Shown: piece by piece, positions 1 to 64,000 of the stretch
How positions within the stretch are numbered: the stretch's first letter is position 1
Layout: every line of letters starts with the position of its first letter
NCBI RefSeq assembly: GCF_020906515.1
Contig: NC_085850.1
Coordinates: forward strand, 1,302,001 to 1,366,000
DNA length: 64,000 bases
Reading direction: 5' to 3'
Source: Vanrija pseudolonga
Taxonomy: Eukaryota > Basidiomycota > Tremellomycetes > Trichosporonales > Trichosporonaceae
Made by a program: the position numbers and the translations under genes
The notes under the pieces: model-generated
What the model was told of the DNA's origin: nothing
Database searches by the model: none
Seen by the model: only the letters and a program-made list of their open reading frames with translations

Positions 1-1231
1 AGTGGCAATGTCGTGCAGGGACCACGTGCTGTCGGTAGACGCGGTCGCGGCGTAGAGACCAGAGGGGTGGACGGCGAGGCCAGTAACGTCGCCCTTGTGG
101 GCCGAGATGCTGCCCTTGGCAGACCAGGCGCCAGCCTCGTTCTCTCCCCAGAAGCGCACCGTCTTGTCCTGTGCTGTGGACACGACCAGCCTCGACTCGC
201 CCTCTTGCTCGCGGAACGCGACGTGCGTCACGGCCTTGGTGTGGCCCTTGAGCGCGCCGAGCACCTTTTGGCTCTCGAGGTCAAAGACCTGGACAATCTT
301 GTCCAGGCCACCAGTGACAATCGTCTTGCCATCCGAGGCAAGGTCGAGCGCATTGATGCCAGGCGGCTTGGTGCCGTGCATTGATGGGACGTGGGACGAC
401 TGGACGTACGTCTTGACCTGGTCGGCGGTCGCGTAGCCCGGCGCAGGCTTGCGCTTTTTGCGAACCGAAGAGAGGCTACAGCGTCAGTGGCGTAAACAAT
501 AACAAAACTCACGCCTGGTTCGTGGCCATGATCTTCTCCTCAACATCAGCAGGGAGCGCACCCTCCTGCTGCATCTCGACGTCCTCGGCAGCCTCCTCAG
601 CAGGCGCGGGGGCGATGCCAATCGAAGCCTGTACAGATGCCAATGCGCTGTGGGGTCAGTTGGTGCCAACAACGCTCAACTCACTCCCTCGACTCGTCAC
701 GCTCCTTGAGCAACCTCGCAATGACACGAGTCGCCGCGTCTTCTCGGTAGAGCGCGTTGGCCAGCTCCTGCTTGGATGCCTGGAACGCCTTCTTGATCTC
801 GAGCGACTCGAGCATGATCGCGTCGTACTCGGACTGGAGGGCTGTCAACAGCGCGGGGATCGAGGTCTGGTTCGACGCGCGGGGAGGGAGGGTCGAGGGC
901 TCTGTCACAGGGTTAGCACGACTCTTGCTCACTTGCTGCTCCACTCACTGGCCTTGACGTCAATCAAGTCGTCCTTGGTCAGAGCCTCGCCCGTGATGGG
1001 GTCGGTTCCATTCTCCTCTGCGACGCGTCAGCACAGGCTCTGCGCACAAGCATTGGCGTTTATGAGTCACCGCGACGTACCGATATACCGCTCGATCAGA
1101 GCCTTCTCGTACACCGTGCCCGATGTCTTGGAGACGACGGGCACCTGAGGTGGAGAGCCAGAGACTGGAGGTCGAGTTAGCTGCTGTCATCCTGGCTCGG
1201 ATCAGCTCCACTCACTGGCACAGAAGAACAT
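1..1231 (-). CDS. PRP19: Pre-mRNA-processing factor 19 (U-box E3 ligase, WD40), 3' end outside window
   Basis: Prp19 is the U-box ubiquitin ligase and scaffold of the NineTeen Complex, which activates the spliceosome in the nucleus. The reverse strand reads through six exons (1216-1231, 1081-1164, 949-1017, 685-901, 513-647, 475-1) joined by GT-AG introns of about 35-65 nt; all phases agree. The N-terminus begins MFFCAISGSPPQVPVV and continues KTSGTVYEKALIERYI, the classic U-box start. The Prp19 coiled-coil segment follows (SIPALLTALQSEYDAIM), then the start of the WD40 propeller (TIVTGGLDKIVQVFDLES, then LKGHTKAVTHV). The rest of the propeller lies left of position 1. The first exon is only 16 nt. 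It is divergent from another spliceosome gene, PRP2. Assignment is by recalled family motifs; exon edges are inferred from phase and splice signals. Confidence 0.93.
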
Positions 1232-1656
1232 GATTTCCCGTGCTTTTAGATCGGATGCAGAGTCTCCGAGCTGGCAAAGGCGACGAGGTGGATGTTGATG
1301 GCGAGGAGATGGATGTTGACGGTGTCGGCAGCTGGATTGTGCATCATGTTGCTCCTCCTCGACTTTGCTTGTTACAGGAGAGATGGTGGATGGGTGAGGC
1401 GGGAGTATATTTATCACAATGGCCACGCGACTCCATTGTATAAAGTTCCACCGAAAATGCCACGATTTCAATGTTTGCCGCTCGCTGAGAAGTCAATGAC
1501 CATCACTCTCCTCCATCTCGAGGTGGTCAATGTAGAGGCAAGAGTTGCAACTCCATCACACTCGTCGAGCAGCAACGACAAACAGCTAAACGACAGCCTG
1601 ACGAGGATCAAAAACCGCCTGCGCCATCGGTTTTCCCGCCGCATCATCCTCGCGCC
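1232..1656. promoter_or_regulatory. Shared divergent promoter region PRP19/PRP2
   Basis: These 425 nt separate the start codons of the two divergent spliceosome genes and must hold both 5' untranslated regions and promoters. I see no credible gene. A T/A-richer stretch (TATATTTATCAC, about 1405-1416) is the only TATA-like sequence. Confidence 0.6.
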
Positions 1657-4600
1657 ATGGACGTCAAGCAGTACATTGGCGACAATGTCGTTCGCGTAAG
1701 TCCGACCCTCTTGTCCCATGCCGCCGGCTCACACGAACAGATCCTTGGGTCGTCCGACAGCGCAACGGTCGACTTTGTCCACTCGGCTGGTGCGTCATCT
1801 TCCCATTCTGTCGACTTAGCTGACCCTCCCCCAGCCACATCGTCCAAAACAGCTGGTGACCTCTACCATACCCTCGTCGGCATGGGTCTGGACGAGACGC
1901 CAGACTTGAAAGACTTTGCCACTCAGGTCCACTCGCTCATCCCGCGCAAGACGAAGACCAAGACGCCAAAGGCCGCCCCTTCGGTCAACTCGCAGAAGTT
2001 CTCTCTATTGCTCGACGACGAGCCCTCCAGCTCGAAGAAGAAGAAGAAGGACAAGGTTGAACGCGAGACTGTCAAGCAGTCGCGGTCGTCACGGAAACGC
2101 GAAACCGATGGCAACTGGGACGATGAGCCCGAGGACCTGGAGCCCAAGCGCGCGAGGATAGACTCGCCTACGCCACCACGAGAGGACCTCCCGCCAGAAG
2201 AGACGGAGGAGGAGAGGCGGGAACGCGAGGCGGCCGAAGACTTGGCCGAGCGAGATGCGTTCGCGGCGCGCATGCGCGACAAGGACAAGGACCGGACGAA
2301 GAAGGTTGTTGCGGACAGGACGGGCGAGGGCGGCAAGGAGGCAGCGAGGAGAGAAGCGCTCGCCAATGATCCTGTCGCCCGAGCCTCTGTCATGGACGAC
2401 CTGCGTCTCCACTCGCGTCAGGAGTATCTCTCCAAGCGTGAGCAGCAGCGACTCGACCTGCTCAAGATGGAGCTCGAGGACGAGAAGGTCCTGTTCCGTG
2501 GGCAGCAGCTGTCGAAGCGCGAGATGGAGGAGTACCAGCGCAAGGTCGAGCTCGTCAAGATTCTCGAGGCGCGGCAGAAGATCGATGACGGCACTGAGGG
2601 CTACATGCTCCCCGACGACTACATCACCGAGCAAGGTCGCATCGACTCGAAGAAGCGCAAGAACGCATTGTATAAGCGCTACGACGAGGCCAAGCCCAAG
2701 GACGGCGAGTTTGTCACCGACATCGACACATGGGAGGAGAGCCAGCGGTACAAGACCGACTTGACCACCGGCGCGCTCGACAAGGTCATCATCGAGGACG
2801 AGTACGACTATGTCTTCGACGAGTCACAGGGCATCAAGTTCCTGCAGGAGGGCAAGCTGAACGGAACGTTGACTGCTGAGGCGCAAGCCATCATGCAGCA
2901 GGTCGAAGAGGCGGAGAAGCGCGCGCAGAGCATCGACGACACGCGCAAGTCGCTACCGATCTACGAGTTCCGCGACGAGCTGCTGGAGGCTATCGCCGAG
3001 CACCAGGTGCTGATTGTTGTCGCCGAGACGGGTTCCGGCAAGACGACACAATTGCCGCAGTACCTCCACGAGGCTGGCTACACCAAGGGCGGCATGAAGG
3101 TCGGATGCACGCAGCCGCGTCGTGTCGCCGCCATGTCGGTCGCCGCCCGTGTCGCTGAAGAAGTAGGCACGCGACTGGGTCAGGAGGTCGGCTACTCGAT
3201 CCGTTTCGAGGATATGACGAGCGACAAGACGGTCCTCAAGTACATGACGGACGGTATGCTTCTTCGAGAGTTCTTGACCGACCCCGAGTTGTCAACCTAC
3301 TCGGCGCTCGTTATCGACGAGGCCCACGAGCGTACCCTGTCCACGGATATCCTGTTCGGCCTGGTCAAGGACATTGCGCGGTTCCGACCAGAGCTCCGCC
3401 TGCTCATCTCGTCAGCGACGATGAACGCCCAAAAGTTCTCCGAGTTCTTCGACGGTGCGCCAATCTTTGACGTCCCTGGCCGTCGCTTCCCCGTCGACAT
3501 GTTCTACACGCAGCAACCCGAGGCCAACTACATCCACGCGGCGGTGACGACGATTCTGCAGATCCACACCACGCAGCCAAAGGGTGACATCTTGCTCTTC
3601 CTCACTGGTCAGGATGAGATCGAGGCGTGCGAGGAGAACTTGACCGAGACGATGCGGACACTAGGCGACAAGGTGCCCGAGCTGATTATTGCGCCCATTT
3701 ATGCCAACCTCCCGAGCGAGCAGCAGACGAAAATCTTCGAGCCGACACCAGAAGGCGCGCGCAAGGTCGTCCTGGCCACCAACATTGCCGAGACGTCCAT
3801 CACCATCGACGGTGTTGTGTACGTTATCGACCCCGGGTTCGTCAAGCAGAACAACTACAACCCAAAGACTGGCATGTCGTCGCTAGTTGTTGAGCCTATC
3901 TCACGCGCCTCGGCACAGCAACGTGCGGGCCGTGCTGGTCGTGTTGGTGCAGGCAAGGCATTCCGCCTGTATACCAAGTGGGCGTTCAAGAACGAGCTGC
4001 CGCAGGACACGATCCCAGAAATCCAGCGTACCAACCTCGGCATGGTGGTCCTCATGCTTAAATCCCTCGGCATCAACGACATTCTCAACTTTGACTTTTT
4101 GGACAAGCCGCCAGCCGAGACGATCATCCGGTCGTTCGAGATGCTGTACGCGCTCGGCGCGCTCAACCACAAGGGCGAACTGACACGTCTTGGGCGACGC
4201 ATGGCCGAGTTCCCTGTCGACCCGATGCTGTCCAAGGCCATCATCGGGTCCGAGGTGTTCAAGTGCACGCACGAGGTGCTAATCATCATCTCCATGCTGC
4301 AGGAGTCGGGCTCGCTGTTGTACCGCCCCAAGGACAAGCGGGTGCACGCCGACCAGGCGCACAAGAACTTTGTCAAGCCCGGCGGTGACCACTTCACCCT
4401 GCTCAACATCTTCAACCAGTGGGCCGAGACAAACTACAGCCAGCAGTTCTGCCAGGAGAACTTTGTGCAGTACAAGTCGCTGTGCCGCGTGCGCGATATC
4501 CGCGACCAGCTGGCGAGCCTGTGCGACCGTGTCGAGGTGGTTATCGAGTCCAACCCCAACGAGATTGTGCCGGTACAAAAGGCCATCACGGCCGGGTACT

Positions 4601-4952
4601 TCTACAACACTGCGCGCATCGACAAGGGTGGCGGTTACCGCACGACCAAGAACAACCACACAGTGTTTATCCACCCGAGTTCGTGCCTCATCGGCATGCA
4701 GCCCCCGCCGCGCTTCATTCTCTACTACGAGCTCGTGCTCACGTCGAAAGAGTATATGCGGCAGTGTGTGCCGATCGAGGGGTCGTGGCTGTCTGAGCGT
4801 GAGTGGGTGATTCTGGGCGTAGCTGACATCGCACAGTGGCGCCGCACTACTTCAACAAGAACGAAATTGAGAACTTGCTCGGGTCGGCGAGCCGTGTGAA
4901 GATGCCGAAACAGATTGAGAGCACGCAGCAGAAGGTGGGACCGGTGGCGTAG
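1657..4952 (+). CDS. PRP2: DEAH-box pre-mRNA splicing ATP-dependent RNA helicase Prp2/DHX16
   Basis: Prp2 remodels the activated spliceosome just before the first splicing step. Four exons give 1,055 aa: introns 1696-1740, 1790-1834 and 4799-4836. The N-terminal third is charged and helical (KKKKKDKVER, EETEEERREREAAE), as in DHX16. The helicase core follows: P-loop GETGSGKTT near residue 427, TQPRRVAA, DEAH near residue 524, SAT, and QRAGRAGR near 724, then winged-helix, ratchet and OB-fold parts. RxFPVD and VAPHYF near the end are typical of this clade; the last motif appears only after the third intron is removed, which supports that intron. The first two introns are both exactly 45 nt without stops, so their retention would not break the frame. 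The 3' end is 24 nt from the convergent neighbour's stop. Confidence 0.94.
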
Positions 4953-4976
4953 TAGTTGTATCAGTAGTAGCAGTCA

Positions 4977-5852
4977 TCATCTTGCATTGTGTGGGCGGGC
5001 TAGTGCGGCAGTGCTGCGAGGAGGCAGGATTACGGTGGTATAGAGGTGGTGTGATGGCGATGCAGGGGGCTGGGCCGAAGGTGTCCTGCCTGTCGGCACC
5101 GTCACCGGCGTCTCTTGGTCGTCATCGTCGAGTGGGAGCTCCTCGCCATTCGCGCCCGTCCTCGAAACAATCTTGAGCACCCAGTTGCCAACCTGCTCAT
5201 CATACACGACGCGGCCGGTGATGGACGGGCCGGGGGGATAGTTCTTGAGGACGGGATCGTACCGGCCAAGCGGGAGGTCGCCGACGATACTCGACAGCTC
5301 CGTGTCGACAATCGGGACGGCACAAGCATCGAGCGCGTCGCCGCAAAAGTCGTAGACTGGCGTTTTGCGGGGCACGGCGGCGTGCGGGAACAGCAGGTTC
5401 CCGGCGAGCTGGTACGCGAATGAGACCATGCTGCTCGTCTCGTCCGTCCATGCCTCGACGCTGAGGTATCCCGGCCGACGGCCCCACTGCGCGTGGTTCC
5501 TACCGTACTCGTCAGCCGGGGTGCGGCGCGCCGCACACAAACGTACAGAGCATACGCCTTGTAGAACACGGCCAAAGTGAACGTCAACTCGTCGATCTCG
5601 GACCACGCGTCCCACGCCGCGGCGTCGGCCCACGCCATGCTCGCCTCACGACCAGCGATGAGGGCGCGCGAGTCGAGATGCGGGGTTTCGGGGAAGAAGG
5701 CTGAAGCATCTGGGTCGACGTCCCGCGTTATTGGGAAGGACGTGTCCGCCGCCCACTCGGGGAGCGGTGGGCGGGGCGGCGGCGTTGGGGTGGCTGGGGC
5801 CGCGGGGGGGGGGGGGGGGGGCGTCGTGCTCGCGGCGTGCTTGCTCTGACAT
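4977..5852 (-). CDS. Unrecognised protein, about 275 aa, proline-rich N-terminus
   Basis: I do not recognise this protein. The reverse strand reads MSEQARREHD, then a proline run, PLPEWAADTSFPITRD, an aromatic/acidic helical stretch (MAWADAAAWDAWSEIDE), an intron at 5500-5546, and a long second exon (NHAQWGRRPGYLSVEA, then GPSITGRVVYDEQVGNW). The second part has a conserved, soluble look without membrane segments. The chosen ATG at 5852 is not in frame with the body as printed, because an uninterrupted run of 18 G (5804-5821) lies between them; 17 would put it in frame. That suggests a homopolymer length error or a length-variable tract. The only in-frame upstream alternative starts near 6004 and has low-quality sequence. 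It lies tail to tail with PRP2 and downstream of PMS1 on the same strand. Confidence 0.6.
5804..5821. repeat. Poly-G homopolymer (18 nt) inside a coding region
   Basis: Eighteen consecutive G on the + strand encode the proline run of the small gene on the reverse strand. The reading frame differs on its two sides. Confidence 0.9.
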
Positions 5853-6229
5853 GGTCGTGAAGCGTGAGTAAGTACACAGACGAATGCAAGCCTCCATTGT
5901 GGGACGGAGGGAGGCGGTCCTTGGCCTCTGTGGCGGCAGGCTGCGAGACGGAATGTGGCACCTATGAGCGACGAATGCGGCTGATACATCGGACGGCGGG
6001 ACATACTGAACCAAATTGGTGTCTCTCTGTCTCACTTATCTCCTACCACCGCGAAGTGCCGATGAATGGTGTGGGTGAATGGGGAGATGATGGATCAAGA
6101 GCTGTTCTGTGTAGTGGTGCGGTTGGTGCTGGATACCCAAGCACTTAATGTTGTGTCTCATTTCCTACCACTTGCGCCACTTGCGCGAGGGCAATGCAAT
6201 ACATCCTGACTATATGTTATGGCTACATG
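5853..6229. other. Intergenic, PMS1 3' end to the unrecognised gene
   Basis: About 377 nt between two genes on the reverse strand. It should hold the PMS1 3' untranslated region and the promoter of the gene starting at 5852. I see no further gene or clear repeat. Confidence 0.5.
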
Positions 6230-9200
6230 TTACTCCCACTTGGCCCAATCGATGCGTCCGCGGCCAGAGTGCGGCCGCGACGGCGGGGTCAGCTCACACA
6301 TGTGGCGCATGGTCGGACGGCCATGAGGACAGTTCTGCTTCGTCAGCACAACGCTCGCTCACTCCAAGTCCCCACTCACCCAAGGCTGGTCAATCGTGCC
6401 CATGTTGCGCAACAGCGCCACCATCTGCGCCTTGGTCAAGCTCTTCCCAATCATGACACTGCGGCGACACGCGCGCATGGCAAACATTGCTCGCGCCTTG
6501 GAGCACCGCACCATCTGCCCCTGTGGGCGCGCACCGTCGCCGAGGAGGTGGAGCAGCTGCTCGAGGTCTGATCGTCAGCGCTAGTCCGACCCCGTACCAC
6601 ACCCACCCTTGAAGTCGAACGTTGTCTCCTTGCTGACCGGCATGGCCTGCAGCGTGATCCTCTCTCCCCGGCCCGGCGCCGCGTCCTCGTCCACGCCGAC
6701 CTTGAACCCGTTCGCCTCCAGCACGTCCAAGTTCTCCATGGCGACAATCTCGTCGGCCGAGGTGAGCTGCATTGGCCGGGGCCGGATGAGCGCCTGCGCC
6801 TTGATCACCGTCGTGCGCTGCAGCGTCTCAAAGTTGAACTTTTCGTCGCTGGCGTGCTGGTCGACGATGAACAGGTCGTCTGAGCCCTCGTGCCGCAGAC
6901 GGGCGATAATGAAGCCCTTGTTGAACTGTCCGAGGACCTGCATGCGCGCAAAATCGTCTTTGGAGATGACGCGCGCGAGGGCCGCCTCGGCAGCTGCTGC
7001 GTCGCGGTTACCCACGCCAGCGGCGTCCGACACGGCGCCGGCGCGCACGGCGGCGTATGCGCTGCGTTTCGCCGGCTGCTGGCCTTGGCGCTTGGCATAT
7101 CGGGCTCGCAGGCGGTCCAAGTCGAAGCGTAAGGTTGCTTCACCTGTCGCCGCGGCCGACTGGATCTCGTCGCGGTAGCCTGATGGTGGGGAGGTGGCCT
7201 CGGCGTCGCCGGCGTCGTCCTGCTCTGGGGTTGGAGTTGGTGATAGGGAGGTTCTGTCGGATTGCAGCTCGTCTTGAAGCCCGCTATCGTCTGGGACCTC
7301 AACATCATCCTCGGTTGGCGCGACGTCCACATTCACGTCCGCGTCCTCGGCCGGGTCGTCATCTTCAACGCCGGCGTCGTCGTCAAGCTCGTCAGCCTCA
7401 ATAGCCTCGGTGTCGACCTCGGCGGTGTCGCCGTCCTCGTCGCCATTCGAGGTGGCCACCTCCCGTCTTCTAGACGGCCGCCGCACCTCAACCTCCATCT
7501 CTACCACCTCGTCCTCCTCCGACTCGATCTCCTCCTCCTCGGCAACAGCGACAGGCTGGCTTGCGTACCCCGCCAGCCGCTGCCGGAGGTTACTCCGCGC
7601 CTCTCTGCCAGACGCTGGTGCTCTTGAAGCGGACGTCGATGCCGTCGACTTCCGCTTCGGGCTCCACGACGCGACTGTCGGGTCAAGAGTCTGTTGTGCT
7701 AGCCTTGGGGGCGGTGATGGCTCCCGTCGACGGCGGAATATTGGCGCGAGTGGCTGGGAGAGCTCCTCTTCGCCTTCGGATTCGACTAAGCCTAAGCGTG
7801 ATGAGGAGCGCGAGGCGCGGGACGAGGCACGTCGCTGGGCGTTGGGTTGCGCTTGGGTTTCCTCGGGTTCGTCGGCGGGTGCGTCCTCGTCACGGCCCTC
7901 CTCGCGGTCCTCCTCCTCCTCCTCGTCGATGGTGGTGGGCGGAGCAACGACGCTCGGCTGCACAAGCTTGACGGTCTGCGACGCGCCCGACACGGCGTAG
8001 CTAGACCTGGTAGGCTGGAAGAACTTGTCCAGCGCGTCCTGCCGTTAGCCGTACCCACACCCGTGACTCACCCTCAACGCGTCGATGAGGTTCGCCTCGG
8101 AGTGAACGAAGATGGTGCGCTTATCGGGACTGACGTTGATGTCGACACTTTCGCGGGGTATTGTGAAGTCGAGAATGGCGAGCGGCACCTGATTGGTGTT
8201 GAACGACTTGTACACCTCATTGACAGTCCTGAGGACCTTTGGGAGAGCGCATGGGCGGCCATTGATGTAGACGAACTGCCTGTCGGCGCTGGAGCGGCCT
8301 TGCCCCCACGCGCCGGAGGATATCAGTCCCGAGACGCGGACCTGCTGTGTGCTGGCTGTCAGCGCGGACGACGTCGCCACTCACCCCTCCTCAATGCCCT
8401 CTCGCCGTGCCATGGCCTTGTCGATGGCCACCTCGAGCGAAAGGTCAACGTCCACGACACCTTCGAGCGCCTTGGGACCCCATACGGCGGCCACAGAGGC
8501 GCGGAGGCCGCCCTTGCCGTCGACCGCGAGGACTGTGTGGCGTTTACTGGGTGCGGTGTCAGCTGCATTCCTCCCACCACCTCCCCCGACCTCCAACTCA
8601 CCCCCCGCGCCCGCCACCAACCGACTCGACCTTGAGCCGCACCGCCCGCCCCGCTGACGCCGGGACGAGCGCATAAGCCGTCAATATCCCCAAGGCCTTG
8701 GCGTACTCGCGCTTGTGCGTGCGTTCAAACTCTTTTCGCCGGACGGGGAGGGCAGCGAACAGCCCGGAGACGGACACGGTGGTGCCGCGCTGATGTTGTT
8801 AGCAATGCCACCTCCACGCTGCGTGTCCCGGCCGTCCATTTCCCCTTCCCCACTCCTTATGTTCTACTCTGCCCGCCCACCCACCCCTACGCGAGAAGTA
8901 TGCCACCACCCACCCCTCCACCGCTCCGCCTCCCCACCCCTACGCGCTCCGCGCGAGAACCACCACCTACCCCTCCACCGCTCCGCCTCCCCTCCCAAAC
9001 GCCCACTCACCTGCCTCGCAACCTTTCCCGTAGACTGCACCCGCCCGTCCCTCCCCAACCCAAGCACGGCGCCCATCGGCGCCGTCTCGGCGGTGGCGGT
9101 GGTGACCGTTACGCCGTCGCACAGGGCACAGAGGGCCGAGAGCGCCTCGCCGCGGAATCCGAACGTGTCGACTGTCGACAGGGCAGCGAGGGAGGGGAGT

Positions 9201-9573
9201 TTGGACGTGTGATGTTTTAGGCCTGCGCGTGAGCGTGAGCGAGAACACGAGGGGTAGGTTTGCTTACCGATACTGTCGTAGTCTGCGGCTGCGATGCCCG
9301 AGCCATTGTCCACCACCTCGAGCGTGTCCAACCCGCTGTCTTTTATCCGCACGTCTGGGTAGTGGTTAGTCGAAAGTAGAGGGAGAGGGGCGGCGACGCA
9401 CCGATGATGGTCGCGCCCGCGTCGAGGCTGTTCTCGAGCAGTTCCTTCACGGCGCCAGGGAGGTCGAGGACCACTTGGCCAGAGTGCAGGCTGTGCACCG
9501 ACGCCGCGTCGATCGCTACGTCGTGTTAGTTGGGCTTTGGGGCGGACGTACGCTTTATGCTTGCTGCTGCCAT
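6230..9573 (-). CDS. PMS1: DNA mismatch repair protein PMS1 (MutL-alpha endonuclease subunit)
   Basis: PMS1 pairs with MLH1 and nicks the error-containing strand in nuclear mismatch repair. Ten exons join in phase to 929 aa: 9552-9573, 9402-9515, 9268-9354, 9011-9222, 8602-8789, 8385-8546, 8072-8351, 6607-8038, 6380-6567, 6230-6334. The start reads MAAASIKPID. The GHKL ATPase follows ([21 protein letters not shown]), then the transducer domain ([16 protein letters not shown], then [12 protein letters not shown]). A long acidic linker of about 300 residues leads to the MutL C-terminal domain with the endonuclease metal motif [12 protein letters not shown], which fits DQHA-x2-E-x4-E exactly. 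[12 protein letters not shown] and NCPHGRP complete the site. Intron 8790-9010 is far longer than the others. It is divergent from PIG-P. Confidence 0.95.
8881..8992. repeat. Direct duplication inside PMS1 intron 4
   Basis: A pyrimidine-rich stretch of 23 nt is present identically at 8913-8935 and 8970-8992, with partial similarity of the flanks (offset 57 nt). It explains why this intron is 221 nt when its neighbours are 30-60. Confidence 0.75.
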
Positions 9574-9815
9574 GGTGTTTGAGACAACAAGACAAGATCA
9601 CAAGAGACAGGATACGAGACAAGACATGGAAATGTCGGCGGCGACTTGTTGACCGACGCGCGACGGACGCGCGCGCCGGCGGATGACCGGATCGCCTGAC
9701 TGACCTCCACCTGCGCGTTTCTGAAAACAAGCCAGCAAAGCAGCTCACAGTCACAAGCGTCACATTGCACTTTGTTGACGACGTTGACGTTACTCTTCTC
9801 CCCCAACGCGCAACC
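9574..9815. promoter_or_regulatory. Divergent promoter region PMS1/PIG-P
   Basis: 242 nt between the two start codons. GC-rich in the middle (GACGCGCGACGGACGCGCGC, 9656-9675), with no clear TATA box. Confidence 0.5.
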
Positions 9816-10590
9816 ATGTCAACGACGCGCCGCTCAACGCGGCTCCAGCTCAGCCTCTCAAAGGAAGAGCACCACTCGCCACCACCCGAACCGCTGACGC
9901 CGCGCGCATCAAGCTTCCCCACACCACCAACCCACGTCCCCTCGCGCCGCGCCTCCACCCAGATCGACCCCCTCGCCGCCGCCGCTGCTGTCCAGTCGCC
10001 CCTCGACCCCATCTCGCCATGGCCGCCCACCTCGACCATTTCGGACGACGACGCGTCGCCCTCGTCTGCTAACACACCGCGCGACGACCTGCCCTCTGCG
10101 AAAGAGGTGTACGGGAGCTTGGCGATCCTGCTCACGTACCTCCTCTTTGCCGTGTACTTGCTCTGGGCGTTCGCGCCGCCTGCTTGGCTCGACGCCGTCG
10201 GATGGACGTGGTACCCTGCTCGGTGCGTACAGACTTGAGCTCGCTAACGCCGCAGTGAATGGGCCGTCGTCGTGCCCTGCTGGCTCATGGTCGTCGTCCT
10301 CCTCGCTTACTGGTCTTACGCCGGCCTCACCGTCTTCCTCACCCCGGCTTTCACCTCGGCTACCCTCATCACTGGTGAGACGGGGCCACGCGTGGGACCA
10401 CGCTGACACGCTCGCAGACAAGTACGCCAACATCCCGGCCGACGACTCCGACGCCGCTGAGCGCTACTACGCCAAGTTTACCTCACCCACTGCCGTCCCC
10501 GAGGCTGTAGACCTCCCAATAGACCTCGTCAACCGTGTCTTGTACCCTCCACGACCACGCCAGCGCCCACGGTCTGACGCCACCCCTTGA
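9816..10590 (+). CDS. GPI N-acetylglucosaminyltransferase subunit PIG-P
   Basis: PIG-P is a small membrane subunit of the ER complex that adds GlcNAc to phosphatidylinositol, the first step of GPI-anchor synthesis. Three exons (introns 10223-10255 and 10375-10417) give 232 aa. A hydrophilic, Ser/Pro-rich N-terminus of about 90 residues comes before the PIG-P domain: EVYGSLAILLTYLLFAVYLL, then a linker ending in WTWYPARE and a second membrane segment (VVPCWLMVVVLLAYWSYAGL). The domain closes with TDKYANIPADD, which is typical of the family. The WYP-R-EW sequence forms only after the first intron is removed. Upstream it shares a short divergent promoter with PMS1; downstream it converges on the histidine kinase. 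Confidence 0.88.
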
Positions 10591-10822
10591 CGACTCCACC
10601 AACCACATGCATGAGGCTACAATCCATACAACGATACCACAGGTGTATTCCCTGCAATGCCGTGAAAGGGAGATATACGCGACGATATCCACAGTTTGCT
10701 GTAATAACAGACCAAGAGACGAGCAAAACGAAAAAAGGAGCAACGACCCAAAACGAAGAAGTAATGCTGCAGTAGAAAAGCTCTAGTGCCGTGTATAGCT
10801 CTAGCGCTGGCGTGTATGGGCT

Positions 10823-13800
10823 CTAACGGCTGGCGAGGACCAGCGTCCGGTCGACATCGTCAATGGTCGACTGGGTGGCGTCCGACATGTAGTGCGGAGC
10901 GCCAGACTGCGGCTTGGTGTTTAGCACCTTGGCGATAGCCGCTAGCAGGTCGCCGCGGCGTAGTGGCTTGGTCACATAGGCGGTCATCTGGAGAGGGTGT
11001 CAGGAGCTGAAAAGTCAGGACGCCGCTACTCACCCCTGCTGCGAGACAGCGCTCCTTGTCGCCAATCATGGCGTGGGCCGTCAAGGCAATGATAGGCGTG
11101 GCGGCAATGTTGGTCACGGCCTCGTGTTCGCGGATAAGGCCCGTGGCCTCCATACCGCCCATGACTGGCATCGACACGTCCATCTAACGTGGAGTTAGCG
11201 ATGCTAGCCGACTCTGCGACGCGCAACTCACAAGGATAACGTCAAAAGGCGTACCCGCCAGCTGTCTCCTCTTGTACTTTTCAATGGCGATCTCGCCGTT
11301 ATCCGCCACCTCAATCTTGTGACCAGCCACCTCAAGCAGCTTGACGGCGAGCTTTTGGTTGACGACATTGTCTTCGGCAAGCAGAATGCTCAGCACCGTG
11401 TCCTTGACCGTGTCGCCGGGCTGAACCTGGTGCGACTCGAGCGCGGGCACGATGGCATTGGCCAGCTCTTGCAGGTTCAACGGCGTGGTGTAGTACGTGT
11501 TGATACCCATGTCGAGACAGTCCTTGACGGGTACGGGCGAGATGAGCTGCTCCGAGGGGCTCGGGAGGCCGAGTAACTTGCGCCGGTCCTGGTCCATGGT
11601 GATGAACGACGGGTTGTCGGGCCCAGCTGGCCGGTCGGACGGAGCCAAGAGCACAATGGGAATGTATCGCAAGTGCTCAATGGTACGCACCCGCTCAGCC
11701 GCGGTTAGCGAGTCGACAATCATGGTGTCAAAGTGCGGGAAGCCGTCCGTCTGCTTGAGGTCCCACACGGCGTTGGCTGTGTTGACAACCGTAACCTTGA
11801 GGTTGAGTTCCGTGAGCATCTCGCACACGCCCGTCTCGTCGCCTAATGTGTCGATGAAGAGCACGGCGCGGCCTGCCCACGGCGAGACACGCTCGATGAC
11901 TTGCTCGTTCGTGTACGACGTCGTGGCGGTGACCATGGTGAAGTAGAAGCGACTGCCCTCGCCAAACTCGGATTCAACCCACAGGTCACCGTTCATGAGG
12001 TTGACCAGGCGCTTGGAGATGGTCAAACCGAGACCAGTACCACCGTACTTGCGAGTTGTCGAGCCGTCGGCCTGTGCGAATGTGTCGAAGATGAGGTCGA
12101 GCTTGTCCTGCTTGATACCGATACCGGTGTCGGCGACGCAGAAGGACAGCTCAACTTCACCCTCCTTGGACGACTTGACGCGGCACGACAGGGCAACCTG
12201 GCCCTCGGTGGTGAACTTGACGGCGTTACCGATCAGGTTCGTAATGACCTGACGCAGACGGAGAGGGTCGCCGACGAGCTGGTCGGGGATGGTCGTGTCA
12301 ATGTCGTAGATAAGGTCGAGCTTGTTCTGCGAGGCCTTGACGCAGAGCGTCTTGAGGACACTGAAGACGGCCAGACGGAGGGAGAACGGAATCTGCTCCA
12401 TGGTCATGCGACCAGCCTCAATCTTGGAGATATCGAGAATGTCGTCGATGATGGTGAGCAACGAGCTGGCGAGCGAGCTGACGATCATGAGGTTCTCACG
12501 CTGCTGGCGAGTCAACTCGCTCTCGAGCGTGAGCACCGTCATGCCAATGATACCGTTCATTGGCGTACGAATTTCGTGCGACATGTTGGCGAGGAACTCG
12601 GACTTTGACCTGTTGGCAAGCTCGGCCTGCTGACGGGCGCTCGTGTTCTTCTCAATCGACTCGCGGAGGTTGTACACCATCTGGTTGATCTTGGTCTTGA
12701 GCGAGTCCATTTCACCTGATGCCTCGACCGTGATGAAGCGGGTAAAGTCACCGTCCGTGGCGGCGGCGGAAATCTGGGCGAAGGCTCGCACCTGGGACGT
12801 AAGGTTCGAGGCCATGGTGTTGACATTGGACGTGATCTCCTGCCATGTGCCCTCAATGTTGCCGACCTCGGCCTGGACTCCGAGCTTTCCTTCCGTACCG
12901 ACCTCTCGGGCGACACGGGTGACTTCCTTGGCGAAGATGGCAAGCTGGTCAATCATATTGTTGATGGTGTTGACAAGGTCGAGGATTTCTCCCGAGACGG
13001 TGACACCAACGACCTTTTGGGTGAGGTCACCACGAGCGACGGCGGTAGTAGCATGGGCAATGGTTCGCACTTGGACTGTAAGGTTGGCAGCCATGACGTT
13101 GACACAGTCGGTAAGGTCCTGGGGGAGTTAGCTTCTAGGAAGACTGGCAGCTCACCTTCCAGGTACCAGCGACACCAGGCACCTTGGCCTGACCGCCGAG
13201 CCTTCCATCGGTACCGACTTCACGAGCGACACTGGGGCGTCAGCTGGGCAGGACGACCCAGACCTACCGAGTGACTTCCGACGAGAAACTCCTCAAAGAG
13301 TCGACCATTGCATTGACAGTGTTCTTGAGCTGGAGGATTTCGCCAAACGCCTCGACGGAAATCTTCTTGGAGAGATCACCAGCAGCGACAGCAGTTGTGA
13401 CTTCGGCCACGGATCGCACCTGCGTGGTGAGGTTGGTGGCCATGAGGTTGACATTGTCCGTAAGAACCTTCCAGGTGCCTTCGACGTTGGGGACTAAAGC
13501 CTGTCCACCAAGCTTGCCTTCGGTACCGACTTCAAGGGACACACGCGTGACTTCGGCGGCGAACACGGTGAGCTGGGCCACCATGTCGTTGACAGTCATC
13601 TTGAGGTCGAGAATTTCACCCTGCACATCGGCATTGACCGTCTTGGTGAGGTCTCCGCGCGCCACAGCCTTGGTGACTTCGGCGATCTCTCGCACTTGGT
13701 CTGTGAGGTTCCTGGCCATTTTCTAGAAGTCAGCGCCTGTTGAGCCACCGCCACTACTCACGTTGACATTGGTGGTGAGGTCCGCCCACACACCCTCGAC

Positions 13801-15121
13801 ACCATCGACGACGGCTTGACCACCGAGTATACCCTGCGTTCCGACTTCCAGGGCGACACGGGTAACTTCGGCCGAGAAGTTTGTGAGTTGTTTGACCATC
13901 GAGTTGACCGTGTCCTTGAGCACGGCCATTTCTCCTTCGGCTTCGATTTCAATAGTCTTTGATAGGTCTCCCATGGCGACTGCAGTGGTCACGCTACCGA
14001 TAGATCGCACTTGGGTGGTGAGGGAGTGACACATTCGATTGACCTGGGATCAGAACCGTCTACGCCCGTGCTGCTTACATTGACTGTTAGGTCTTTCCAC
14101 ACGCCCTCTACATCCGGCACATAGGCCTGACCACCGAGTTTGCCTTGAGAACCGACTTCGAGAGACACTCGACTGACTTCGCCTGCTAGCAATCGTAGTG
14201 ACATGACCTGGTTGTTAGCCCTCTGTCTTACCCGCCCACTCACCATTCCATTGACCGTCGTGGCAAGCTCTGCGACCTCGCCCTTTGCGTCGACCGTGAT
14301 TGTTTCCGAGAGGTCACCACGGGCCACAGCCTTGGTGACCTTGGCAATGCTTCGCACCTGGTTGGTAAGGTTTGCAGCCAGCCGATTGACAACATTGGTG
14401 AGTTCGCGCCAGGTCCCTTCGACGCCTTCGACGACGGCCTGACCACCGAGCTTGCCTTCCGTTCCGACCTCGAGCGACACACGTTCCACCTCTGTTGCAA
14501 AAGTGTTGAGCCTGTCGACCATTGAGTTGATAATGTCCTTGAGTTCCGTCATAGCCTGTCCCTCAACGGGGACGATAATCTTTTGGGTGAGATCGCCAGT
14601 GGCGACAGCCTGCGTGTGTCAGCATACCGCCCCACACTTCTTGAGTGCCTCCTCACCTTGCACACACGAGCAATATCCTGAACCTGCGCCTTGAGTAATT
14701 CGAGTTCCTTGTCCGCAGACAGGGCCGTGTCTCTGCTGCTCCATTTGTTGACAATGCGGGGCGAGGTGAGTTCAAGAGCCGAGAAGGACTGTGTAGGGGT
14801 CGTGATCGGTGCGATGGGGCGGGTACAAGTTGGGCAAATGGACGAGTAGTTGGTATCGAGTGGCGGGGGCGTCTTGTCAGCGGGACGCTGGTGGTGAGAC
14901 GCGTTGCCGTTGGAGACGGGCTCGGCGGCTGCGTTCTGGGCGGCGCGGCGAGCGAGACGTAGGATGGCCTCTTCGATGGCCTTTTCGGCGGGCGTCTTGG
15001 CCGCAGAGAGCGGCTGCTGGTATGCGAGGTTTGGCTGTTTGTCTAGTTCTGATAGGAGACCGAGTAGGTGGCCCTCAAAGGCTGTAGCGCCTAGGGGCTG
15101 GGCTACCATGGTGTCGGCCAT
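10823..15121 (-). CDS. NIK1: Group III hybrid histidine kinase with HAMP repeats (NIK1/OS-1 type)
   Basis: This is the cytoplasmic osmosensor kinase that feeds the HOG pathway and is the known target pathway of phenylpyrrole and dicarboximide fungicides. About ten exons encode about 1,300 aa. After a variable N-terminus ([17 protein letters not shown]) come seven HAMP-type units, each with a GDL/GDF core (TGDLTQ, RGDLSE, MGDLSK, RGDLTK, AGDLSK, RGDLTQ, DGDFTR) and linkers such as [12 protein letters not shown]. Then come the HisKA domain ([15 protein letters not shown]), the HATPase (DTGIGI, GGTGLGL) and a receiver ([13 protein letters not shown], phospho-acceptor in [14 protein letters not shown]). 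There is no membrane segment, as is usual. Several introns fall inside the HAMP array. The start at 15121 is chosen because the sequence upstream is unlike the family; an in-frame ATG at 15244 exists. Confidence 0.93.
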
Positions 15122-17245
15122 GATGGCCGTGCAGTGTCGGCGCTGTTGGCCAGAAAAGTCGAGGGAAGGTAGATTGCTGATGGATGGGTGCGATGCGATG
15201 TGATATGATGCGATGCGGCAGAGTAGCAGTTGTAGTAGTAGCAATAGCAGTCACCACCCAGAGAGGGGAGAGGGAGGCACAATCAGGCGTTGAGACGACT
15301 GGTCGATGTAATCGGGGCGGGCGGTAGGTAATCAGGCCGTAGTACCGTAGTTGGTCGTAGTGGGTGGAGCTGGGCGGTGCAACCAACGACGGTGTGCCGA
15401 GGCAGAGCGGGGAGGGGGGAGGGGCGAGAGAGAGGCAAAGCGAGGGCGAGAGAGAAGGAGGTTGGGAGAAGCTACCCCAAGGGGTGGTGCGAGTGGGAGG
15501 AAGGAAGGAAGGAAGGTGGGTGGGGGAAGGTATGATTACAATGCGGTACTGTGCGCGCAAAGAGCAGCTGGCTGGCGGCACGGCGCGCGCTAGTGAAACA
15601 GTAGCGTCAACGGCGACAGACAGCGGCGAGCGGCGCGCGCTGCGGTGAGAGAGAGAGGGAGGGAGGCTTAAGTGATGATTGACACGTGATCGCGGGGAAG
15701 GCGAGCGGCGCGAGACGCGAGGGCTCTACGTCGTCTAATAAGGATTTGTTTGGTCCCTTTGCAGGGGGACGGGGAGGAGGACTCGTCGGGATTCAATTTC
15801 GACAAGCGGCGGCGGTGGTGGACGAGAGAGCAAGGATGTGAGAGGGAAGACGAGGAAGGTGTGTGGGACAGGAAGAAGAGGACAAGCAAGGGACAGGCAG
15901 GACAGATGACTGCTGCGCAATGTGCCCCGGCTTGCTGCTGCCAGTATGCATGCTCTAGATTGAGTGCGACACTTATGGCTCCAACCCGCACAACGCACAG
16001 ATTGTCGTCACTCTTACACAGACCTCCCCGGAACGAGCAGCGACACACATGGGTCACTCTGCTGCAGGCGGGACGTGCATCTGCTTGTGACGCTTGACAC
16101 GCCCCGAGTGTTATCATCATCAGTGGGCCTTTCATCATCACTACGGCCGCCCGACCTTGCTTTTGCTTGCCCCCCCTTCGTCACCTTTTATTCCGGGGTG
16201 ATCACAATGGGCGTGCGCCGAGGCGCCGAGGCAGCGCCCGGCTGGCATATGCCCCGCGCCAAGGCTCACAGGCAGGCCAAGAAGTAGCAGCAATGCCGAG
16301 GCGATGCCCTCTTTACTGCGCAGTGCTGAGAATGACGCGAAGGCGCCAGGCGTCGCCCAAAGGGAAAAAAATAGTGGCGTGGCGCACAGTACGGGCGAGC
16401 GGCGCCGGGGGCGGCGGCGCCGGATACCCAACGCGCCATGGTCGCCAGTGGCCGCCACGGCGCACGACTTGTTGCTGTGAAACGGGTCCAAGGCCCAAGG
16501 GGCACGCCCCTGCGCCCCTCTGACACACCTGACACGGGGTCGAGCAACGGTGGGAGTGGACTAGTGCAGTGTGCACAAAGTGTATCGTGTGCTCAAATGG
16601 CACTAGACACTTCAAACACCGTAACATTTCGCCCAGAGTCGCAGGCAGGCGCTATCGGGTCGGCCACGAGCAGCGCAGCTCTGCTCTGCTCGCCAGCGGC
16701 CAAGACTTGCCCGGCGAGCGCGCGCGCGGCCCTCTCTGCCAGACAGATCTGGGTCGCCGTGCATGCGCGTGCACTCCGCTCCCCCGCGTGGACACCCACA
16801 TTGTGGTCAAAGCATAGGCGATCTACCCGTGCTGCAAACGCGCGCTTATGTAGCGAATGACACACTGTGGATCGAGCTCGAGCTCGAGCTCGTCCATGCT
16901 TCCTCCTCCTTTGATGCAGCGTGGATGCCGTCAGCGCGGACAGTGGTGTGTGCTCGTGGGCGGCCGACGGGGCTCCGGTCGGCGTGTGGTCGCGCGCCGC
17001 GTGCGTCGACGGCGCCGAGTCTAATATTGTTCTACACTGATGCTTGGGATGTGGGCTGGCGGCAATGCACAAGGAAGGCAGTCTCACCACAATCCAACAT
17101 GATCGACACCATGGAGATCGCCTGCACTCCGTCATTTCAGATTCAGTGGCAACGGAACTAAAACGCGTCCAACACAATCAACACGCCCTCGACCTCCACT
17201 TTGGCTCTTGACTTTTGGTCCAACAACAGCAACACGCTCAGCAGC
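15122..17245. other. Long gap of 2.1 kb without a credible gene
   Basis: The left part must hold the kinase promoter and leader. It is strongly purine-biased at 15380-15540 and has a short GGAA microsatellite (about 15499-15516). Frames open by chance at this GC content are short, overlap each other and show no domain or intron logic. A GAGCTC palindrome repeats at about 16873-16892. I cannot exclude a noncoding RNA. Confidence 0.5.
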
Positions 17246-19400
17246 ATGCCCAGAGGCGACCTCACGCAGGCGCAGGCGCTGTACAAGTCCGGCATGGACA
17301 TGTACGGCAAGCAGCGCTACGAGGAAGCCATGAGCGCGTTCGACCGCGTAGGTGCTACCCCTTGTAAGACCACTCACACTCCCAGGCAATCTCGCTCGGC
17401 GACCGCGGGTGGAAGGTGATGGACGCCAAGGCGGCGACCATGAACCGCATGGGCGGCGCATGGCGGCAGTCAGCGTTCGAGATTGCCAGCGCGCTGTGCA
17501 AAAAGTACGGCGACAAGAACCATAAGGTGGGTAGAGAGTGTCGCCTATGCTCACCCACCAGCCATGGTTCCGTGTGGCGTCGATCCTCGTGTCGATGAAC
17601 ATGCTTGACGCGGCAGAGCGCAGCATCACCAAGGGACTCAGCCTCGCCAAGGACGCGCCGTCACGCAAGGTATTTACCGAGCTGCGCGCGACGGCCGAGC
17701 GCGCACGCATCAGGCTCGCAGAGACAAAAGCGACGACGGCGGCCGAGGCGGAGGCAGCGCGCATAGCCGCAGTCAAGGCAGCCATGTGCTTCACGCACCT
17801 CCTCCCGCCTGATATCCTGCTCCTCATCGCTAAAGCAGGCGCAGAGACTGACGCGTCGATGCCGCTGCGCATGGCGTGCGTGTGTGCCGACTGGCGCAGC
17901 GTCATGCTCTCCCACTCCCCGTTATGGAGCCACGTCAAGCTCGGCCGGCGGCGCCCAGTCGCCAAGCTCGTGCTGTGGAAGGAGCGGAGTAACGGCCGCC
18001 TCAAGCGCGTGACCATCACTCACCACGTCCCGAAGGATCGGCACGGCGAAGTGGCCGACATTCTCGCGCCACTAATAGGTGGCGTCGAGGAGCTCGCTAT
18101 CGCCGGCGCCATCGAACAGTTCGTGTCCAAGTGGTGGGGGCGGTGCCGGCGGCTCAAGACGCTCGTGGTTAGGAACGACACGACGCTGTCCCTTCCGTTC
18201 CTCTGTGCGCTCCTCCACCCCGACGCGAGCGAGCTGCAGTCCGTCGACTGGAGCTCGGTCGTCATCCCTGCGTCGGGCTCACCAGCGGCCCTGAAACGCG
18301 GCTACCTCACTGCGGACGACCTGTGGCTCCCCAACCCCACTGTGCAGCTCAAGTCGCTGAGAAAGCTGCGAATCGGCGCAGGCCAGGTTGCGGAAGCGCG
18401 CATGTGGCTCCCGAGCCTCCTCGAGCACGCCGCCAACATCCGCGAGGTCGAGCTAGGTTGTACCTGGGCTGCGCGGCACACGCCGGAAGAGGACGAGGTG
18501 GTCACTCTCCCCACGCTGAGCCGGCTCGAGCTGCGCGACACGGCCGGCATGCCCCTCCCCTCGGCGTACCTCCACACGCCGAACCTCACCTCGTTCAGCT
18601 GCTTTGGCTGGACGCCCCGCGAAGCCAGCACGATTGACAACCTCCGCGGGTCGGGCCTCACGGCGGCGTTGCCCATCCTCGTGTCCCTCGATATCGGGCG
18701 CTGCGGGTTCTCGCAGCACGAGCTGCTCGCGCTCCTCCCAGAGCTCGTGTCCCTGCGTTTCCTCAACGTGTCGTTTGGCGGCCTCGACAACAACTTTCTC
18801 GAGGAGCTCGTGGTCGAGCCCGGCCGCGTGCTTCTACCGAGCCTCACGGCGCTCTCGATCGCGGGCCACGACAACATGTCGGCCGGCCCGCTGCGGCGGA
18901 TGGTCTTAAGTCGTCATCCTGACATGCCCAACCCTGCACCACGGCGCATTGCCCCAGCCCCGGCACCAAAGCGCTCGGCGTTCGCGCCACCCCAGCGCAA
19001 GGCGCCGCCACTGGCAGTCCCGTCCTCGCAGCCCGAGACACAGCGCCCCGAAGTCGCGGCAATGACATGGGTCTGCGTCGACCAGTGCAACCACCCCGAC
19101 ATGGATGTGCGAGTGCTCGAGCAGTTGCGCAAGCACCTGCGCTTCGTGTCCAACCACAACGGTGCTGTGGTGGAGGATCGGATCCGCGGCCGCGGCGCGT
19201 TCGCGTGGGACCGCGATAGCGACTGGGACGAGACGTGTGGCCCCGGCTCGGGCGGCTGCCATCTGCGCAAGCGACGAGGTGAGTGCGTTGGGCGTGGGCA
19301 GCGAGCTGACTCTGCAGCCGACAGCGACGGGTGGTATGTACACCATACATGCAAGCGGGCCCACATTGCGGGTTCGGAGAAGGAGAAGGAGAAGGCGTAG
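17246..19400 (+). CDS. F-box/LRR-type protein with TPR-like N-terminus
   Basis: Four exons (introns 17348-17385, 17527-17561, 19279-19317) give 680 aa. The first 100 residues (QALYKSGMDMYGKQRYEEAM, then IASALCKKYGDK) form TPR-like helical hairpins. The F-box is FTHLLPPDILLLIAKAGA followed by MACVCADWRSVMLSHSPLW, near residues 145-205. The rest resembles degenerate leucine-rich repeats (LKTLVVRN, LRKLRIGA, LSRLELRD, LVSLDIGR, LRFLNVSF, LTALSIAG). A low-complexity Ala/Pro linker and a charged C-terminus follow. This layout is common in basidiomycetes, where such proteins are thought to be SCF ubiquitin-ligase adaptors; the partner is unknown. The start follows from a good open frame and in-phase introns. 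Confidence 0.82.
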
Positions 19401-19688
19401 CGGTTATGCACGTAGCATTCCTTGTCAAGTGAGGCTCCGCCCGTCGCAAGGATGGCCCGGCGGCCCGTTGCAAGCGCAGACTTACAGCCCGGAGTGGACG
19501 GCAGCGGGTCGTCTCGCGCAGCCCGGACGTCGTCAGGCTGGGTGTCACGGTCCGCTCGTTGACCGTTGCGTTGCAGCACCAAGTACAAGACGGCGGGCGC
19601 ATGGCATGTCGAGCATCTCCATTCTCGAAGGTGCTACGACATTGATTCTGATTCCTCAACACCCGATCCGCGTACCACTCACAAACCG

Positions 19689-19846
19689 ACTAAAGCTCGC
19701 CACCTAACGCTCACTGCCTAAAGCTCACCGCCTAGAGGCCACTGCCTAAAGGCCACTTCCTAACGGCCACCGCCTACAGGCCACCGCCTACAGGGGACCA
19801 CCTAAAGGCCACAGCCTAAAGGTGGTATACCGCCTAATGCTCACAC
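19689..19846. repeat. 14-bp tandem repeat array overlapping a stop codon
   Basis: About ten units of consensus CCTAAAGGCCACYG start at 19689, 19703, 19717, 19731, 19745, 19759, 19773, 19787, 19801 and 19815, with a final unit at 19833-19846. Early units carry GCTCAC in place of GGCCAC. The last unit contains the stop codon and the last sense codons of the reverse-strand DUF4246 gene. The rest of the 19401-19833 gap, between two convergent genes, holds no gene that I can see. Confidence 0.9.
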
Positions 19847-21899
19847 AGGTTGAATTGGTGCGCCTCGATCTGCTTGCCCGCCTCGCCGTCGAGCGCCTTG
19901 CGCTCCTCCATCAGCTCCTCGCGCAGCTTGCGCGCCTCGTCCCACCCGTACGGGCAGTCGATGTGCTCGTCGATCATGCTCCGGATCTCGAAGGGCAGGC
20001 GGTCGCCGAGCGCGGCACCCGTGTTGCCCCAGTGCTTCTGCTGCGGGGGCACGTTTGCCGTCGAGACGACGGGCGTGGCCGGGTCGACGAGGAAGAAGGC
20101 CACAATCTTGCGGTGGCCCGGCTTGCTCTTGTCCTCCAGCTCGAAGGGCACCACGCAGTGCTGCAGCACATTGGGGAACGCGAGCAGCCTCCCCTGCTTG
20201 GTGAGCACGGCGCCGACGTTCTGGACCGACGACTCGTATGATCCGCCGCCGTACGTTGTCTCAAACTCGCGGTGATCGTGCTGACGGTAGTTGAAATCCG
20301 TGGCCATGCTGTTTCCGTCCGTCGCGCCCCGGAACGAGAGGTGCGACTCGGTAATGTTCTCGTTGTCGTAGTAGTACAGCCCGGTGGCGCAGATCCGCTC
20401 GTTGAGGGCACCCTCAATGTGCCAGCTGCCGCCGTCGTAGCTCGGCTTCTCGGGCGTGAGGTGGATGTTGGCGAGCTTGACAATCACCTGCAGCCTGCCA
20501 GTCGGCGCGAGGTCCCCGAACCAAGGCCCCTGCGTCTTGTACCTCGCGGCCACCTCATCCTCGGTGAACGGGGAGAAAACCGTGGGCTCGGGCTGCACGA
20601 TGTCGTGATGCGCCTCGTAAAACTCGTCGAACGCATCTATGAGCTCGTCGTCGTCCCCCGATTCCCACCCCTCCTCGTCCGGGTCGCCCTCCCAACCCTC
20701 AGGACGCCACCCAGACGGCGCATCCTGTTCGCGACCGTAACAGTCACACGCGACCGACCCCATCCGGCAGATTTCCTCCCCACCGCCCATGAAGTCGAGG
20801 CGGACGCGCGCTGGCTCGCCCGCCCGCTGGCAGCGGATCACGCGGTCGTACGTTGCCGACCAGAGGGGTATAAACTTGGACACGAGGCGCTCGAGCACGC
20901 TGTACAGCGCGCCGTTGGACGGGTGCAGGTTGTTGATGTAGCTCTTGAAGGTCGCCTTGCCGTCGTTGTCCACGTCCACCTCGGCTGGCAGCCACTGGAA
21001 CTTGTATGAGACGTTTTGCCGCTTCGTGGGCCACCCGTCGTGCCGCCCTGGGATGTCTGGAATCTTCTCCTCGGGAACGGGGACCACCTCGCCGCTGCCA
21101 GCCAGGCCGAGGCACTCGCTGAGGCTGATTTCGCGGTCCGCAGCACGCGTCTTTCCGAATACCAGCGGCCAGAGCGAAGGGTGAACGAGGTCGAGTACCT
21201 GGGTGGTGAGTTTGTGTACCCCGCTGACAGACCCACCTTGTCGTCGCTGCCTGGGTGCCAGTCCTTGTCGGCGTCGGGCACGTCCTCGAGCGGCTTGACC
21301 GCCGCGATGAGCGAGTCCCGAAGCTGCTCGTCCACCGCGTCGTCGGACAGGAAGATGGCCGCGTTCCTCTCAAGCAGCTCGACAAAGCTGATCTCGCCGT
21401 AGAGCTTGGCCTTGGCCCGCAGCTCGGCTATGCAGTACTCGAACATCTGGTCTGAGAACCCACAGGAGAGGGGGTTCTCGTCGTCGTCATCGTCCTCGTC
21501 GTCGTTCTCGTCGTCGTCGTCGTCGTTCCCGTCCTCGTCCTCGGCATCGGCCGTACCATCCCCCCCACCGTCGTCACCTTCGACCTCACCGTCACCGTCA
21601 CCCCCACCCTTACGCGGATCCACATATCCAGCCAGCCTCACGCCCTCCTTCAGCTCCTCCCTCCACTTGCCCACAATCTCCTCGTTGAACACCTTGTCCC
21701 GCCAGCCGTCCTTGTCGATAACGCTCGCGACGAACGCCATCATCGCGCGCTCGCGTACAGTGTACGGCCGGGGCAGCCAGCCGAGCAGGGCGGAAGGGAA
21801 GATGGTCTCGCGTTGGGATGCAGTGACGTACTTGCCGAGCGGGGCTCCGAGGCCTGGCCTGTTGGCGGGGTGCGTGGGCGTCGTCGTTTCGGTGCTCAT
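19834..21899 (-). CDS. DUF4246 family protein
   Basis: This fungal family has no settled function. Two exons (intron 21199-21236) give 675 aa. The N-terminus has a conserved-looking block (ETIFPSALLGWLPRPYTVRE) and an extreme acidic tract of Asp/Glu/Asn (about residues 120-145). The body carries family landmarks: KRQNVSYKFQWLPAEVDV, INNLHPSNGALYSVLE, GGSWHIEGALNERICATGLY, YYYDNENITESHLSFRG, and a late GRLLAFPNVLQHCVVPFELE. The HxEG and later His residues resemble the metal-binding pattern of 2-oxoglutarate/Fe(II) oxygenases, but that is inference. The last codons and stop lie in a 14-bp repeat unit. It lies upstream of a DUF427 gene on the same strand. Confidence 0.85.
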
Positions 21900-22239
21900 G
21901 GTGAGTGAGTGAGGTGAGGTGAGAGATGGAGAAGAAAGAAAGATACAAAGGACGTGTTGATATACGCCGCGGTTGATGATCCGCCCACCTCACCTCAAAT
22001 GGACCAAAGTGCACTATCCCGCACTTGGCATCTCGCGGCGAGGAGCGGCGCGTTCAGGACGCGTACGGAACGCGGCAAGACGCGGCATACATCCCCATAA
22101 CGTAACTACTACATAAACGAGACGGCGGGGTCTCATCCCCGTATCCCCGCGTTCTGCTGGACATGCTTGGCAAAGGCCATATGAGCATCATCGACATGCA
22201 TACAGCGAGCACTAAGAGTGATGCATATGATGAAAAAAG
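21900..22239. other. Intergenic between DUF4246 and DUF427 genes
   Basis: 340 nt. It should hold the DUF4246 promoter (GATATACGCC, near 21958-21967) and the 3' untranslated region of the DUF427 gene. Nothing else recognised. Confidence 0.5.
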
Positions 22240-23121
22240 CTACGCCCACGTCCTGGGCGAGTCGACGAACGGCTCCCCGTCGACAATGAGCTCGACACGG
22301 TCGTTGAAGAACGCGATGCGGTCTTTGATCGCGCTGACCTGGTGCACGGGCTGTCCGTACGTCCAGGCAATGTCGCGTGCCGTGCCCTTTCGGCGCCAGT
22401 AGGTGCTAGTGTAGCCCTTGTAAGGGCACTGAGTGACGAGGGGCACCTCGTCCAGGAGGTCGAGGCGCACGTCCTCGCGCGGGAGGTAGAAGCGGGTCGG
22501 GAGCGCGTGCTCGAAGAGCGCGAGCGCCGACGTGCTCTCCGCAAGCACTTCGCCGTCCAGCACGACCTTGATGTGCCGCTTGCTGGGGATAACGTCGACG
22601 CGGTTACCCGGGTCCCGGGGGTGGGTGTGAACGAGCTCGTCCTCCTCGTACCATGCGTCCAGGACGCCAGGGTACCAGCTGACGGCGATGTAGTCTTCCA
22701 AGCCGGGCACGTTCCACTTCCACGCCGCGCGCTTGATCCGCCGGTCGGCGTGCACGTAGTCGAACCACTGGACGTCGGGCCACCGGGGGCGCCAGTAATC
22801 CTTGCTCGAGGGCGCCTTGACTGCCGCTTCGGACGGCGGCTGCGTGCTCTCCTCTTCGGCGTCGCTCGCGACGAGCAGGTCCGTCCGCACATGGCTTGAG
22901 GGGTACGCGTACTCGGGCACCTTGTACCCGGGCTCCCAGACGAGGATCTGGTGCCGCGAGTCGACGAGAGCAACGTCCCCGACAACGCCGCGCACCCAGC
23001 GCGACGTGGGCTCGAACTCGAACCTGCCTGGCACGACGATCCGGCGGCGCTGGAGCACGTCGGACTCGGTCGGCGCGGAGGGGATGGAATGGTCGGGGGT
23101 GGGGGCGGTGGGGATGGGCAT
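22240..23121 (-). CDS. DUF427 domain protein, copy 1
   Basis: DUF427 proteins are small, compact-fold proteins of unknown biochemical role, found in bacteria and fungi. A single exon gives 293 aa with two related halves. The first reads TSRWVRGVVGDVALVDSRHQ followed by ILVWEPGYKVPEYAYP. The second ends in CPYKGYTSTYW, DIAWTYGQP, KDRIAFFNDRVELIVDG and VDSPRTWA, the typical DUF427 finish. Between them lies PDVQWFDYVHADRRIKRAAW followed by KWNVPGLEDY. There is no signal peptide or membrane segment. It is clearly paralogous to the gene at 27222 along its whole length, and the pair flanks the OPT transporter with opposite orientation. The start at 23121 gives a clean frame; extra upstream exons cannot be ruled out. 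Confidence 0.85.
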   Translation of the reverse strand: MPIPTAPTPDHSIPSAPTESDVLQRRRIVVPGRFEFEPTSRWVRGVVGDVALVDSRHQILVWEPGYKVPEYAYPSSHVRTDLLVASDAEEESTQPPSEAAVKAPSSKDYWRPRWPDVQWFDYVHADRRIKRAAWKWNVPGLEDYIAVSWYPGVLDAWYEEDELVHTHPRDPGNRVDVIPSKRHIKVVLDGEVLAESTSALALFEHALPTRFYLPREDVRLDLLDEVPLVTQCPYKGYTSTYWRRKGTARDIAWTYGQPVHQVSAIKDRIAFFNDRVELIVDGEPFVDSPRTWA

Positions 23122-23778
23122 GGCTAGTCGGCTGGCTGTCAGCGACGAGAGGTTCGACAGCTTGCCTTACTGTTCGATCGCGCAGTACGGATGCGTCAGC
23201 ACAATGTCGCGCAGCAACAACAATCTTGTACTCCGTGCTGAATGCCAGTTGGCGACGATGCTGGTGAGAGCTCGGTCGACACAATGACGACATGGAGATA
23301 TCTCGGAATGGAGATGCCCGAATCACGTGCGTCGAGCCGCTGCCGACGGAATGTGCCGGCCGGCCGGCGAGGAAAGACCAACGGCGTCGGCGTCGACGAC
23401 GACGCGTCGTCGCGTCATGCGATGGCGAGCAAAGACGGCAGAGGGAGGACGGACCAGAATAGACATGCATACAGGTGGACGGCGTGGTGGCGGTGTGCAC
23501 TCGCCGCTCGGGCCGGAGCCGGAGCCGGAGACGGCGGAGTTGACCGAGGGAGATCAAGGTCGGCCTTTAATCTTGTCCGCACGTCTGTGCTCGACAGCTA
23601 GTATCCTGGGTCGGATAAGGAGACGCACCGTCCAGTACAGTCTATGTCACACACCCATTTCCTTCGTAGCTTCGTATGCATGGATGTAAGCGTCAAAGGA
23701 GATCGCTCTGAGACTCTCATTGTCACAGTGTGGCATAGTGGCACTTTCAAAGTCTACAATTCTACCATTCCAGTTTCG
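23122..23778. other. Intergenic, DUF427 copy 1 promoter and OPT 3' region
   Basis: 657 nt. The side near 23122 should carry the DUF427 promoter. GC-rich microsatellite-like stretches occur (GGAGCCGGAGCCGGAG, 23515-23530). No gene recognised. Confidence 0.5.
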
Positions 23779-26337
23779 TTAAAACTCGCCCACACCACGG
23801 CCAAAGTGGCCACCCTCCGGCACCGTGAACGCAGGAACACCATTGTAGTCGTCGGTATTCTGGCCGACAGTGTTGAGGGCCCAGTTGATGTAGATGCCCG
23901 AGTATGTGAGGGCGAAGAAGACGACAATGCCGCAGATGGTGACACCGGCATTCATGGCCGCGTTGAGGAGGTATGTGTACCGCTTCCACCAACCAAAGTG
24001 GCGGCGACGGATAACCCAGTTGAAGAGGAAACCGAGGAGGAATCCCAGCGTGTAGTTTGAGGTCGTGGCGGGGGGAATGTAGCCTGCCGAGTTGAAGAAG
24101 AGCGGCACGTTGAAGTACTTGAGCCACGAGTTGGGCCATCTGCGGTACGCGAACCACGAGATGACTGTCACACCGGCGCCGATGAGGAACCAGTAGAAGA
24201 GGCTGGAGGCATTAGATCATGTGTTCCAAGGTTGTATGTACTAACCTGTTGTACGTTTGCCCGGCGTTGAACATGCGCTCGGGGCCAATGACACCCCAGA
24301 TAATAAGCGAGTTGTACGCGACGCGGTTCGACGCGCAGGTGAAGTGCGACGCGTTGTCGGGGGAGCAGAGATCGGAGTAGTGTCCCATCATCCAGCGCAG
24401 GACACCGATCTGGACCGTCGTTCCCACGAGCAGGCCGTACAGCTGGCCGAAAAAGAGGGTTCGTGGTGGAATGTGCATGTACTGGCCGAGTTTGAGGTCG
24501 GCTGCGAACGCCATGGCCGAGTATAAAATGTTGTTGCCGTACGTGGAAGCGAGCGCATTGGCAATTGGTTTCCCAGGCCACAGATAGCCAGCGAGCACCT
24601 CGGCCACGATGTTGAGGTACACTCGAGTATTGGAGATGGCTTCGAGGAGGCCTTGGGGAATGACCAGCAGCGCACTGACGCCGTAACAGAGGAAAAGGCC
24701 CCATACAGGCATGCCTGTGGGGTAACCGCGAACCATGTAGATGGCGAGAGCGAGGAAGATGACGTCGAGGACGAGATACCACCAGTGTGGCACGTTCTCG
24801 TAGGCGTTCTGGAAGCGTTTGTGGACATCCTCGCCACGGCCACCGGGGTTCCTCAGCCCCTCCCAAATTTCCTTGCCGTTATACAGCACCGAGTAAACGA
24901 AGAGCGAGCCGACGGCTGCAAACGCCAGTGCGAATCCGAGCGAGTACGACATGGAGATGTACATGGGCGAGTACTCCTTGTAGCCGGTTTCATTGAACGA
25001 GAGCGTGGAGCTGTCGAAGACGCGGCTGATGTTGTAGGAGGCGCCTGTGTTGTCGAACAGATTCATGGACAAAATCGGCAGGTGACCAGAGAACCAAACG
25101 TCCTTGTAGTAGAGGATCGGAGCGAGGAACATGAAGAAAATGACGATGGAGGCGGTATTGTTGACCATGATGTAGAAGGGCGTGGTGAGAGGCGTCGACA
25201 CATAGTTGTACTGAGTCCAGTCGATCGAGATGGGGAGGAGTCCGAGGCCGGTGTTCATCCCAAACAGCGTGTTGACCACCTGATTGTGAGGCCAGATCCA
25301 GGTGATGAAAGCGAAGAGCGAGGTGCAGGTTGCAATGTAGTTGGGGAACCAGAAGGTGACGAAGGCGAAGAGCGTGAATACAAGGAAGAACTTGTACCTG
25401 CTCATGCTCCACCCGGACACGATACCGACGTATGCGTGGTCGTCGTGCAGTGCGCTGAAGAGGACACTAGTGGAGAGGGTCTGCGGCCAGATCATATGGC
25501 CGGGGTACACGATCCACTGGCGCGCCATGCCGGCGAGGCCGAAGCCGAGGCCGACCTCGGTCACGCCGAGGATCCACGCCCAGCCCGGTCCCCAGTCCGT
25601 GTTGAGGAAGTACGGGCTCCAGTATGTCATGAACAGCGTGCCGCCGAGCCAGGTGTTGAGGCCGAGCGAGATGGTGATGATCGCGTGCTCCTTCTTGTTG
25701 AACGGGCCGGGGTTGAGGTCGAACCCGAAGCGCTCGGTGCCGATGCGCCACTTGGGCACGTACGCGGCCCACGCTTTGCCGATCGGGAAGAGGATCAGCT
25801 GGCCGACCACGGCGCCGAGGCTGATCGATGGCTGCTGGGTAAGTGGTTGTCACTTGGTGGCTGCTGTGTACTCACGTAGCGGCTGTAGAAGAAGCCGTTG
25901 ACGCCGGTGAAGACGATGATGAAGAAGGTGAGGAGGAACCACATGCGGAAAGTGTTGACCGTCTCGTTGGGGTCGTCGGTGTTGGGCACGCATGCCGCCA
26001 CTTCTGGGAACGGAGACTGGTCGCCGCTCACGTCCTGGTGCAATGCCTCCCATGGGGAGAACTCCTTGACGTCGTTGGTGTAGTCTGGAGTTAGATCAGA
26101 ATGGAAATTGTACGTACCATGAATCGCCTCGACTTGGTCGACGCCGTCGCCGTCCCGCTCAATGTCAAACGGGACTTCACCATCATTGACGCCCTTGTCT
26201 TTCGAGTGGGCAGATACGTCTTTCTCGTTGTCGATGACTTCGAGGTCGGTTACTCCTCCGTGGTTCGGCTGGCTGTGCGTGAGCACAGGCACAGCCTGCA
26301 CGTCGTCGAACTCTTCTCCCTTCTCCTTCGTGCCCAT
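23779..26337 (-). CDS. OPT family oligopeptide transporter
   Basis: Members import small peptides such as glutathione, tetra- and pentapeptides, or metal-siderophore complexes, driven by protons across the plasma membrane. Four exons give roughly 800 aa, with introns near 26075-26120, 25835-25875 and 24206-24245. The hydrophilic N-terminus leads to NTFRMWFLLTFFIIVFTGVN. Family signatures are NPGPFNKKEHAIITI, the long multi-membrane core, and the C-terminal SWFAYRRWPNSWLKYFNVPL with PPATTSNYTLGFLLGFLFN. At least twelve hydrophobic segments are visible. It is flanked by two DUF427 paralogues; the right one is divergent and shares an 884-nt promoter region. Substrate cannot be told from sequence alone. 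Confidence 0.93.
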
Positions 26338-27221
26338 GGCTGCTGGCCTGGCGTGTTTCGACTTGTGGCTCTCGTCTTGATGTGTGGCAGCAGACTACCT
26401 TTTATCTAGGCTGGGCAGTGTGCCTCAGAATAGCCGCAGTAGTTCTTGGCAACACGTAGAGCCCGGTATCGCCTATGAAACACATGTGTCGGGTTGCGTT
26501 GGTAGTGAGCACAACGATTCACGTCGGAATGGTGAGATGTTGATGGCATCGTGTCGCGAGCCGTGGGTCTTGGGCACGCCATTCTCGGTATATCCATGTC
26601 CGCGCAGCAGCCAGTCAGCATGACGATCATGGTGAGGCCGAAACCGGGCGAGGTTGGCGAGGCGATCAGTAGACGTTGGCTGACGTCGGGGCCCGATAGC
26701 ATTGGTCGGGTGAGTATGTGGCTGCAGGGGTGTGGTGTGGGCTCGCGCGGCCGCCACGAGGCAGGCTGCCGGTATGTGGCCCATGTCGCCATGCCTGCGC
26801 TGGAGCGTGCCGACAGATTCGGAGTTGTGCATCGCGCGCTCAGTCGACTTGCACGCGTAATGTGTGATGCGTAGCCTAAGTATAGAATGTCTACAACGCC
26901 TCGGCGGTCGGCCCCCGGCGCCGATACGGCCAGTGATATGGCAGAGTGAGTGCCAGATGTCGAGGGCAGCCAGGGCATCCGCCACAGTTGGCGATCAGAA
27001 TCCAAAATCAATGACGTTATCTCGAGCTGCGATCACGCAAAACTCACGACGCGTCTCCTGGCTGGCAACTTCCGGGACATGGCACGCGATCATGCATGTG
27101 ACGGCGTCGGCAGCGGCAACGGCACGCCCGGCACCACGACGGCTGGCACCGACGGGTGCAGCGGCAACTCTCGTCGTCGTGACCATCGCTCACGCACAAC
27201 AATAGACAAGCCGACCGAGCG
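26338..27221. promoter_or_regulatory. Divergent promoter region OPT transporter/DUF427 copy 2
   Basis: 884 nt between the two start codons. I see a scatter of short open frames but none with a recognisable domain. The length is suitable for regulated promoters. Confidence 0.5.
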
Positions 27222-28418
27222 ATGCCACCCCTCCGCACCGTACTCGAAGCACGCAATCTCGACGTCCTTCGCCCGTATCTCCGCAAGGCCTTTCTCGACG
27301 ACAAGGGCCGCAAGGCACTCGTCGTCGACCGGCTGCTTGCGAACCCGCTCGCTGTCCCGCCAGCGGTGCGGCAAGAAGCCGACGACATTGGAGACATCCT
27401 CGCGGCGCTGCCTATAAGAGAGGAGGCGGCACCTTTTCTGCCAACACCAACAAGCCAGTCACCGCCCTCGGCCTGCACCGTCCCCGCTGCGTCGTACACG
27501 TCCCAAGCCGCCATCATGACCGTCGACCTCTCGGCCTCGGCCTCTGCCATCCCCTCGTTCGCGGGCGAGATCAACACCGCGATCCCGGCCCCGATCACCG
27601 AGAGCGGCATCCTCAAGCCGCGCATCGAGATCGCCAACCCCGCCTTCACGTTCCAGGAGACGTCGCGCCGCGTCCGCGGTGTCGTCGGCGAGACGGCCGT
27701 CGTGGACAGCAGGCACCACCTCCTCGTGTGGGAGCCGCACAACAAGCTCCCCGACTACTCGTTCCCCTCGGCCCACGTCCGCACCGAGCTCCTCACGCCC
27801 AGTGCCGCGCCTGCCGAGCCCACGACGCACCCGTACGGCCGCCCCCGCTGGCCCGAGGTGCAGTGGTTCGACCTGACGGTCGGCGACCGCAAGATCGAGC
27901 ACGCGGCGTGGAAGTGGAACGTCCCCGGCCTCGAGGACTACATCACCTTCCACTGGCTCAAGGGCAAGGTCGACAAGTGGTTCGAGGAGGACGAGCTCGT
28001 GTTCGACGCCGCCGCCCTCCCCTTCAACCACCCCCGCGACCCGTACGCCCGTATCGATGTCATCCCCTCGAGCCGCCATGTCCAGGTGTTTGACACGGCT
28101 GGCAACGTGCTCGCCGACTCGACCAACGGCCTCTTCCTGTACGAGACGAGCCTGCCCCCGCGCATCTACCTCCCCAAGGCCGACGTCAAGTTTGAAAACC
28201 TCGAGGATGTCGACCTCGCTACGACCTGCCCGTACAAGGGCCGCACCGGCGGCTACTGGTCCGCCAAGGCCGTCTCGCCCAAGGCGATTGCCTGGAGCTA
28301 CGGCGAGCCTTCGCTCAACGTTAGCAAGATCAAGGACCGTGTCGCGTTCTTCAACGAGCACGTCAAGATCCTCGTCGACGGCGTCGAGTACGTCGACAGC
28401 CCCAAGGTGTGGGCGTGA
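27222..28418 (+). CDS. DUF427 domain protein, copy 2, with N-terminal extension
   Basis: A single exon gives 398 aa. From about residue 130 it parallels the paralogue at 22240-23121: TSRRVRGVVGETAVVDSRHH then LLVWEPHNKLPDYSFP, EVQWFDLTVGDRKIEHAAW, NVPGLEDYITFHW, CPYKGRTGGYWSAK, AIAWSYGEPSLNVSKIKDRV and VDSPKVWA. The first 75 residues (MPPLRTVLEARNLDVLRPYL, then KAFLDDKGRKALVVDRLLAN) are helical and absent from copy 1; they recall a SAP-like or other helical module, but weakly. A second ATG at 27516 starts nearer the conserved part, and CTATAAGAG at 27411-27419 could be its TATA box, so a short form is possible. The OPT transporter gene is divergent to the left. Confidence 0.82.
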   Translation: MPPLRTVLEARNLDVLRPYLRKAFLDDKGRKALVVDRLLANPLAVPPAVRQEADDIGDILAALPIREEAAPFLPTPTSQSPPSACTVPAASYTSQAAIMTVDLSASASAIPSFAGEINTAIPAPITESGILKPRIEIANPAFTFQETSRRVRGVVGETAVVDSRHHLLVWEPHNKLPDYSFPSAHVRTELLTPSAAPAEPTTHPYGRPRWPEVQWFDLTVGDRKIEHAAWKWNVPGLEDYITFHWLKGKVDKWFEEDELVFDAAALPFNHPRDPYARIDVIPSSRHVQVFDTAGNVLADSTNGLFLYETSLPPRIYLPKADVKFENLEDVDLATTCPYKGRTGGYWSAKAVSPKAIAWSYGEPSLNVSKIKDRVAFFNEHVKILVDGVEYVDSPKVWA

Positions 28419-28844
28419 GCAGTGGTAGCCAGCTTGTCGCGTTCATGAGCACCCCGCAGCGTGCGCGCCGTTGCCCCGCACGTGCACAGCCAGCCCGGCG
28501 ATGACTGTCGCCCGAGGTATTGGAGCCTTACATTGTTTGATTATCCAGGGATTTTTGTTTAGAAGATATGTAAACTTGATTGTGATCACGCCTTGTGCCG
28601 CCGCGTTGCCGTCTCTGCCGTCTCGTTGCCGTCGGATCCAACCGATTCCGTGTCCTTTCCGATGGCGCAATGCCGGCTTGCATCTCTAATCTTTGCTTTT
28701 CCACGCGCCGTAGCAACAGTCAGAGTCGGGGCATTCATGCGGTCTAACTCGTCGAGCGAGCGCAGCTGCTACTACTACGATCTACATAGTCCTGGGCCAC
28801 GCATGCACGTATCTCTCCATCGCCCACTAACCCGCCTGACAGCC
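28419..28844. other. Intergenic, DUF427 copy 2 to Zn2Cys6 gene
   Basis: 426 nt. The first half is AT-richer (TTTTTGTTTAGAAGATATGT, 28551-28570) and probably holds the 3' end signals of the DUF427 gene; the second half is the regulator's promoter. No gene recognised. Confidence 0.5.
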
Positions 28845-31505
28845 ATGGAGTACAACGGCTCGTCCGCGCCCGCGCAGCAGCCCGCGCGACCGCACAAGCG
28901 CTCTCGCACCCGGCAGGCGTGCGACCGCTGCCGCGACCGCAAGACCAAGGTGAGTGTCCTCTGTCTCGGCACCCCGTGGCCCGGATGGCTCCTCGGGAGC
29001 ACGGGGACGGAGGTCGGTAAGCCGTGCTGACTCTCTTGCGCAGTGCAGCGACCAGCGTCCTTGCCAGCCATGTATCCTCGCCGGATCGACCTGTGAGGAC
29101 TGGCGGCCTGGTGGACCGGGCCCGGACCAAGGAGGCGGCCAGGCGCCGGCTCGAGCCGAGACAGCCCACCACCACCAGCACCACCATCACCATCAGCACC
29201 ACGCCCCGCCGCCGCCGACGACGACGTACTCGGCCCCGCGCACCGAGCACCCCTCGCTGTCGCCGCCCGTCAAGCCCAAGCCCTCAGTGCTTGACTTTAC
29301 CGCGCCGGCCCTCCCAGCGCCATACAGCGGCGGCGCGGTGGACGACGTCTCGGCATGGCCCCATCGCCCGCGGGACGACCGCCTCCTCCGCCTCGCGTTC
29401 CCCTATGACAGCGTGTACAAGAACGAGCGGGGCCGGTTCCGCGCGCTCGGCCTCAGCTCGGGGCTCGGCACGCTGAGCTACCTGCACCAGCACCACAAGC
29501 TGATCAGCAGCACCAACAACCCGCTCGACTCGTTCCTGGTCGACATGCCCGCCGAGGCGCTCCTCCCGCCCGAGCTGGCCTCGCGCGACCCCGGCGCACC
29601 GTGTACGTTTATCCAGCCGTGCCCGCAGCTGTGGGACATGGTGACGGAACACGTGCCGCCGAATGTCATCTGGGCGCTCGTCCGCCAGTTCCTCGAGTCG
29701 ACGTACCTCCTCTGGCCGACGTTCCTCCTGCCTACGTTTGTCGAGAAGTGCGGAGACGAGGACGCGCGCTCGACGCCAGACTTTATGATGCTGCTCCTCA
29801 GTATCTGCGCTCTGACGGCCAGGGAGCGCCTGCCGCCCGCCACAACGGGCGAGGACGTCAGCTCGCGCTTCTTCGATCTCTACTGGCAGGTGAAGCGGCG
29901 GTTCCCCCGCGTCGACCAGTCGACGCTGCCCTGTATCCAGTCGTGTGTCTACATGGCTCTGTACTGCTACGGCGGGTCGGGCACTAACGGTGTGCTTGAA
30001 GGCCACACGCTGAGCAGCGAGGCCGTCTCGTTCTCGCTCGACATTGGCCTGCACCGCAGTGTCGACGCCTACACGGCGACCTTCACCCCCGTCGACATTG
30101 AGATTCGCAACCGTACCCTCTGGGCAGTGTACTGTGTCGACAAGATGTCCGCGTTCCACGGCCGGCCGAGCATGCTGCGTCTCAACGACATTGACATCGA
30201 GGAGATGAACACGTCGTCGGCTGCCTTCTCGGAGCGCCTGTCGTCGTCCTCGGCCTCTTTCCTCCCCTACATCCGCACCTTTGTCCGCCTCATGATCGTG
30301 CTTGAGCGGGTGCTCGAGAAGATCAACATCCCGAGTTGTACTGGCTCCAGCGCGGTGAACAAGGCGTCGGCCGGCATCCGGCGCATCAAGGAGACGATCA
30401 TGCACTCGGACGCCGACTGTCCAAGCCTGCACGCCCCAGTAACCTTCAACCTTGAACTGCAGAGTGAGTTGAGCCTTTTCCTCCGTCACCCAACTCACAT
30501 AGCCCAGTGCTCGACGACTTCATGACGCGCGACCTCGCCACCCCCTCACGTCAGATGGAAGACGACAACATGTTCGACTGCCACCGCGAGCGCCTGCGCA
30601 CGTGGTGCTCGTCAATCAAGGCCGCCATCTACCGGCACCTAGTGACCGTCGCCAACACGGACATTGGCATCGAGCCGCCGGTGCTCAAGCACGCAGAGGA
30701 CGTGCTCTACTGGACGCAGGACGCGCTCTCGTCGCAGCGCAAGATGATCGAGCGCGGCTCGCTCACCGACTGCGGGAGCACGTGTGCCTTCCTCATCGGC
30801 CAGGCGGGACTCGGCATCATCCCCATCATCTACCTCTCGCGCCCCGTCCCCTCCCCGCACCTCAACCTCCCCGACACGCCGTACCAGGTCGCCCTCAGCC
30901 TGTCGATGCAGCTCCTCTGCCGCCTGAGCGACCGTTTCCCCGCCGCCTCGCGCTCGCTCAACATCCTCGACGACAACGTCACCAGACTGGACATTGCGCT
31001 GCCGACCAAGACCGAGCTGCGGCTGCCCACCGGCGCGCCGTGCAAGGAGCTCAAGACGGGCACAGCGGAGAAGGCGAGGTGTAAGTTGGCTACTCTCTGG
31101 GCGACACAACTGACACACACAGGGATCGTCGACCTCCCGCTGTCCAACCCGCTGGCCCTCATCTCGTCCGCGTTCGACTTCACTACCGTCTTCCCAGACT
31201 GCAGCCCAGCGGGCGTGACGCCCAGCACGGCGGATATGAGCGTGACGAGCAACGCCGCGACGGCGGGCACGGCGCCGGACCCGCTCGCCAGCCTCGGCGT
31301 GTCCCACACGCCGCCCACGCCGGCGACCAAGGCGCCGACGCCGGTCGCGAAGGTGCCCACGCCGACACCGCTCCTGCCGACGCCTGCGCCGCAGCCCAAG
31401 CCGGACATTTCGCATGTCCAGGCGCTGCTGGCACTGTCGCAGTCGCTTGCGGCGTCGGCCAAGCCGCCTGCGCCGTTCAACGGCGACGACGGGTGTGAGT
31501 ATTAG
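28845..31505 (+). CDS. Zn2Cys6 fungal transcription factor
   Basis: Four exons (introns 28950-29043, 30464-30507, 31081-31122) give 826 aa. The binuclear zinc cluster spans the first intron: RQACDRCRDRKTK in exon 1, then CSDQRPCQPCILAGSTC in exon 2. A His/Pro-rich linker follows (HHHQHHHHHQHH). The middle-homology domain (Fungal_trans) is recognisable at FLESTYLLWPTFLLPTFVEK, YMALYCYGGSG, SFSLDIGLHRSVDAY and NRTLWAVYCVDKMSAFHGRP. The C-terminus is Pro/Thr/Ala-rich and may be an activation region. The last codons contain a possible donor (GTGAGT, 31496-31501) with an acceptor near 31573, so an alternative end near 31635 is possible. It precedes an amino-acid permease on the same strand, which could be a target; that is inference. 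Confidence 0.9.
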
Positions 31506-32906
31506 GTGTGGGTGGGTCTGTGTTCTGTTGTCGTTGTATTTGATTCTTGGGATGTATTCGGATTGTCCTCGCAGCGCGACATTCATGTCTGATACCGTCG
31601 CTCGACGATTGGCGACGGGCCGGCATCTCGCGGTGAACAGCCATGCCCCGATTCGGGGGGCAGCACGGGGCGGTGCTCCTTCCTCGTCGGCAACGACGAC
31701 GTGGCGCTCGTCTCGTCCATCAGCCAGAGCCCGCGGGACAGCCCCGGCGTCCGTCCCGGACCGACCACCGGCACGCCCTCCGGCCCCGCGACGCCGACAC
31801 CGCGGACGACCAAAACAAGATAAGACGTCCGCGTCCGCGGTGTCGGAGTGCCCCTTGGAGACCCGTGGTGCTGCGGAATGTATGCGTGCGTGTGCGATTG
31901 GCAGGGCGTGCATCGACCTGTACTTACGGGCGATAGAGCGCCGTCTGCTTCTGCAGAGATGTGGACTGGATATGGAGCTAGCACCGCACCGTCCACCCGC
32001 CGTGTCGGAAGACGACGACTGATGCCCAAAATTGTTGACAAGGCTCGACCACTCCCGGCGTTTGCCTGCTCGGCCGACCTGCGGCCTTGTTCTGCTTGAG
32101 GGTCAGTCGGTCGTGCGTCGCACGAGTGGGCGAGTGCGGGCTGGGTAAATTGCCGAGCGCCACAGAAGAAATTTTGAAGTGGTTGCCGACAAGGCGAGAC
32201 TTTGCCACCTTTGCAGCCGACGTTGCGGTCGTCCCGAGGCTTGTGTTCGTCGCTTTCCACCGCTTCGTCGTCGTCGTTACTGCATCGCCGCGTCACCACC
32301 TCTCCCTGGTTGGGCAGAGATACACCTCCCCAAGCAAAACACAAGATACCCCGATGCATGTCCGCGCTCTCGGAGTCTACAGACCCCGCGGGCAAGGCGA
32401 GCGCAACGGGCCCAGCGGGGCGGAGTTATGCGGCGCGGCTGTCGTGTCGGTCGCAGCGGCAATGGATTATCTGCAGGTCCAGCGGGCCAATACGCGGCTG
32501 CAGCAGGCAGTCGCTTAACGTCCCTCGCGCCACATGAGCGCTCGCCCTGTGCAAGCAGGTGGCCGAGGCAGGCAGCGATAACCAGGGCTAATTGCGTTTC
32601 CTGGGCAGACGCCGAAAATAGCTCGACGGTAACTTGCGCTCTGGCAGCCTCGGCTTCCATCCGCCTAGCGTGGCCAATGGCCCACCTTTGTGCCAGCTGC
32701 GCAGAGGCACAGGCAAGAGGAAACAGGAGGACAGAGACAGGGGCATGCGCTCCGAGCAATCGGAAGCCGACGGTGCGGGGGTGGGGACGAGGGATGACTG
32801 TTGAAGTCTGGCCTGTCCGACTCGAGCGGGCTGCAAGCGATGGAAGCGCTGGCTAGTTTTTAAGGCGCCGTGGGGAGTGGGTTAGAGATGTTCTTCCCGA
32901 CTCACC
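31506..32906. other. Gap of 1.4 kb without a credible gene, permease promoter at right end
   Basis: Open frames here are short and show no domains. GATAA-type sites (GCGATAACC at 32575-32583, TTATC at 32465-32469) occur upstream of the permease and could be GATA-factor sites for nitrogen control, but such sites are common by chance. Confidence 0.45.
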
Positions 32907-34677
32907 ATGGCTGCTTACGACGACACCAAGGACCTAGCCGCGACGGGCATCACGCCCGTCGTCGACTCGCACGGCGACGTCGAGTCCCAGCCCGATAACA
33001 CCAAGTACGACACGCTCGTCGACGTGAACACGGGGTTGTGTGAGTGGCGCGGGTCGTGATGGGGGGCGGGCTTAGCTTACGCCGCCAGACGATGGTGTCC
33101 ACCGTGGTATGGAGCAGCGCCACCTGCAGATGTACGCTCTCGCGGGCACGCTCGGCACCGGCCTCTTCCTGACCTCGGGCAAGGCGATCTCGCACGGCGG
33201 TCCCGCCGGCGCACTGCTCGCATACATCACCATGGGCGCGATCATCTTCTCCATGAGTGAGTGGTCGTACGACCTTATCTAGCGACCGCCGCTAACGCCG
33301 CCAGACGTCTGCCTGGGCGAGATGGCAACCTACGCGCCCATCTCGGGCGGATACCTGCACTTTGCCGAGCGGTGGCTGCACCCGTCGGTCGGCTTCGCAC
33401 TCGGCTGGCAGGGCGTGCTGGGCGGCTGTGTCTCCAACGCCTCCGAGGTCGTCGCGGCGGCCATCCTTATTTCATTCTGGGACACCAACTTCAGCACGGC
33501 GCACCAGGTCGGCTACATCATCGCCTTGATCGTCGTGTGCGGCGTCATCAACTTCCTCGGCGTGCGGTGGTTCGGCGAGAGCGAGTTCTGGTTCGCGCTC
33601 ATCAAGATTGCGCTCATCGTCGGCCTTATCCTCGCTGGCTTGATCGTCGACCTCGGCGGCGGACCGAACCATGACCGCATCGGCTTCAGGTACTGGAAGG
33701 ACCCCGGAGCGTTCAACGCGTACGTCGTGCCCGGGAGCACGGGCAAGTTCCTCGGCTGGTTCGCGAACTTGATTACTGCGGCGTACTCGTTCTCGGGCAT
33801 CGAGTTCATCGGCATGGCTGCTGCCGAGGTCAAGAACCCGCGCGTGTCGATCCCCAAGGCCGTCCGCCGCCTGTTCATCCGCCTCACGCTCTTCTACGTG
33901 CTCGGCATCTTGATCGTCGGCATGCTCGTGCCCTCCAACGACCCCAAGCTGCTCCAGTCGACCGGGACGGCCGCGTCGTCGCCGTTCGTCCTTGCCTTCT
34001 CGCGCGCCGGCATCAAGGTGCTTCCTTCTATCATCAACGCCGCGGTGCTCACCTCCGCCATCTCGGCCTGCTCGACCGGTATCTTCAACTCGTCGCGTAA
34101 GCTGTACGGTCTCGCGCTCCGTGGCCAGGGCCCGTCCATCTTCGCGCGCACCACCGCCAAGGGCCTGCCGTGGGTGGCCGTCTCGTTCGTGTCCTTCTGG
34201 ATGCTGCTCGCCTTCCTCTCGCTCTCGGACGGTTCCAACGCTGCGCTCGAGTGGCTGTCCAACATCACCACCCTGGCGTCGTTCATCAACTGGATGGCCA
34301 TTGCCGCGACGTTCATTCGTTTCAAGAAGGGCCTCGAGGCGCAGGGCATCGACCGCAAGTCGCTCCACTACTACTCGAGCCTGCAGCCCTTCCACGCGTG
34401 GTTCTGCCTCATCGCCCTGTCGATCATCGTCTTCTTCTCGGGATGGAAGGTCTTCATCCACGGCCACTGGTCGGCCCCGTCGTTCGTGTCCAACTACCTC
34501 AACCTGCCATTCTTCTTCGTGCTCATGGCCGGCTATGCGCTCTTCAAGCGTGACCCCTGGCTCCGTCCTGACCAGCTCGACTTCTTCTCCAACATCCCCA
34601 CGGACGACGAGGTCGCGTACGAGGAGCCGCCTCCCAAGAACGCCTTTATGAAGGTGGTCAACTACGTCTTCACTTAG
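32907..34677 (+). CDS. Amino-acid permease (YAT family, APC superfamily)
   Basis: A plasma-membrane proton symporter for amino acids. Three exons (introns 33040-33088 and 33257-33304) give 557 aa. The start of the core is typical: RGMEQRHLQMYALAGTLGTG then LFLTSGKAISHGGPAGALL, followed by GEMATYAPISGGYLHFAERW. Later YAT landmarks include YSFSGIEFIGMAAAEVKNPR, SACSTGIFNSSRKLYGLALR and NITTLASFINWMAIAATFIR. About twelve membrane segments are visible. The cytoplasmic N-terminus has acidic and Lys residues as expected for ubiquitin-controlled permeases, and the tail ends FMKVVNYVFT. Specificity is not readable from sequence. It follows the Zn2Cys6 gene on the same strand. Confidence 0.93.
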
Positions 34678-35005
34678 GCGGGAGACGGAGGACGTCGGGT
34701 GTTGGTTGGCGTTAGATGCGGAGCGCTAGTGGTGCTCGTACGGGCAGTCGCCCATTGTATGAATCTGGTTCAAGGGTTAGGCAGTGTGTGGGCGCCTTGT
34801 GAGGGTGTCTTGTGGTTGTTCTAGTCGGCTCTTGGACGGTCAGTGTCCTCATGCGGGCCCTTCGTGGTTGCGACCTGCTGCCCATAGACTTTAAGACTGA
34901 GGTGGTCAGCATGGTTGGCGACTCTCCCACACCTCACTCGCCATCTCTCTGTACTCACACTGTATGACCTATGCTTTGCCATGCTACAACCCCCGTACCA
35001 TTGCC
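34678..35005. other. Convergent 3' regions, permease and thioesterase
   Basis: 328 nt between two convergent stop codons. Nothing but untranslated regions is expected or seen. Confidence 0.5.
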
Positions 35006-35530
35006 CTACAACTTTGCGCTCTTCTTCTTGGCCGCACGCCACGCAATGATGTGCTTGCCGATAACGTACACCAAGCCGCTGTCGGCGTCGGTAAACTCGG
35101 CCTGGACATTCGCCAGCGTGCCGCTGATGCGGTCGATCGTGACCACGATGCGGAGGTTGGCGCCCTGCGGCACGGCATAGTAGTACGTCGTGTCGATGTT
35201 GAGGCTCACCCCGCCCGGGGTCGGCTCGCCCCACCAGTCCGGCGTGGAGAGGTACTCGACAGCCGAGCACGTCAGCTCGTCGGTGAGCCACGCCGCGCAG
35301 CCGCCGTGCATCGTGCCGAAGGGGTTACACCAGTCGGCTGTCACCTTGCCCGCGTAGACTGCCTTCCACGGCGTCGGGACGGTGCGCCCGCCCTTTGCGT
35401 TGATCTCGGGCACCGGGTCGTGCGACACGAAGATGATCTTGTTGGTGATGTTCGCTTTGGAGCCGAACCCGCGCGTCCCGATCGAGCGCTGGAGGAACTC
35501 GTTGTCCGCTGCTGTGGCCTGTTGTGACAT
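35006..35530 (-). CDS. PaaI/ACOT13-like hotdog-fold thioesterase
   Basis: These small enzymes hydrolyse acyl-CoA thioesters. A single exon gives 174 aa. The hotdog signature is NPFGTMHGGCAAWLTDELTC, with the HGG loop and the acidic residue of the following helix (TDE) in place, and beta strands before and after (VTADWCNPF, LNIDTTYYYAVPQGANLRI). The end (SGLVYVIGKHIIAWRAAKKK) fits a typical hotdog finish. The basic C-terminal AKKKSAKL could be a weak C-terminal targeting signal, but its -AKL ending is only loosely PTS1-like. The neighbour on the left is the convergent permease. Substrate unknown. Confidence 0.85.
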   Translation of the reverse strand: MSQQATAADNEFLQRSIGTRGFGSKANITNKIIFVSHDPVPEINAKGGRTVPTPWKAVYAGKVTADWCNPFGTMHGGCAAWLTDELTCSAVEYLSTPDWWGEPTPGGVSLNIDTTYYYAVPQGANLRIVVTIDRISGTLANVQAEFTDADSGLVYVIGKHIIAWRAAKKKSAKL

Positions 35531-35892
35531 TGTGTATGGGGAAAGAGAGGTGAAGACGTGATGCCGATGCCAAGTGCTCGATATTTATGCGGATGCGCGG
35601 GTAGATGTAGCCGGAGTCTCCGGTGGAGGGTGGTGCCGAGGTGGGGCAACCAAGTGGGGACTTCTTCACGTGATGGCGGGGACGTGGAGACGCAAACGCC
35701 ATCTCCATGTTCTCAAGCAGCCCGACGCGCCTCTGTCCTGTGGCGCATGCATGGCTGCGACCTGGGTGACATGCTCGCCTCGACGAGCATGACCAAGCCG
35801 GGCGCCGAGGGAGGATATCCCGCGGATGTGCACGGCGCCAGTGGCATGATACAATGACTTCATCTGCTATCTGTGTCCTCCCAGCCCCGCCG
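35531..35892. other. Intergenic, aldehyde dehydrogenase 3' end to thioesterase promoter
   Basis: 362 nt. A GCTCGATATTTATGCGG stretch (35576-35592) could supply a TATA-like element for the thioesterase on the reverse strand. No gene recognised. Confidence 0.45.
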
Positions 35893-36636
35893 CTACAATT
35901 TTGAGAAGACGCCGGCACACGCCCCCTTGCCGTACTGCACCAGTGTGCTCTTGGTGCGCGTGTAGGCGCGGATGCCCTCGTGGCCATTCTCGACTCCGAT
36001 GCCGCTCATCTTCCACCCGCCGACGGGCATCTCGGCTGGGCTCTCGCCCCAGGTGTTGATCCACGTGATGCCGGCCTCGAGCTGGCGGACAACCTGCGCC
36101 GCGAGGTCGAGGTCGGTAGCCACCACGCCGCCCGCGAGGCCCATCTGCGTGTCGTTTGCGCGGCGTACCAGCTCGGCGAGCCACGCGTCCTTGTCCCCCT
36201 TGGTCGAGTAGGGCAGGATGCACATGACCGGCCCGAAGATCTCCTCGGTGGCGACCTTCATGCTGTCGGTGCAGTCGCTAAACACAACAGGCGGGACCCA
36301 GAACCCGTCGCTTGTCGGCCACTTGGCCTGCGCGTCCGCCCCACCGTCGTACAGCACGCGCGCGCGGTCGACCTCCTTCCCGTGCTGGATGTAGCTGGCG
36401 ACCTTTTGCTGGTGCACCTTGCTGACGACGGGCCCGAAATTTGTCGTCTCGTCCAGCGGCAGGCCCATGCGGATGCCCTCGCGGCACCGCTGCACGATGG
36501 CGGCCTCAACAGCGGGCAGCAGCGTGTCGGGCACGAACACGCGCGTGCCGTTCGTGCACACCTGTCCGCTGGAATAAAAGTTTGCGAGCATCGCGACGTC
36601 GGCCGCCTCGTCCACGTCCGCGTCGGGGAGGATGAC

Positions 36637-36670
<34 letters not shown>

Positions 36671-37428
36671 CTCTTCATTGCGCCCGAGGCGGCCGAGGCG
36701 ACCTTGGAGCCGGTCGACACCTGGCCCGTAAAGCTGACCTTTGCGATGCCTGGGTGCGCGACGAGGGGCACGCCGGCCGCAGGCCCGTCGCCGTAGATGA
36801 CGTTGAAGACGCCCGCAGGAAGCCCGGCCTCGACGTAGATCGCCGCCAGCGTGTTCCCGTGCAAGGGGGTCACCTCGGACGGCTTGTACACCATGCAGTT
36901 GCCGGCGGCGAGGCACGCCGCCGACTTCCACAGCGCAATCTGGATAGGGTAGTTCCACGCGCCGATGCCGCCGCAGACGCCGAGCGGCTCGTGCGTCGTC
37001 GTTATCTCTGCGCCGCCGGGCCCCGCGCGCAGGACGGTCGACTTGCCGTCCAGCCCGCCAGCGGCGACATGGTACGCGTAGTACTCTAGCACGTCGGCGC
37101 CGGTCGCGATGTCGACGGTCGAGGTCTCGCTCCATGACTTGCCGGTGTCGAGGGACTCGGTCTTGGCGAGCGCGTCGTTGCGCTCGCGGAGCAGCGCCGC
37201 CGCCTTGAGGAGCACGCGGGCGCGCGCAGCCGGCGCCGTGCGGGACCACTCTGGGAACGCCTTCTGCGCCGACGCGACGGCCGCGTCGAGCTGCGCAGGC
37301 GTCGTGGTGTACACTGTTGCCAGGGGCTTGGCTGTGCTCGGGTCGATCGACTGGAAGGTCGTCTTGCCCGACGACGAGGGCTGCGGGCGCCCGTCGTAGA
37401 AGGTGTGGATCTCGCTGGCGAATGTCAT
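35893..37428 (-). CDS. Betaine-aldehyde-dehydrogenase-like aldehyde dehydrogenase
   Basis: It should oxidise betaine aldehyde (or a related aminoaldehyde) to the acid with NAD(P)+. A single exon gives 511 aa. Visible ALDH parts: GVCGGIGAWNYPIQIALWKS (residues 150-169), YKPSEVTPLH, FTGQVSTGSKV, the general-base glutamate in MELGGKSP (Glu257), the catalytic cysteine in SGQVCTNGTRVFV (Cys291), and EEIFGPVMCILPY. SGQVCTNGTRVFV is typical of the BADH group. The start at 37428 fits family length; an in-frame ATG at 37515 would add a basic 29-residue stretch, possibly an alternative targeting form. It is divergent from the choline-oxidase-like gene, which supplies its likely substrate. Confidence 0.92.
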
Positions 37429-38332
37429 GGTGTGGTGTATGGGTTTGTTGTTGACCAAGAGTCGGTGACAGAGTCCAAGACATGCATTGACTGACTGCTT
37501 GGAAATCTTTACCATGCATGTTCCGGGAGGTGTGCATCAAACGATACGTCACTGGCCTTCAAGTGGCTTGCATTGGGTGCGGCTGCTGCGCCTGAGGCAG
37601 TTCTCTTGGCCACTCTCTGCTCCTGTGCCCTTTGCCTCCTCTTTGCCTCCTTGCCTTTTGCCTTGCCACTGACGACTACGACACTCCAACCCCTTTCGCT
37701 TACTCCAGTAGCCCTTGTGCCCGCTTGTAGGGTGTAGTCCTCCTACCCCACCCACTCCCACTGTGCTATGCAAACCCCCCAGCCCCACTTGCCGTGGCCC
37801 TTGTACCTCGTCATTCTACTTATCCTATCATATCTACAGCTGCCAGCCGATTCCATGTGACTTGGTACGCACCCCCGTTTCGCGTCATTCCTGGCCCCAT
37901 GACCTGAGCTAGTGGGACAGCTTGCAGCTGTGCCATGCCAGTGCGATCCCAGAGCCGTGGCTAAGGGTAATATGCAGTCCGTCCCACACTCAAACGCCAG
38001 GGTGAGACACTGGCAAGCGCACAGCGATAGTGTGCGAGGCAAGCAAAGCCCCTTGAGTCGCACGCCGACGACGTCACTGACACTCTCTCTCTCTTTGCCC
38101 CCACAGCCCAGCGCAGTAGTGGTGCCTCTCTACTTTTTCTGTGCGACCTACCTCTTGTGCCAAGGTGTGGGCCGAGCCGAGATGCCCGCATGCACAGCAA
38201 GGATCTTGCGGTCAGCCAGCCCCCCCTCCCCCTCCCCCTCCTTTGACACCCCCTCCCGGATCCTTTATAGATAGCACGGACCCAGCTCCCACACTGCAAC
38301 CCCCCACCGTTCCCCACGCACACGACACGACA
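37429..38332. promoter_or_regulatory. Divergent promoter of the choline-to-betaine gene pair
   Basis: 904 nt between the two start codons. It contains a pyrimidine tract (38221-38241) and the TATA-like TTTATAGATA (38264-38273) 60 nt before the oxidase ATG. Co-regulation of the two genes from this region is inferred. Confidence 0.55.
38264..38273 (+). promoter_or_regulatory. TATA-like box of the choline-oxidase-like gene
   Basis: TTTATAGATA lies 60 nt upstream of the ATG at 38333, in otherwise GC-rich sequence. Confidence 0.55.
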
Positions 38333-39973
38333 ATGGACACGCCCACGACGATCCCCGCGTCAGCAACGACAGACTACTACGACTACATTGTCGTCGGTGG
38401 CGGCACTGCTGGCTGTGTGCTCGCGTCGAGGCTGACAACCTACCTCCCCCACCACCGCGTGCTGGTCATTGAGGGCGGGCCGTCCGACTTCAACATTGAC
38501 GAGGTGCTCGACCTGCGCAAGTGGCTCACGCTGCTCGGCGGCGACCTCGACTACGACTACGGTACGACCGAGCAGCCCATGGGTAACAGCCACATCCGGC
38601 ACTCGCGCGCCAAGGTGCTCGGCGGGTGCAGCTCGCACAACACGCTCATCTCGTTCCGCCCGTTCAAGCGTGACATGGACGGCTGGGTCGCAAAGGGCTG
38701 CAAGGGGTGGGACTTTGACACGGTCATGCGCCTCATCGACAAGCTCCGCAACACGGTCCAGGTCGTGCATGAGAACCACCAGAACCAGCTCGTCAAGGAC
38801 TGGGTGAGCTCGTGCTCGTCGGCGCTCGACATCCCCGTCATCAACGACTTCAACAAGACGATCCGCAAAGACGGCAAGCTGCACGAGGGCGTCGGCTTCT
38901 TCTCGGTCTCCTACAACCCCGACGATGGCAAGCGCTCTTCCGCGTCAGTGGCGTACATCCACCCTATTCTGCGCGGCGACGAATCCCGCTCCAACCTCAC
39001 GATCCTCACCGAGGCATGGGTGTCCAAGGTCAATGTCGAGAACGGCGCCGCGACGGGCGTCAACGTGACCCTCAAGAACGGGCAGCGCATCACCGTCAAG
39101 CCTCGGAAGGGAGGCGAGATCATCCTTGCCGCCGGCGCGGTCGACACGCCCCGCCTCATGCTCCACTCGGGTCTGGGACCCCGCGGCCAGCTCCAGTCGC
39201 TCGGCATTCCCGTGGTCGCCGACCTGGCAGGCGTCGGCGAGAACCTGCTCGACCACCCCGAGACCATCATCATGTGGGAGCTCAACAAGCCCGTGCCGCA
39301 GGATCAGACAACGATGGACTCGGACGCGGGCGTCTTCCTGCGCCGCGAGGGCGCAGCCACCGACGTGGACGACGCAGCAGACATCATGATGCACTGCTAC
39401 CAGATCCCCTTCACGCTCAACACTGAGCGCCTGGGCTACCGCACCATCAAGGACCGGTATGCCTTCTGCATGACGCCCAACATCCCGCGCCCGCGATCGC
39501 GCGGACGGCTGTACCTCACCTCTGCGGACCCGTACGTCAAGCCCGCGCTCGACTTCCGCTACTTTACCGACCCGGAGGGGTACGACGCTGCGACGTTCGT
39601 GGCGGGCATCAAGGCCGCGCGCAAGGTAGCCAAGCAGAGCCCGTTCAAGGAGTGGCTCAAGGAGGAGGTGGCCCCCGGCCCGGGCTGCACGACCGACGAG
39701 CAGATCAGCGAGTACGCCCGCCGCGCCGCGCACACGGTGTATCACCCCGCCGGCACGACCAAGATGGGCGACACGGCCCGCGACCCGTACGCTGTCGTCG
39801 ACCCCGAGCTCAAGGTCAAGGGCATCAAGGGCCTGCGTATCGCCGACGCGGGCGTCTTCCCCGACATGGTGTCCATCAACCCCATGCTGACTGTGCTTGC
39901 TGTGGGCGAGAACGCCGCCGAGCTTATTGCGAAGAGCAAGGGATGGAAGGGCGACGCCGCTGCCAGGCTGTAA
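38333..39973 (+). CDS. Choline-oxidase-like GMC flavoprotein
   Basis: Choline oxidase converts choline to betaine aldehyde and on to glycine betaine with oxygen as acceptor. A single exon gives 546 aa, the same as the Arthrobacter enzyme. The FAD-binding start is YDYIVVGGGTAGCVLASRL. AKVLGGCSSHNTLISF holds the histidine (His102) equivalent to the one that carries covalent FAD in choline oxidase; the next active-site Ser is Thr here. DHPE (Glu310), MMHC (His354), YHPAGTTKMG (His471) and INPM (Asn516) match the choline-binding glutamate and catalytic His/His/Asn positions, from memory of that family. RPRSRGRLYLTSADPYVKP and DPELKVKGIKGLRIADAGVF also follow it closely. A related alcohol oxidase function remains possible. 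There is no signal peptide. Confidence 0.88.
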   Translation: MDTPTTIPASATTDYYDYIVVGGGTAGCVLASRLTTYLPHHRVLVIEGGPSDFNIDEVLDLRKWLTLLGGDLDYDYGTTEQPMGNSHIRHSRAKVLGGCSSHNTLISFRPFKRDMDGWVAKGCKGWDFDTVMRLIDKLRNTVQVVHENHQNQLVKDWVSSCSSALDIPVINDFNKTIRKDGKLHEGVGFFSVSYNPDDGKRSSASVAYIHPILRGDESRSNLTILTEAWVSKVNVENGAATGVNVTLKNGQRITVKPRKGGEIILAAGAVDTPRLMLHSGLGPRGQLQSLGIPVVADLAGVGENLLDHPETIIMWELNKPVPQDQTTMDSDAGVFLRREGAATDVDDAADIMMHCYQIPFTLNTERLGYRTIKDRYAFCMTPNIPRPRSRGRLYLTSADPYVKPALDFRYFTDPEGYDAATFVAGIKAARKVAKQSPFKEWLKEEVAPGPGCTTDEQISEYARRAAHTVYHPAGTTKMGDTARDPYAVVDPELKVKGIKGLRIADAGVFPDMVSINPMLTVLAVGENAAELIAKSKGWKGDAAARL

Positions 39974-40660
39974 GCGGCCAGCGAGCGAGCGGCCGAGGAG
40001 CAAAAGAACCGACGGGCTCGACAACGCCCACTGTAACCTAGTAGTAGTATCCAGGCTCGGTCTGCCGATCGGCCGTGTAGCGCGTACCTAGTAGCAGCAG
40101 CAACAACATGATGCGTAGCAATAGTATATGCAATCTTTCATCGTGCGTGCGATGGGGAGGGAAGTGTGGTGCGCTTCGGCGATGTCCTAGGGCCATGACT
40201 CACTCACCACCCCCGGTACCGGTTCCAGCGGCGCCGCGTTGCCCATCATGCATCGTGCTGCGAGTGACGGTGTCGACGGGGAGCGAGGCTCGGGATGCTC
40301 TCTCATTACGCAGCGGCGAAGCGGCGACGCATTCTAGGGACCCGAGCGCGATGGGTGTCGCGACGACGCCGCTAGCTAGCTAGCCAGCCATGTAGCTACC
40401 CCGCACCGAGATTGCATCCAGAAAGGAGGAGGACGTGTTGAGTAGAGCATTAGTTGGAGACCCTGTAGGGGTTGCTGTTTGTATGCACTATGCACATACA
40501 CGGCGAAGAACGGCTCGTGTTGGAGTGATGGGACCCAGGAGGGCCGCCCCGAACCCCCCCCCCCCCCCCGCAGCGCTCCCCAGTCACCGCCTCCACCTCC
40601 ACTTTCTTCAGCCCCCGACTCCTCTCATCTCGTCGTCGCATCCACCCTCTCACCCATTTA
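39974..40660. other. Intergenic, oxidase 3' end to LRR gene promoter
   Basis: 687 nt. Contains a CTAG-rich microsatellite-like stretch (40371-40382) and a 16-nt poly-C run (40554-40569) in the promoter of the next gene. No gene recognised. Confidence 0.5.
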
Positions 40661-42013
40661 ATGCCAAAGCACGCGCTCAGCTTCAAGCACCTAATAGCCA
40701 CCAGTTCAAAGCAGCAGCAGCACCGCCCAGCTCCCGAGCGATCCGTAAACGACCTTTTATCGTCGTCACGCCGTGCCCAGCCGCAGCAGCACGAGGCGCA
40801 GGACGACGCCGCTGGGCGGCAGCTGCCCCCGCATCTGAGGGGACAGCGGGTATGGGCGCCGAGCGCGGTCGACCCCGCGCTGGAGATTGACAGTGGCGCT
40901 GTCCATCCGTGGGTCGGCTTCCTCCTTAACACGCCGTCCAAGCTGACGCCGCAGGGGTGAGCTCTTACGGCGAGCTGAGCAAGCGCATCGAGCAGCCGCG
41001 AGGTCCGTTGCTGGACCAGCACCACCGCCATCATGGCGCCCATCAACGGCCAAGCCAAGCGAAACCGGTCCACCTGCCCCGCCAGATAGGCGCGCGACGA
41101 CGTACGACCTGCTATCGGCGGCTGCGGTGCTCGGCGATAACGCCGCCTCGCCGTGGCCGCTGAAAGGCGCGCCACGCCTCGTCGACTGCTGCGTCGGACT
41201 CGTGCTCAAGCTCTTGCATAGCACCGAAGTGATCGCCGACGAAGACGGCGCAGGGAGAATGACCCTCGGAGACGCCGTTCTCGAGACGACGCGCGAGCTC
41301 GACCTCCGCCTGCGCTATCTCGTCATCCGGCGAGCGGCGCTCCTCCCGCACGGCGATCCGCAGCGGCTTGCGGACCGCCAGATCCGCGGGCTGCTCGAAT
41401 ATGACGCGGGTGCAAGGGCATCAGTGCAGCAGCAGGTCGTCGAGGATGATGACGATTGGGATGCGTTGGGTGACACCGACGCCCTCCCGCACCTCGCGCT
41501 CACCACCCACCCATCCCCGATCCCGCTGCTGCGCGACGTGCCGCGCATGCAAGCGCTGGCACTGACATCCCTCGACCTTGCGTACTGCACCCTCCCGGCC
41601 GACCTGGATCGCCTGGTCGCTGTTCTCCCGTCTGGCCTGAGGACACTCGGCCTGCGCGGGGTGCGCGCGCCGAAGCCTTCAGACGTCACCAACCTCTGGG
41701 TGCACGGTATGAACAGCCTCGGGCGCAAGCTCATCGTGCTGAGGGTGGGTTTGTGATCTTTCTTTCAGGCTGACCGGAGCAGACCCTCGACCTCTCAGAG
41801 TTCCCTGCGACGTCCGCTGCCCTCCTCACACTCCTCAAGGCACTTCTTCAGCCTGTAGGGACCCACCTGCCGTCCCTCCGCGTCCTGGGGCTCGCTGGTG
41901 TTCTTGATCAAGACGAGAGCAACGCAACGAGAATGGTCACAAAGCGCGCCGTGTCAGAGATCCTGAAGAGTGACGGCGAGCGTACACATTGGGTCGAGGT
42001 GTTGTGGGAGTAA
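40661..42013 (+). CDS. Probable leucine-rich-repeat protein, unrecognised
   Basis: Three exons are proposed: 40661-40956, 41090-41744, 41783-42013, giving 393 aa in phase. Exon 1 reads MPKHALSFKHLIA, then SVNDLLSSSRRAQ and LPPHLRGQRVWAPSAVDP, a conserved-looking start. Exon 2 carries YDLLSAAAVLGDNAASPWPL, LRLRYLVIRRAALLPHGDPQ and LRR-like strands (MQALALTSLDLAYCTLPADL, LRTLGLRGVRAP). Exon 3 reads TLDLSEFPATSAALLTLLKA and LRVLGLAGVLDQDESN. The second intron is well supported. The first (133 nt) is long for this genome and its acceptor was chosen by phase, so that junction is uncertain. No known function; a scaffold or adaptor role is only a guess. Confidence 0.68.
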
Positions 42014-43518
42014 TTGGGAGCCGGTGTGGAGCCCAGCCGCCAACTAGGGGCCCTGGCACACACACCCCATCGACCCAAACGGAATAGCATAGACAGTTAG
42101 ATCATTCATTGTACATCATGCAGCCAGCTCATGTGGCCACCTCTTGCGGCCAGCTCGAGCGGCCAGCTCAAGCGAGCGAGGTGCCGAACAGCCATGACGC
42201 CTCATAAACGTGCCATCATCGCGAGGCAGGATGGTGCACAACAGGCACCAGGAGTTGACTCGGGGCTGGAATTGGGCGGCACGCTTGCATTCTAGTTTCC
42301 CCTGGCCCACTCCACCAGACTCACTTTGAGCACGCCAGCAGAGTGTGCCGGCACAAGCAGTCTGCGAGAGCACAAGCATTGCCGGCGCTAGCTGTGGCAC
42401 TAACACCTGCCCAAAGCAGCTTAATGCGGCCCCCCACTTTCTTCGGCGGCGTGTGCTCGGCACGGAGGGCGAAATGGCGAAATATGTGAATGAAGGCTAT
42501 CGGCTACTTACTTTGACCAAACCACACTCTAGTTGCCTGTGGGTGGGTTCCAGGCCGCTTAGACTCACTTGGCGTAATTCCACGACGTCCATGACGGCGC
42601 TGCAAGCATGTCGTCGAAGGATGCATGGAGAAGGATGTGCAGAGCCGACACGGACACGGACACCGACGCCATCGCCGACGCGCCCGGCGCTGTTGTGTAC
42701 ACTCGCGCCACCCACCAGTAAGCCACGCCGAGCCACGTCCCGAGCCGAGTAGCAAGCACTCAATTGAACGCGTCGTGGCGCGTCGTCCCGTCCACAAGGA
42801 CGACTGTCCCATCCTGGGGGTCGGGTATGTATTTTTTGCTTTGCTTACACCACGTAACGTTTATTCAATTTCGGAATCCTTCTTGATGCACTAGCGTGCA
42901 GCTACGGGGGATCCGCGAGGAGGAGGGTGTGCATGGTGTGCTGCATGTTCAGCTTTGACTGCGTCGAGGCACGTCGAGGGTGGGCGAGGCTCCAGAGGGG
43001 GCCTGGAGCTCCAGCACCATCCATCTCCCAACGTCCCAACCCCATACCCCAACCCCCGCTCTCAGAGCCCTGCGCTAACGCACGCTGCCATCAACCTTCA
43101 CGCGCCTCTCGTCACGGCCGATCTCTAATACAGTGGCGTCCCTGTCCGACACACCCTGCCCGGCACCCAACACGGCTGGCGCCGTTCGGCGGACGAGGCC
43201 TGCAGTGTGTATACCGGCGCCGTGCCTTGCAGTGCGGAGATCCCCACTATCTGTAGCTCGGCACCCTTGCGGCGACTACGGTCTCGACTGGGTTAGTGGC
43301 CTGCCTGCCTCGGAAGATTACAGCGCCGGCATCCTTGTGGCGGCAGCAGCAGCAGCGCCAACAAGTCACGGAGGACGCATGCACCCTTCGCGTTCTCTTC
43401 GGTAGCTGTTTGACGCACGCCAAGTCTACATACCCAAGGATGAAGTCCCAGCAAGCCCAACACACATAAGCAGCGCTCTCTCCTGGAGGATCGTCCAACA
43501 TTCCCCACCTCCATCGTC
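42014..43518. other. Gap of 1.5 kb between LRR gene and secreted-protein array
   Basis: No recognisable gene; open frames are short and overlapping. This marks the border between the metabolic region and the array. The leader of the first array gene lies at the right end. CTACATACCC (43427-43436) is a weak TATA candidate. Confidence 0.5.
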
Positions 43519-44049
43519 ATGCTGCCCAACCTCGTTCTCTGCGTGCTCGCTGTTGCCGGCTCGGCCCTCGCCGCTCCAGGCAAGGGCAGCACCAAGGTCG
43601 ACCTTAAGAACGACAACCTGTTCGCGCTGCCACTCACGGCGCTCCACACGCGTGGCTACGTCCCCGAGACGGAGGCCCAGCTCAAGGCGCGCACCGTGGC
43701 CGACAGCATCACCGTCAGCTGCTTCCCCGGCCCCAACTGCTATGGCACCCCCTCCGCGTCCCACACGTACACCAACACGCGCAAGTACAACACCCAGGCC
43801 GTGCTCGCCAACGGCCCGACACAGAGCTTTGGCAGCTGCCGCTTCGACACGACGGGCAACTACCGCGCCTACGTCCAGCTCCAGGGCGCCAGCCCCAAGC
43901 CAGGCCCAAACGGCATCAAGGTCGCCCCCGTGTCCAACATCGGCACGACGCCACCCTCCGGCTCGTACTGCCTCACCCAGAACTCGCTGAGCCAGGACCC
44001 CGCCCGCCGAGGTGCCAGGGTTGTGGTCATCGGCCGTCTTGGCCCTTAG
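43519..44049 (+). CDS. Small secreted protein, array copy 1 (divergent member)
   Basis: A single exon gives 176 aa. A signal peptide (MLPNLVLCVLAVAGSALAAP) is followed by a pro-region ending LKARTVADS, then a domain with the array's cysteine pattern: VSCFPGPNCYG, later GSCRFDTTG, and GSYCLTQ. It lacks the Trp after the FD motif and the C-terminal beta segment differs (ending ARRGARVVVIGRLGP), so it is the most divergent copy. No paralogue lies to its left; the next copies follow at 45.7 and 47.7 kb on the same strand. I do not recognise the family; secretion is predicted from the signal peptide only. Confidence 0.78.
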   Translation: MLPNLVLCVLAVAGSALAAPGKGSTKVDLKNDNLFALPLTALHTRGYVPETEAQLKARTVADSITVSCFPGPNCYGTPSASHTYTNTRKYNTQAVLANGPTQSFGSCRFDTTGNYRAYVQLQGASPKPGPNGIKVAPVSNIGTTPPSGSYCLTQNSLSQDPARRGARVVVIGRLGP

Positions 44050-45140
44050 TCCTTTGACCGTCTTCGTATTAGATGCGTCTAGCTGCGGCTGGCTGTGGAC
44101 ACTTTTTCTGAACATTGATGTAGGCTTTACAAAATGAATCGATTCGAAGACTGTTGCCGAGTTGAACCAGTGTGAATCAAATGGCACAGTGTGAATGCCG
44201 GTCGATGTCGTGTTCATCGGCAACCAGTTGACGCCTCGGCAAGCACCACACCCCTGCACTGAGCTCTGAGAGGGGGGGGTCGAAAAACGCAGCACCTGGA
44301 GGCTAGAGCATTGCCGGCTCCCAGCACTGCCCAGCCAAGCAAGCACAGCCAACACAGTCGCGCACGGCCTGCATTGAGAGTATCAAACCCCTTGTCGAAG
44401 TACGTGCGAGACGGCCGCCATTCTCGCTCGCCCCGCCACACTTACACGGCGACGCGACCATTCACCTAACTCGACGAACCCGTTCCACAACTGCGCTTTC
44501 CAAACGCGACCCAGCCCACCCCTAGCGTCAGACTACGGCCCGTCATCCCCAGCAACGTCTGCAAGTGAAGGGGTTAGGCACAACCAAGTATGCCTCGCGT
44601 CTCCACACCACACCGGTAACGAGGTGCCAACATGCTTGAAACACCCTTAATGGAGCCCCCTGGGCGGGTTCCTCGGCGAACAGCAACCAAGTCGATGACG
44701 ACCGGCGGTGCCTCGGCGTCGGGCGGCGTCACCAAAAGGGCGGTCGTCACGACCACCCGCGTGCGACGCGCCGAGACTGCATCATCCGTCGCCGTCGATT
44801 GCCAATGCCCTCGGCGTCAACAGCGTCGCACAGCGCCGGAGTTGCTACAAGCCCGGAGCACCGGCATTGACTCGGTGCTCCGTACTCGCCGTGACCCGGC
44901 TCGTCGCCCTGCTCGTCCACAACCAACACTCCGTAAACCGCCACACGACGCCCGATGCGTTCCTACAAACAAACCCAGGCTCGTCGTCAATGCTTGTTGT
45001 GCTTGTTTCACTTTGGCACCGCGGTCGCCGATTGGCTTTGACGCCGGCCGAGGTCACACGGCGCGATCACGACGCGCCTGCTCATCCCCAATGATCGTCG
45101 CGACGCACTCGCCGACGCCAGCCGACACCGATGGCGACAC

Positions 45141-45260
45141 GTCTCCCCCTCCGTTTGAGGGGCCGTCACGATGTGAACGGCACCGATCACCGCCGCCCGT
45201 CGACGACGGTCTGGACTGCGCCGCAACCTGTAACTTCTTGGTGTTGTCGACAGTCGCGTC
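45141..45260 (+). promoter_or_regulatory. Promoter module 1 with palindrome CCCCTC-N5-GAGGGG
   Basis: The inverted repeat CCCCTCCGTTTGAGGGG lies at 45146-45162, followed by CGACGACGGTCTGGACTG (45201-45218) and TAACTTCTTGG. The same order recurs three more times upstream of array copies 2 and 3. Confidence 0.7.
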
Positions 45261-45365
45261 GGGAGTCTTGTTACCGTGAACGCGAGATTGACGACGCTAC
45301 ATACAGGCACCTTCGAAGACACAACGACGCCTCATGCACACGTTGTAGAGTGTACGTACGGCGTT

Positions 45366-45470
45366 GATGTCGACGTGTCTACCCCTGTGTTCGACGACGG
45401 TCTGGACTGGTCTACTGCAACTTCTTGGGGATGTTGACAAATGGCGTCGCGCGTATCATTGCCGTGGAGG
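45366..45470 (+). promoter_or_regulatory. Promoter module 2 (palindrome degenerate)
   Basis: Second module before copy 2: a decayed CCCCTGTGTTCGA, then CGACGACGGTCTGGACTGG at 45392-45410, CAACTTCTTGGGGATGTTGA and GGCGTCGCGCG. Confidence 0.65.
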
Positions 45471-45518
45471 TGAGCTTCACGGCGCGACGGACACCCACTT
45501 GGAACACACCGAATCGTC

Positions 45519-45526
45519 TATATAAG
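45519..45526 (+). promoter_or_regulatory. TATA box of array copy 2
   Basis: TATATAAG, 152 nt upstream of the ATG at 45671; identical in sequence and context to the box of copy 3. Confidence 0.8.
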
Positions 45527-45670
45527 ACGGGTTGAAGGTCGCCTTCTCAGACTTCATTCTCAACTCATTCAACTTCCCAACTCTCGACAGGAGCTGTTCA
45601 AGTGCCACCTCCGCTTCCTACTCAAGTCACATTCGCGTCACACAACACACAAGTGTATCTTCCACGCACC

Positions 45671-46299
45671 ATGCTCTTCCGCACCGTTACTCTTGCCCTC
45701 CTCGCCTCGCTGGTGGCCGCCGCCCCGACTCCTGAAGCCGCTCCCGCCCCGGACGCCGCCCCAGCCCCGGAGACTCCCCCGACCAGCGTCTTCGAACGTT
45801 CGGAACTCGTAGAGTCTGAGGGCCGCCCCGTTGGCCAGATCCGGCGCTCAGTGAGCCACGACGGCGATGCCCAGCACCTCCAGGCCCGCGCGGAGAAAGA
45901 TCTCGTGAACAAGCCCGTCCCTGGCGGCGTCACGATCCGCTGCTTCAGAGGGACAGATTGCAAAGGTGATGTGCTCGTGACGTACCGCAGACCCGACCCC
46001 AAGACGAATATGACCTACGGAGTCCACTTCTATGCGCCCGAAACGAACGCTCAAGCTGCAGCTTCGACACGTGGGGCGGTTTCGAGGGCACCTTTGGAAT
46101 CACCATCCCCAAGGGTGAGAAGTATGACGGGTGGGACGGTGACAACTGGACGCCTTATTGGGATGAGATCAGCCCCGTCATCAAATCAGCTGGCCGGGGA
46201 AGCCAGTGTGTCAACCAGAGCGGCAGGACCAAGGGCAACTCGGGCAACGTGATCCAGAAGCAGGGCCGCGTTATCTACACCAGTTCAGACCGGCGTTAG
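45671..46299 (+). pseudogene. Small secreted protein, array copy 2, broken
   Basis: Closest relative of copy 3, with the same promoter. The signal peptide (MLFRTVTLALLASLVAAAPT), Pro/Ala pro-region (PEAAPAPDAAPAPETPP) and first part of the domain (VTIRCFRGTDCKGD) are readable. The frame is broken about once; family sequence continues beyond the break to the matching end. It may be a young pseudogene, a variant allele or a sequencing error. Its TATA box and 3' hairpin are intact, so it may still be transcribed. Confidence 0.8.
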
Positions 46300-46345
46300 G
46301 GTGCCGACTGCCGCATGGCCCTCAACACATTGCTGTAGTCTTTCC

Positions 46346-46362
46346 GTCGTTCTGTGAACGAC
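46346..46362 (+). terminator. Hairpin GTCGTTC-TGT-GAACGAC downstream of copy 2
   Basis: A perfect 7-bp inverted repeat with a 3-nt loop, 47 nt after the matching stop position. The same hairpin follows copy 3. A 3'-end or mRNA-stability role is inferred. Confidence 0.55.
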
Positions 46363-47097
46363 GAGTCGCTTGACTTCTTCTTCACCACCGGCGTGTCCCC
46401 CCAGACCGGTCCCTTTTTTATGACCCCCGAATCCTACCCCCGAATCCTCATGTACCAGTTTGAACGTTCCTTGAGGGCGCCGAGAGGGAGGGTGCCAGAT
46501 ATGTATCCGCCGCTGGGCGTGCGGATTTGGAGTTCGCAGTACGGGCTGGTACCAGACCTAGCCGTGAGGTACACTGGACCAAACTTGGAGGGCGACCCAA
46601 GGCGCATGTTGTTCCTGTGCCTCGGAGACAGACAACCAACTCGATGACCTCTGAGTGGGTGGTGCCTCGGCGTCAGAGTCCCCGCAGGGCCGCGTACGAC
46701 GCGCCGAGACTGCATCATTCGTCGCCGCACGCGAGACGCGCCGAGGTTGCATCCCCATCGCGGGAAAACTGACACCATCCTCGGCACCAGACAGCGTCGC
46801 ACGCACCGCCGACTTGCTCCGCGGTGCAGCGCGGACTCGGGCTCGGGATCGGCGTGGCATACTCGCGCCGCCCCGAGTCGTCGAGCTCCGTGAAATGCAC
46901 GCAACACGGGGCCCGGTGCCTTCCTTCCCACAAACAAGAGCCCCGCCCGTCGTCATGCTTGTTGCGCTTGTTTCACTTTGACGCCGCTGCGGCCGCTGTG
47001 ACTTTGACGCGCGCGGGGAGCCTTTTAAGGCTCAATCGCGACGCGCTCACTCGACGGAATCAGGACGATGTCCCGGCAACGCCGACGCCGCGACTGC

Positions 47098-47215
47098 GAC
47101 GCGTCTTCCCCTCCGTTCGAGGGGCCGGCACCGATCACCGCACGCACACTCGTCGTCGGCGGTCTGGACTGCGCTACTTTCTGTAACTTCTTGGCGCTGT
47201 TGTCAGGTCACGACG
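47098..47215 (+). promoter_or_regulatory. Promoter module 3 with palindrome
   Basis: CCCCTCCGTTCGAGGGG at 47108-47124, then GCGGTCTGGACTGCG, TGTAACTTCTTGGCGCTGTT. Counterpart of module 1 upstream of copy 3. Confidence 0.7.
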
Positions 47216-47317
47216 GGGATTATCGCCGCGGACGAAGCTTCACGACGCCAGCGCACGCACCTTGGACGACACCGCGGTGCCTCCTGCACGCGTCGTAGAG
47301 TACCACGACAACGACCA

Positions 47318-47435
47318 CGACGCGTCTGCCCCTCCGTTTGAACGGCCGACACGGGGCACCGCTCTTCTAGTACACGACGACGGTCTGGACTTGCGACTAA
47401 ACTTCCTGGGGATGTTGACAGTCGCGTCGCGTAGC
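47318..47435 (+). promoter_or_regulatory. Promoter module 4 (palindrome partly decayed)
   Basis: CCCCTCCGTTTGAACGG near 47330, then ACGACGACGGTCTGGACTTG (about 47374), AACTTCCTGGGGATGTTGAC and GTCGCGTCGCG. Counterpart of module 2. Confidence 0.65.
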
Positions 47436-47497
47436 GTTGTTACCGTGGTGATCTTCGCGACGCGACATACACGCTCTTTGAAACACGCCGAATCGTC

Positions 47498-47505
47498 TAT
47501 ATAAG
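47498..47505 (+). promoter_or_regulatory. TATA box of array copy 3
   Basis: TATATAAG, 161 nt upstream of the ATG at 47659, in the shared context CCGAATCGTCTATATAAGAC. Confidence 0.8.
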
Positions 47506-47658
47506 ACGCGTCGAAGGCGCCTTCTCAGACTTCATTCTCAACACATCCAACTTCCCAGCTCTCTACCGTAGCCTCACAGCTCCACCAAGTGCTACCCACG
47601 CTCTTTACTTCAGCCACACTCACTTTACTCGACCCCAAAGGTGTACCTTCCACACACC

Positions 47659-48288
47659 ATGCTCTTCCACACTGTCGCTCTTGCCGTCCTCGCCTCGATG
47701 GCCGCTGCCATCCCAGCTCCCGAGGCAGCCCCAGCTCCCGATGCCGCTCCCGTCCCCGAGTCCGCCCCCGTCCCGGAGACGCCGGCGACCCCCGTCTTTG
47801 AGCGCGCGGCTCCTTTGCAGTCTGCAATGATCCCCGCGAGCCAGAGCCAGCGCTCAGTCAACGACACCTCTGTGGACCACCTCGCGGCCCGCGGCCCCCA
47901 GGACGTCAAGCATTTCCCCCTCCAGGGTGGCTTCACTGTGCGCTGTTTCCACGGGCCCGACTGCCAGGGCAAAGAGCTTTCCATCAACGAGGAGCACAAC
48001 CCCGCCACTGGGTGGACGTACTGGGCCCCCTTTTGGGCGCCTGACAACGAGCGCTCGAGCTGCCGTTTCGACACGTGGGGCGGCTTCCAGGGCGACTTTG
48101 CCGTCACTGTCCCCAAGGGCAGCGGCGGTTGGGTGGGCAACAGCTGGTCGCCCGACTGGATTGAGGTCAGCCCCGTCCGTCACTCGAACGGTCAGGGCCA
48201 GCAGTGCATCGCCCAGAGCGGCAGGACCAAGGGCAACTCCGGCAATTGGGTCCAAAAGCAGGGCCGCGTTCTTCACCTCAAGATCTAG
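47659..48288 (+). CDS. Small secreted protein, array copy 3
   Basis: A single exon gives 209 aa. Signal peptide MLFHTVALAVLASMAAAIPA; an Ala/Pro-rich pro-region (PEAAPAPDAAPVPESAPVPE) up to the junction LAARGPQ; then the domain FTVRCFHGPDCQGKELS, WAPDNERSSCRFDTWGGFQG, and GQGQQCIAQSGRTKG. All four family cysteines are present (C-x5-C, SCRFD, GQQC). The last 25 residues (GNWVQKQGRVLHLKI) differ from the left-facing group but match the tail of copy 2, so copies 2 and 3 form a subgroup. Intronless, TATA box 161 nt upstream, hairpin 45 nt downstream. Function unknown. Confidence 0.85.
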   Translation: MLFHTVALAVLASMAAAIPAPEAAPAPDAAPVPESAPVPETPATPVFERAAPLQSAMIPASQSQRSVNDTSVDHLAARGPQDVKHFPLQGGFTVRCFHGPDCQGKELSINEEHNPATGWTYWAPFWAPDNERSSCRFDTWGGFQGDFAVTVPKGSGGWVGNSWSPDWIEVSPVRHSNGQGQQCIAQSGRTKGNSGNWVQKQGRVLHLKI

Positions 48289-48333
48289 TGGTGTTGGGCA
48301 GCACTCGAGCCTAGCCAACGTTTTGTATTCTTT

Positions 48334-48354
48334 ACGTCGTTCTGTGAACGACGT
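48334..48354 (+). terminator. Hairpin ACGTCGTTC-TGT-GAACGACGT downstream of copy 3
   Basis: Perfect inverted repeat with 9-bp arms and a 3-nt loop, 45 nt after the stop codon; the same core follows copy 2. Possible 3'-end or RNA-stability element. Confidence 0.55.
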
Positions 48355-48871
48355 GTCCTTTCGTTTCTTCTTCGCCAGCACTATGCCTACCCAGGCCGGT
48401 GTTTTATGACCCACAAATCTTTATGCAACCCGTTGTACGTTCCTGGAGCATGCCAGGAAGCGATCGCTGGGTCAGGGTCCCTGGGCGGATGTGGAGTGCG
48501 TACTGGTGTAGGAACACACACACACACAGCCAGGTACATAGGCGCAACCAAGCTTGGGGGACGCCCGAGGGTGCGAGTATATGCCTCTGGTTCCCCAGAA
48601 TGGGGTCCCCCAATAGACCCCAGTAGGATCAGCCTGAAGTACCTCCGCTCCATTCGCTACCTGGGCATATCACTGTTGTACCAAGTGCAAAGCGGAGCAA
48701 AAGGTGATAGCATCAAAGTGTGTCCTTTAGGCTGTTTGGGTACACTACATAAAGGCTTTAGGGACCAAGGCGGTCGTTTACGGGCCATGGTACCCTGGCA
48801 GGACGGACGAAAAAGGGTTGTACATAACCGAAGTGGCGAGAAGGACTGGGGGCGCGATATTGACGCCGGCG
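48355..48871. other. Junction between right-facing and left-facing array blocks
   Basis: About 517 nt between two convergent copies. A short CA microsatellite lies at 48513-48528. No gene recognised. Confidence 0.5.
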
Positions 48872-49486
48872 TTAATGACGGTATGCAGCAGCAAACTTGA
48901 CAACGTCGTCGCTGCCCTGAGTGCTCCACTGCCACTGGTTGACGCAGTACTGGCCCCAGCCGTTGGAGTAGTTCTCGCCCGAGATATGCTGGAGGGCGAA
49001 GGCGTTCTGGCCATCGGTGCCACCGGGGGCCATCCAGAACGTGCCCCAGAGGTTGTTCCACACGTCGAAGCGGCAGCTGGCCAGGCGGTTGCCAGGGTGC
49101 TTGAAGTAGAGGCCGTAGAAGTACCCGTTGGGGATGTTGTTGATGTCGCTCCACTCGGCGATCTGGTTGCCGTTGCAGTCGAGGCCGTCGAAGCAGCGGA
49201 TCGAGAGGCCCGCATAGTCGCGCGCACTGATCGGCGAGGTGTCGACTGCGCCGTCGCGCGTGTGCTTGGTCGGCGCGGGACTCTTGGCCGAGATGGCAGT
49301 GGCCACGCCCTTGAAGTTGTCGCGCGCCTCGATGTTGCCGCCAGCGTCAGCCGCACTAGCGGCGACAGGTGTAGGGGTAGGAGCAGGACCAGGGGCCGAG
49401 ACCACACCCAGACCTTGGAAGCCTGGGGCCGGGGCAGCGGCCGCCAGGGCCGCGGTGAATGTGAGGATGATGGAGTGGAGGAGCAT
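48872..49486 (-). CDS. Small secreted protein, array copy 4
   Basis: A single exon gives 204 aa. Signal peptide MLLHSIILTFTAALAAAAPA, a long pro-region (about 65 residues, with EARDNFKG) up to SARDYAG, then the domain LSIRCFDGLDCNGNQIAEW, HPGNRLASCRFDVWNNLWG, ISGENYSNGWGQYCVNQWQW and a final strand VVKFAAAYRH. It matches the family consensus well, with four domain cysteines. It has two AR-D sites, so the pro-region may be partly duplicated. TATAAAAG lies at 49594-49601, 108 nt upstream. The start at 49486 is fixed by the MLLHS start shared with other copies; a longer frame upstream is not used. Confidence 0.87.
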   Translation of the reverse strand: MLLHSIILTFTAALAAAAPAPGFQGLGVVSAPGPAPTPTPVAASAADAGGNIEARDNFKGVATAISAKSPAPTKHTRDGAVDTSPISARDYAGLSIRCFDGLDCNGNQIAEWSDINNIPNGYFYGLYFKHPGNRLASCRFDVWNNLWGTFWMAPGGTDGQNAFALQHISGENYSNGWGQYCVNQWQWSTQGSDDVVKFAAAYRH

Positions 49487-49593
49487 AGTGCAAACGAGTG
49501 TGGGCTGCAGGTGGCTAGGTACTTGGGTGCTGAGGTGGAGCTGGGGAGAGAAGAGTTGGAGAAGATGTCGAGGAAGGGCTGCCATCGCACCGT

Positions 49594-49601
49594 CTTTTAT
49601 A
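49594..49601 (-). promoter_or_regulatory. TATA box of array copy 4
   Basis: TATAAAAG on the reverse strand, 108 nt before the ATG. Confidence 0.75.
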
Positions 49602-51087
49602 GACAACACAGGTCACCTCCAGCGACAACATCGCGCATCCTCCAGGCCAGCGCGTCGTCGACAAGACGGCATGGCGTCTGAGCCGGCGCGCTCGACACGC
49701 GGTCACCTTCGTTCTGCAGCTCGTGTTCCATTTCCTCCTCCGCCATCCTCGCGTCCTCAGACATGTTACCCTCCCTCCTGGTTGAGCCGGGTGCTGCACA
49801 AGGCCCACATTCCATACGGCGGACCGCCGCTCTCCAACGAGCAGGATAACCAGCGGCGCCTGCAGAACGCGTCTCCTTCACGACGGCGTCCGCGGAACGC
49901 GTCTTCCTCACAACGGTGACAGAAACCCACTTAAACCACGGCCTCCTCACACGTTAATTCACTAAACATGCAGCGCATGACGTCTACACGGATATCTCCG
50001 CAACCGCGCGATTCCCAGACTTTGGCTCGCCGTTCGGGGGTGCCGGTACCAGCGTGGGTACTTCAACTTAGCTCGCCGCTTGAAACAAGCTTACACGTCT
50101 CTAACGTGTGCAGGGGTTGGCATGGATTGTTCGAACGCGCACCGGGACCGACGGTGACGCGTCTTCGTCGGCCTGGGCCGTACGGGACCCGGCCGCACAC
50201 GTACCTCAAAGCCCCAGAGGCGTTACATCTCCGGGCTTTGTCTTGTGGGCAACACTCTGAAACGCACCTCGGCGTCATGGGGAACGGTCACCGATTCCGC
50301 GAGGCGCAAGGGGAACCTGCTCTGTTGGCTTCCGTCGCGTCGCCATCGCCCGTGTTCAAGAGGGTCGCCCACAGCGCCCACCGCAATGCTGGGCCGACCC
50401 AAACCCAGGCTGGACGACTCTCGCCCCACCCTTGGCCCAGACCCGACATCCAACGGCAGTCACCTGCCCACCGCGCTACACATCGGACGAGCGCACCGAT
50501 GGGCACGGCCGTTTGATCGCCATCGACGCGCGTGGAACACGACGCGGCTCGCCGTTGCAGGGAAGCTTGAAACCCCGCAATTAGGTCCGGCTTCCGCGGA
50601 CGGCGGATGGACAGTGGGAGTCGGTACTGGGCCAACTCAGGGCGTGGGTCAAGCATGCACCCACCCGCAAGTAAGCTTGAAACCTTGTTCCTGACTAGCC
50701 TTGGGGCCACACATTGGACGGGACACGGCCAGCGCCGACGCGTCTCCCGCATACTCCCTCTGCATCGGAGCGTCGACGTCATGCATTGCGACGCGTCGCC
50801 TCGCGGATGAGGCCATCACAGCTTCTGCACGCAGTGCTCTTCTTCCACTCCGGAGCCGAGCCCACATTCACGTCCCAAGGTTGCGGACGATCATCCGTGT
50901 CTCCAAGACGGAGTACCTGCAAGCTATGGACTTGGGTTGGACTGTGAAAGTAGAATGACGCCCCTCAAAGTGTGGGACGAGGCACTCCGTAAGCTTGCAT
51001 GACTAGATATATGTCCTAAACGGGGACCAATAGATTACGGGCAACGGAAGCAACATTACGAGCAACGGAGGTAGCCTTCATTGCCAA
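49602..51087. other. Intergenic, copies 4-5
   Basis: About 1.5 kb with no recognisable gene. Contains two AAGCTTGAAACC-type motifs (near 50571 and 50672); a diverged relative occurs near 54790. Confidence 0.5.
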
Positions 51088-51567
51088 TCAATTGGGGTTA
51101 CGGAAGAGAACCGCGATCTTCTCGATGTTGCCCAGGCTCTCGGTGGTGTTTTCCAACTGATTGACGCAACTCTGACCCCAGCCTTCAGAGTAGGTTGCCT
51201 GGGATACGACGTGATCGATCCAATAGGCCGACACCCAAAAGCTGGCCTTCAAGTCGTTCCAGGTGTCGAAGCGGCAGCTGACCCGCCGGTCCGAGTCATG
51301 CTGGAAGCCCCAAGAGTACGACCAGCCCGGTTTGATCCCATTCCAGTCTCCTGACGTAAAGACAATGTCGCCGGTGCAGTCGAGACCGTCGTAGCAACGG
51401 ATCGAGATGCCTGTGCTGTCGAAGGGCTCCACCGAGTCTCGAGCAGCAACCTCTGGAGTACGGGCTGCTCCAGAAGCGGCGTCATTGTTGTTAATGAGGG
51501 GGTTCGCGGCGGGAGCGGCGGTGGCCAGAGTTGCGAGGAGAGTGAGGGCCACTGAGTGAAGCAGCAT
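51088..51567 (-). CDS. Small secreted protein, array copy 5
   Basis: A single exon gives 159 aa, the shortest open copy. Signal peptide MLLHSVALTLLATLATAAPA, a short pro-region with VAARDSVEP, then ISIRCYDGLDCTGDIVF, RRVSCRFDTWNDLKAS, EGWGQSCVNQLENTTES and a last strand EKIAVLFRNPN. All four domain cysteines are kept; the usual glycine after W-x is changed (DTWNDLKAS). A possible N-glycosylation site is NTT near the end. The TATA-like GGTACATAAG is 74-83 nt upstream. The start at 51567 begins the shared MLLHS; the longer in-frame upstream stretch is not family-like. Confidence 0.86.
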   Translation of the reverse strand: MLLHSVALTLLATLATAAPAANPLINNNDAASGAARTPEVAARDSVEPFDSTGISIRCYDGLDCTGDIVFTSGDWNGIKPGWSYSWGFQHDSDRRVSCRFDTWNDLKASFWVSAYWIDHVVSQATYSEGWGQSCVNQLENTTESLGNIEKIAVLFRNPN

Positions 51568-51640
51568 GCTGTGGGCTATGTCGCCGTTCGGTTCGTTGAA
51601 TGTGATGTGGTTCTCGGCCCACTGGGAAGAAACCGCCCTC

Positions 51641-51650
51641 CTTATGTACC
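51641..51650 (-). promoter_or_regulatory. TATA-like element of array copy 5
   Basis: GGTACATAAG on the reverse strand, about 80 nt upstream of the ATG; the same ACATAAR form occurs at copy 6. Confidence 0.5.
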
Positions 51651-51933
51651 CCTCGACTGCTCTGGTCCTTGAGAAGGGATTGCCTCGAAACAATGAGAAT
51701 ACTAGAAGGCCAAACGGTGTCTACATTGTACGGTGTTGTATTGTCTTTCGCTCCAATGCCTTTTGTTTCAATGTCATGGGCTGTATTGTCCCACTCAGAT
51801 GGCTGCGTCTCCCTTCATCGACTCACTCCAGCCAAGACCATCCACAAATATGTAACATCAAATGATTTGGTATGAAAGTTGGGAGAATACGGAGAGGAGG
51901 GAGGTGCACTGCCAGTGGTCTCAAGCTACTGTA

Positions 51934-52458
51934 CTAAGCAATGGCATCGCGCCACACAACGACATACTTGTTGACCATGCCTGTACCCTGGAAGCTGTCT
52001 TTCCACTCGTTGACGCAGTACTGGCCCCACCCTTGCGGGTAGTTCTTTCCTGAAATCTGTCGTTCATTGTCGGCCCGCATGTAAAAGTTGCCCTTGTAGC
52101 CGTTCCACACATCGACGCGGCAGCTGGCGAGCTGGTTGGCGGGATGCTGAAAATCGTAGACAGTTCCGCGGACGATCTTACTGAGCGACGGTTTGCCGAT
52201 AACGTCATTCCATTCATAGAACGGCTTGCCTTTGCAGTCGGGCCCATTGTAGCAGCTGACGGAAAAGCCTGCGTTGTCTCTGGCCTCGACGGGGGCGCTG
52301 GCATCGCGAGCAATGAGGTCCACAGGGATCGTCACCCCGCACGTGTTCCGGTCGACCACGGTGGAGGTGTCGGCAGAGGCGTCGGCGAGAGGCTCCGGGG
52401 TGGGAGCCGAAACGGCGAGGGTGGCGGCCAAGGCGAAGATGAGGGAGTGAAGGAGCAT
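51934..52458 (-). CDS. Small secreted protein, array copy 6
   Basis: A single exon gives 174 aa. Signal peptide MLLHSLIFALAATLAVSAPT, pro-region with one extra cysteine (DRNTCGVTI), junction VEARDNAG, then FSVSCYNGPDCKGKPFYEW, HPANQLASCRVDVWNGYKGN, ISGKNYPQGWGQYCVNEW and the final VNKYVVVWRDA. It is close to copies 4 and 7 over the ISGxNY-x2-GWGQYC stretch. ATACATAAAG lies at 52543-52552. The extra pro-region cysteine is unique here and might pair within the precursor. Intronless; copy 5 lies 366 nt downstream. Confidence 0.88.
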   Translation of the reverse strand: MLLHSLIFALAATLAVSAPTPEPLADASADTSTVVDRNTCGVTIPVDLIARDASAPVEARDNAGFSVSCYNGPDCKGKPFYEWNDVIGKPSLSKIVRGTVYDFQHPANQLASCRVDVWNGYKGNFYMRADNERQISGKNYPQGWGQYCVNEWKDSFQGTGMVNKYVVVWRDAIA

Positions 52459-52542
52459 TGTGTTGGGTCTGTTCGGCGGTGGATCGGTTTGAGATGGCGG
52501 TAGAACTGAGAGGACTTAGAGGAGAGGGGAGCATCGGCCTCC

Positions 52543-52552
52543 CTTTATGTAT
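52543..52552 (-). promoter_or_regulatory. TATA-like element of array copy 6
   Basis: ATACATAAAG on the reverse strand, about 85-94 nt before the ATG. Confidence 0.55.
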
Positions 52553-53539
52553 CCAAGAGCGTAGGCGATGATGGCCACACGATACCCTTTTCCTCCAAAA
52601 CAACGCGTGGACCACAACACGTCCCCTGCATGGCTTGACCTGTGGTACCGCACGTTCCAGCCAGCCGTGACCTAGGGCGACCTCGATTCCTCCGTCTGGT
52701 TAGGAACCTGAAACCGAGTGCGGGATGGACACGCGTCAGGTGATCAGGCACAGACGCGTCTTGCTGCTCGTTTCTTTCCCCAAGTCACGTCGTACATCTT
52801 TAATATGTACACTTCACGTCGAGCCGCGGCCGAACACGCGTGCAGCGGATGAGCTCTTGCCACCCCCACGGCGAAACTCTCCGCGTTACGGTTGTTGCGA
52901 CCCGCACCCCTGACCCCAGAGCCGTTGGAACCGGCCTTGCGGGAACGGACCGAGACTATTGTCGCTCCGCATCGTCGTAAGCCTGCAGGAGCCGATGGCA
53001 AGCGCGGTGAGCCAACCGGCGCATGGAGAGGATAAACATAGATGACAAAGAAGCTTGTACTGTGCTCGGCCCATTGCGCGGTGTCACCCCGGTTTCCCCC
53101 CCCCGTCCTTTCATATGTCACCCACGCATGCCAGCCTCATCACTTGACGTTGAGTAGCCTTCAGGTCCGACATCGTGCCTGAGTCATGACCTCTTTGAAC
53201 TAGAGCCGGTCTTTGGTTGTGAGGAGTAGAACCCGTTGCGGAAAAGATAGACGTGGCTCCTCGTGACATGTCGGAGCCTGGGGGAGGTGTTGGGGTACAT
53301 GGTGAATAGAAAGAACTGGGTACAGTACTGCAAGAAATGTCGACACATAGATCTGGCGCTACATAAAGGTCGGAGAAAGGGGGCGTCGGGAGGTGAACGA
53401 TGTTGTGAGGCATATACAAAACTAACTAATTCAGGTTGGGAAAGGGCTCTTGGAGGTGGGGATGGAGGTGTGACACATCGACTAAAGGATTTCGTCCCAA
53501 AAGCACGTCTGACTCAATGTGCAGAACCAACTCTTCCTA
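52553..53539. other. Intergenic, copies 6-7
   Basis: About 1 kb with no recognisable gene or repeat. Confidence 0.45.
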
Positions 53540-54037
53540 CTAAGCAGGCCATACAAGCAGAAACTTGTTCACGTAGCCGGGACCCTTGGTGCTGTACGGC
53601 AACTGGTTGACACAGTACTGGCCCCAGCCCTTGGGGTAGTTCTGGCCCGAGATGTATCGGTCGCTTTCATCTTGAAGGTGGAACTCGCCAGTCCAGCCGT
53701 TCCAAACGTCGAGGCGGCAGCTGACAAGTCGGTCCCCATAATGAGGGAACCGATACCACCTTCCGGATCCGGGCTTGTTGTTGTTGGCGTTGTCTATCCA
53801 CTCGAACAACTTGGTACCGGTGCAGTCGAGCCCGTCGAAGCAAAAGATCGAGTAGGCCCCAGTGGTGCGCGCTTCGAGGGGAGCTGTCTCCGCATCCTTG
53901 TCTACCTTTCGTGAGGCAGGCGCTGAAGAGCCTAGATCCTTGGCGACAACGATGCCGGAGTCGGGGGCAGGAGCGGTGGCGGGAGCGGCGGTGGCCAGAG
54001 TGACTACGATGGTGATGAGGATGGAGTGGAGAAGCAT
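53540..54037 (-). CDS. Small secreted protein, array copy 7
   Basis: A single exon gives 165 aa. Signal peptide MLLHSILITIVVTLATAAPA, pro-region with acidic and lysine residues (RKVDKDAETAPLEARTTG), then YSIFCFDGLDCTGTKLFEW, YGDRLVSCRLDVWNGWTGEF, ISGQNYPKGWGQYCVNQL and a final strand VNKFLLVWPA. It is the closest match to the family consensus, and close to copies 4 and 6. TATATAAAAA lies at 54126-54135. The in-frame upstream ATG near 54100 is rejected because the shared start is MLLHS. Intronless. Confidence 0.88.
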   Translation of the reverse strand: MLLHSILITIVVTLATAAPATAPAPDSGIVVAKDLGSSAPASRKVDKDAETAPLEARTTGAYSIFCFDGLDCTGTKLFEWIDNANNNKPGSGRWYRFPHYGDRLVSCRLDVWNGWTGEFHLQDESDRYISGQNYPKGWGQYCVNQLPYSTKGPGYVNKFLLVWPA

Positions 54038-54125
54038 GGCGAAGGCGTATTGTGGTTGCGCGTCGGAAAACTTGTGAGGACTTGGGAGATGGATCACCAT
54101 GTGCAGCTATGATCTTTTTCCTCTC

Positions 54126-54135
54126 TTTTTATATA
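54126..54135 (-). promoter_or_regulatory. TATA box of array copy 7
   Basis: TATATAAAAA on the reverse strand, about 90-98 nt before the ATG. Confidence 0.75.
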
Positions 54136-55448
54136 GTTCATGGAAGCGGGCTAGACCCCGAAGGTCACTCGATCAAGAACAGCGCAAAACACCGCGCCCA
54201 CACAGACACTCCCGAGTGTACCGACCGTACTCAGCCACGCAAAAGGCACCTCGTGGGTTTTCCGCAACACGTCGAGCTGGATCCAACAGGGGATGATTCG
54301 GCAGAGCTGCTCACATGACGATTCTACGGCCGGCGCCCAGTCAGATACCTGGACAAACTCTGGGTGAGGGGCACAGGAACCCGCCAGTGGCGTTGCGCTA
54401 GTGTGGGTGCAGTCAGGTCCAGTCGCAGGTTGAGACAAGGGTGCGCGCACAGCCCACCTGCCTCAGTCTATCAGATGAGGTACTTGAAACGGACTTCTGG
54501 GCCACAGTTCCGCGACGCGTCCTCAGGTGTTTCCCGGCTCCACCTCGCTCCGCTTCTCAGAGACCGATCCCATCAAGTACTGGGCCCAGCCGTGACCCTG
54601 CAGTAGAACCTGCATACCCCTAGTTTAGCGCCGTGCTATCCGGCACTTCAGGTGGCCTTCAGTGGGCAGGGAGCCGCTGCAGCAGAATGCGGGAAGGCGT
54701 CGCGGCTCGGCATGCGGATTCAGGTGAGGACCCGTCTGTAGGTCTGGGTGCACTCAGGGTTAAGGCATTAAGCATGCCGTATAACCCAACAAGCTTGAAA
54801 CTTTGTTCCTGTTAGACCCGGCTTGTGCCCCACGAAACGCCACCGCGCGTGACCCGTCCTCCAACAGTCACCCGCAGGTAGTGACACCTGCGCTTGCGCT
54901 CTAGAACGCCGCACTGTTAGCTGCGTAGGCTGCATAGGCATCGTCTGGGGTGGATGGTGTCTGCTCCACCGAGTACAGTGGGTGTCCGTTAGGGCGCACG
55001 GTTCCAGACAATCAAGTGCGCGGAGCGTTTTTGACGGGCTCAGAGCAGGGACGTGTCACTCAGACCATTTGAAACTAACTCTTACCTCCGGTTTAGACCC
55101 GCGAAATGATGCGAACTGTGGACAGCGCAAGTCTGGGGCCGGATCTTCGGAGAGCAACAAAGGTCGTAGGCCGACGACGTCGCAACTATCGAGAATGTTG
55201 CCAAGCGTGAAGGTGGCTTGAGACGGGCGTAGACGTTGAATCACCGGCTGTAAAGATACTGCCAGGTATCTTCGCTATTTTCTCGCTGTCGGGCAGCGTG
55301 GAGTGAAAGCTGCCATAGGCATGATATGTTTAGTCTGTTGTGAAACAGAAGGATTCTTTTCATTCTTGTTTTGGTTTGTGTACGTCGTCTTTTGGGACAG
55401 CTCCGGTCGCGGTCTCGACTTCTTGTTTACATTGGACCAGGTAACGAA
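54136..55448. other. Intergenic, copies 7-8
   Basis: About 1.3 kb. No gene recognised. The motif AAGCTTGAAACTTTGTTCCT (54790-54809) resembles one near 50672. A short stretch near 54577 recalls the GQYC-coding end of the family but is too short to call. Confidence 0.45.
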
Positions 55449-55952
55449 CTAATAGCGACCGTACACAACATTGAACACACTGGGGGCGGTGATGATGCTA
55501 GGCCAGCGATCGACGCAGTACTGACCAGAGCCAGGAGAGTAGTTGTTACTGGAGATGTGTGTGGCGCTGAAGGGGCTCGGCCCCCCAACGGATAGATAAA
55601 TGACGCCGGCCCAGCCGCCCCAAGTGTCGAGGCGACAGCTGGCCTCGCGGCCCCCGTCAACCGAGAATGCGCCCCATGTCCCGTGTCCGATGGTGTACAC
55701 GTTGGTCAGCCAGGCAAACGGGTCACCCCGGCATGAAGGGGTGTGAAATCAATAGATGGAGAAACCACCGTCTCGGGAGGTCAGTTGCTCGGTAGTGTTT
55801 GAGTGCGGCATAGGTTGGGTCGCGATCTCAGCGGGCGTCATAGGTTGGGTCGTGATCTCGGTGATCTCGAGAGGGGGATCCACTGGAGCTGCAGATGCTG
55901 TGGCGGCAAAAAGAGTCGCAAGCAGTGCGAAAATGATAATCTTGTGGAGCAT
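55449..55952 (-). pseudogene. Small secreted protein, array copy 8, broken
   Basis: The signal peptide (MLHKIIIFALLATLFAATAS), a short Thr/Pro pro-region and the junction LTSRDGG are readable, and the second half of the domain is clear (EASCRLDTWGGWAG, SGQYCVDRW, FNVVYGRY). The frame is closed about once between them. It is otherwise full length, which points to a recent loss. A TATA-like GATAAAAGG lies at 56066-56074. Confidence 0.8.
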
Positions 55953-56065
55953 GGTTGGTCGAGCTTGTGATGATACGGTATCAGGTTGAGATGGTTGGGG
56001 AGAGGGTCTGAACTTCTTGTGAAGATGGCATGAAGAGACTGAATCGAAGGCCGGTTCGAGGCCGC

Positions 56066-56074
56066 CTTTTATCT
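56066..56074 (-). promoter_or_regulatory. TATA-like element of array copy 8
   Basis: GATAAAAGG on the reverse strand, about 115 nt before the ATG. Confidence 0.5.
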
Positions 56075-57585
56075 CTTTCTGGATTATTCCTTCAGCTTCA
56101 CAGAGGCCGTGAAGTGTCGGCTGGGAGATTCACAAGGTTGACTGCTGTGGTTGCCATAGAAACAAGCGGGACCCTTTAGGTTGTGAAGAAGCAAGCCAGT
56201 GGGAGAGGCGCGAAAGGCGAGCTTAGTCGAAGGTCGAAGGAGGTCACAGGTATTACTTAGCGCATGTGATTCAGCGACCCGAGGCACCGTGCCGGCTCGC
56301 ACATGATCTCAGCCAGGTATGCAGACACCGCCTGTCTACTCTGTTGACAGTGTGCTACAGAACCCACGTTAGTGGTGCGGATACCATGCTGCATGGAGCG
56401 AAGACGAGAGGGTCCGAGTGAGTGACGGAATTTAGTGACGGAAGTGCGACCACCGTAAAGGTTAGGGTTTAGCGCTGTGGTTGCAGGAACCCGCCAATGC
56501 CATAAGTCCCTTGTCGCTATGTACTCCATCATTATGTCCTGAATTTGCGTCTGGTGGTTGTGCGTGTGGACGTCTCCAGAGAACTTGTCCGCAGCAGGAG
56601 GCCGAAAGGCCAAGTTCGTTCACGTGGGTTGATCGACAACGCCGGCACGAGTGCCACGTCTGCTGAGGGCTCACCGTGCCGAATACCCGGGCGGCCGTTA
56701 CATGAGCTAAGCTTCAACGAACTTGACGACGGCAGCCTCGCTACTCCCGCCTCGGTCGGAGGGTTGTGTTGCTAGCACAGGGCCAGCACAGCTTGCAGGA
56801 GGTCACTTAAATGGCACACGCTGCAGGCCTGAGTGGTAACACTCGTATGAGCAATACGTCATAGGTGCTCGACTAATGTTGTCAAGTCAAGGGACCCGCA
56901 GTCGAAGTAAGCTTGACGAGCAACGAGCTCCACAATTGGTTTGCAAGCCCCAGCCTTACATCACCCCAGTGAGGTTCGTCTCTTGGATACAGGTAGGCCG
57001 AGTGCTTAAACCGGTAGTGAGTTCGAGAATACAATATCGACTTAAATCAGGTCCTGGTCAAATGATGATGAGCTGATGAACCCAATTCTGTTGCCCGATA
57101 GGAGTCGCGTGTCGTCCACATGATGCGCTTCTGGTCTCGGGCCTTCGAACCATATGTATTCCAAGCGGCACGTGTGTTCACCAGCAACGTTCGGCTTCCC
57201 GAAACATTTACAGTACGGCATCACCTAGTACTGTAGTGACCAATACGGGTACGAAGGGTGGGTGCTGCCACATCCGCGTTGCCTGCAAGACGTTCCTAGA
57301 GACCCGGGCACTTGTTACGCATCCCGTAAGCATGTCATCCCGTAAGCATGTAGGTTTGTAGACAATGGCGCACGCCATACATGCTAAGACTCGGACACTG
57401 TGCCCACTGGGCCGCCAGCGGCAGCCGAATGCCGTTGGTGAAGAGGATACTGTACGCCCATGGAAGCTCACACCGGCGAGGTTGGACAAGAACACCCGCT
57501 CAAGCCCTGTGAGGGGTACGTGGGTATGTACAGCACACCCAGGGCTCTTCGCACGTGGCTGACATGCTTTGCATCTTGGGTCCAG
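56075..57585. other. Intergenic, copies 8-9
   Basis: About 1.5 kb of lower-GC sequence with no recognisable gene. Confidence 0.45.
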
Positions 57586-58119
57586 CTACCACCGGATCGA
57601 ATACACGGCCACTTTCATAAGGCCGCCGTTGTGAGAGCCGACAGAGTGTTGCCACTGGTTGACGCAGAGCTGGCCACTGCCTCGCGACGTCTCCTTGGTA
57701 GAGATGGGCTTGTTGCTGTTCTCGTAGGCGTTGGTGGAGGCACTGTTCACCATATAGAATTGGCCTGCTCAGCCATTCCACGTGTCCAAGCTGCAGCTGA
57801 TACGCCGGGGCAAGCTTGGGAGATCAATGGCGAACCACTCGTTGTGCCCATGATCGTATCTGTCACCCGAGAAGATAATCTGCTTCCCCTTGCAGTCGAT
57901 GTTGTCGTAACACCGAATCGCCATACCGGCGCGGGCGCGTGACGAAAGTCCGTCTTTGATGTTCTCCAGAGCGGAATCGGAGACGTTTGGGATGTCGATT
58001 TTCGAGAGGTCCTCGAGCGCGTTGCCCTTAGGGGCGACGGCGGTCGCATCGACCTCAGCTGCGGGAGCTGCTACGGCGATAGAGGCGAGAAGCGCGAAGA
58101 TGACGGTCTTGACGATCAT
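57586..58119 (-). pseudogene. Small secreted protein, array copy 9, broken once
   Basis: Signal peptide MIVKTVIFALLASIAVAAPA, pro-region AEVDATAVAPKG, junction SSRARAG, then MAIRCYDNIDCKGKQIIF and RRISCSLDTWNG. The family sequence goes on to GSGQLCVNQW and a last strand MKVAVYSIRW. The frame is closed about once inside the domain, so it is probably a pseudogene unless the interruption is read through or is a sequence error. TATA-like CTTATAAC lies at 58228-58235, 109 nt upstream. Confidence 0.8.
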
Positions 58120-58227
58120 GGCGGTGAGGTTCAGCGGGTATGTCGCGTGCGGTGGCCAATTGTCCGAGTGCAGGTGTGGATCGCAGTAGTTGCCGGGATG
58201 ACTTTGAGACTTCACTTGAGCGCGTCT

Positions 58228-58235
58228 GTTATAAG
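58228..58235 (-). promoter_or_regulatory. TATA-like element of array copy 9
   Basis: CTTATAAC on the reverse strand, 109 nt before the ATG. Confidence 0.55.
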
Positions 58236-59022
58236 TCGCGGTGGCCACAGTCGCGTTAGGCCACAGTCACCTCCACTAGCTCCTGCCAAGCCGCCTCCTA
58301 GGTGGGCTGTTGAGCGGGGTTGGCGCGAAGGAGGCCGCTGCCGGTCCCAGTCAGGAAACCCGTGGTCTTCCCTAGTCCATCCTGAAGGGTGGTCGTGGAG
58401 TGGATAACTCTTGCTCGACGACTCCCTATATGATGGGGGTCCGAGTATCCTATGGTGTGGTTCACGTCGGAAGTGGCGGGTGGGCAGGAGAAGTTCAGGC
58501 ACGCGATGCGTCGCACGATTCGGCGCACCCTGCGGAGGCCTCACAGGTCGGGGCGAATGTCGGGGCCGTAAACAACCACCATTGCCGAAGCCACGGTTCC
58601 TTCGGGGAGAGGGTGGCCAGAACTGCACAGACTCCGTGGGCTGGGGGCAGTGTCCACCAAGTGCACTTTCGACTCATAAGCTTGCGCATTGTTTCGGATT
58701 GGCTCCGGCAGAGGGCCTCACCCTGCTTTACACTGTCACCAGATGACATCAGGTGGGTGACGCGTCTTGGAATGCCAAGACGACAGCTTGGTCAAGGTTT
58801 ACGGCCTTCACATACCGCAGCCGACGCAGCCGCCAACTGCCTCCAACGCCGACCTGTGGCACCACCTGCTACTGAAGCGCGCTCGACATGGGCGCGGCTG
58901 AAGCCAACGCACATCGTGCGTTTGGCCCTGGCGGAGGGACAAAGCTGATCCACCATTCATCCATTTATGGGATACCTAGTGGCTGAAAGCGTCGTTGCGC
59001 CCATGCCGAGGCCTGTAACGTA
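58236..59022. other. Intergenic, copies 9-10, with the left edge of the second duplication
   Basis: About 790 nt. From about 58,738 it is similar to about 60,430 onwards (GTGACGCG, AACGCCAAGAC-type blocks), marking the downstream flank of duplicated copies 10 and 11. No gene recognised. Confidence 0.55.
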
Positions 59023-59577
59023 CTAGTAGCGCCGGACAACAGCTACAGCTGTTAGCGAACCTCCGAATCGATTCACTCCAGGCCAGCCTGCGAGACACCG
59101 CTGGCCACCTCCGTAGATTGACTGGGGGCCAACTATGGTCGGAACTACATGTGCATAGTCGAGGGCTGTCTTCGCGTCGATGGCTTGGACAATTTTCATT
59201 TCGCCGTTCCACCCGTTCCAAGCGTCCAAGCGGCAGGCGATGGGTGTCCGGAAAGGGACTTCAACCTGTATCGCATAGGTCACACCAGACCTGTAGTACT
59301 GGTCGCCAGAGCTGGCCATCTCAATGCCTTGACACTTGTCCGAAAGGTAGCACCTGACGGCAAATCCGGCCGAATTGCGGGCCTCGAGCTGAGCCTCGGT
59401 GCTCTCGGAGGCGGAGATCGTGATGGCCTCGTTGTCGCCGATCTTGATAGCCTCGGTGCCCTCGGACAAGACATTGGCTGTGCCTTTAGAAGTCGGAGAA
59501 GAGCTATCGACCTGAGCAGTGGGCGCCGCGGCCGCGAGCGAGGCAACGAGGACCAGGATGATGGTGCGAAGAAGCAT
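59023..59577 (-). CDS. Small secreted protein, array copy 10
   Basis: A single exon gives 184 aa. Signal peptide MLLRTIILVLVASLAAAAPT, a pro-region of acidic/Ser character (ANVLSEGTEAIKIGDNE) up to LEARNSAG, then FAVRCYLSDKCQGIEMASSG, TPIACRLDAWNGWNGEMKI, a longer loop than in copies 4-7, IYGGGQRCLAGWPG and a last strand LTAVAVVRRY. Forms a subgroup with copy 11, which sits in the same duplicated unit. TATAAAAG lies at 59676-59683. The first two cysteines have a more charged loop than in the GLDC/GPDC group. Confidence 0.88.
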   Translation of the reverse strand: MLLRTIILVLVASLAAAAPTAQVDSSSPTSKGTANVLSEGTEAIKIGDNEAITISASESTEAQLEARNSAGFAVRCYLSDKCQGIEMASSGDQYYRSGVTYAIQVEVPFRTPIACRLDAWNGWNGEMKIVQAIDAKTALDYAHVVPTIVGPQSIYGGGQRCLAGWPGVNRFGGSLTAVAVVRRY

Positions 59578-59675
59578 GGTGAGGTAGGAGTGTAGCTACG
59601 ATTGAATCTGATCGTAGTAGTGTTGAGGATGTCGCAGATGTTGGAGGATGGAGAATGGCTTCCCATTCGAACCCG

Positions 59676-59683
59676 CTTTTATA
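59676..59683 (-). promoter_or_regulatory. TATA box of array copy 10
   Basis: TATAAAAG on the reverse strand in the context GCCTATAAAAGCGGG, 99 nt before the ATG. Confidence 0.8.
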
Positions 59684-60739
59684 GGCGTAGTCTCAGACCT
59701 CACATCAACTAGAGTTCGCACAGTTATCACTGCTCGAGCACAGCACCTTTGTCGTAGAGTTGGTTGTGAGGTAGGCATGTCCGCGCCTGACCAATGTGAC
59801 GAGGACTGCCGCTGCGGATATTCAAGGAACCGCGGGTGTAGTGATGGTGGTGCACTTGGCAGGGAAGCTGGTTATACCACAGGTTGGGTGACACATGCGA
59901 CCTTCAATGACGGAGCGGTGACTAATGCTCCCCGAACGCAGGGATGTGCGGCTATCATCATGAGTCTGGACGATGGGGCGGGTGGTTGTCATGGCGGGCT
60001 CGAGCAGGAACAAGCTTCAACTCTGCTCACGTGAAGCTTGGTCTGGGTATCGCACCGTCGCCCAGGAACCTCCTACCTTGGAAGCGACTAACCTTCATCG
60101 TCCCGAAAGCCCTTTGCCGCTCCGAAGGCCCTTGGCCGCTCCGAGGAACCCGGGGTCGACCTTGTTGTCCGAAAGGACAGGATGACGCCCAGCCGATGCT
60201 ACGTCTGAAGCACCAGCCCGTCATCACTCCATGAACCTATGAGGGAGGGCATAGAACAGTAGTCATCCGTGTATCCTATGTACGGCGCACGTGTCCGCCA
60301 TGCGGCAACCCCTTGACCTACATATTAAGCTTGACCCTTGAGCCCCGTGCTTCGCACCGCGTTCCGCATTGGTGATGTGGTGGTACCGGGCAGCATCTAT
60401 CTCCACGCGCCCACAGTAGAGGCCAGCATGTGGTGACGCGACTGGGAACGCCAAGACAGCAGCTCGGTCAAAGCAGGGGCCTTCTTCACACACCACCGAC
60501 AGCGGCACCCGCCGCCTGCCGACATCTTCGACCTGGATACCACCCCCCAATGATGCGCGCTCGAAATGGTACAACCGAACCCATCGCACATCTTATTCAC
60601 TTGCACGAACACTCTTGGTCTCGGCCATCCCCTCATAGCCGAGGACGAAGCTGTACTCTCATGCATCCGTACGCCGGTCATCAAGGTGTTGAAAGTGACG
60701 GTGCGATGCCGTCGACCTTTGTACATGTACATAACGGGC
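59684..60739. other. Intergenic, copies 10-11
   Basis: About 1.05 kb, made of the upstream flank of copy 10 and the downstream flank of copy 11, both duplicated. No gene recognised. Confidence 0.5.
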
Positions 60740-61303
60740 TTAGTACCGCCTGGCGAGAGCTACAGCTCCCATCGAGCCTCCGGCTTGGTTCTGCGTAGGC
60801 ATACCTCTAAGACACAACTGGCCACTTCCGTAGATAGATTTGGGTCCAGCAATGTCTCGTCCACCATTTTTAAGGGCGGTGTTCACGTTGAACGCTTCGA
60901 CAATCTTGAGTTCGCCGCTCCAACCGCTCCAAGCGTCAAAGCGGCAGCTGATGGGTTTCCCGTAAGGGACGTTGGTATGTATCGCATAAATGATGCCAGA
61001 CGGATAGTGTAGGTCACCAGAGCTGCGCACCTCGGTGCCTTGACAGTTGTCCGAGAAAAAACACCTGATCGCAAACCCGGCCGAATCGCGGGCGCCGAGC
61101 TGAGCCTCGATGCCCTCGAGGTTGGAAATTGAGCTGTTGACTATCTGGATATCCCCGGTGTCGATCATCTTGATAGCCTCGGTACCCTCGGGCAAGACAA
61201 TGGCGGTGTCTTCAGTAGTCGGGGAAGAGTTGACAACCGAAGCGGCAGGGGCTGCGGCGGCAAGAGACCCAACGAGGGCAATGATGACAGTGCGAAGAAG
61301 CAT
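60740..61303 (-). CDS. Small secreted protein, array copy 11
   Basis: A single exon gives 187 aa. Signal peptide MLLRTVIIALVGSLAAAAPA, pro-region IVLPEGTEAIKMIDTGDIQI up to LGARDSAG, then FAIRCFFSDNCQGTEVRSSG, KPISCRFDAWSGWSGELKI, IYGSGQLCLRGMPT and a last strand MGAVALARRY. It is the tandem partner of copy 10; the pro-region differs by an insertion (SSISNLEGIEAQ), so that part changes faster in length than the domain. TATAAAAG at 61397-61404. N-glycosylation sites NSS occur in the pro-region. Confidence 0.88.
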   Translation of the reverse strand: MLLRTVIIALVGSLAAAAPAASVVNSSPTTEDTAIVLPEGTEAIKMIDTGDIQIVNSSISNLEGIEAQLGARDSAGFAIRCFFSDNCQGTEVRSSGDLHYPSGIIYAIHTNVPYGKPISCRFDAWSGWSGELKIVEAFNVNTALKNGGRDIAGPKSIYGSGQLCLRGMPTQNQAGGSMGAVALARRY

Positions 61304-61396
61304 GGCGAGCAGGAAGTAGGTGCTGAGAAGGTTGAATCTGACTGAGAGGAGTCGGGGGAGGTTGAAGGATAGAGATTGGCTTGCAGGTCGAGACCG

Positions 61397-61404
61397 CTTT
61401 TATA
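61397..61404 (-). promoter_or_regulatory. TATA box of array copy 11
   Basis: TATAAAAG on the reverse strand in the same GCCTATAAAAGCGG context as copy 10, 94 nt before the ATG. Confidence 0.8.
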
Positions 61405-61977
61405 GGCGTCATCTCTTCTCGAGCACACCACCCTTGTCGTTGACTCGGTTGTGAGGGATGCCTGTGCGCGTAGAAGAAAGGTGACGAGGACAACAAGGAA
61501 CCGCGGGTGTAGTGATGGTCGTGCGCTTGGCAGTGAGACCGGTGGGTGACTTCCGTGTTCTTCCTTACTTTAATACAGTCGGGCCACCGGTATGCAAGGT
61601 GAAGCGGTGACTAAATGCTCCCTGAAGGCAGAGATACATATGCGGTTACCACGGGCAATGGACCTCCGACGTTGTCATGGCGGGGTCACGCAGGAACAAG
61701 CTTAAAACGCTGCTTACGCGAAAGCTTGGTCCGGAACACCGTCCCAGAAGGCATCTGTGGCCCAGGAACTTCTGTACCTACTGTATGTACCTACCTTGGA
61801 GCCGACTAACCCTCATCTTCCCGAACGGAGCCCAGGGCGGTTGTCGTCTTGCCAACCCATACAACGTCTCCGTCGTTACAGTAGTCATCCGTGTATGCCC
61901 ATGCGGCGCGAGCGGAAAAGGTTGAGACACTTTGAAGAGGCGGGGTGGTTGTCCACACGGACAGTGGGCCACGGACC
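61405..61977. other. Intergenic, copies 11-12
   Basis: About 570 nt, mostly the upstream flank of copy 11 shared with copy 10. No gene recognised. Confidence 0.5.
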
Positions 61978-62481
61978 CTAAAACCTGTGTGTAATAGCCA
62001 CAACCTTGGTATTCTCGGACGGCCAAGCGAGGGCGGCCTCGCTATCCGCCATGTCGACACAGTACTGGCCGGCGCCGGGGGAGCTGGTGGAGCCCGAGAT
62101 ACGATTGCCCTCGAATAGGTTGGGCGAGCCCCCTCTGATGAGGTACATTTCGCCGGCCCATCCCTCCCAAGTGTCGAGCTGGCAGCTGATTTGGCGAAAG
62201 CGCGGGATAATGATCGCGAAGGCGTACCACGAGCCGGGGGGATAGTCATACTTGTCGGGCGAGTGCCCAATCTCTGGTCCGGTGCACCCGGGCTGCTGAA
62301 AGCACCTGACCGCCATGCCGGACGGCCCGCGGGCGGCGAGCGCGGTGCCGTCGGTACTGTCGGGGATGTTGGCCTCGTTCGAGCTTCTCGCCTCGAGCTC
62401 GCGGGATAAAGACGAGTCGCTGACCGGGGCTGCGGCTGCGAGCGATGCCACGAGGACGAGGATGATGGTGAACTCGCGCAT
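61978..62481 (-). CDS. Small secreted protein, array copy 12
   Basis: A single exon gives 167 aa. Signal peptide MREFTIILVLVASLAAAAPV (with charged residues near the start in place of LLHS), pro-region SLSRELEARSSNEANI up to LAARGPSG, then MAVRCFQQPGCTGPEIG, RQISCQLDTWEGWAGEMYL, SGSTSSPGAGQYCVDM and a last strand KVVAITHRF. The four cysteines are kept, with Gln in place of Arg after the third. Only a weak TATA-like TGCATAAA is visible at 62579-62586. Confidence 0.87.
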   Translation of the reverse strand: MREFTIILVLVASLAAAAPVSDSSLSRELEARSSNEANIPDSTDGTALAARGPSGMAVRCFQQPGCTGPEIGHSPDKYDYPPGSWYAFAIIIPRFRQISCQLDTWEGWAGEMYLIRGGSPNLFEGNRISGSTSSPGAGQYCVDMADSEAALAWPSENTKVVAITHRF

Positions 62482-62586
62482 AATCGTGTGGGTATGGGGG
62501 GGTGTTGTCGCCTTTGAGCTGTGAGCTGTGAGCTATGAAGTGTGCTGTGGACGGTATGAGGCGTCGTCGCGAGCGGGTCATTTATG

Positions 62587-63279
62587 CAGCGACTGTACAT
62601 CTGCAACGCCCTATGGTTGCCACAGCCTCCCTGGAACTGCCACAGCACAGCTCTGGTATCCGTTGGCATCAAGGGCCCCTTCGGCCGGGGGATACCTGGG
62701 CCGAGACAGCGGGGTCGAAGCGGGCAACGCCGCTACTTAGCGCGAGACAAAGTTCGAGCTACTGCTCCGTCGAACAACGGGCGGTGCAGTCTTCGCGACG
62801 ACGGGTGCTGCAAGGACACGCAGACAGCCGCACGATAACTGTGCGTACTCTTCACAGTCTCAGCTGATCTCCAGTCCCGACGCCGAAGATAATCGGGTCG
62901 GGAATGCGGTGCCCGACGGCCGCCTTCGGCGAACGAGGCGCGGGAGCCACTGTCTCCGTGGGAGTGGTTACTGCCTGACAACCAGACCGCGGTATGACAC
63001 AGCACCGCCCTCCCGCGCCAACCTAGTCCGTTAAGCTAGCATTAGGCACTGTAAGCTTGCTTTTCGGGAGGGATGGCCTCCCACCGACCGTCGCGGAGCA
63101 TTGCAAGCCATGCCTTAGAACGCAACCCGCTGGAGCAGAGGGTAACACACCCCTTGCACCCTACCTTCCTTGCCTCGAGGTGCAGGCACTGCAGCGACCG
63201 ATTCCAGACACTTTGCATTTTACGATACGAAGCACTTGATAAGAGGCCTGCTGGTGTAGCGTCCAGATGGAAACAATCC
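62587..63279. other. Intergenic, copies 12-13
   Basis: About 690 nt with no recognisable gene or repeat. Confidence 0.45.
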
Positions 63280-63789
63280 TCATTGCGGCCTCCACCGCTT
63301 GGTCATAAGCTTCAGACTATGGTAGCCAGGGGCAGCTTTGGAAAACGTCCACTTGTCGACGCAGGCCTGGCCGGATCCGCCGGAGTAGTTGCTACTGGAA
63401 ATCACGCTCCATACTCCGTCGTACAGACCAAGGATGTAGAACTGGCCCATCCAGCCATTCCATGTGTCGAAGCGGCAGCTGAAGTCCCTGTTATAGGGAT
63501 AACTGTACCCGGTGATTGCATATGGGGTGTCAAAGGGTATGTCGTAGAACTCGGAGGGAAAGAATTGGATGGGGTTGCCTTGGCACCCTAGTTGCTCAAA
63601 GCACCAGAGCGAAAGACCAGGTCGGTTGTCACGCTCGCCCAGTTGCCCGACACTGTCGTCGCCCCAAGGCGCGGACGCGTTCCGTGGCGAGATGGCTTCG
63701 GCGGCGTCGACGGCGTCGGCTGCGTCGGCCACTGGGGCGGCCGCGGCGAGGGAAGCAACGAGGGCGGCGAGGATGGTGTGGAGGAGCAT
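63280..63789 (-). CDS. Small secreted protein, array copy 13
   Basis: A single exon gives 169 aa. Signal peptide MLLHTILAALVASLAAAAPV, an Ala/Asp-rich pro-region (ADAADAVDAAEAISPRNASA) up to LGERDNRPG, then LSLWCFEQLGCQGNPIQFF, RDFSCRFDTWNGWMGQFYI, SGGSGQACVDKWTFSK and a last strand SLKLMTKRWRPQ. All four family cysteines are kept. A possible N-glycosylation site NAS lies in the pro-region. CTTATAAAC at 63908-63916 is the likely TATA box, 119 nt upstream. It is the last copy visible; the array may continue past the right edge. Confidence 0.88.
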   Translation of the reverse strand: MLLHTILAALVASLAAAAPVADAADAVDAAEAISPRNASAPWGDDSVGQLGERDNRPGLSLWCFEQLGCQGNPIQFFPSEFYDIPFDTPYAITGYSYPYNRDFSCRFDTWNGWMGQFYILGLYDGVWSVISSSNYSGGSGQACVDKWTFSKAAPGYHSLKLMTKRWRPQ

Positions 63790-63907
63790 GGCGGGGGTGC
63801 TCAGCTGGGGTTGGTATGTAGCGATGTGTTGATAGAATTCGCTGTGGGGGCGGGCTGAGTTGGTCGTGGTGATGGGAAGAGAAGGTCGCTTCTGGTCTAG
63901 GCGCGCC

Positions 63908-63916
63908 GTTTATAAG
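63908..63916 (-). promoter_or_regulatory. TATA box of array copy 13
   Basis: CTTATAAAC on the reverse strand, 119 nt before the ATG. Confidence 0.7.
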
Positions 63917-64000
63917 CCTGTGAGCCCGGGGCCCGCCGTCTCTCTCAAGGGCAGCAGCACTGCAGATCGTGAGGGGAAGGCACATTGCCTCAGCGGCGAT

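Follow-up and report, generated by a model that had tools for sequence, protein, structure and literature searches.

Effector-like tandem gene clusters have been studied mostly in plant pathogens, and Tin2-like effector clusters belong to smut fungi. In the latter, as the available excerpts of PMC9816061 describe them, tandem duplication yields diverging secreted paralogues that keep their fold and cysteines. K2PP effectors (SnTox3, ToxA, SIX1/4/6) are composed of an N-terminal pro-region, an LxxR, KR or RR site and a mature domain, according to the portions available of PMC8528282 and PMC10942635; LxxR is a published expanded Kex2 motif, in which P4 prefers Leu or another aliphatic residue (PMC8528282, same portion). 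Hce2/Ecp2 proteins (PF14856) are 179-213 aa long in the excerpted part of PMC6637899, similar to the copies described below, and membership is set there at E < 1e-5.

The locus considered here lies in the basidiomycete yeast Vanrija pseudolonga, within a window of 64,000 bases (i.e. the whole stretch of DNA analysed). Positions 43519-63789 hold 13 related genes, 10 of them open (159-209 aa) and three broken, with three copies on the + strand and 10 on the - strand. An earlier note had described these as 13 paralogous genes, 10 open, and the ORF list and a motif scan confirmed the array:

g1, 43519..44049, + strand: open, 176 aa; the most divergent copy, basic, its domain without Trp; modelled
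g2, 45671..46299, + strand: broken, with frame shifts within the domain (three-frame translation)
g3, 47659..48288, + strand: open, 209 aa
g4, 48872..49486, - strand: open, 204 aa from the family ATG; the frame stays open further upstream
g5, 51088..51567, - strand: open, 159 aa
g6, 51934..52458, - strand: open, 174 aa
g7, 53540..54037, - strand: open, 165 aa from the family ATG; mature domain modelled (model 1)
g8, 55449..55952, - strand: broken by a single in-frame stop at 55749-55751
g9, 57586..58119, - strand: broken by a single in-frame stop at 57769-57771
g10, 59023..59577, - strand: open, 184 aa; tandem duplicate pair with g11
g11, 60740..61303, - strand: open, 187 aa; tandem duplicate pair with g10
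g12, 61978..62481, - strand: open, 167 aa
g13, 63280..63789, - strand: open, 169 aa; the last copy found

Judged at the level of sequence from ten full open frames, the copies appear to be intronless, as the note had stated. Its further statement that no other recognisable gene lies between them holds as far as tested: among the 59 ORFs of at least 80 aa listed in 42000-64000 (array copies included), ten non-copy ORFs chosen between or overlapping the copies were scanned against Pfam, and none matched at E 0.1. Scans of the window for tandem repeats, tRNAs and Rfam families returned nothing relevant. A TATA-like box was present within 160 bases in 6/13 copies, compared with a rate of 1.5% in 160-base segments drawn at random from the window, which are not promoters, and a search for a shared upstream 7-mer found none upstream of more than five of the 13 genes. 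The copies would have separate promoters.

The relatedness of the copies was supported by their common motifs and by four cysteines that are identical in all 19 aligned full domains (ten window copies and nine relatives). The motifs described in the note, C-[FY]-x4-C-x-G, [SA]-C-[RQS]-x-D-x-W and G-x-G-Q-x-C, were present in 12, 12 and 11 of the 13 copies, respectively; the scan with the last of these also hit the + strand twice by chance (50641 and 51517). Within the window a two-part motif occurred 11 times, every time inside the array and never in 1-43000, and it was absent from each of 50 order-2 Markov sequences.

Each gene is predicted to encode a pre-pro-protein consisting of a signal peptide, a variable pro-region, an [LIV]-x-x-R site and a mature domain of ∼110-120 residues. 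The signal peptide (a Met, a hydrophobic core and, in most copies, A-x-A-P) was judged by eye only. The variable pro-region ahead of the domain was borne out, with an extended Kex2-type site, [LIV]-x-x-R, ahead of the domain in 13/13 copies. When counted over the 20 residues whose end lies five residues ahead of the domain's first Cys, LxxR was found in 11/13 (g4 and g5 are the copies without Leu in that position) and KR or RR in none. Shuffled pro-regions gave on average 1.6/13 [LIV]xxR and 0.6/13 LxxR, with maxima of 6 and 5 (2000 shuffles each), and the observed counts were reached in 0/2000. Among the nine relatives, [LIV]xxR was found in eight and LxxR in seven. The genome contained one proprotein-convertase P-domain match (E 1.5e-15, 57/86 positions), with one stop within its frame. 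Kex2 would cut off the pro-region late in the secretory pathway; the mature domains, once released, would act extracellularly.

The array copies thus resemble K2PP effectors in having a pro-region followed by [LIV]xxR (13/13) and then the domain, and the arrangement that defines the group, an N-terminal pro-region with a KR, RR or LxxR site after it within the protein's first half, was found in the LxxR form in 11/13. K2PP effectors, however, were defined from plant pathogens and by the absence of the pro-domain in the secreted protein; furthermore, no sequence relative of the array family was found outside Vanrija. Tin2-like clusters share with the array tandem duplication, diverging secreted paralogues, kept cysteines and a kept fold, which is a predicted one in the array, yet they occur in plant pathogens, whereas Vanrija species are generally free-living according to the section available of PMC7026411, and no sequence relation was found.

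The mature domains of g7 and g1 (24% identical) were both predicted to have eight strands in the same order, with pLDDT of 91.8 and 82.6, respectively. A lack of shared structure among models, which the note had named as evidence against its reading, did not occur in this pair. The mature domain is predicted to be an eight-stranded beta sandwich holding the four invariant cysteines, which probably form two disulfides. Strand 2 showed 0.40 and strand 3 showed 0.31 substitutions per aligned residue, against 0.06 in strand 4 and 0.12 in strand 7. The latter two, which bear two of the four cysteines, change least, and strands 2-3 together with the loops would form the contact surface.

Structure searches with the g7 and g1 models gave no confident match among solved structures, and sequence-profile searches of the PDB returned chance matches only (best E 0.6 and 1.6). 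With the g1 model, Foldseek placed Avr2 (5od4) at rank 7 (E 0.012) and ToxA (1zld) at rank 8 (E 0.014), both outranked by designed immunoglobulins and cupins; neither was among the best 50 matches listed for the g7 model. The likeness to the ToxA-like fold (ToxA, Avr2) lies in small secreted proteins and, for ToxA, a Kex2-type pro-domain (PMC8528282, in the portion available); the difference lies in TM-scores of only about 0.35-0.42 (E 0.012-0.025 for the g1 model) and the lack of a PDB sequence match. A viral-library match to Wsv464 (E 2.5e-4, TM 0.40, rmsd 10), the only one below 1e-3, was judged a generic beta-sandwich match.

Beta-gamma crystallin, SMPI and WmKT Greek-key proteins are alike in having eight strands, and the array hairpin [FY]xxxxCxG and a later D-R-x-x-S-C recall the crystallin signature. 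Of what characterises that group, namely two Greek keys with [FYW]xxxx[FY]xG and a matching fold, the copies show a partial motif and eight predicted strands. Foldseek and VIA searches had no crystallin among the best 50 matches listed for each, which excludes nothing; a crystallin fold, as suggested by the hairpin motif, is not claimed.

A whole-genome search with six protein queries confined the family to the array, plus one doubtful cousin. Relatives elsewhere comprised three proteins in V. albida and six from one further assembly, with relatives of g1 (among them P0010 and P0011) in three species, and no relative was found in any other named genus by homology searches that use shared five-residue words, one of which scored only 8000 candidates, so that remote relatives could have escaped detection. 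None of the Pfam families fits the copies, in agreement with the lack of a known family claimed at the outset, and a comparison of the 10 open copies with NCBIfam brought up nothing convincing. No such family was named in the Vanrija literature among the matches listed, going by titles and the beginnings of abstracts, nor did the available passages of PMC12820176 include one on it. The gene family is a new orphan family, so far known only from Vanrija. The possible cousin is an orphan of contig C5 (locus L030); a single query hit it at E 0.065, and profile comparison with the family assigned it a probability of 21% (E 0.001 over 53 columns). A genome search with this orphan matched only itself, and its relatives were again only in Vanrija; it is not counted as a family member. 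V. albida yielded only three members, so the genus as a whole does not need a large set.

As to what these proteins do, the most likely reading, to which we give about even credence, is that Kex2 processes them into binding proteins that act outside the cell in the manner of effectors or inhibitors. As no solved structure was matched with confidence, we infer binding from the common fold only. The copies would bind proteins or glycans, either from the surroundings or from other organisms such as competitors, predators or hosts, and different copies would serve different targets. The array may, as the note had proposed, form an effector, inhibitor, antimicrobial or self/non-self system: its copy number and divergence fit, but none of the five paralogue pairs tested had a dN/dS above 1. 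The charge of the 19 mature domains spans -10.7 to +8.7, an argument against a single cationic antimicrobial mode shared by all.

A doubtful rival reading is that the proteins are directed at the yeast itself, being structural or adhesive for its own wall, capsule or biofilm, or binding its own or substrate polysaccharides, with the set expanded for dose or growth conditions. It is unlikely that they are secreted killer-type toxins or antimicrobials against microbes or small animals.

The array grew via tandem duplication. The g2/g3 tandem unit has repeats spaced 1953-2004 bases apart and the g10/g11 unit repeats spaced 1671-1726 bases apart, the upstream flank being included in both. The family would gain copies by tandem duplication and lose them through frame and stop mutations. 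For at least six copies a counterpart exists in another species. The first 20 residues were 85-100% identical in five of the six between-species pairs (60% in that of g3) and the mature domain 59-86% identical in all six; with gap columns counted, only three of these orthologue pairs had a mature domain less well conserved than their pro-region. Nei-Gojobori dN/dS of the mature domain was 0.24-0.96 over five chosen paralogue pairs, a crude check made without a significance test, and positive selection is thus not shown. A neutrally drifting duplicate cluster, in which duplication outpaces loss and most copies lack a separate function, would account for the three broken copies, the few copies found in V. 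albida and the fairly high dN/dS (0.96 for one pair). We regard it as highly improbable, however, because 10/13 copies have an open frame that includes all four domain cysteines, the six orthologue pairs retain these cysteines at the domain identities given above, and dN/dS stayed below 1 throughout the pairs tested.

That the copies are diverged Hce2 (Ecp2-type) effectors is scarcely probable at all: a source labels relatives P0004 and P0009 'Ecp2 effector protein domain', but PF14856 was unmatched in the 11 window stretches and 12 found proteins scanned. The scans covered all ten open copies plus the open frame of g2, with 0/10 stretches (nine open copies and the g2 frame) matching at E <=1, and 0/7 open copies (g13 covered only here) and 0/9 and 0/3 found proteins at E <=10. 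A genome-wide Hce2 search was empty, as was its control, and is uninformative. The database label "Ecp2 effector" was thus not borne out, and the copies differ from Hce2/Ecp2 proteins in having no Pfam match. Annotation can thus mislead in this family, through gene models that are bridged or fused and through automatic names such as an 'Ecp2' label without Pfam backing.

Returning to the reading as extracellular binding proteins, we suggest tentatively that the array is possibly a diversified recognition arsenal of a free-living yeast, i.e. a new Kex2-matured beta-sandwich family in which strands 2-3 and the loops are changed per copy for a different outside partner (a competitor, a grazer or a non-self fungus), with birth-and-death as in pathogen effector clusters. 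The generally free-living habit described in the available section of PMC7026411 means that there is no established host; single Vanrija isolates from human urine have been reported. A similar cluster in a free-living yeast, made up of Kex2-type pro-proteins with a common predicted fold, would lend weight to the idea that such arsenals originate in contests between microbes, or between microbes and animals, before any host association.

The array lies on contig 2 of a 24.87 Mb genome assembled in nine contigs, in a genus placed within the family Trichosporonaceae (PMC7026411). Its 13 copies (g1–g13, left to right) span 43519–63789; the first three are on the + strand and the remaining ten on the - strand. 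Full open frames (159–209 aa) are retained in ten copies, while g2 has a reading-frame change within the four-cysteine domain and g8 and g9 carry a single in-frame stop apiece. All 11 occurrences of the two-part cysteine motif in the window fell within the array, and each of 50 order-2 Markov control sequences contained none. Ten further ORFs, selected from those that overlap copies or lie in the gaps separating them, had no Pfam match at E 0.1. Left of the array are genes for an amino acid permease, an aldehyde dehydrogenase and a GMC oxidoreductase, and right of it genes for an ABC transporter and an MFS transporter. TATA-like boxes stand 98–152 bases before the ATG in six of the 13 copies (g2, g4, g7, g10, g11 and g13), to be compared with 1.5% of 160-base stretches drawn at random from the window; this suggests that copies may have separate promoters. 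A tandem array of a 14-base unit (19685–19822; about 8–10 copies) was also observed in the window's left-hand part.

Six whole-genome protein queries jointly recovered 13/13 copies and no additional copy beyond g13 on the right; outside the array they reached a single weak locus (contig 5, E 0.065):

Contig 5, 2372951–2373394 (L030:1501–1944): orphan protein LOC62_05G007629, with partial motif likeness to the array family.

This protein has an apparent signal peptide and a partly similar CY-x4-C-x-G / ASCR pattern, its sole other relative found was V. albida P0018 (65% identity), and hhalign gave a probability of 21% against the array family; it is possibly a distant cousin.

Two profile searches covering 5.8 billion proteins gave matches confined to V. 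pseudolonga, three V. albida proteins (of which two have adjacent locus numbers and the third lies on a different contig) and six proteins of another assembly, each on a 39,044-base contig that we take to be one and the same. The array is a tandem family restricted, within the searches made, to the genus. Six window copies (g1, g3, g4, g5, g6 and g13) have their closest relative in the other assembly, with mature-domain identities of 65–86% over aligned residues (59–86% with gap columns counted); therefore, at least these six lineages are older than that split. The tree placed g3, g6 and g13 with their counterparts on starred branches, and g4 and g5 in open parts. A starred group united g1, P0010 and P0011; within it g1 pairs with V. 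albida P0011, despite its higher identity to P0010. Tandem duplicates were g2/g3 (repeat spacing 1953–2004 bases) and g10/g11 (1671–1726 bases), with similarity reaching the upstream flank in both.

Judged by eye, each copy opens with an apparent signal peptide, recognised by a Met, a hydrophobic core and, in most copies, A-x-A-P; a variable pro-region follows, and then, before the domain, an arginine with aliphatic P4. This site reads [LIV]-x-x-R in 13/13 copies, with Leu at P4 in 11, and the pre-domain stretches contain no KR or RR. When each pro-region was shuffled (2000 trials each), means were 1.6 ([LIV]xxR) and 0.6 (LxxR) of 13, with maxima of 6 and 5, and neither observed count was reached in any trial. 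Among the nine relatives, 7 have LxxR and 8 [LIV]xxR. The family carries an apparent export signal and a putative Kex2-type site. A proprotein-convertase P-domain had one match in the genome (E 1.5e-15, 57/86 positions, one stop in frame) and matched only 1/14 control genomes, making an encoded Kex2-like enzyme plausible.

Models of g7 and g1 share a common predicted fold of eight beta strands. The four cysteines are invariant in 19/19 aligned domains, as are three further residues: a Gly two positions beyond the second Cys, an Asp three beyond the third and a Gly three ahead of the fourth. Across six between-species pairs, with small counts, change was least in beta strands 4 (0.06) and 7 (0.12 of aligned residues), most in 2 (0.40) and 3 (0.31), and overall 0.22 in strands and 0.33 at non-strand positions. 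The first 20 residues were conserved above the mature domain in 5/6 pairs, and the pro-region in 3/6. The 19 domains span net charges of -10.7 to +8.7 at pH 7; for the ten window domains the range is -6.1 to +6.8. Nei-Gojobori dN/dS for the mature domain was 0.24–0.96 in five paralogue pairs (g10/g11, 0.49); constraint is loose, and these values fall short of proving positive selection. For g4 and g7 (48875–54037), synonymous divergence (pS) was just 0.35 in the mature domain against 0.63 in the pro-region, a gap of a size and direction absent from the other four pairs tested, and past gene conversion might account for it.

Some database models depart from this layout. P0004 (LOC62_02G002298, 57586–59577) joins N-terminal parts of g10 and g9, despite the full open frame of g10, and is perhaps wrong owing to the stop in g9; P0016 (LOC62_02G002292, 45671–46299) skips the g2 frame break and loses part of the domain. 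P0004, P0009, P0017 and P0018 bear the source names 'Ecp2 effector protein domain' or 'Ig-like domain', and none of these proteins matched a Pfam family at E 10. Hce2 likewise had no Pfam match among the ten open copies and the g2 open frame.

We infer that the array proteins are exported, processed and act extracellularly by binding. Effector- or inhibitor-like binding directed outward is the likeliest role, at about an even chance; a self-directed wall or glycan role seems rather unlikely, and a toxin or antimicrobial role quite improbable. V. albida is reported from a stable nematode-associated community (PMC11542624), which may serve as an ecological lead only, and other Vanrija have published isolates from human urine. 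The proteins look built like Kex2-processed pro-domain effectors, which are defined using LxxR, the expanded Kex2 motif (PMC8528282, PMC10942635), and the array's evolution appears to resemble that of tandem effector clusters (PMC9816061). Comparisons with ToxA-like, crystallin-like, carbohydrate-binding and PliG proteins yielded no clear placement. We therefore class it as a new orphan family among the lineage-specific tandem clusters of small secreted proteins, a kind already known; the array is unusual mainly for the organism that carries it.
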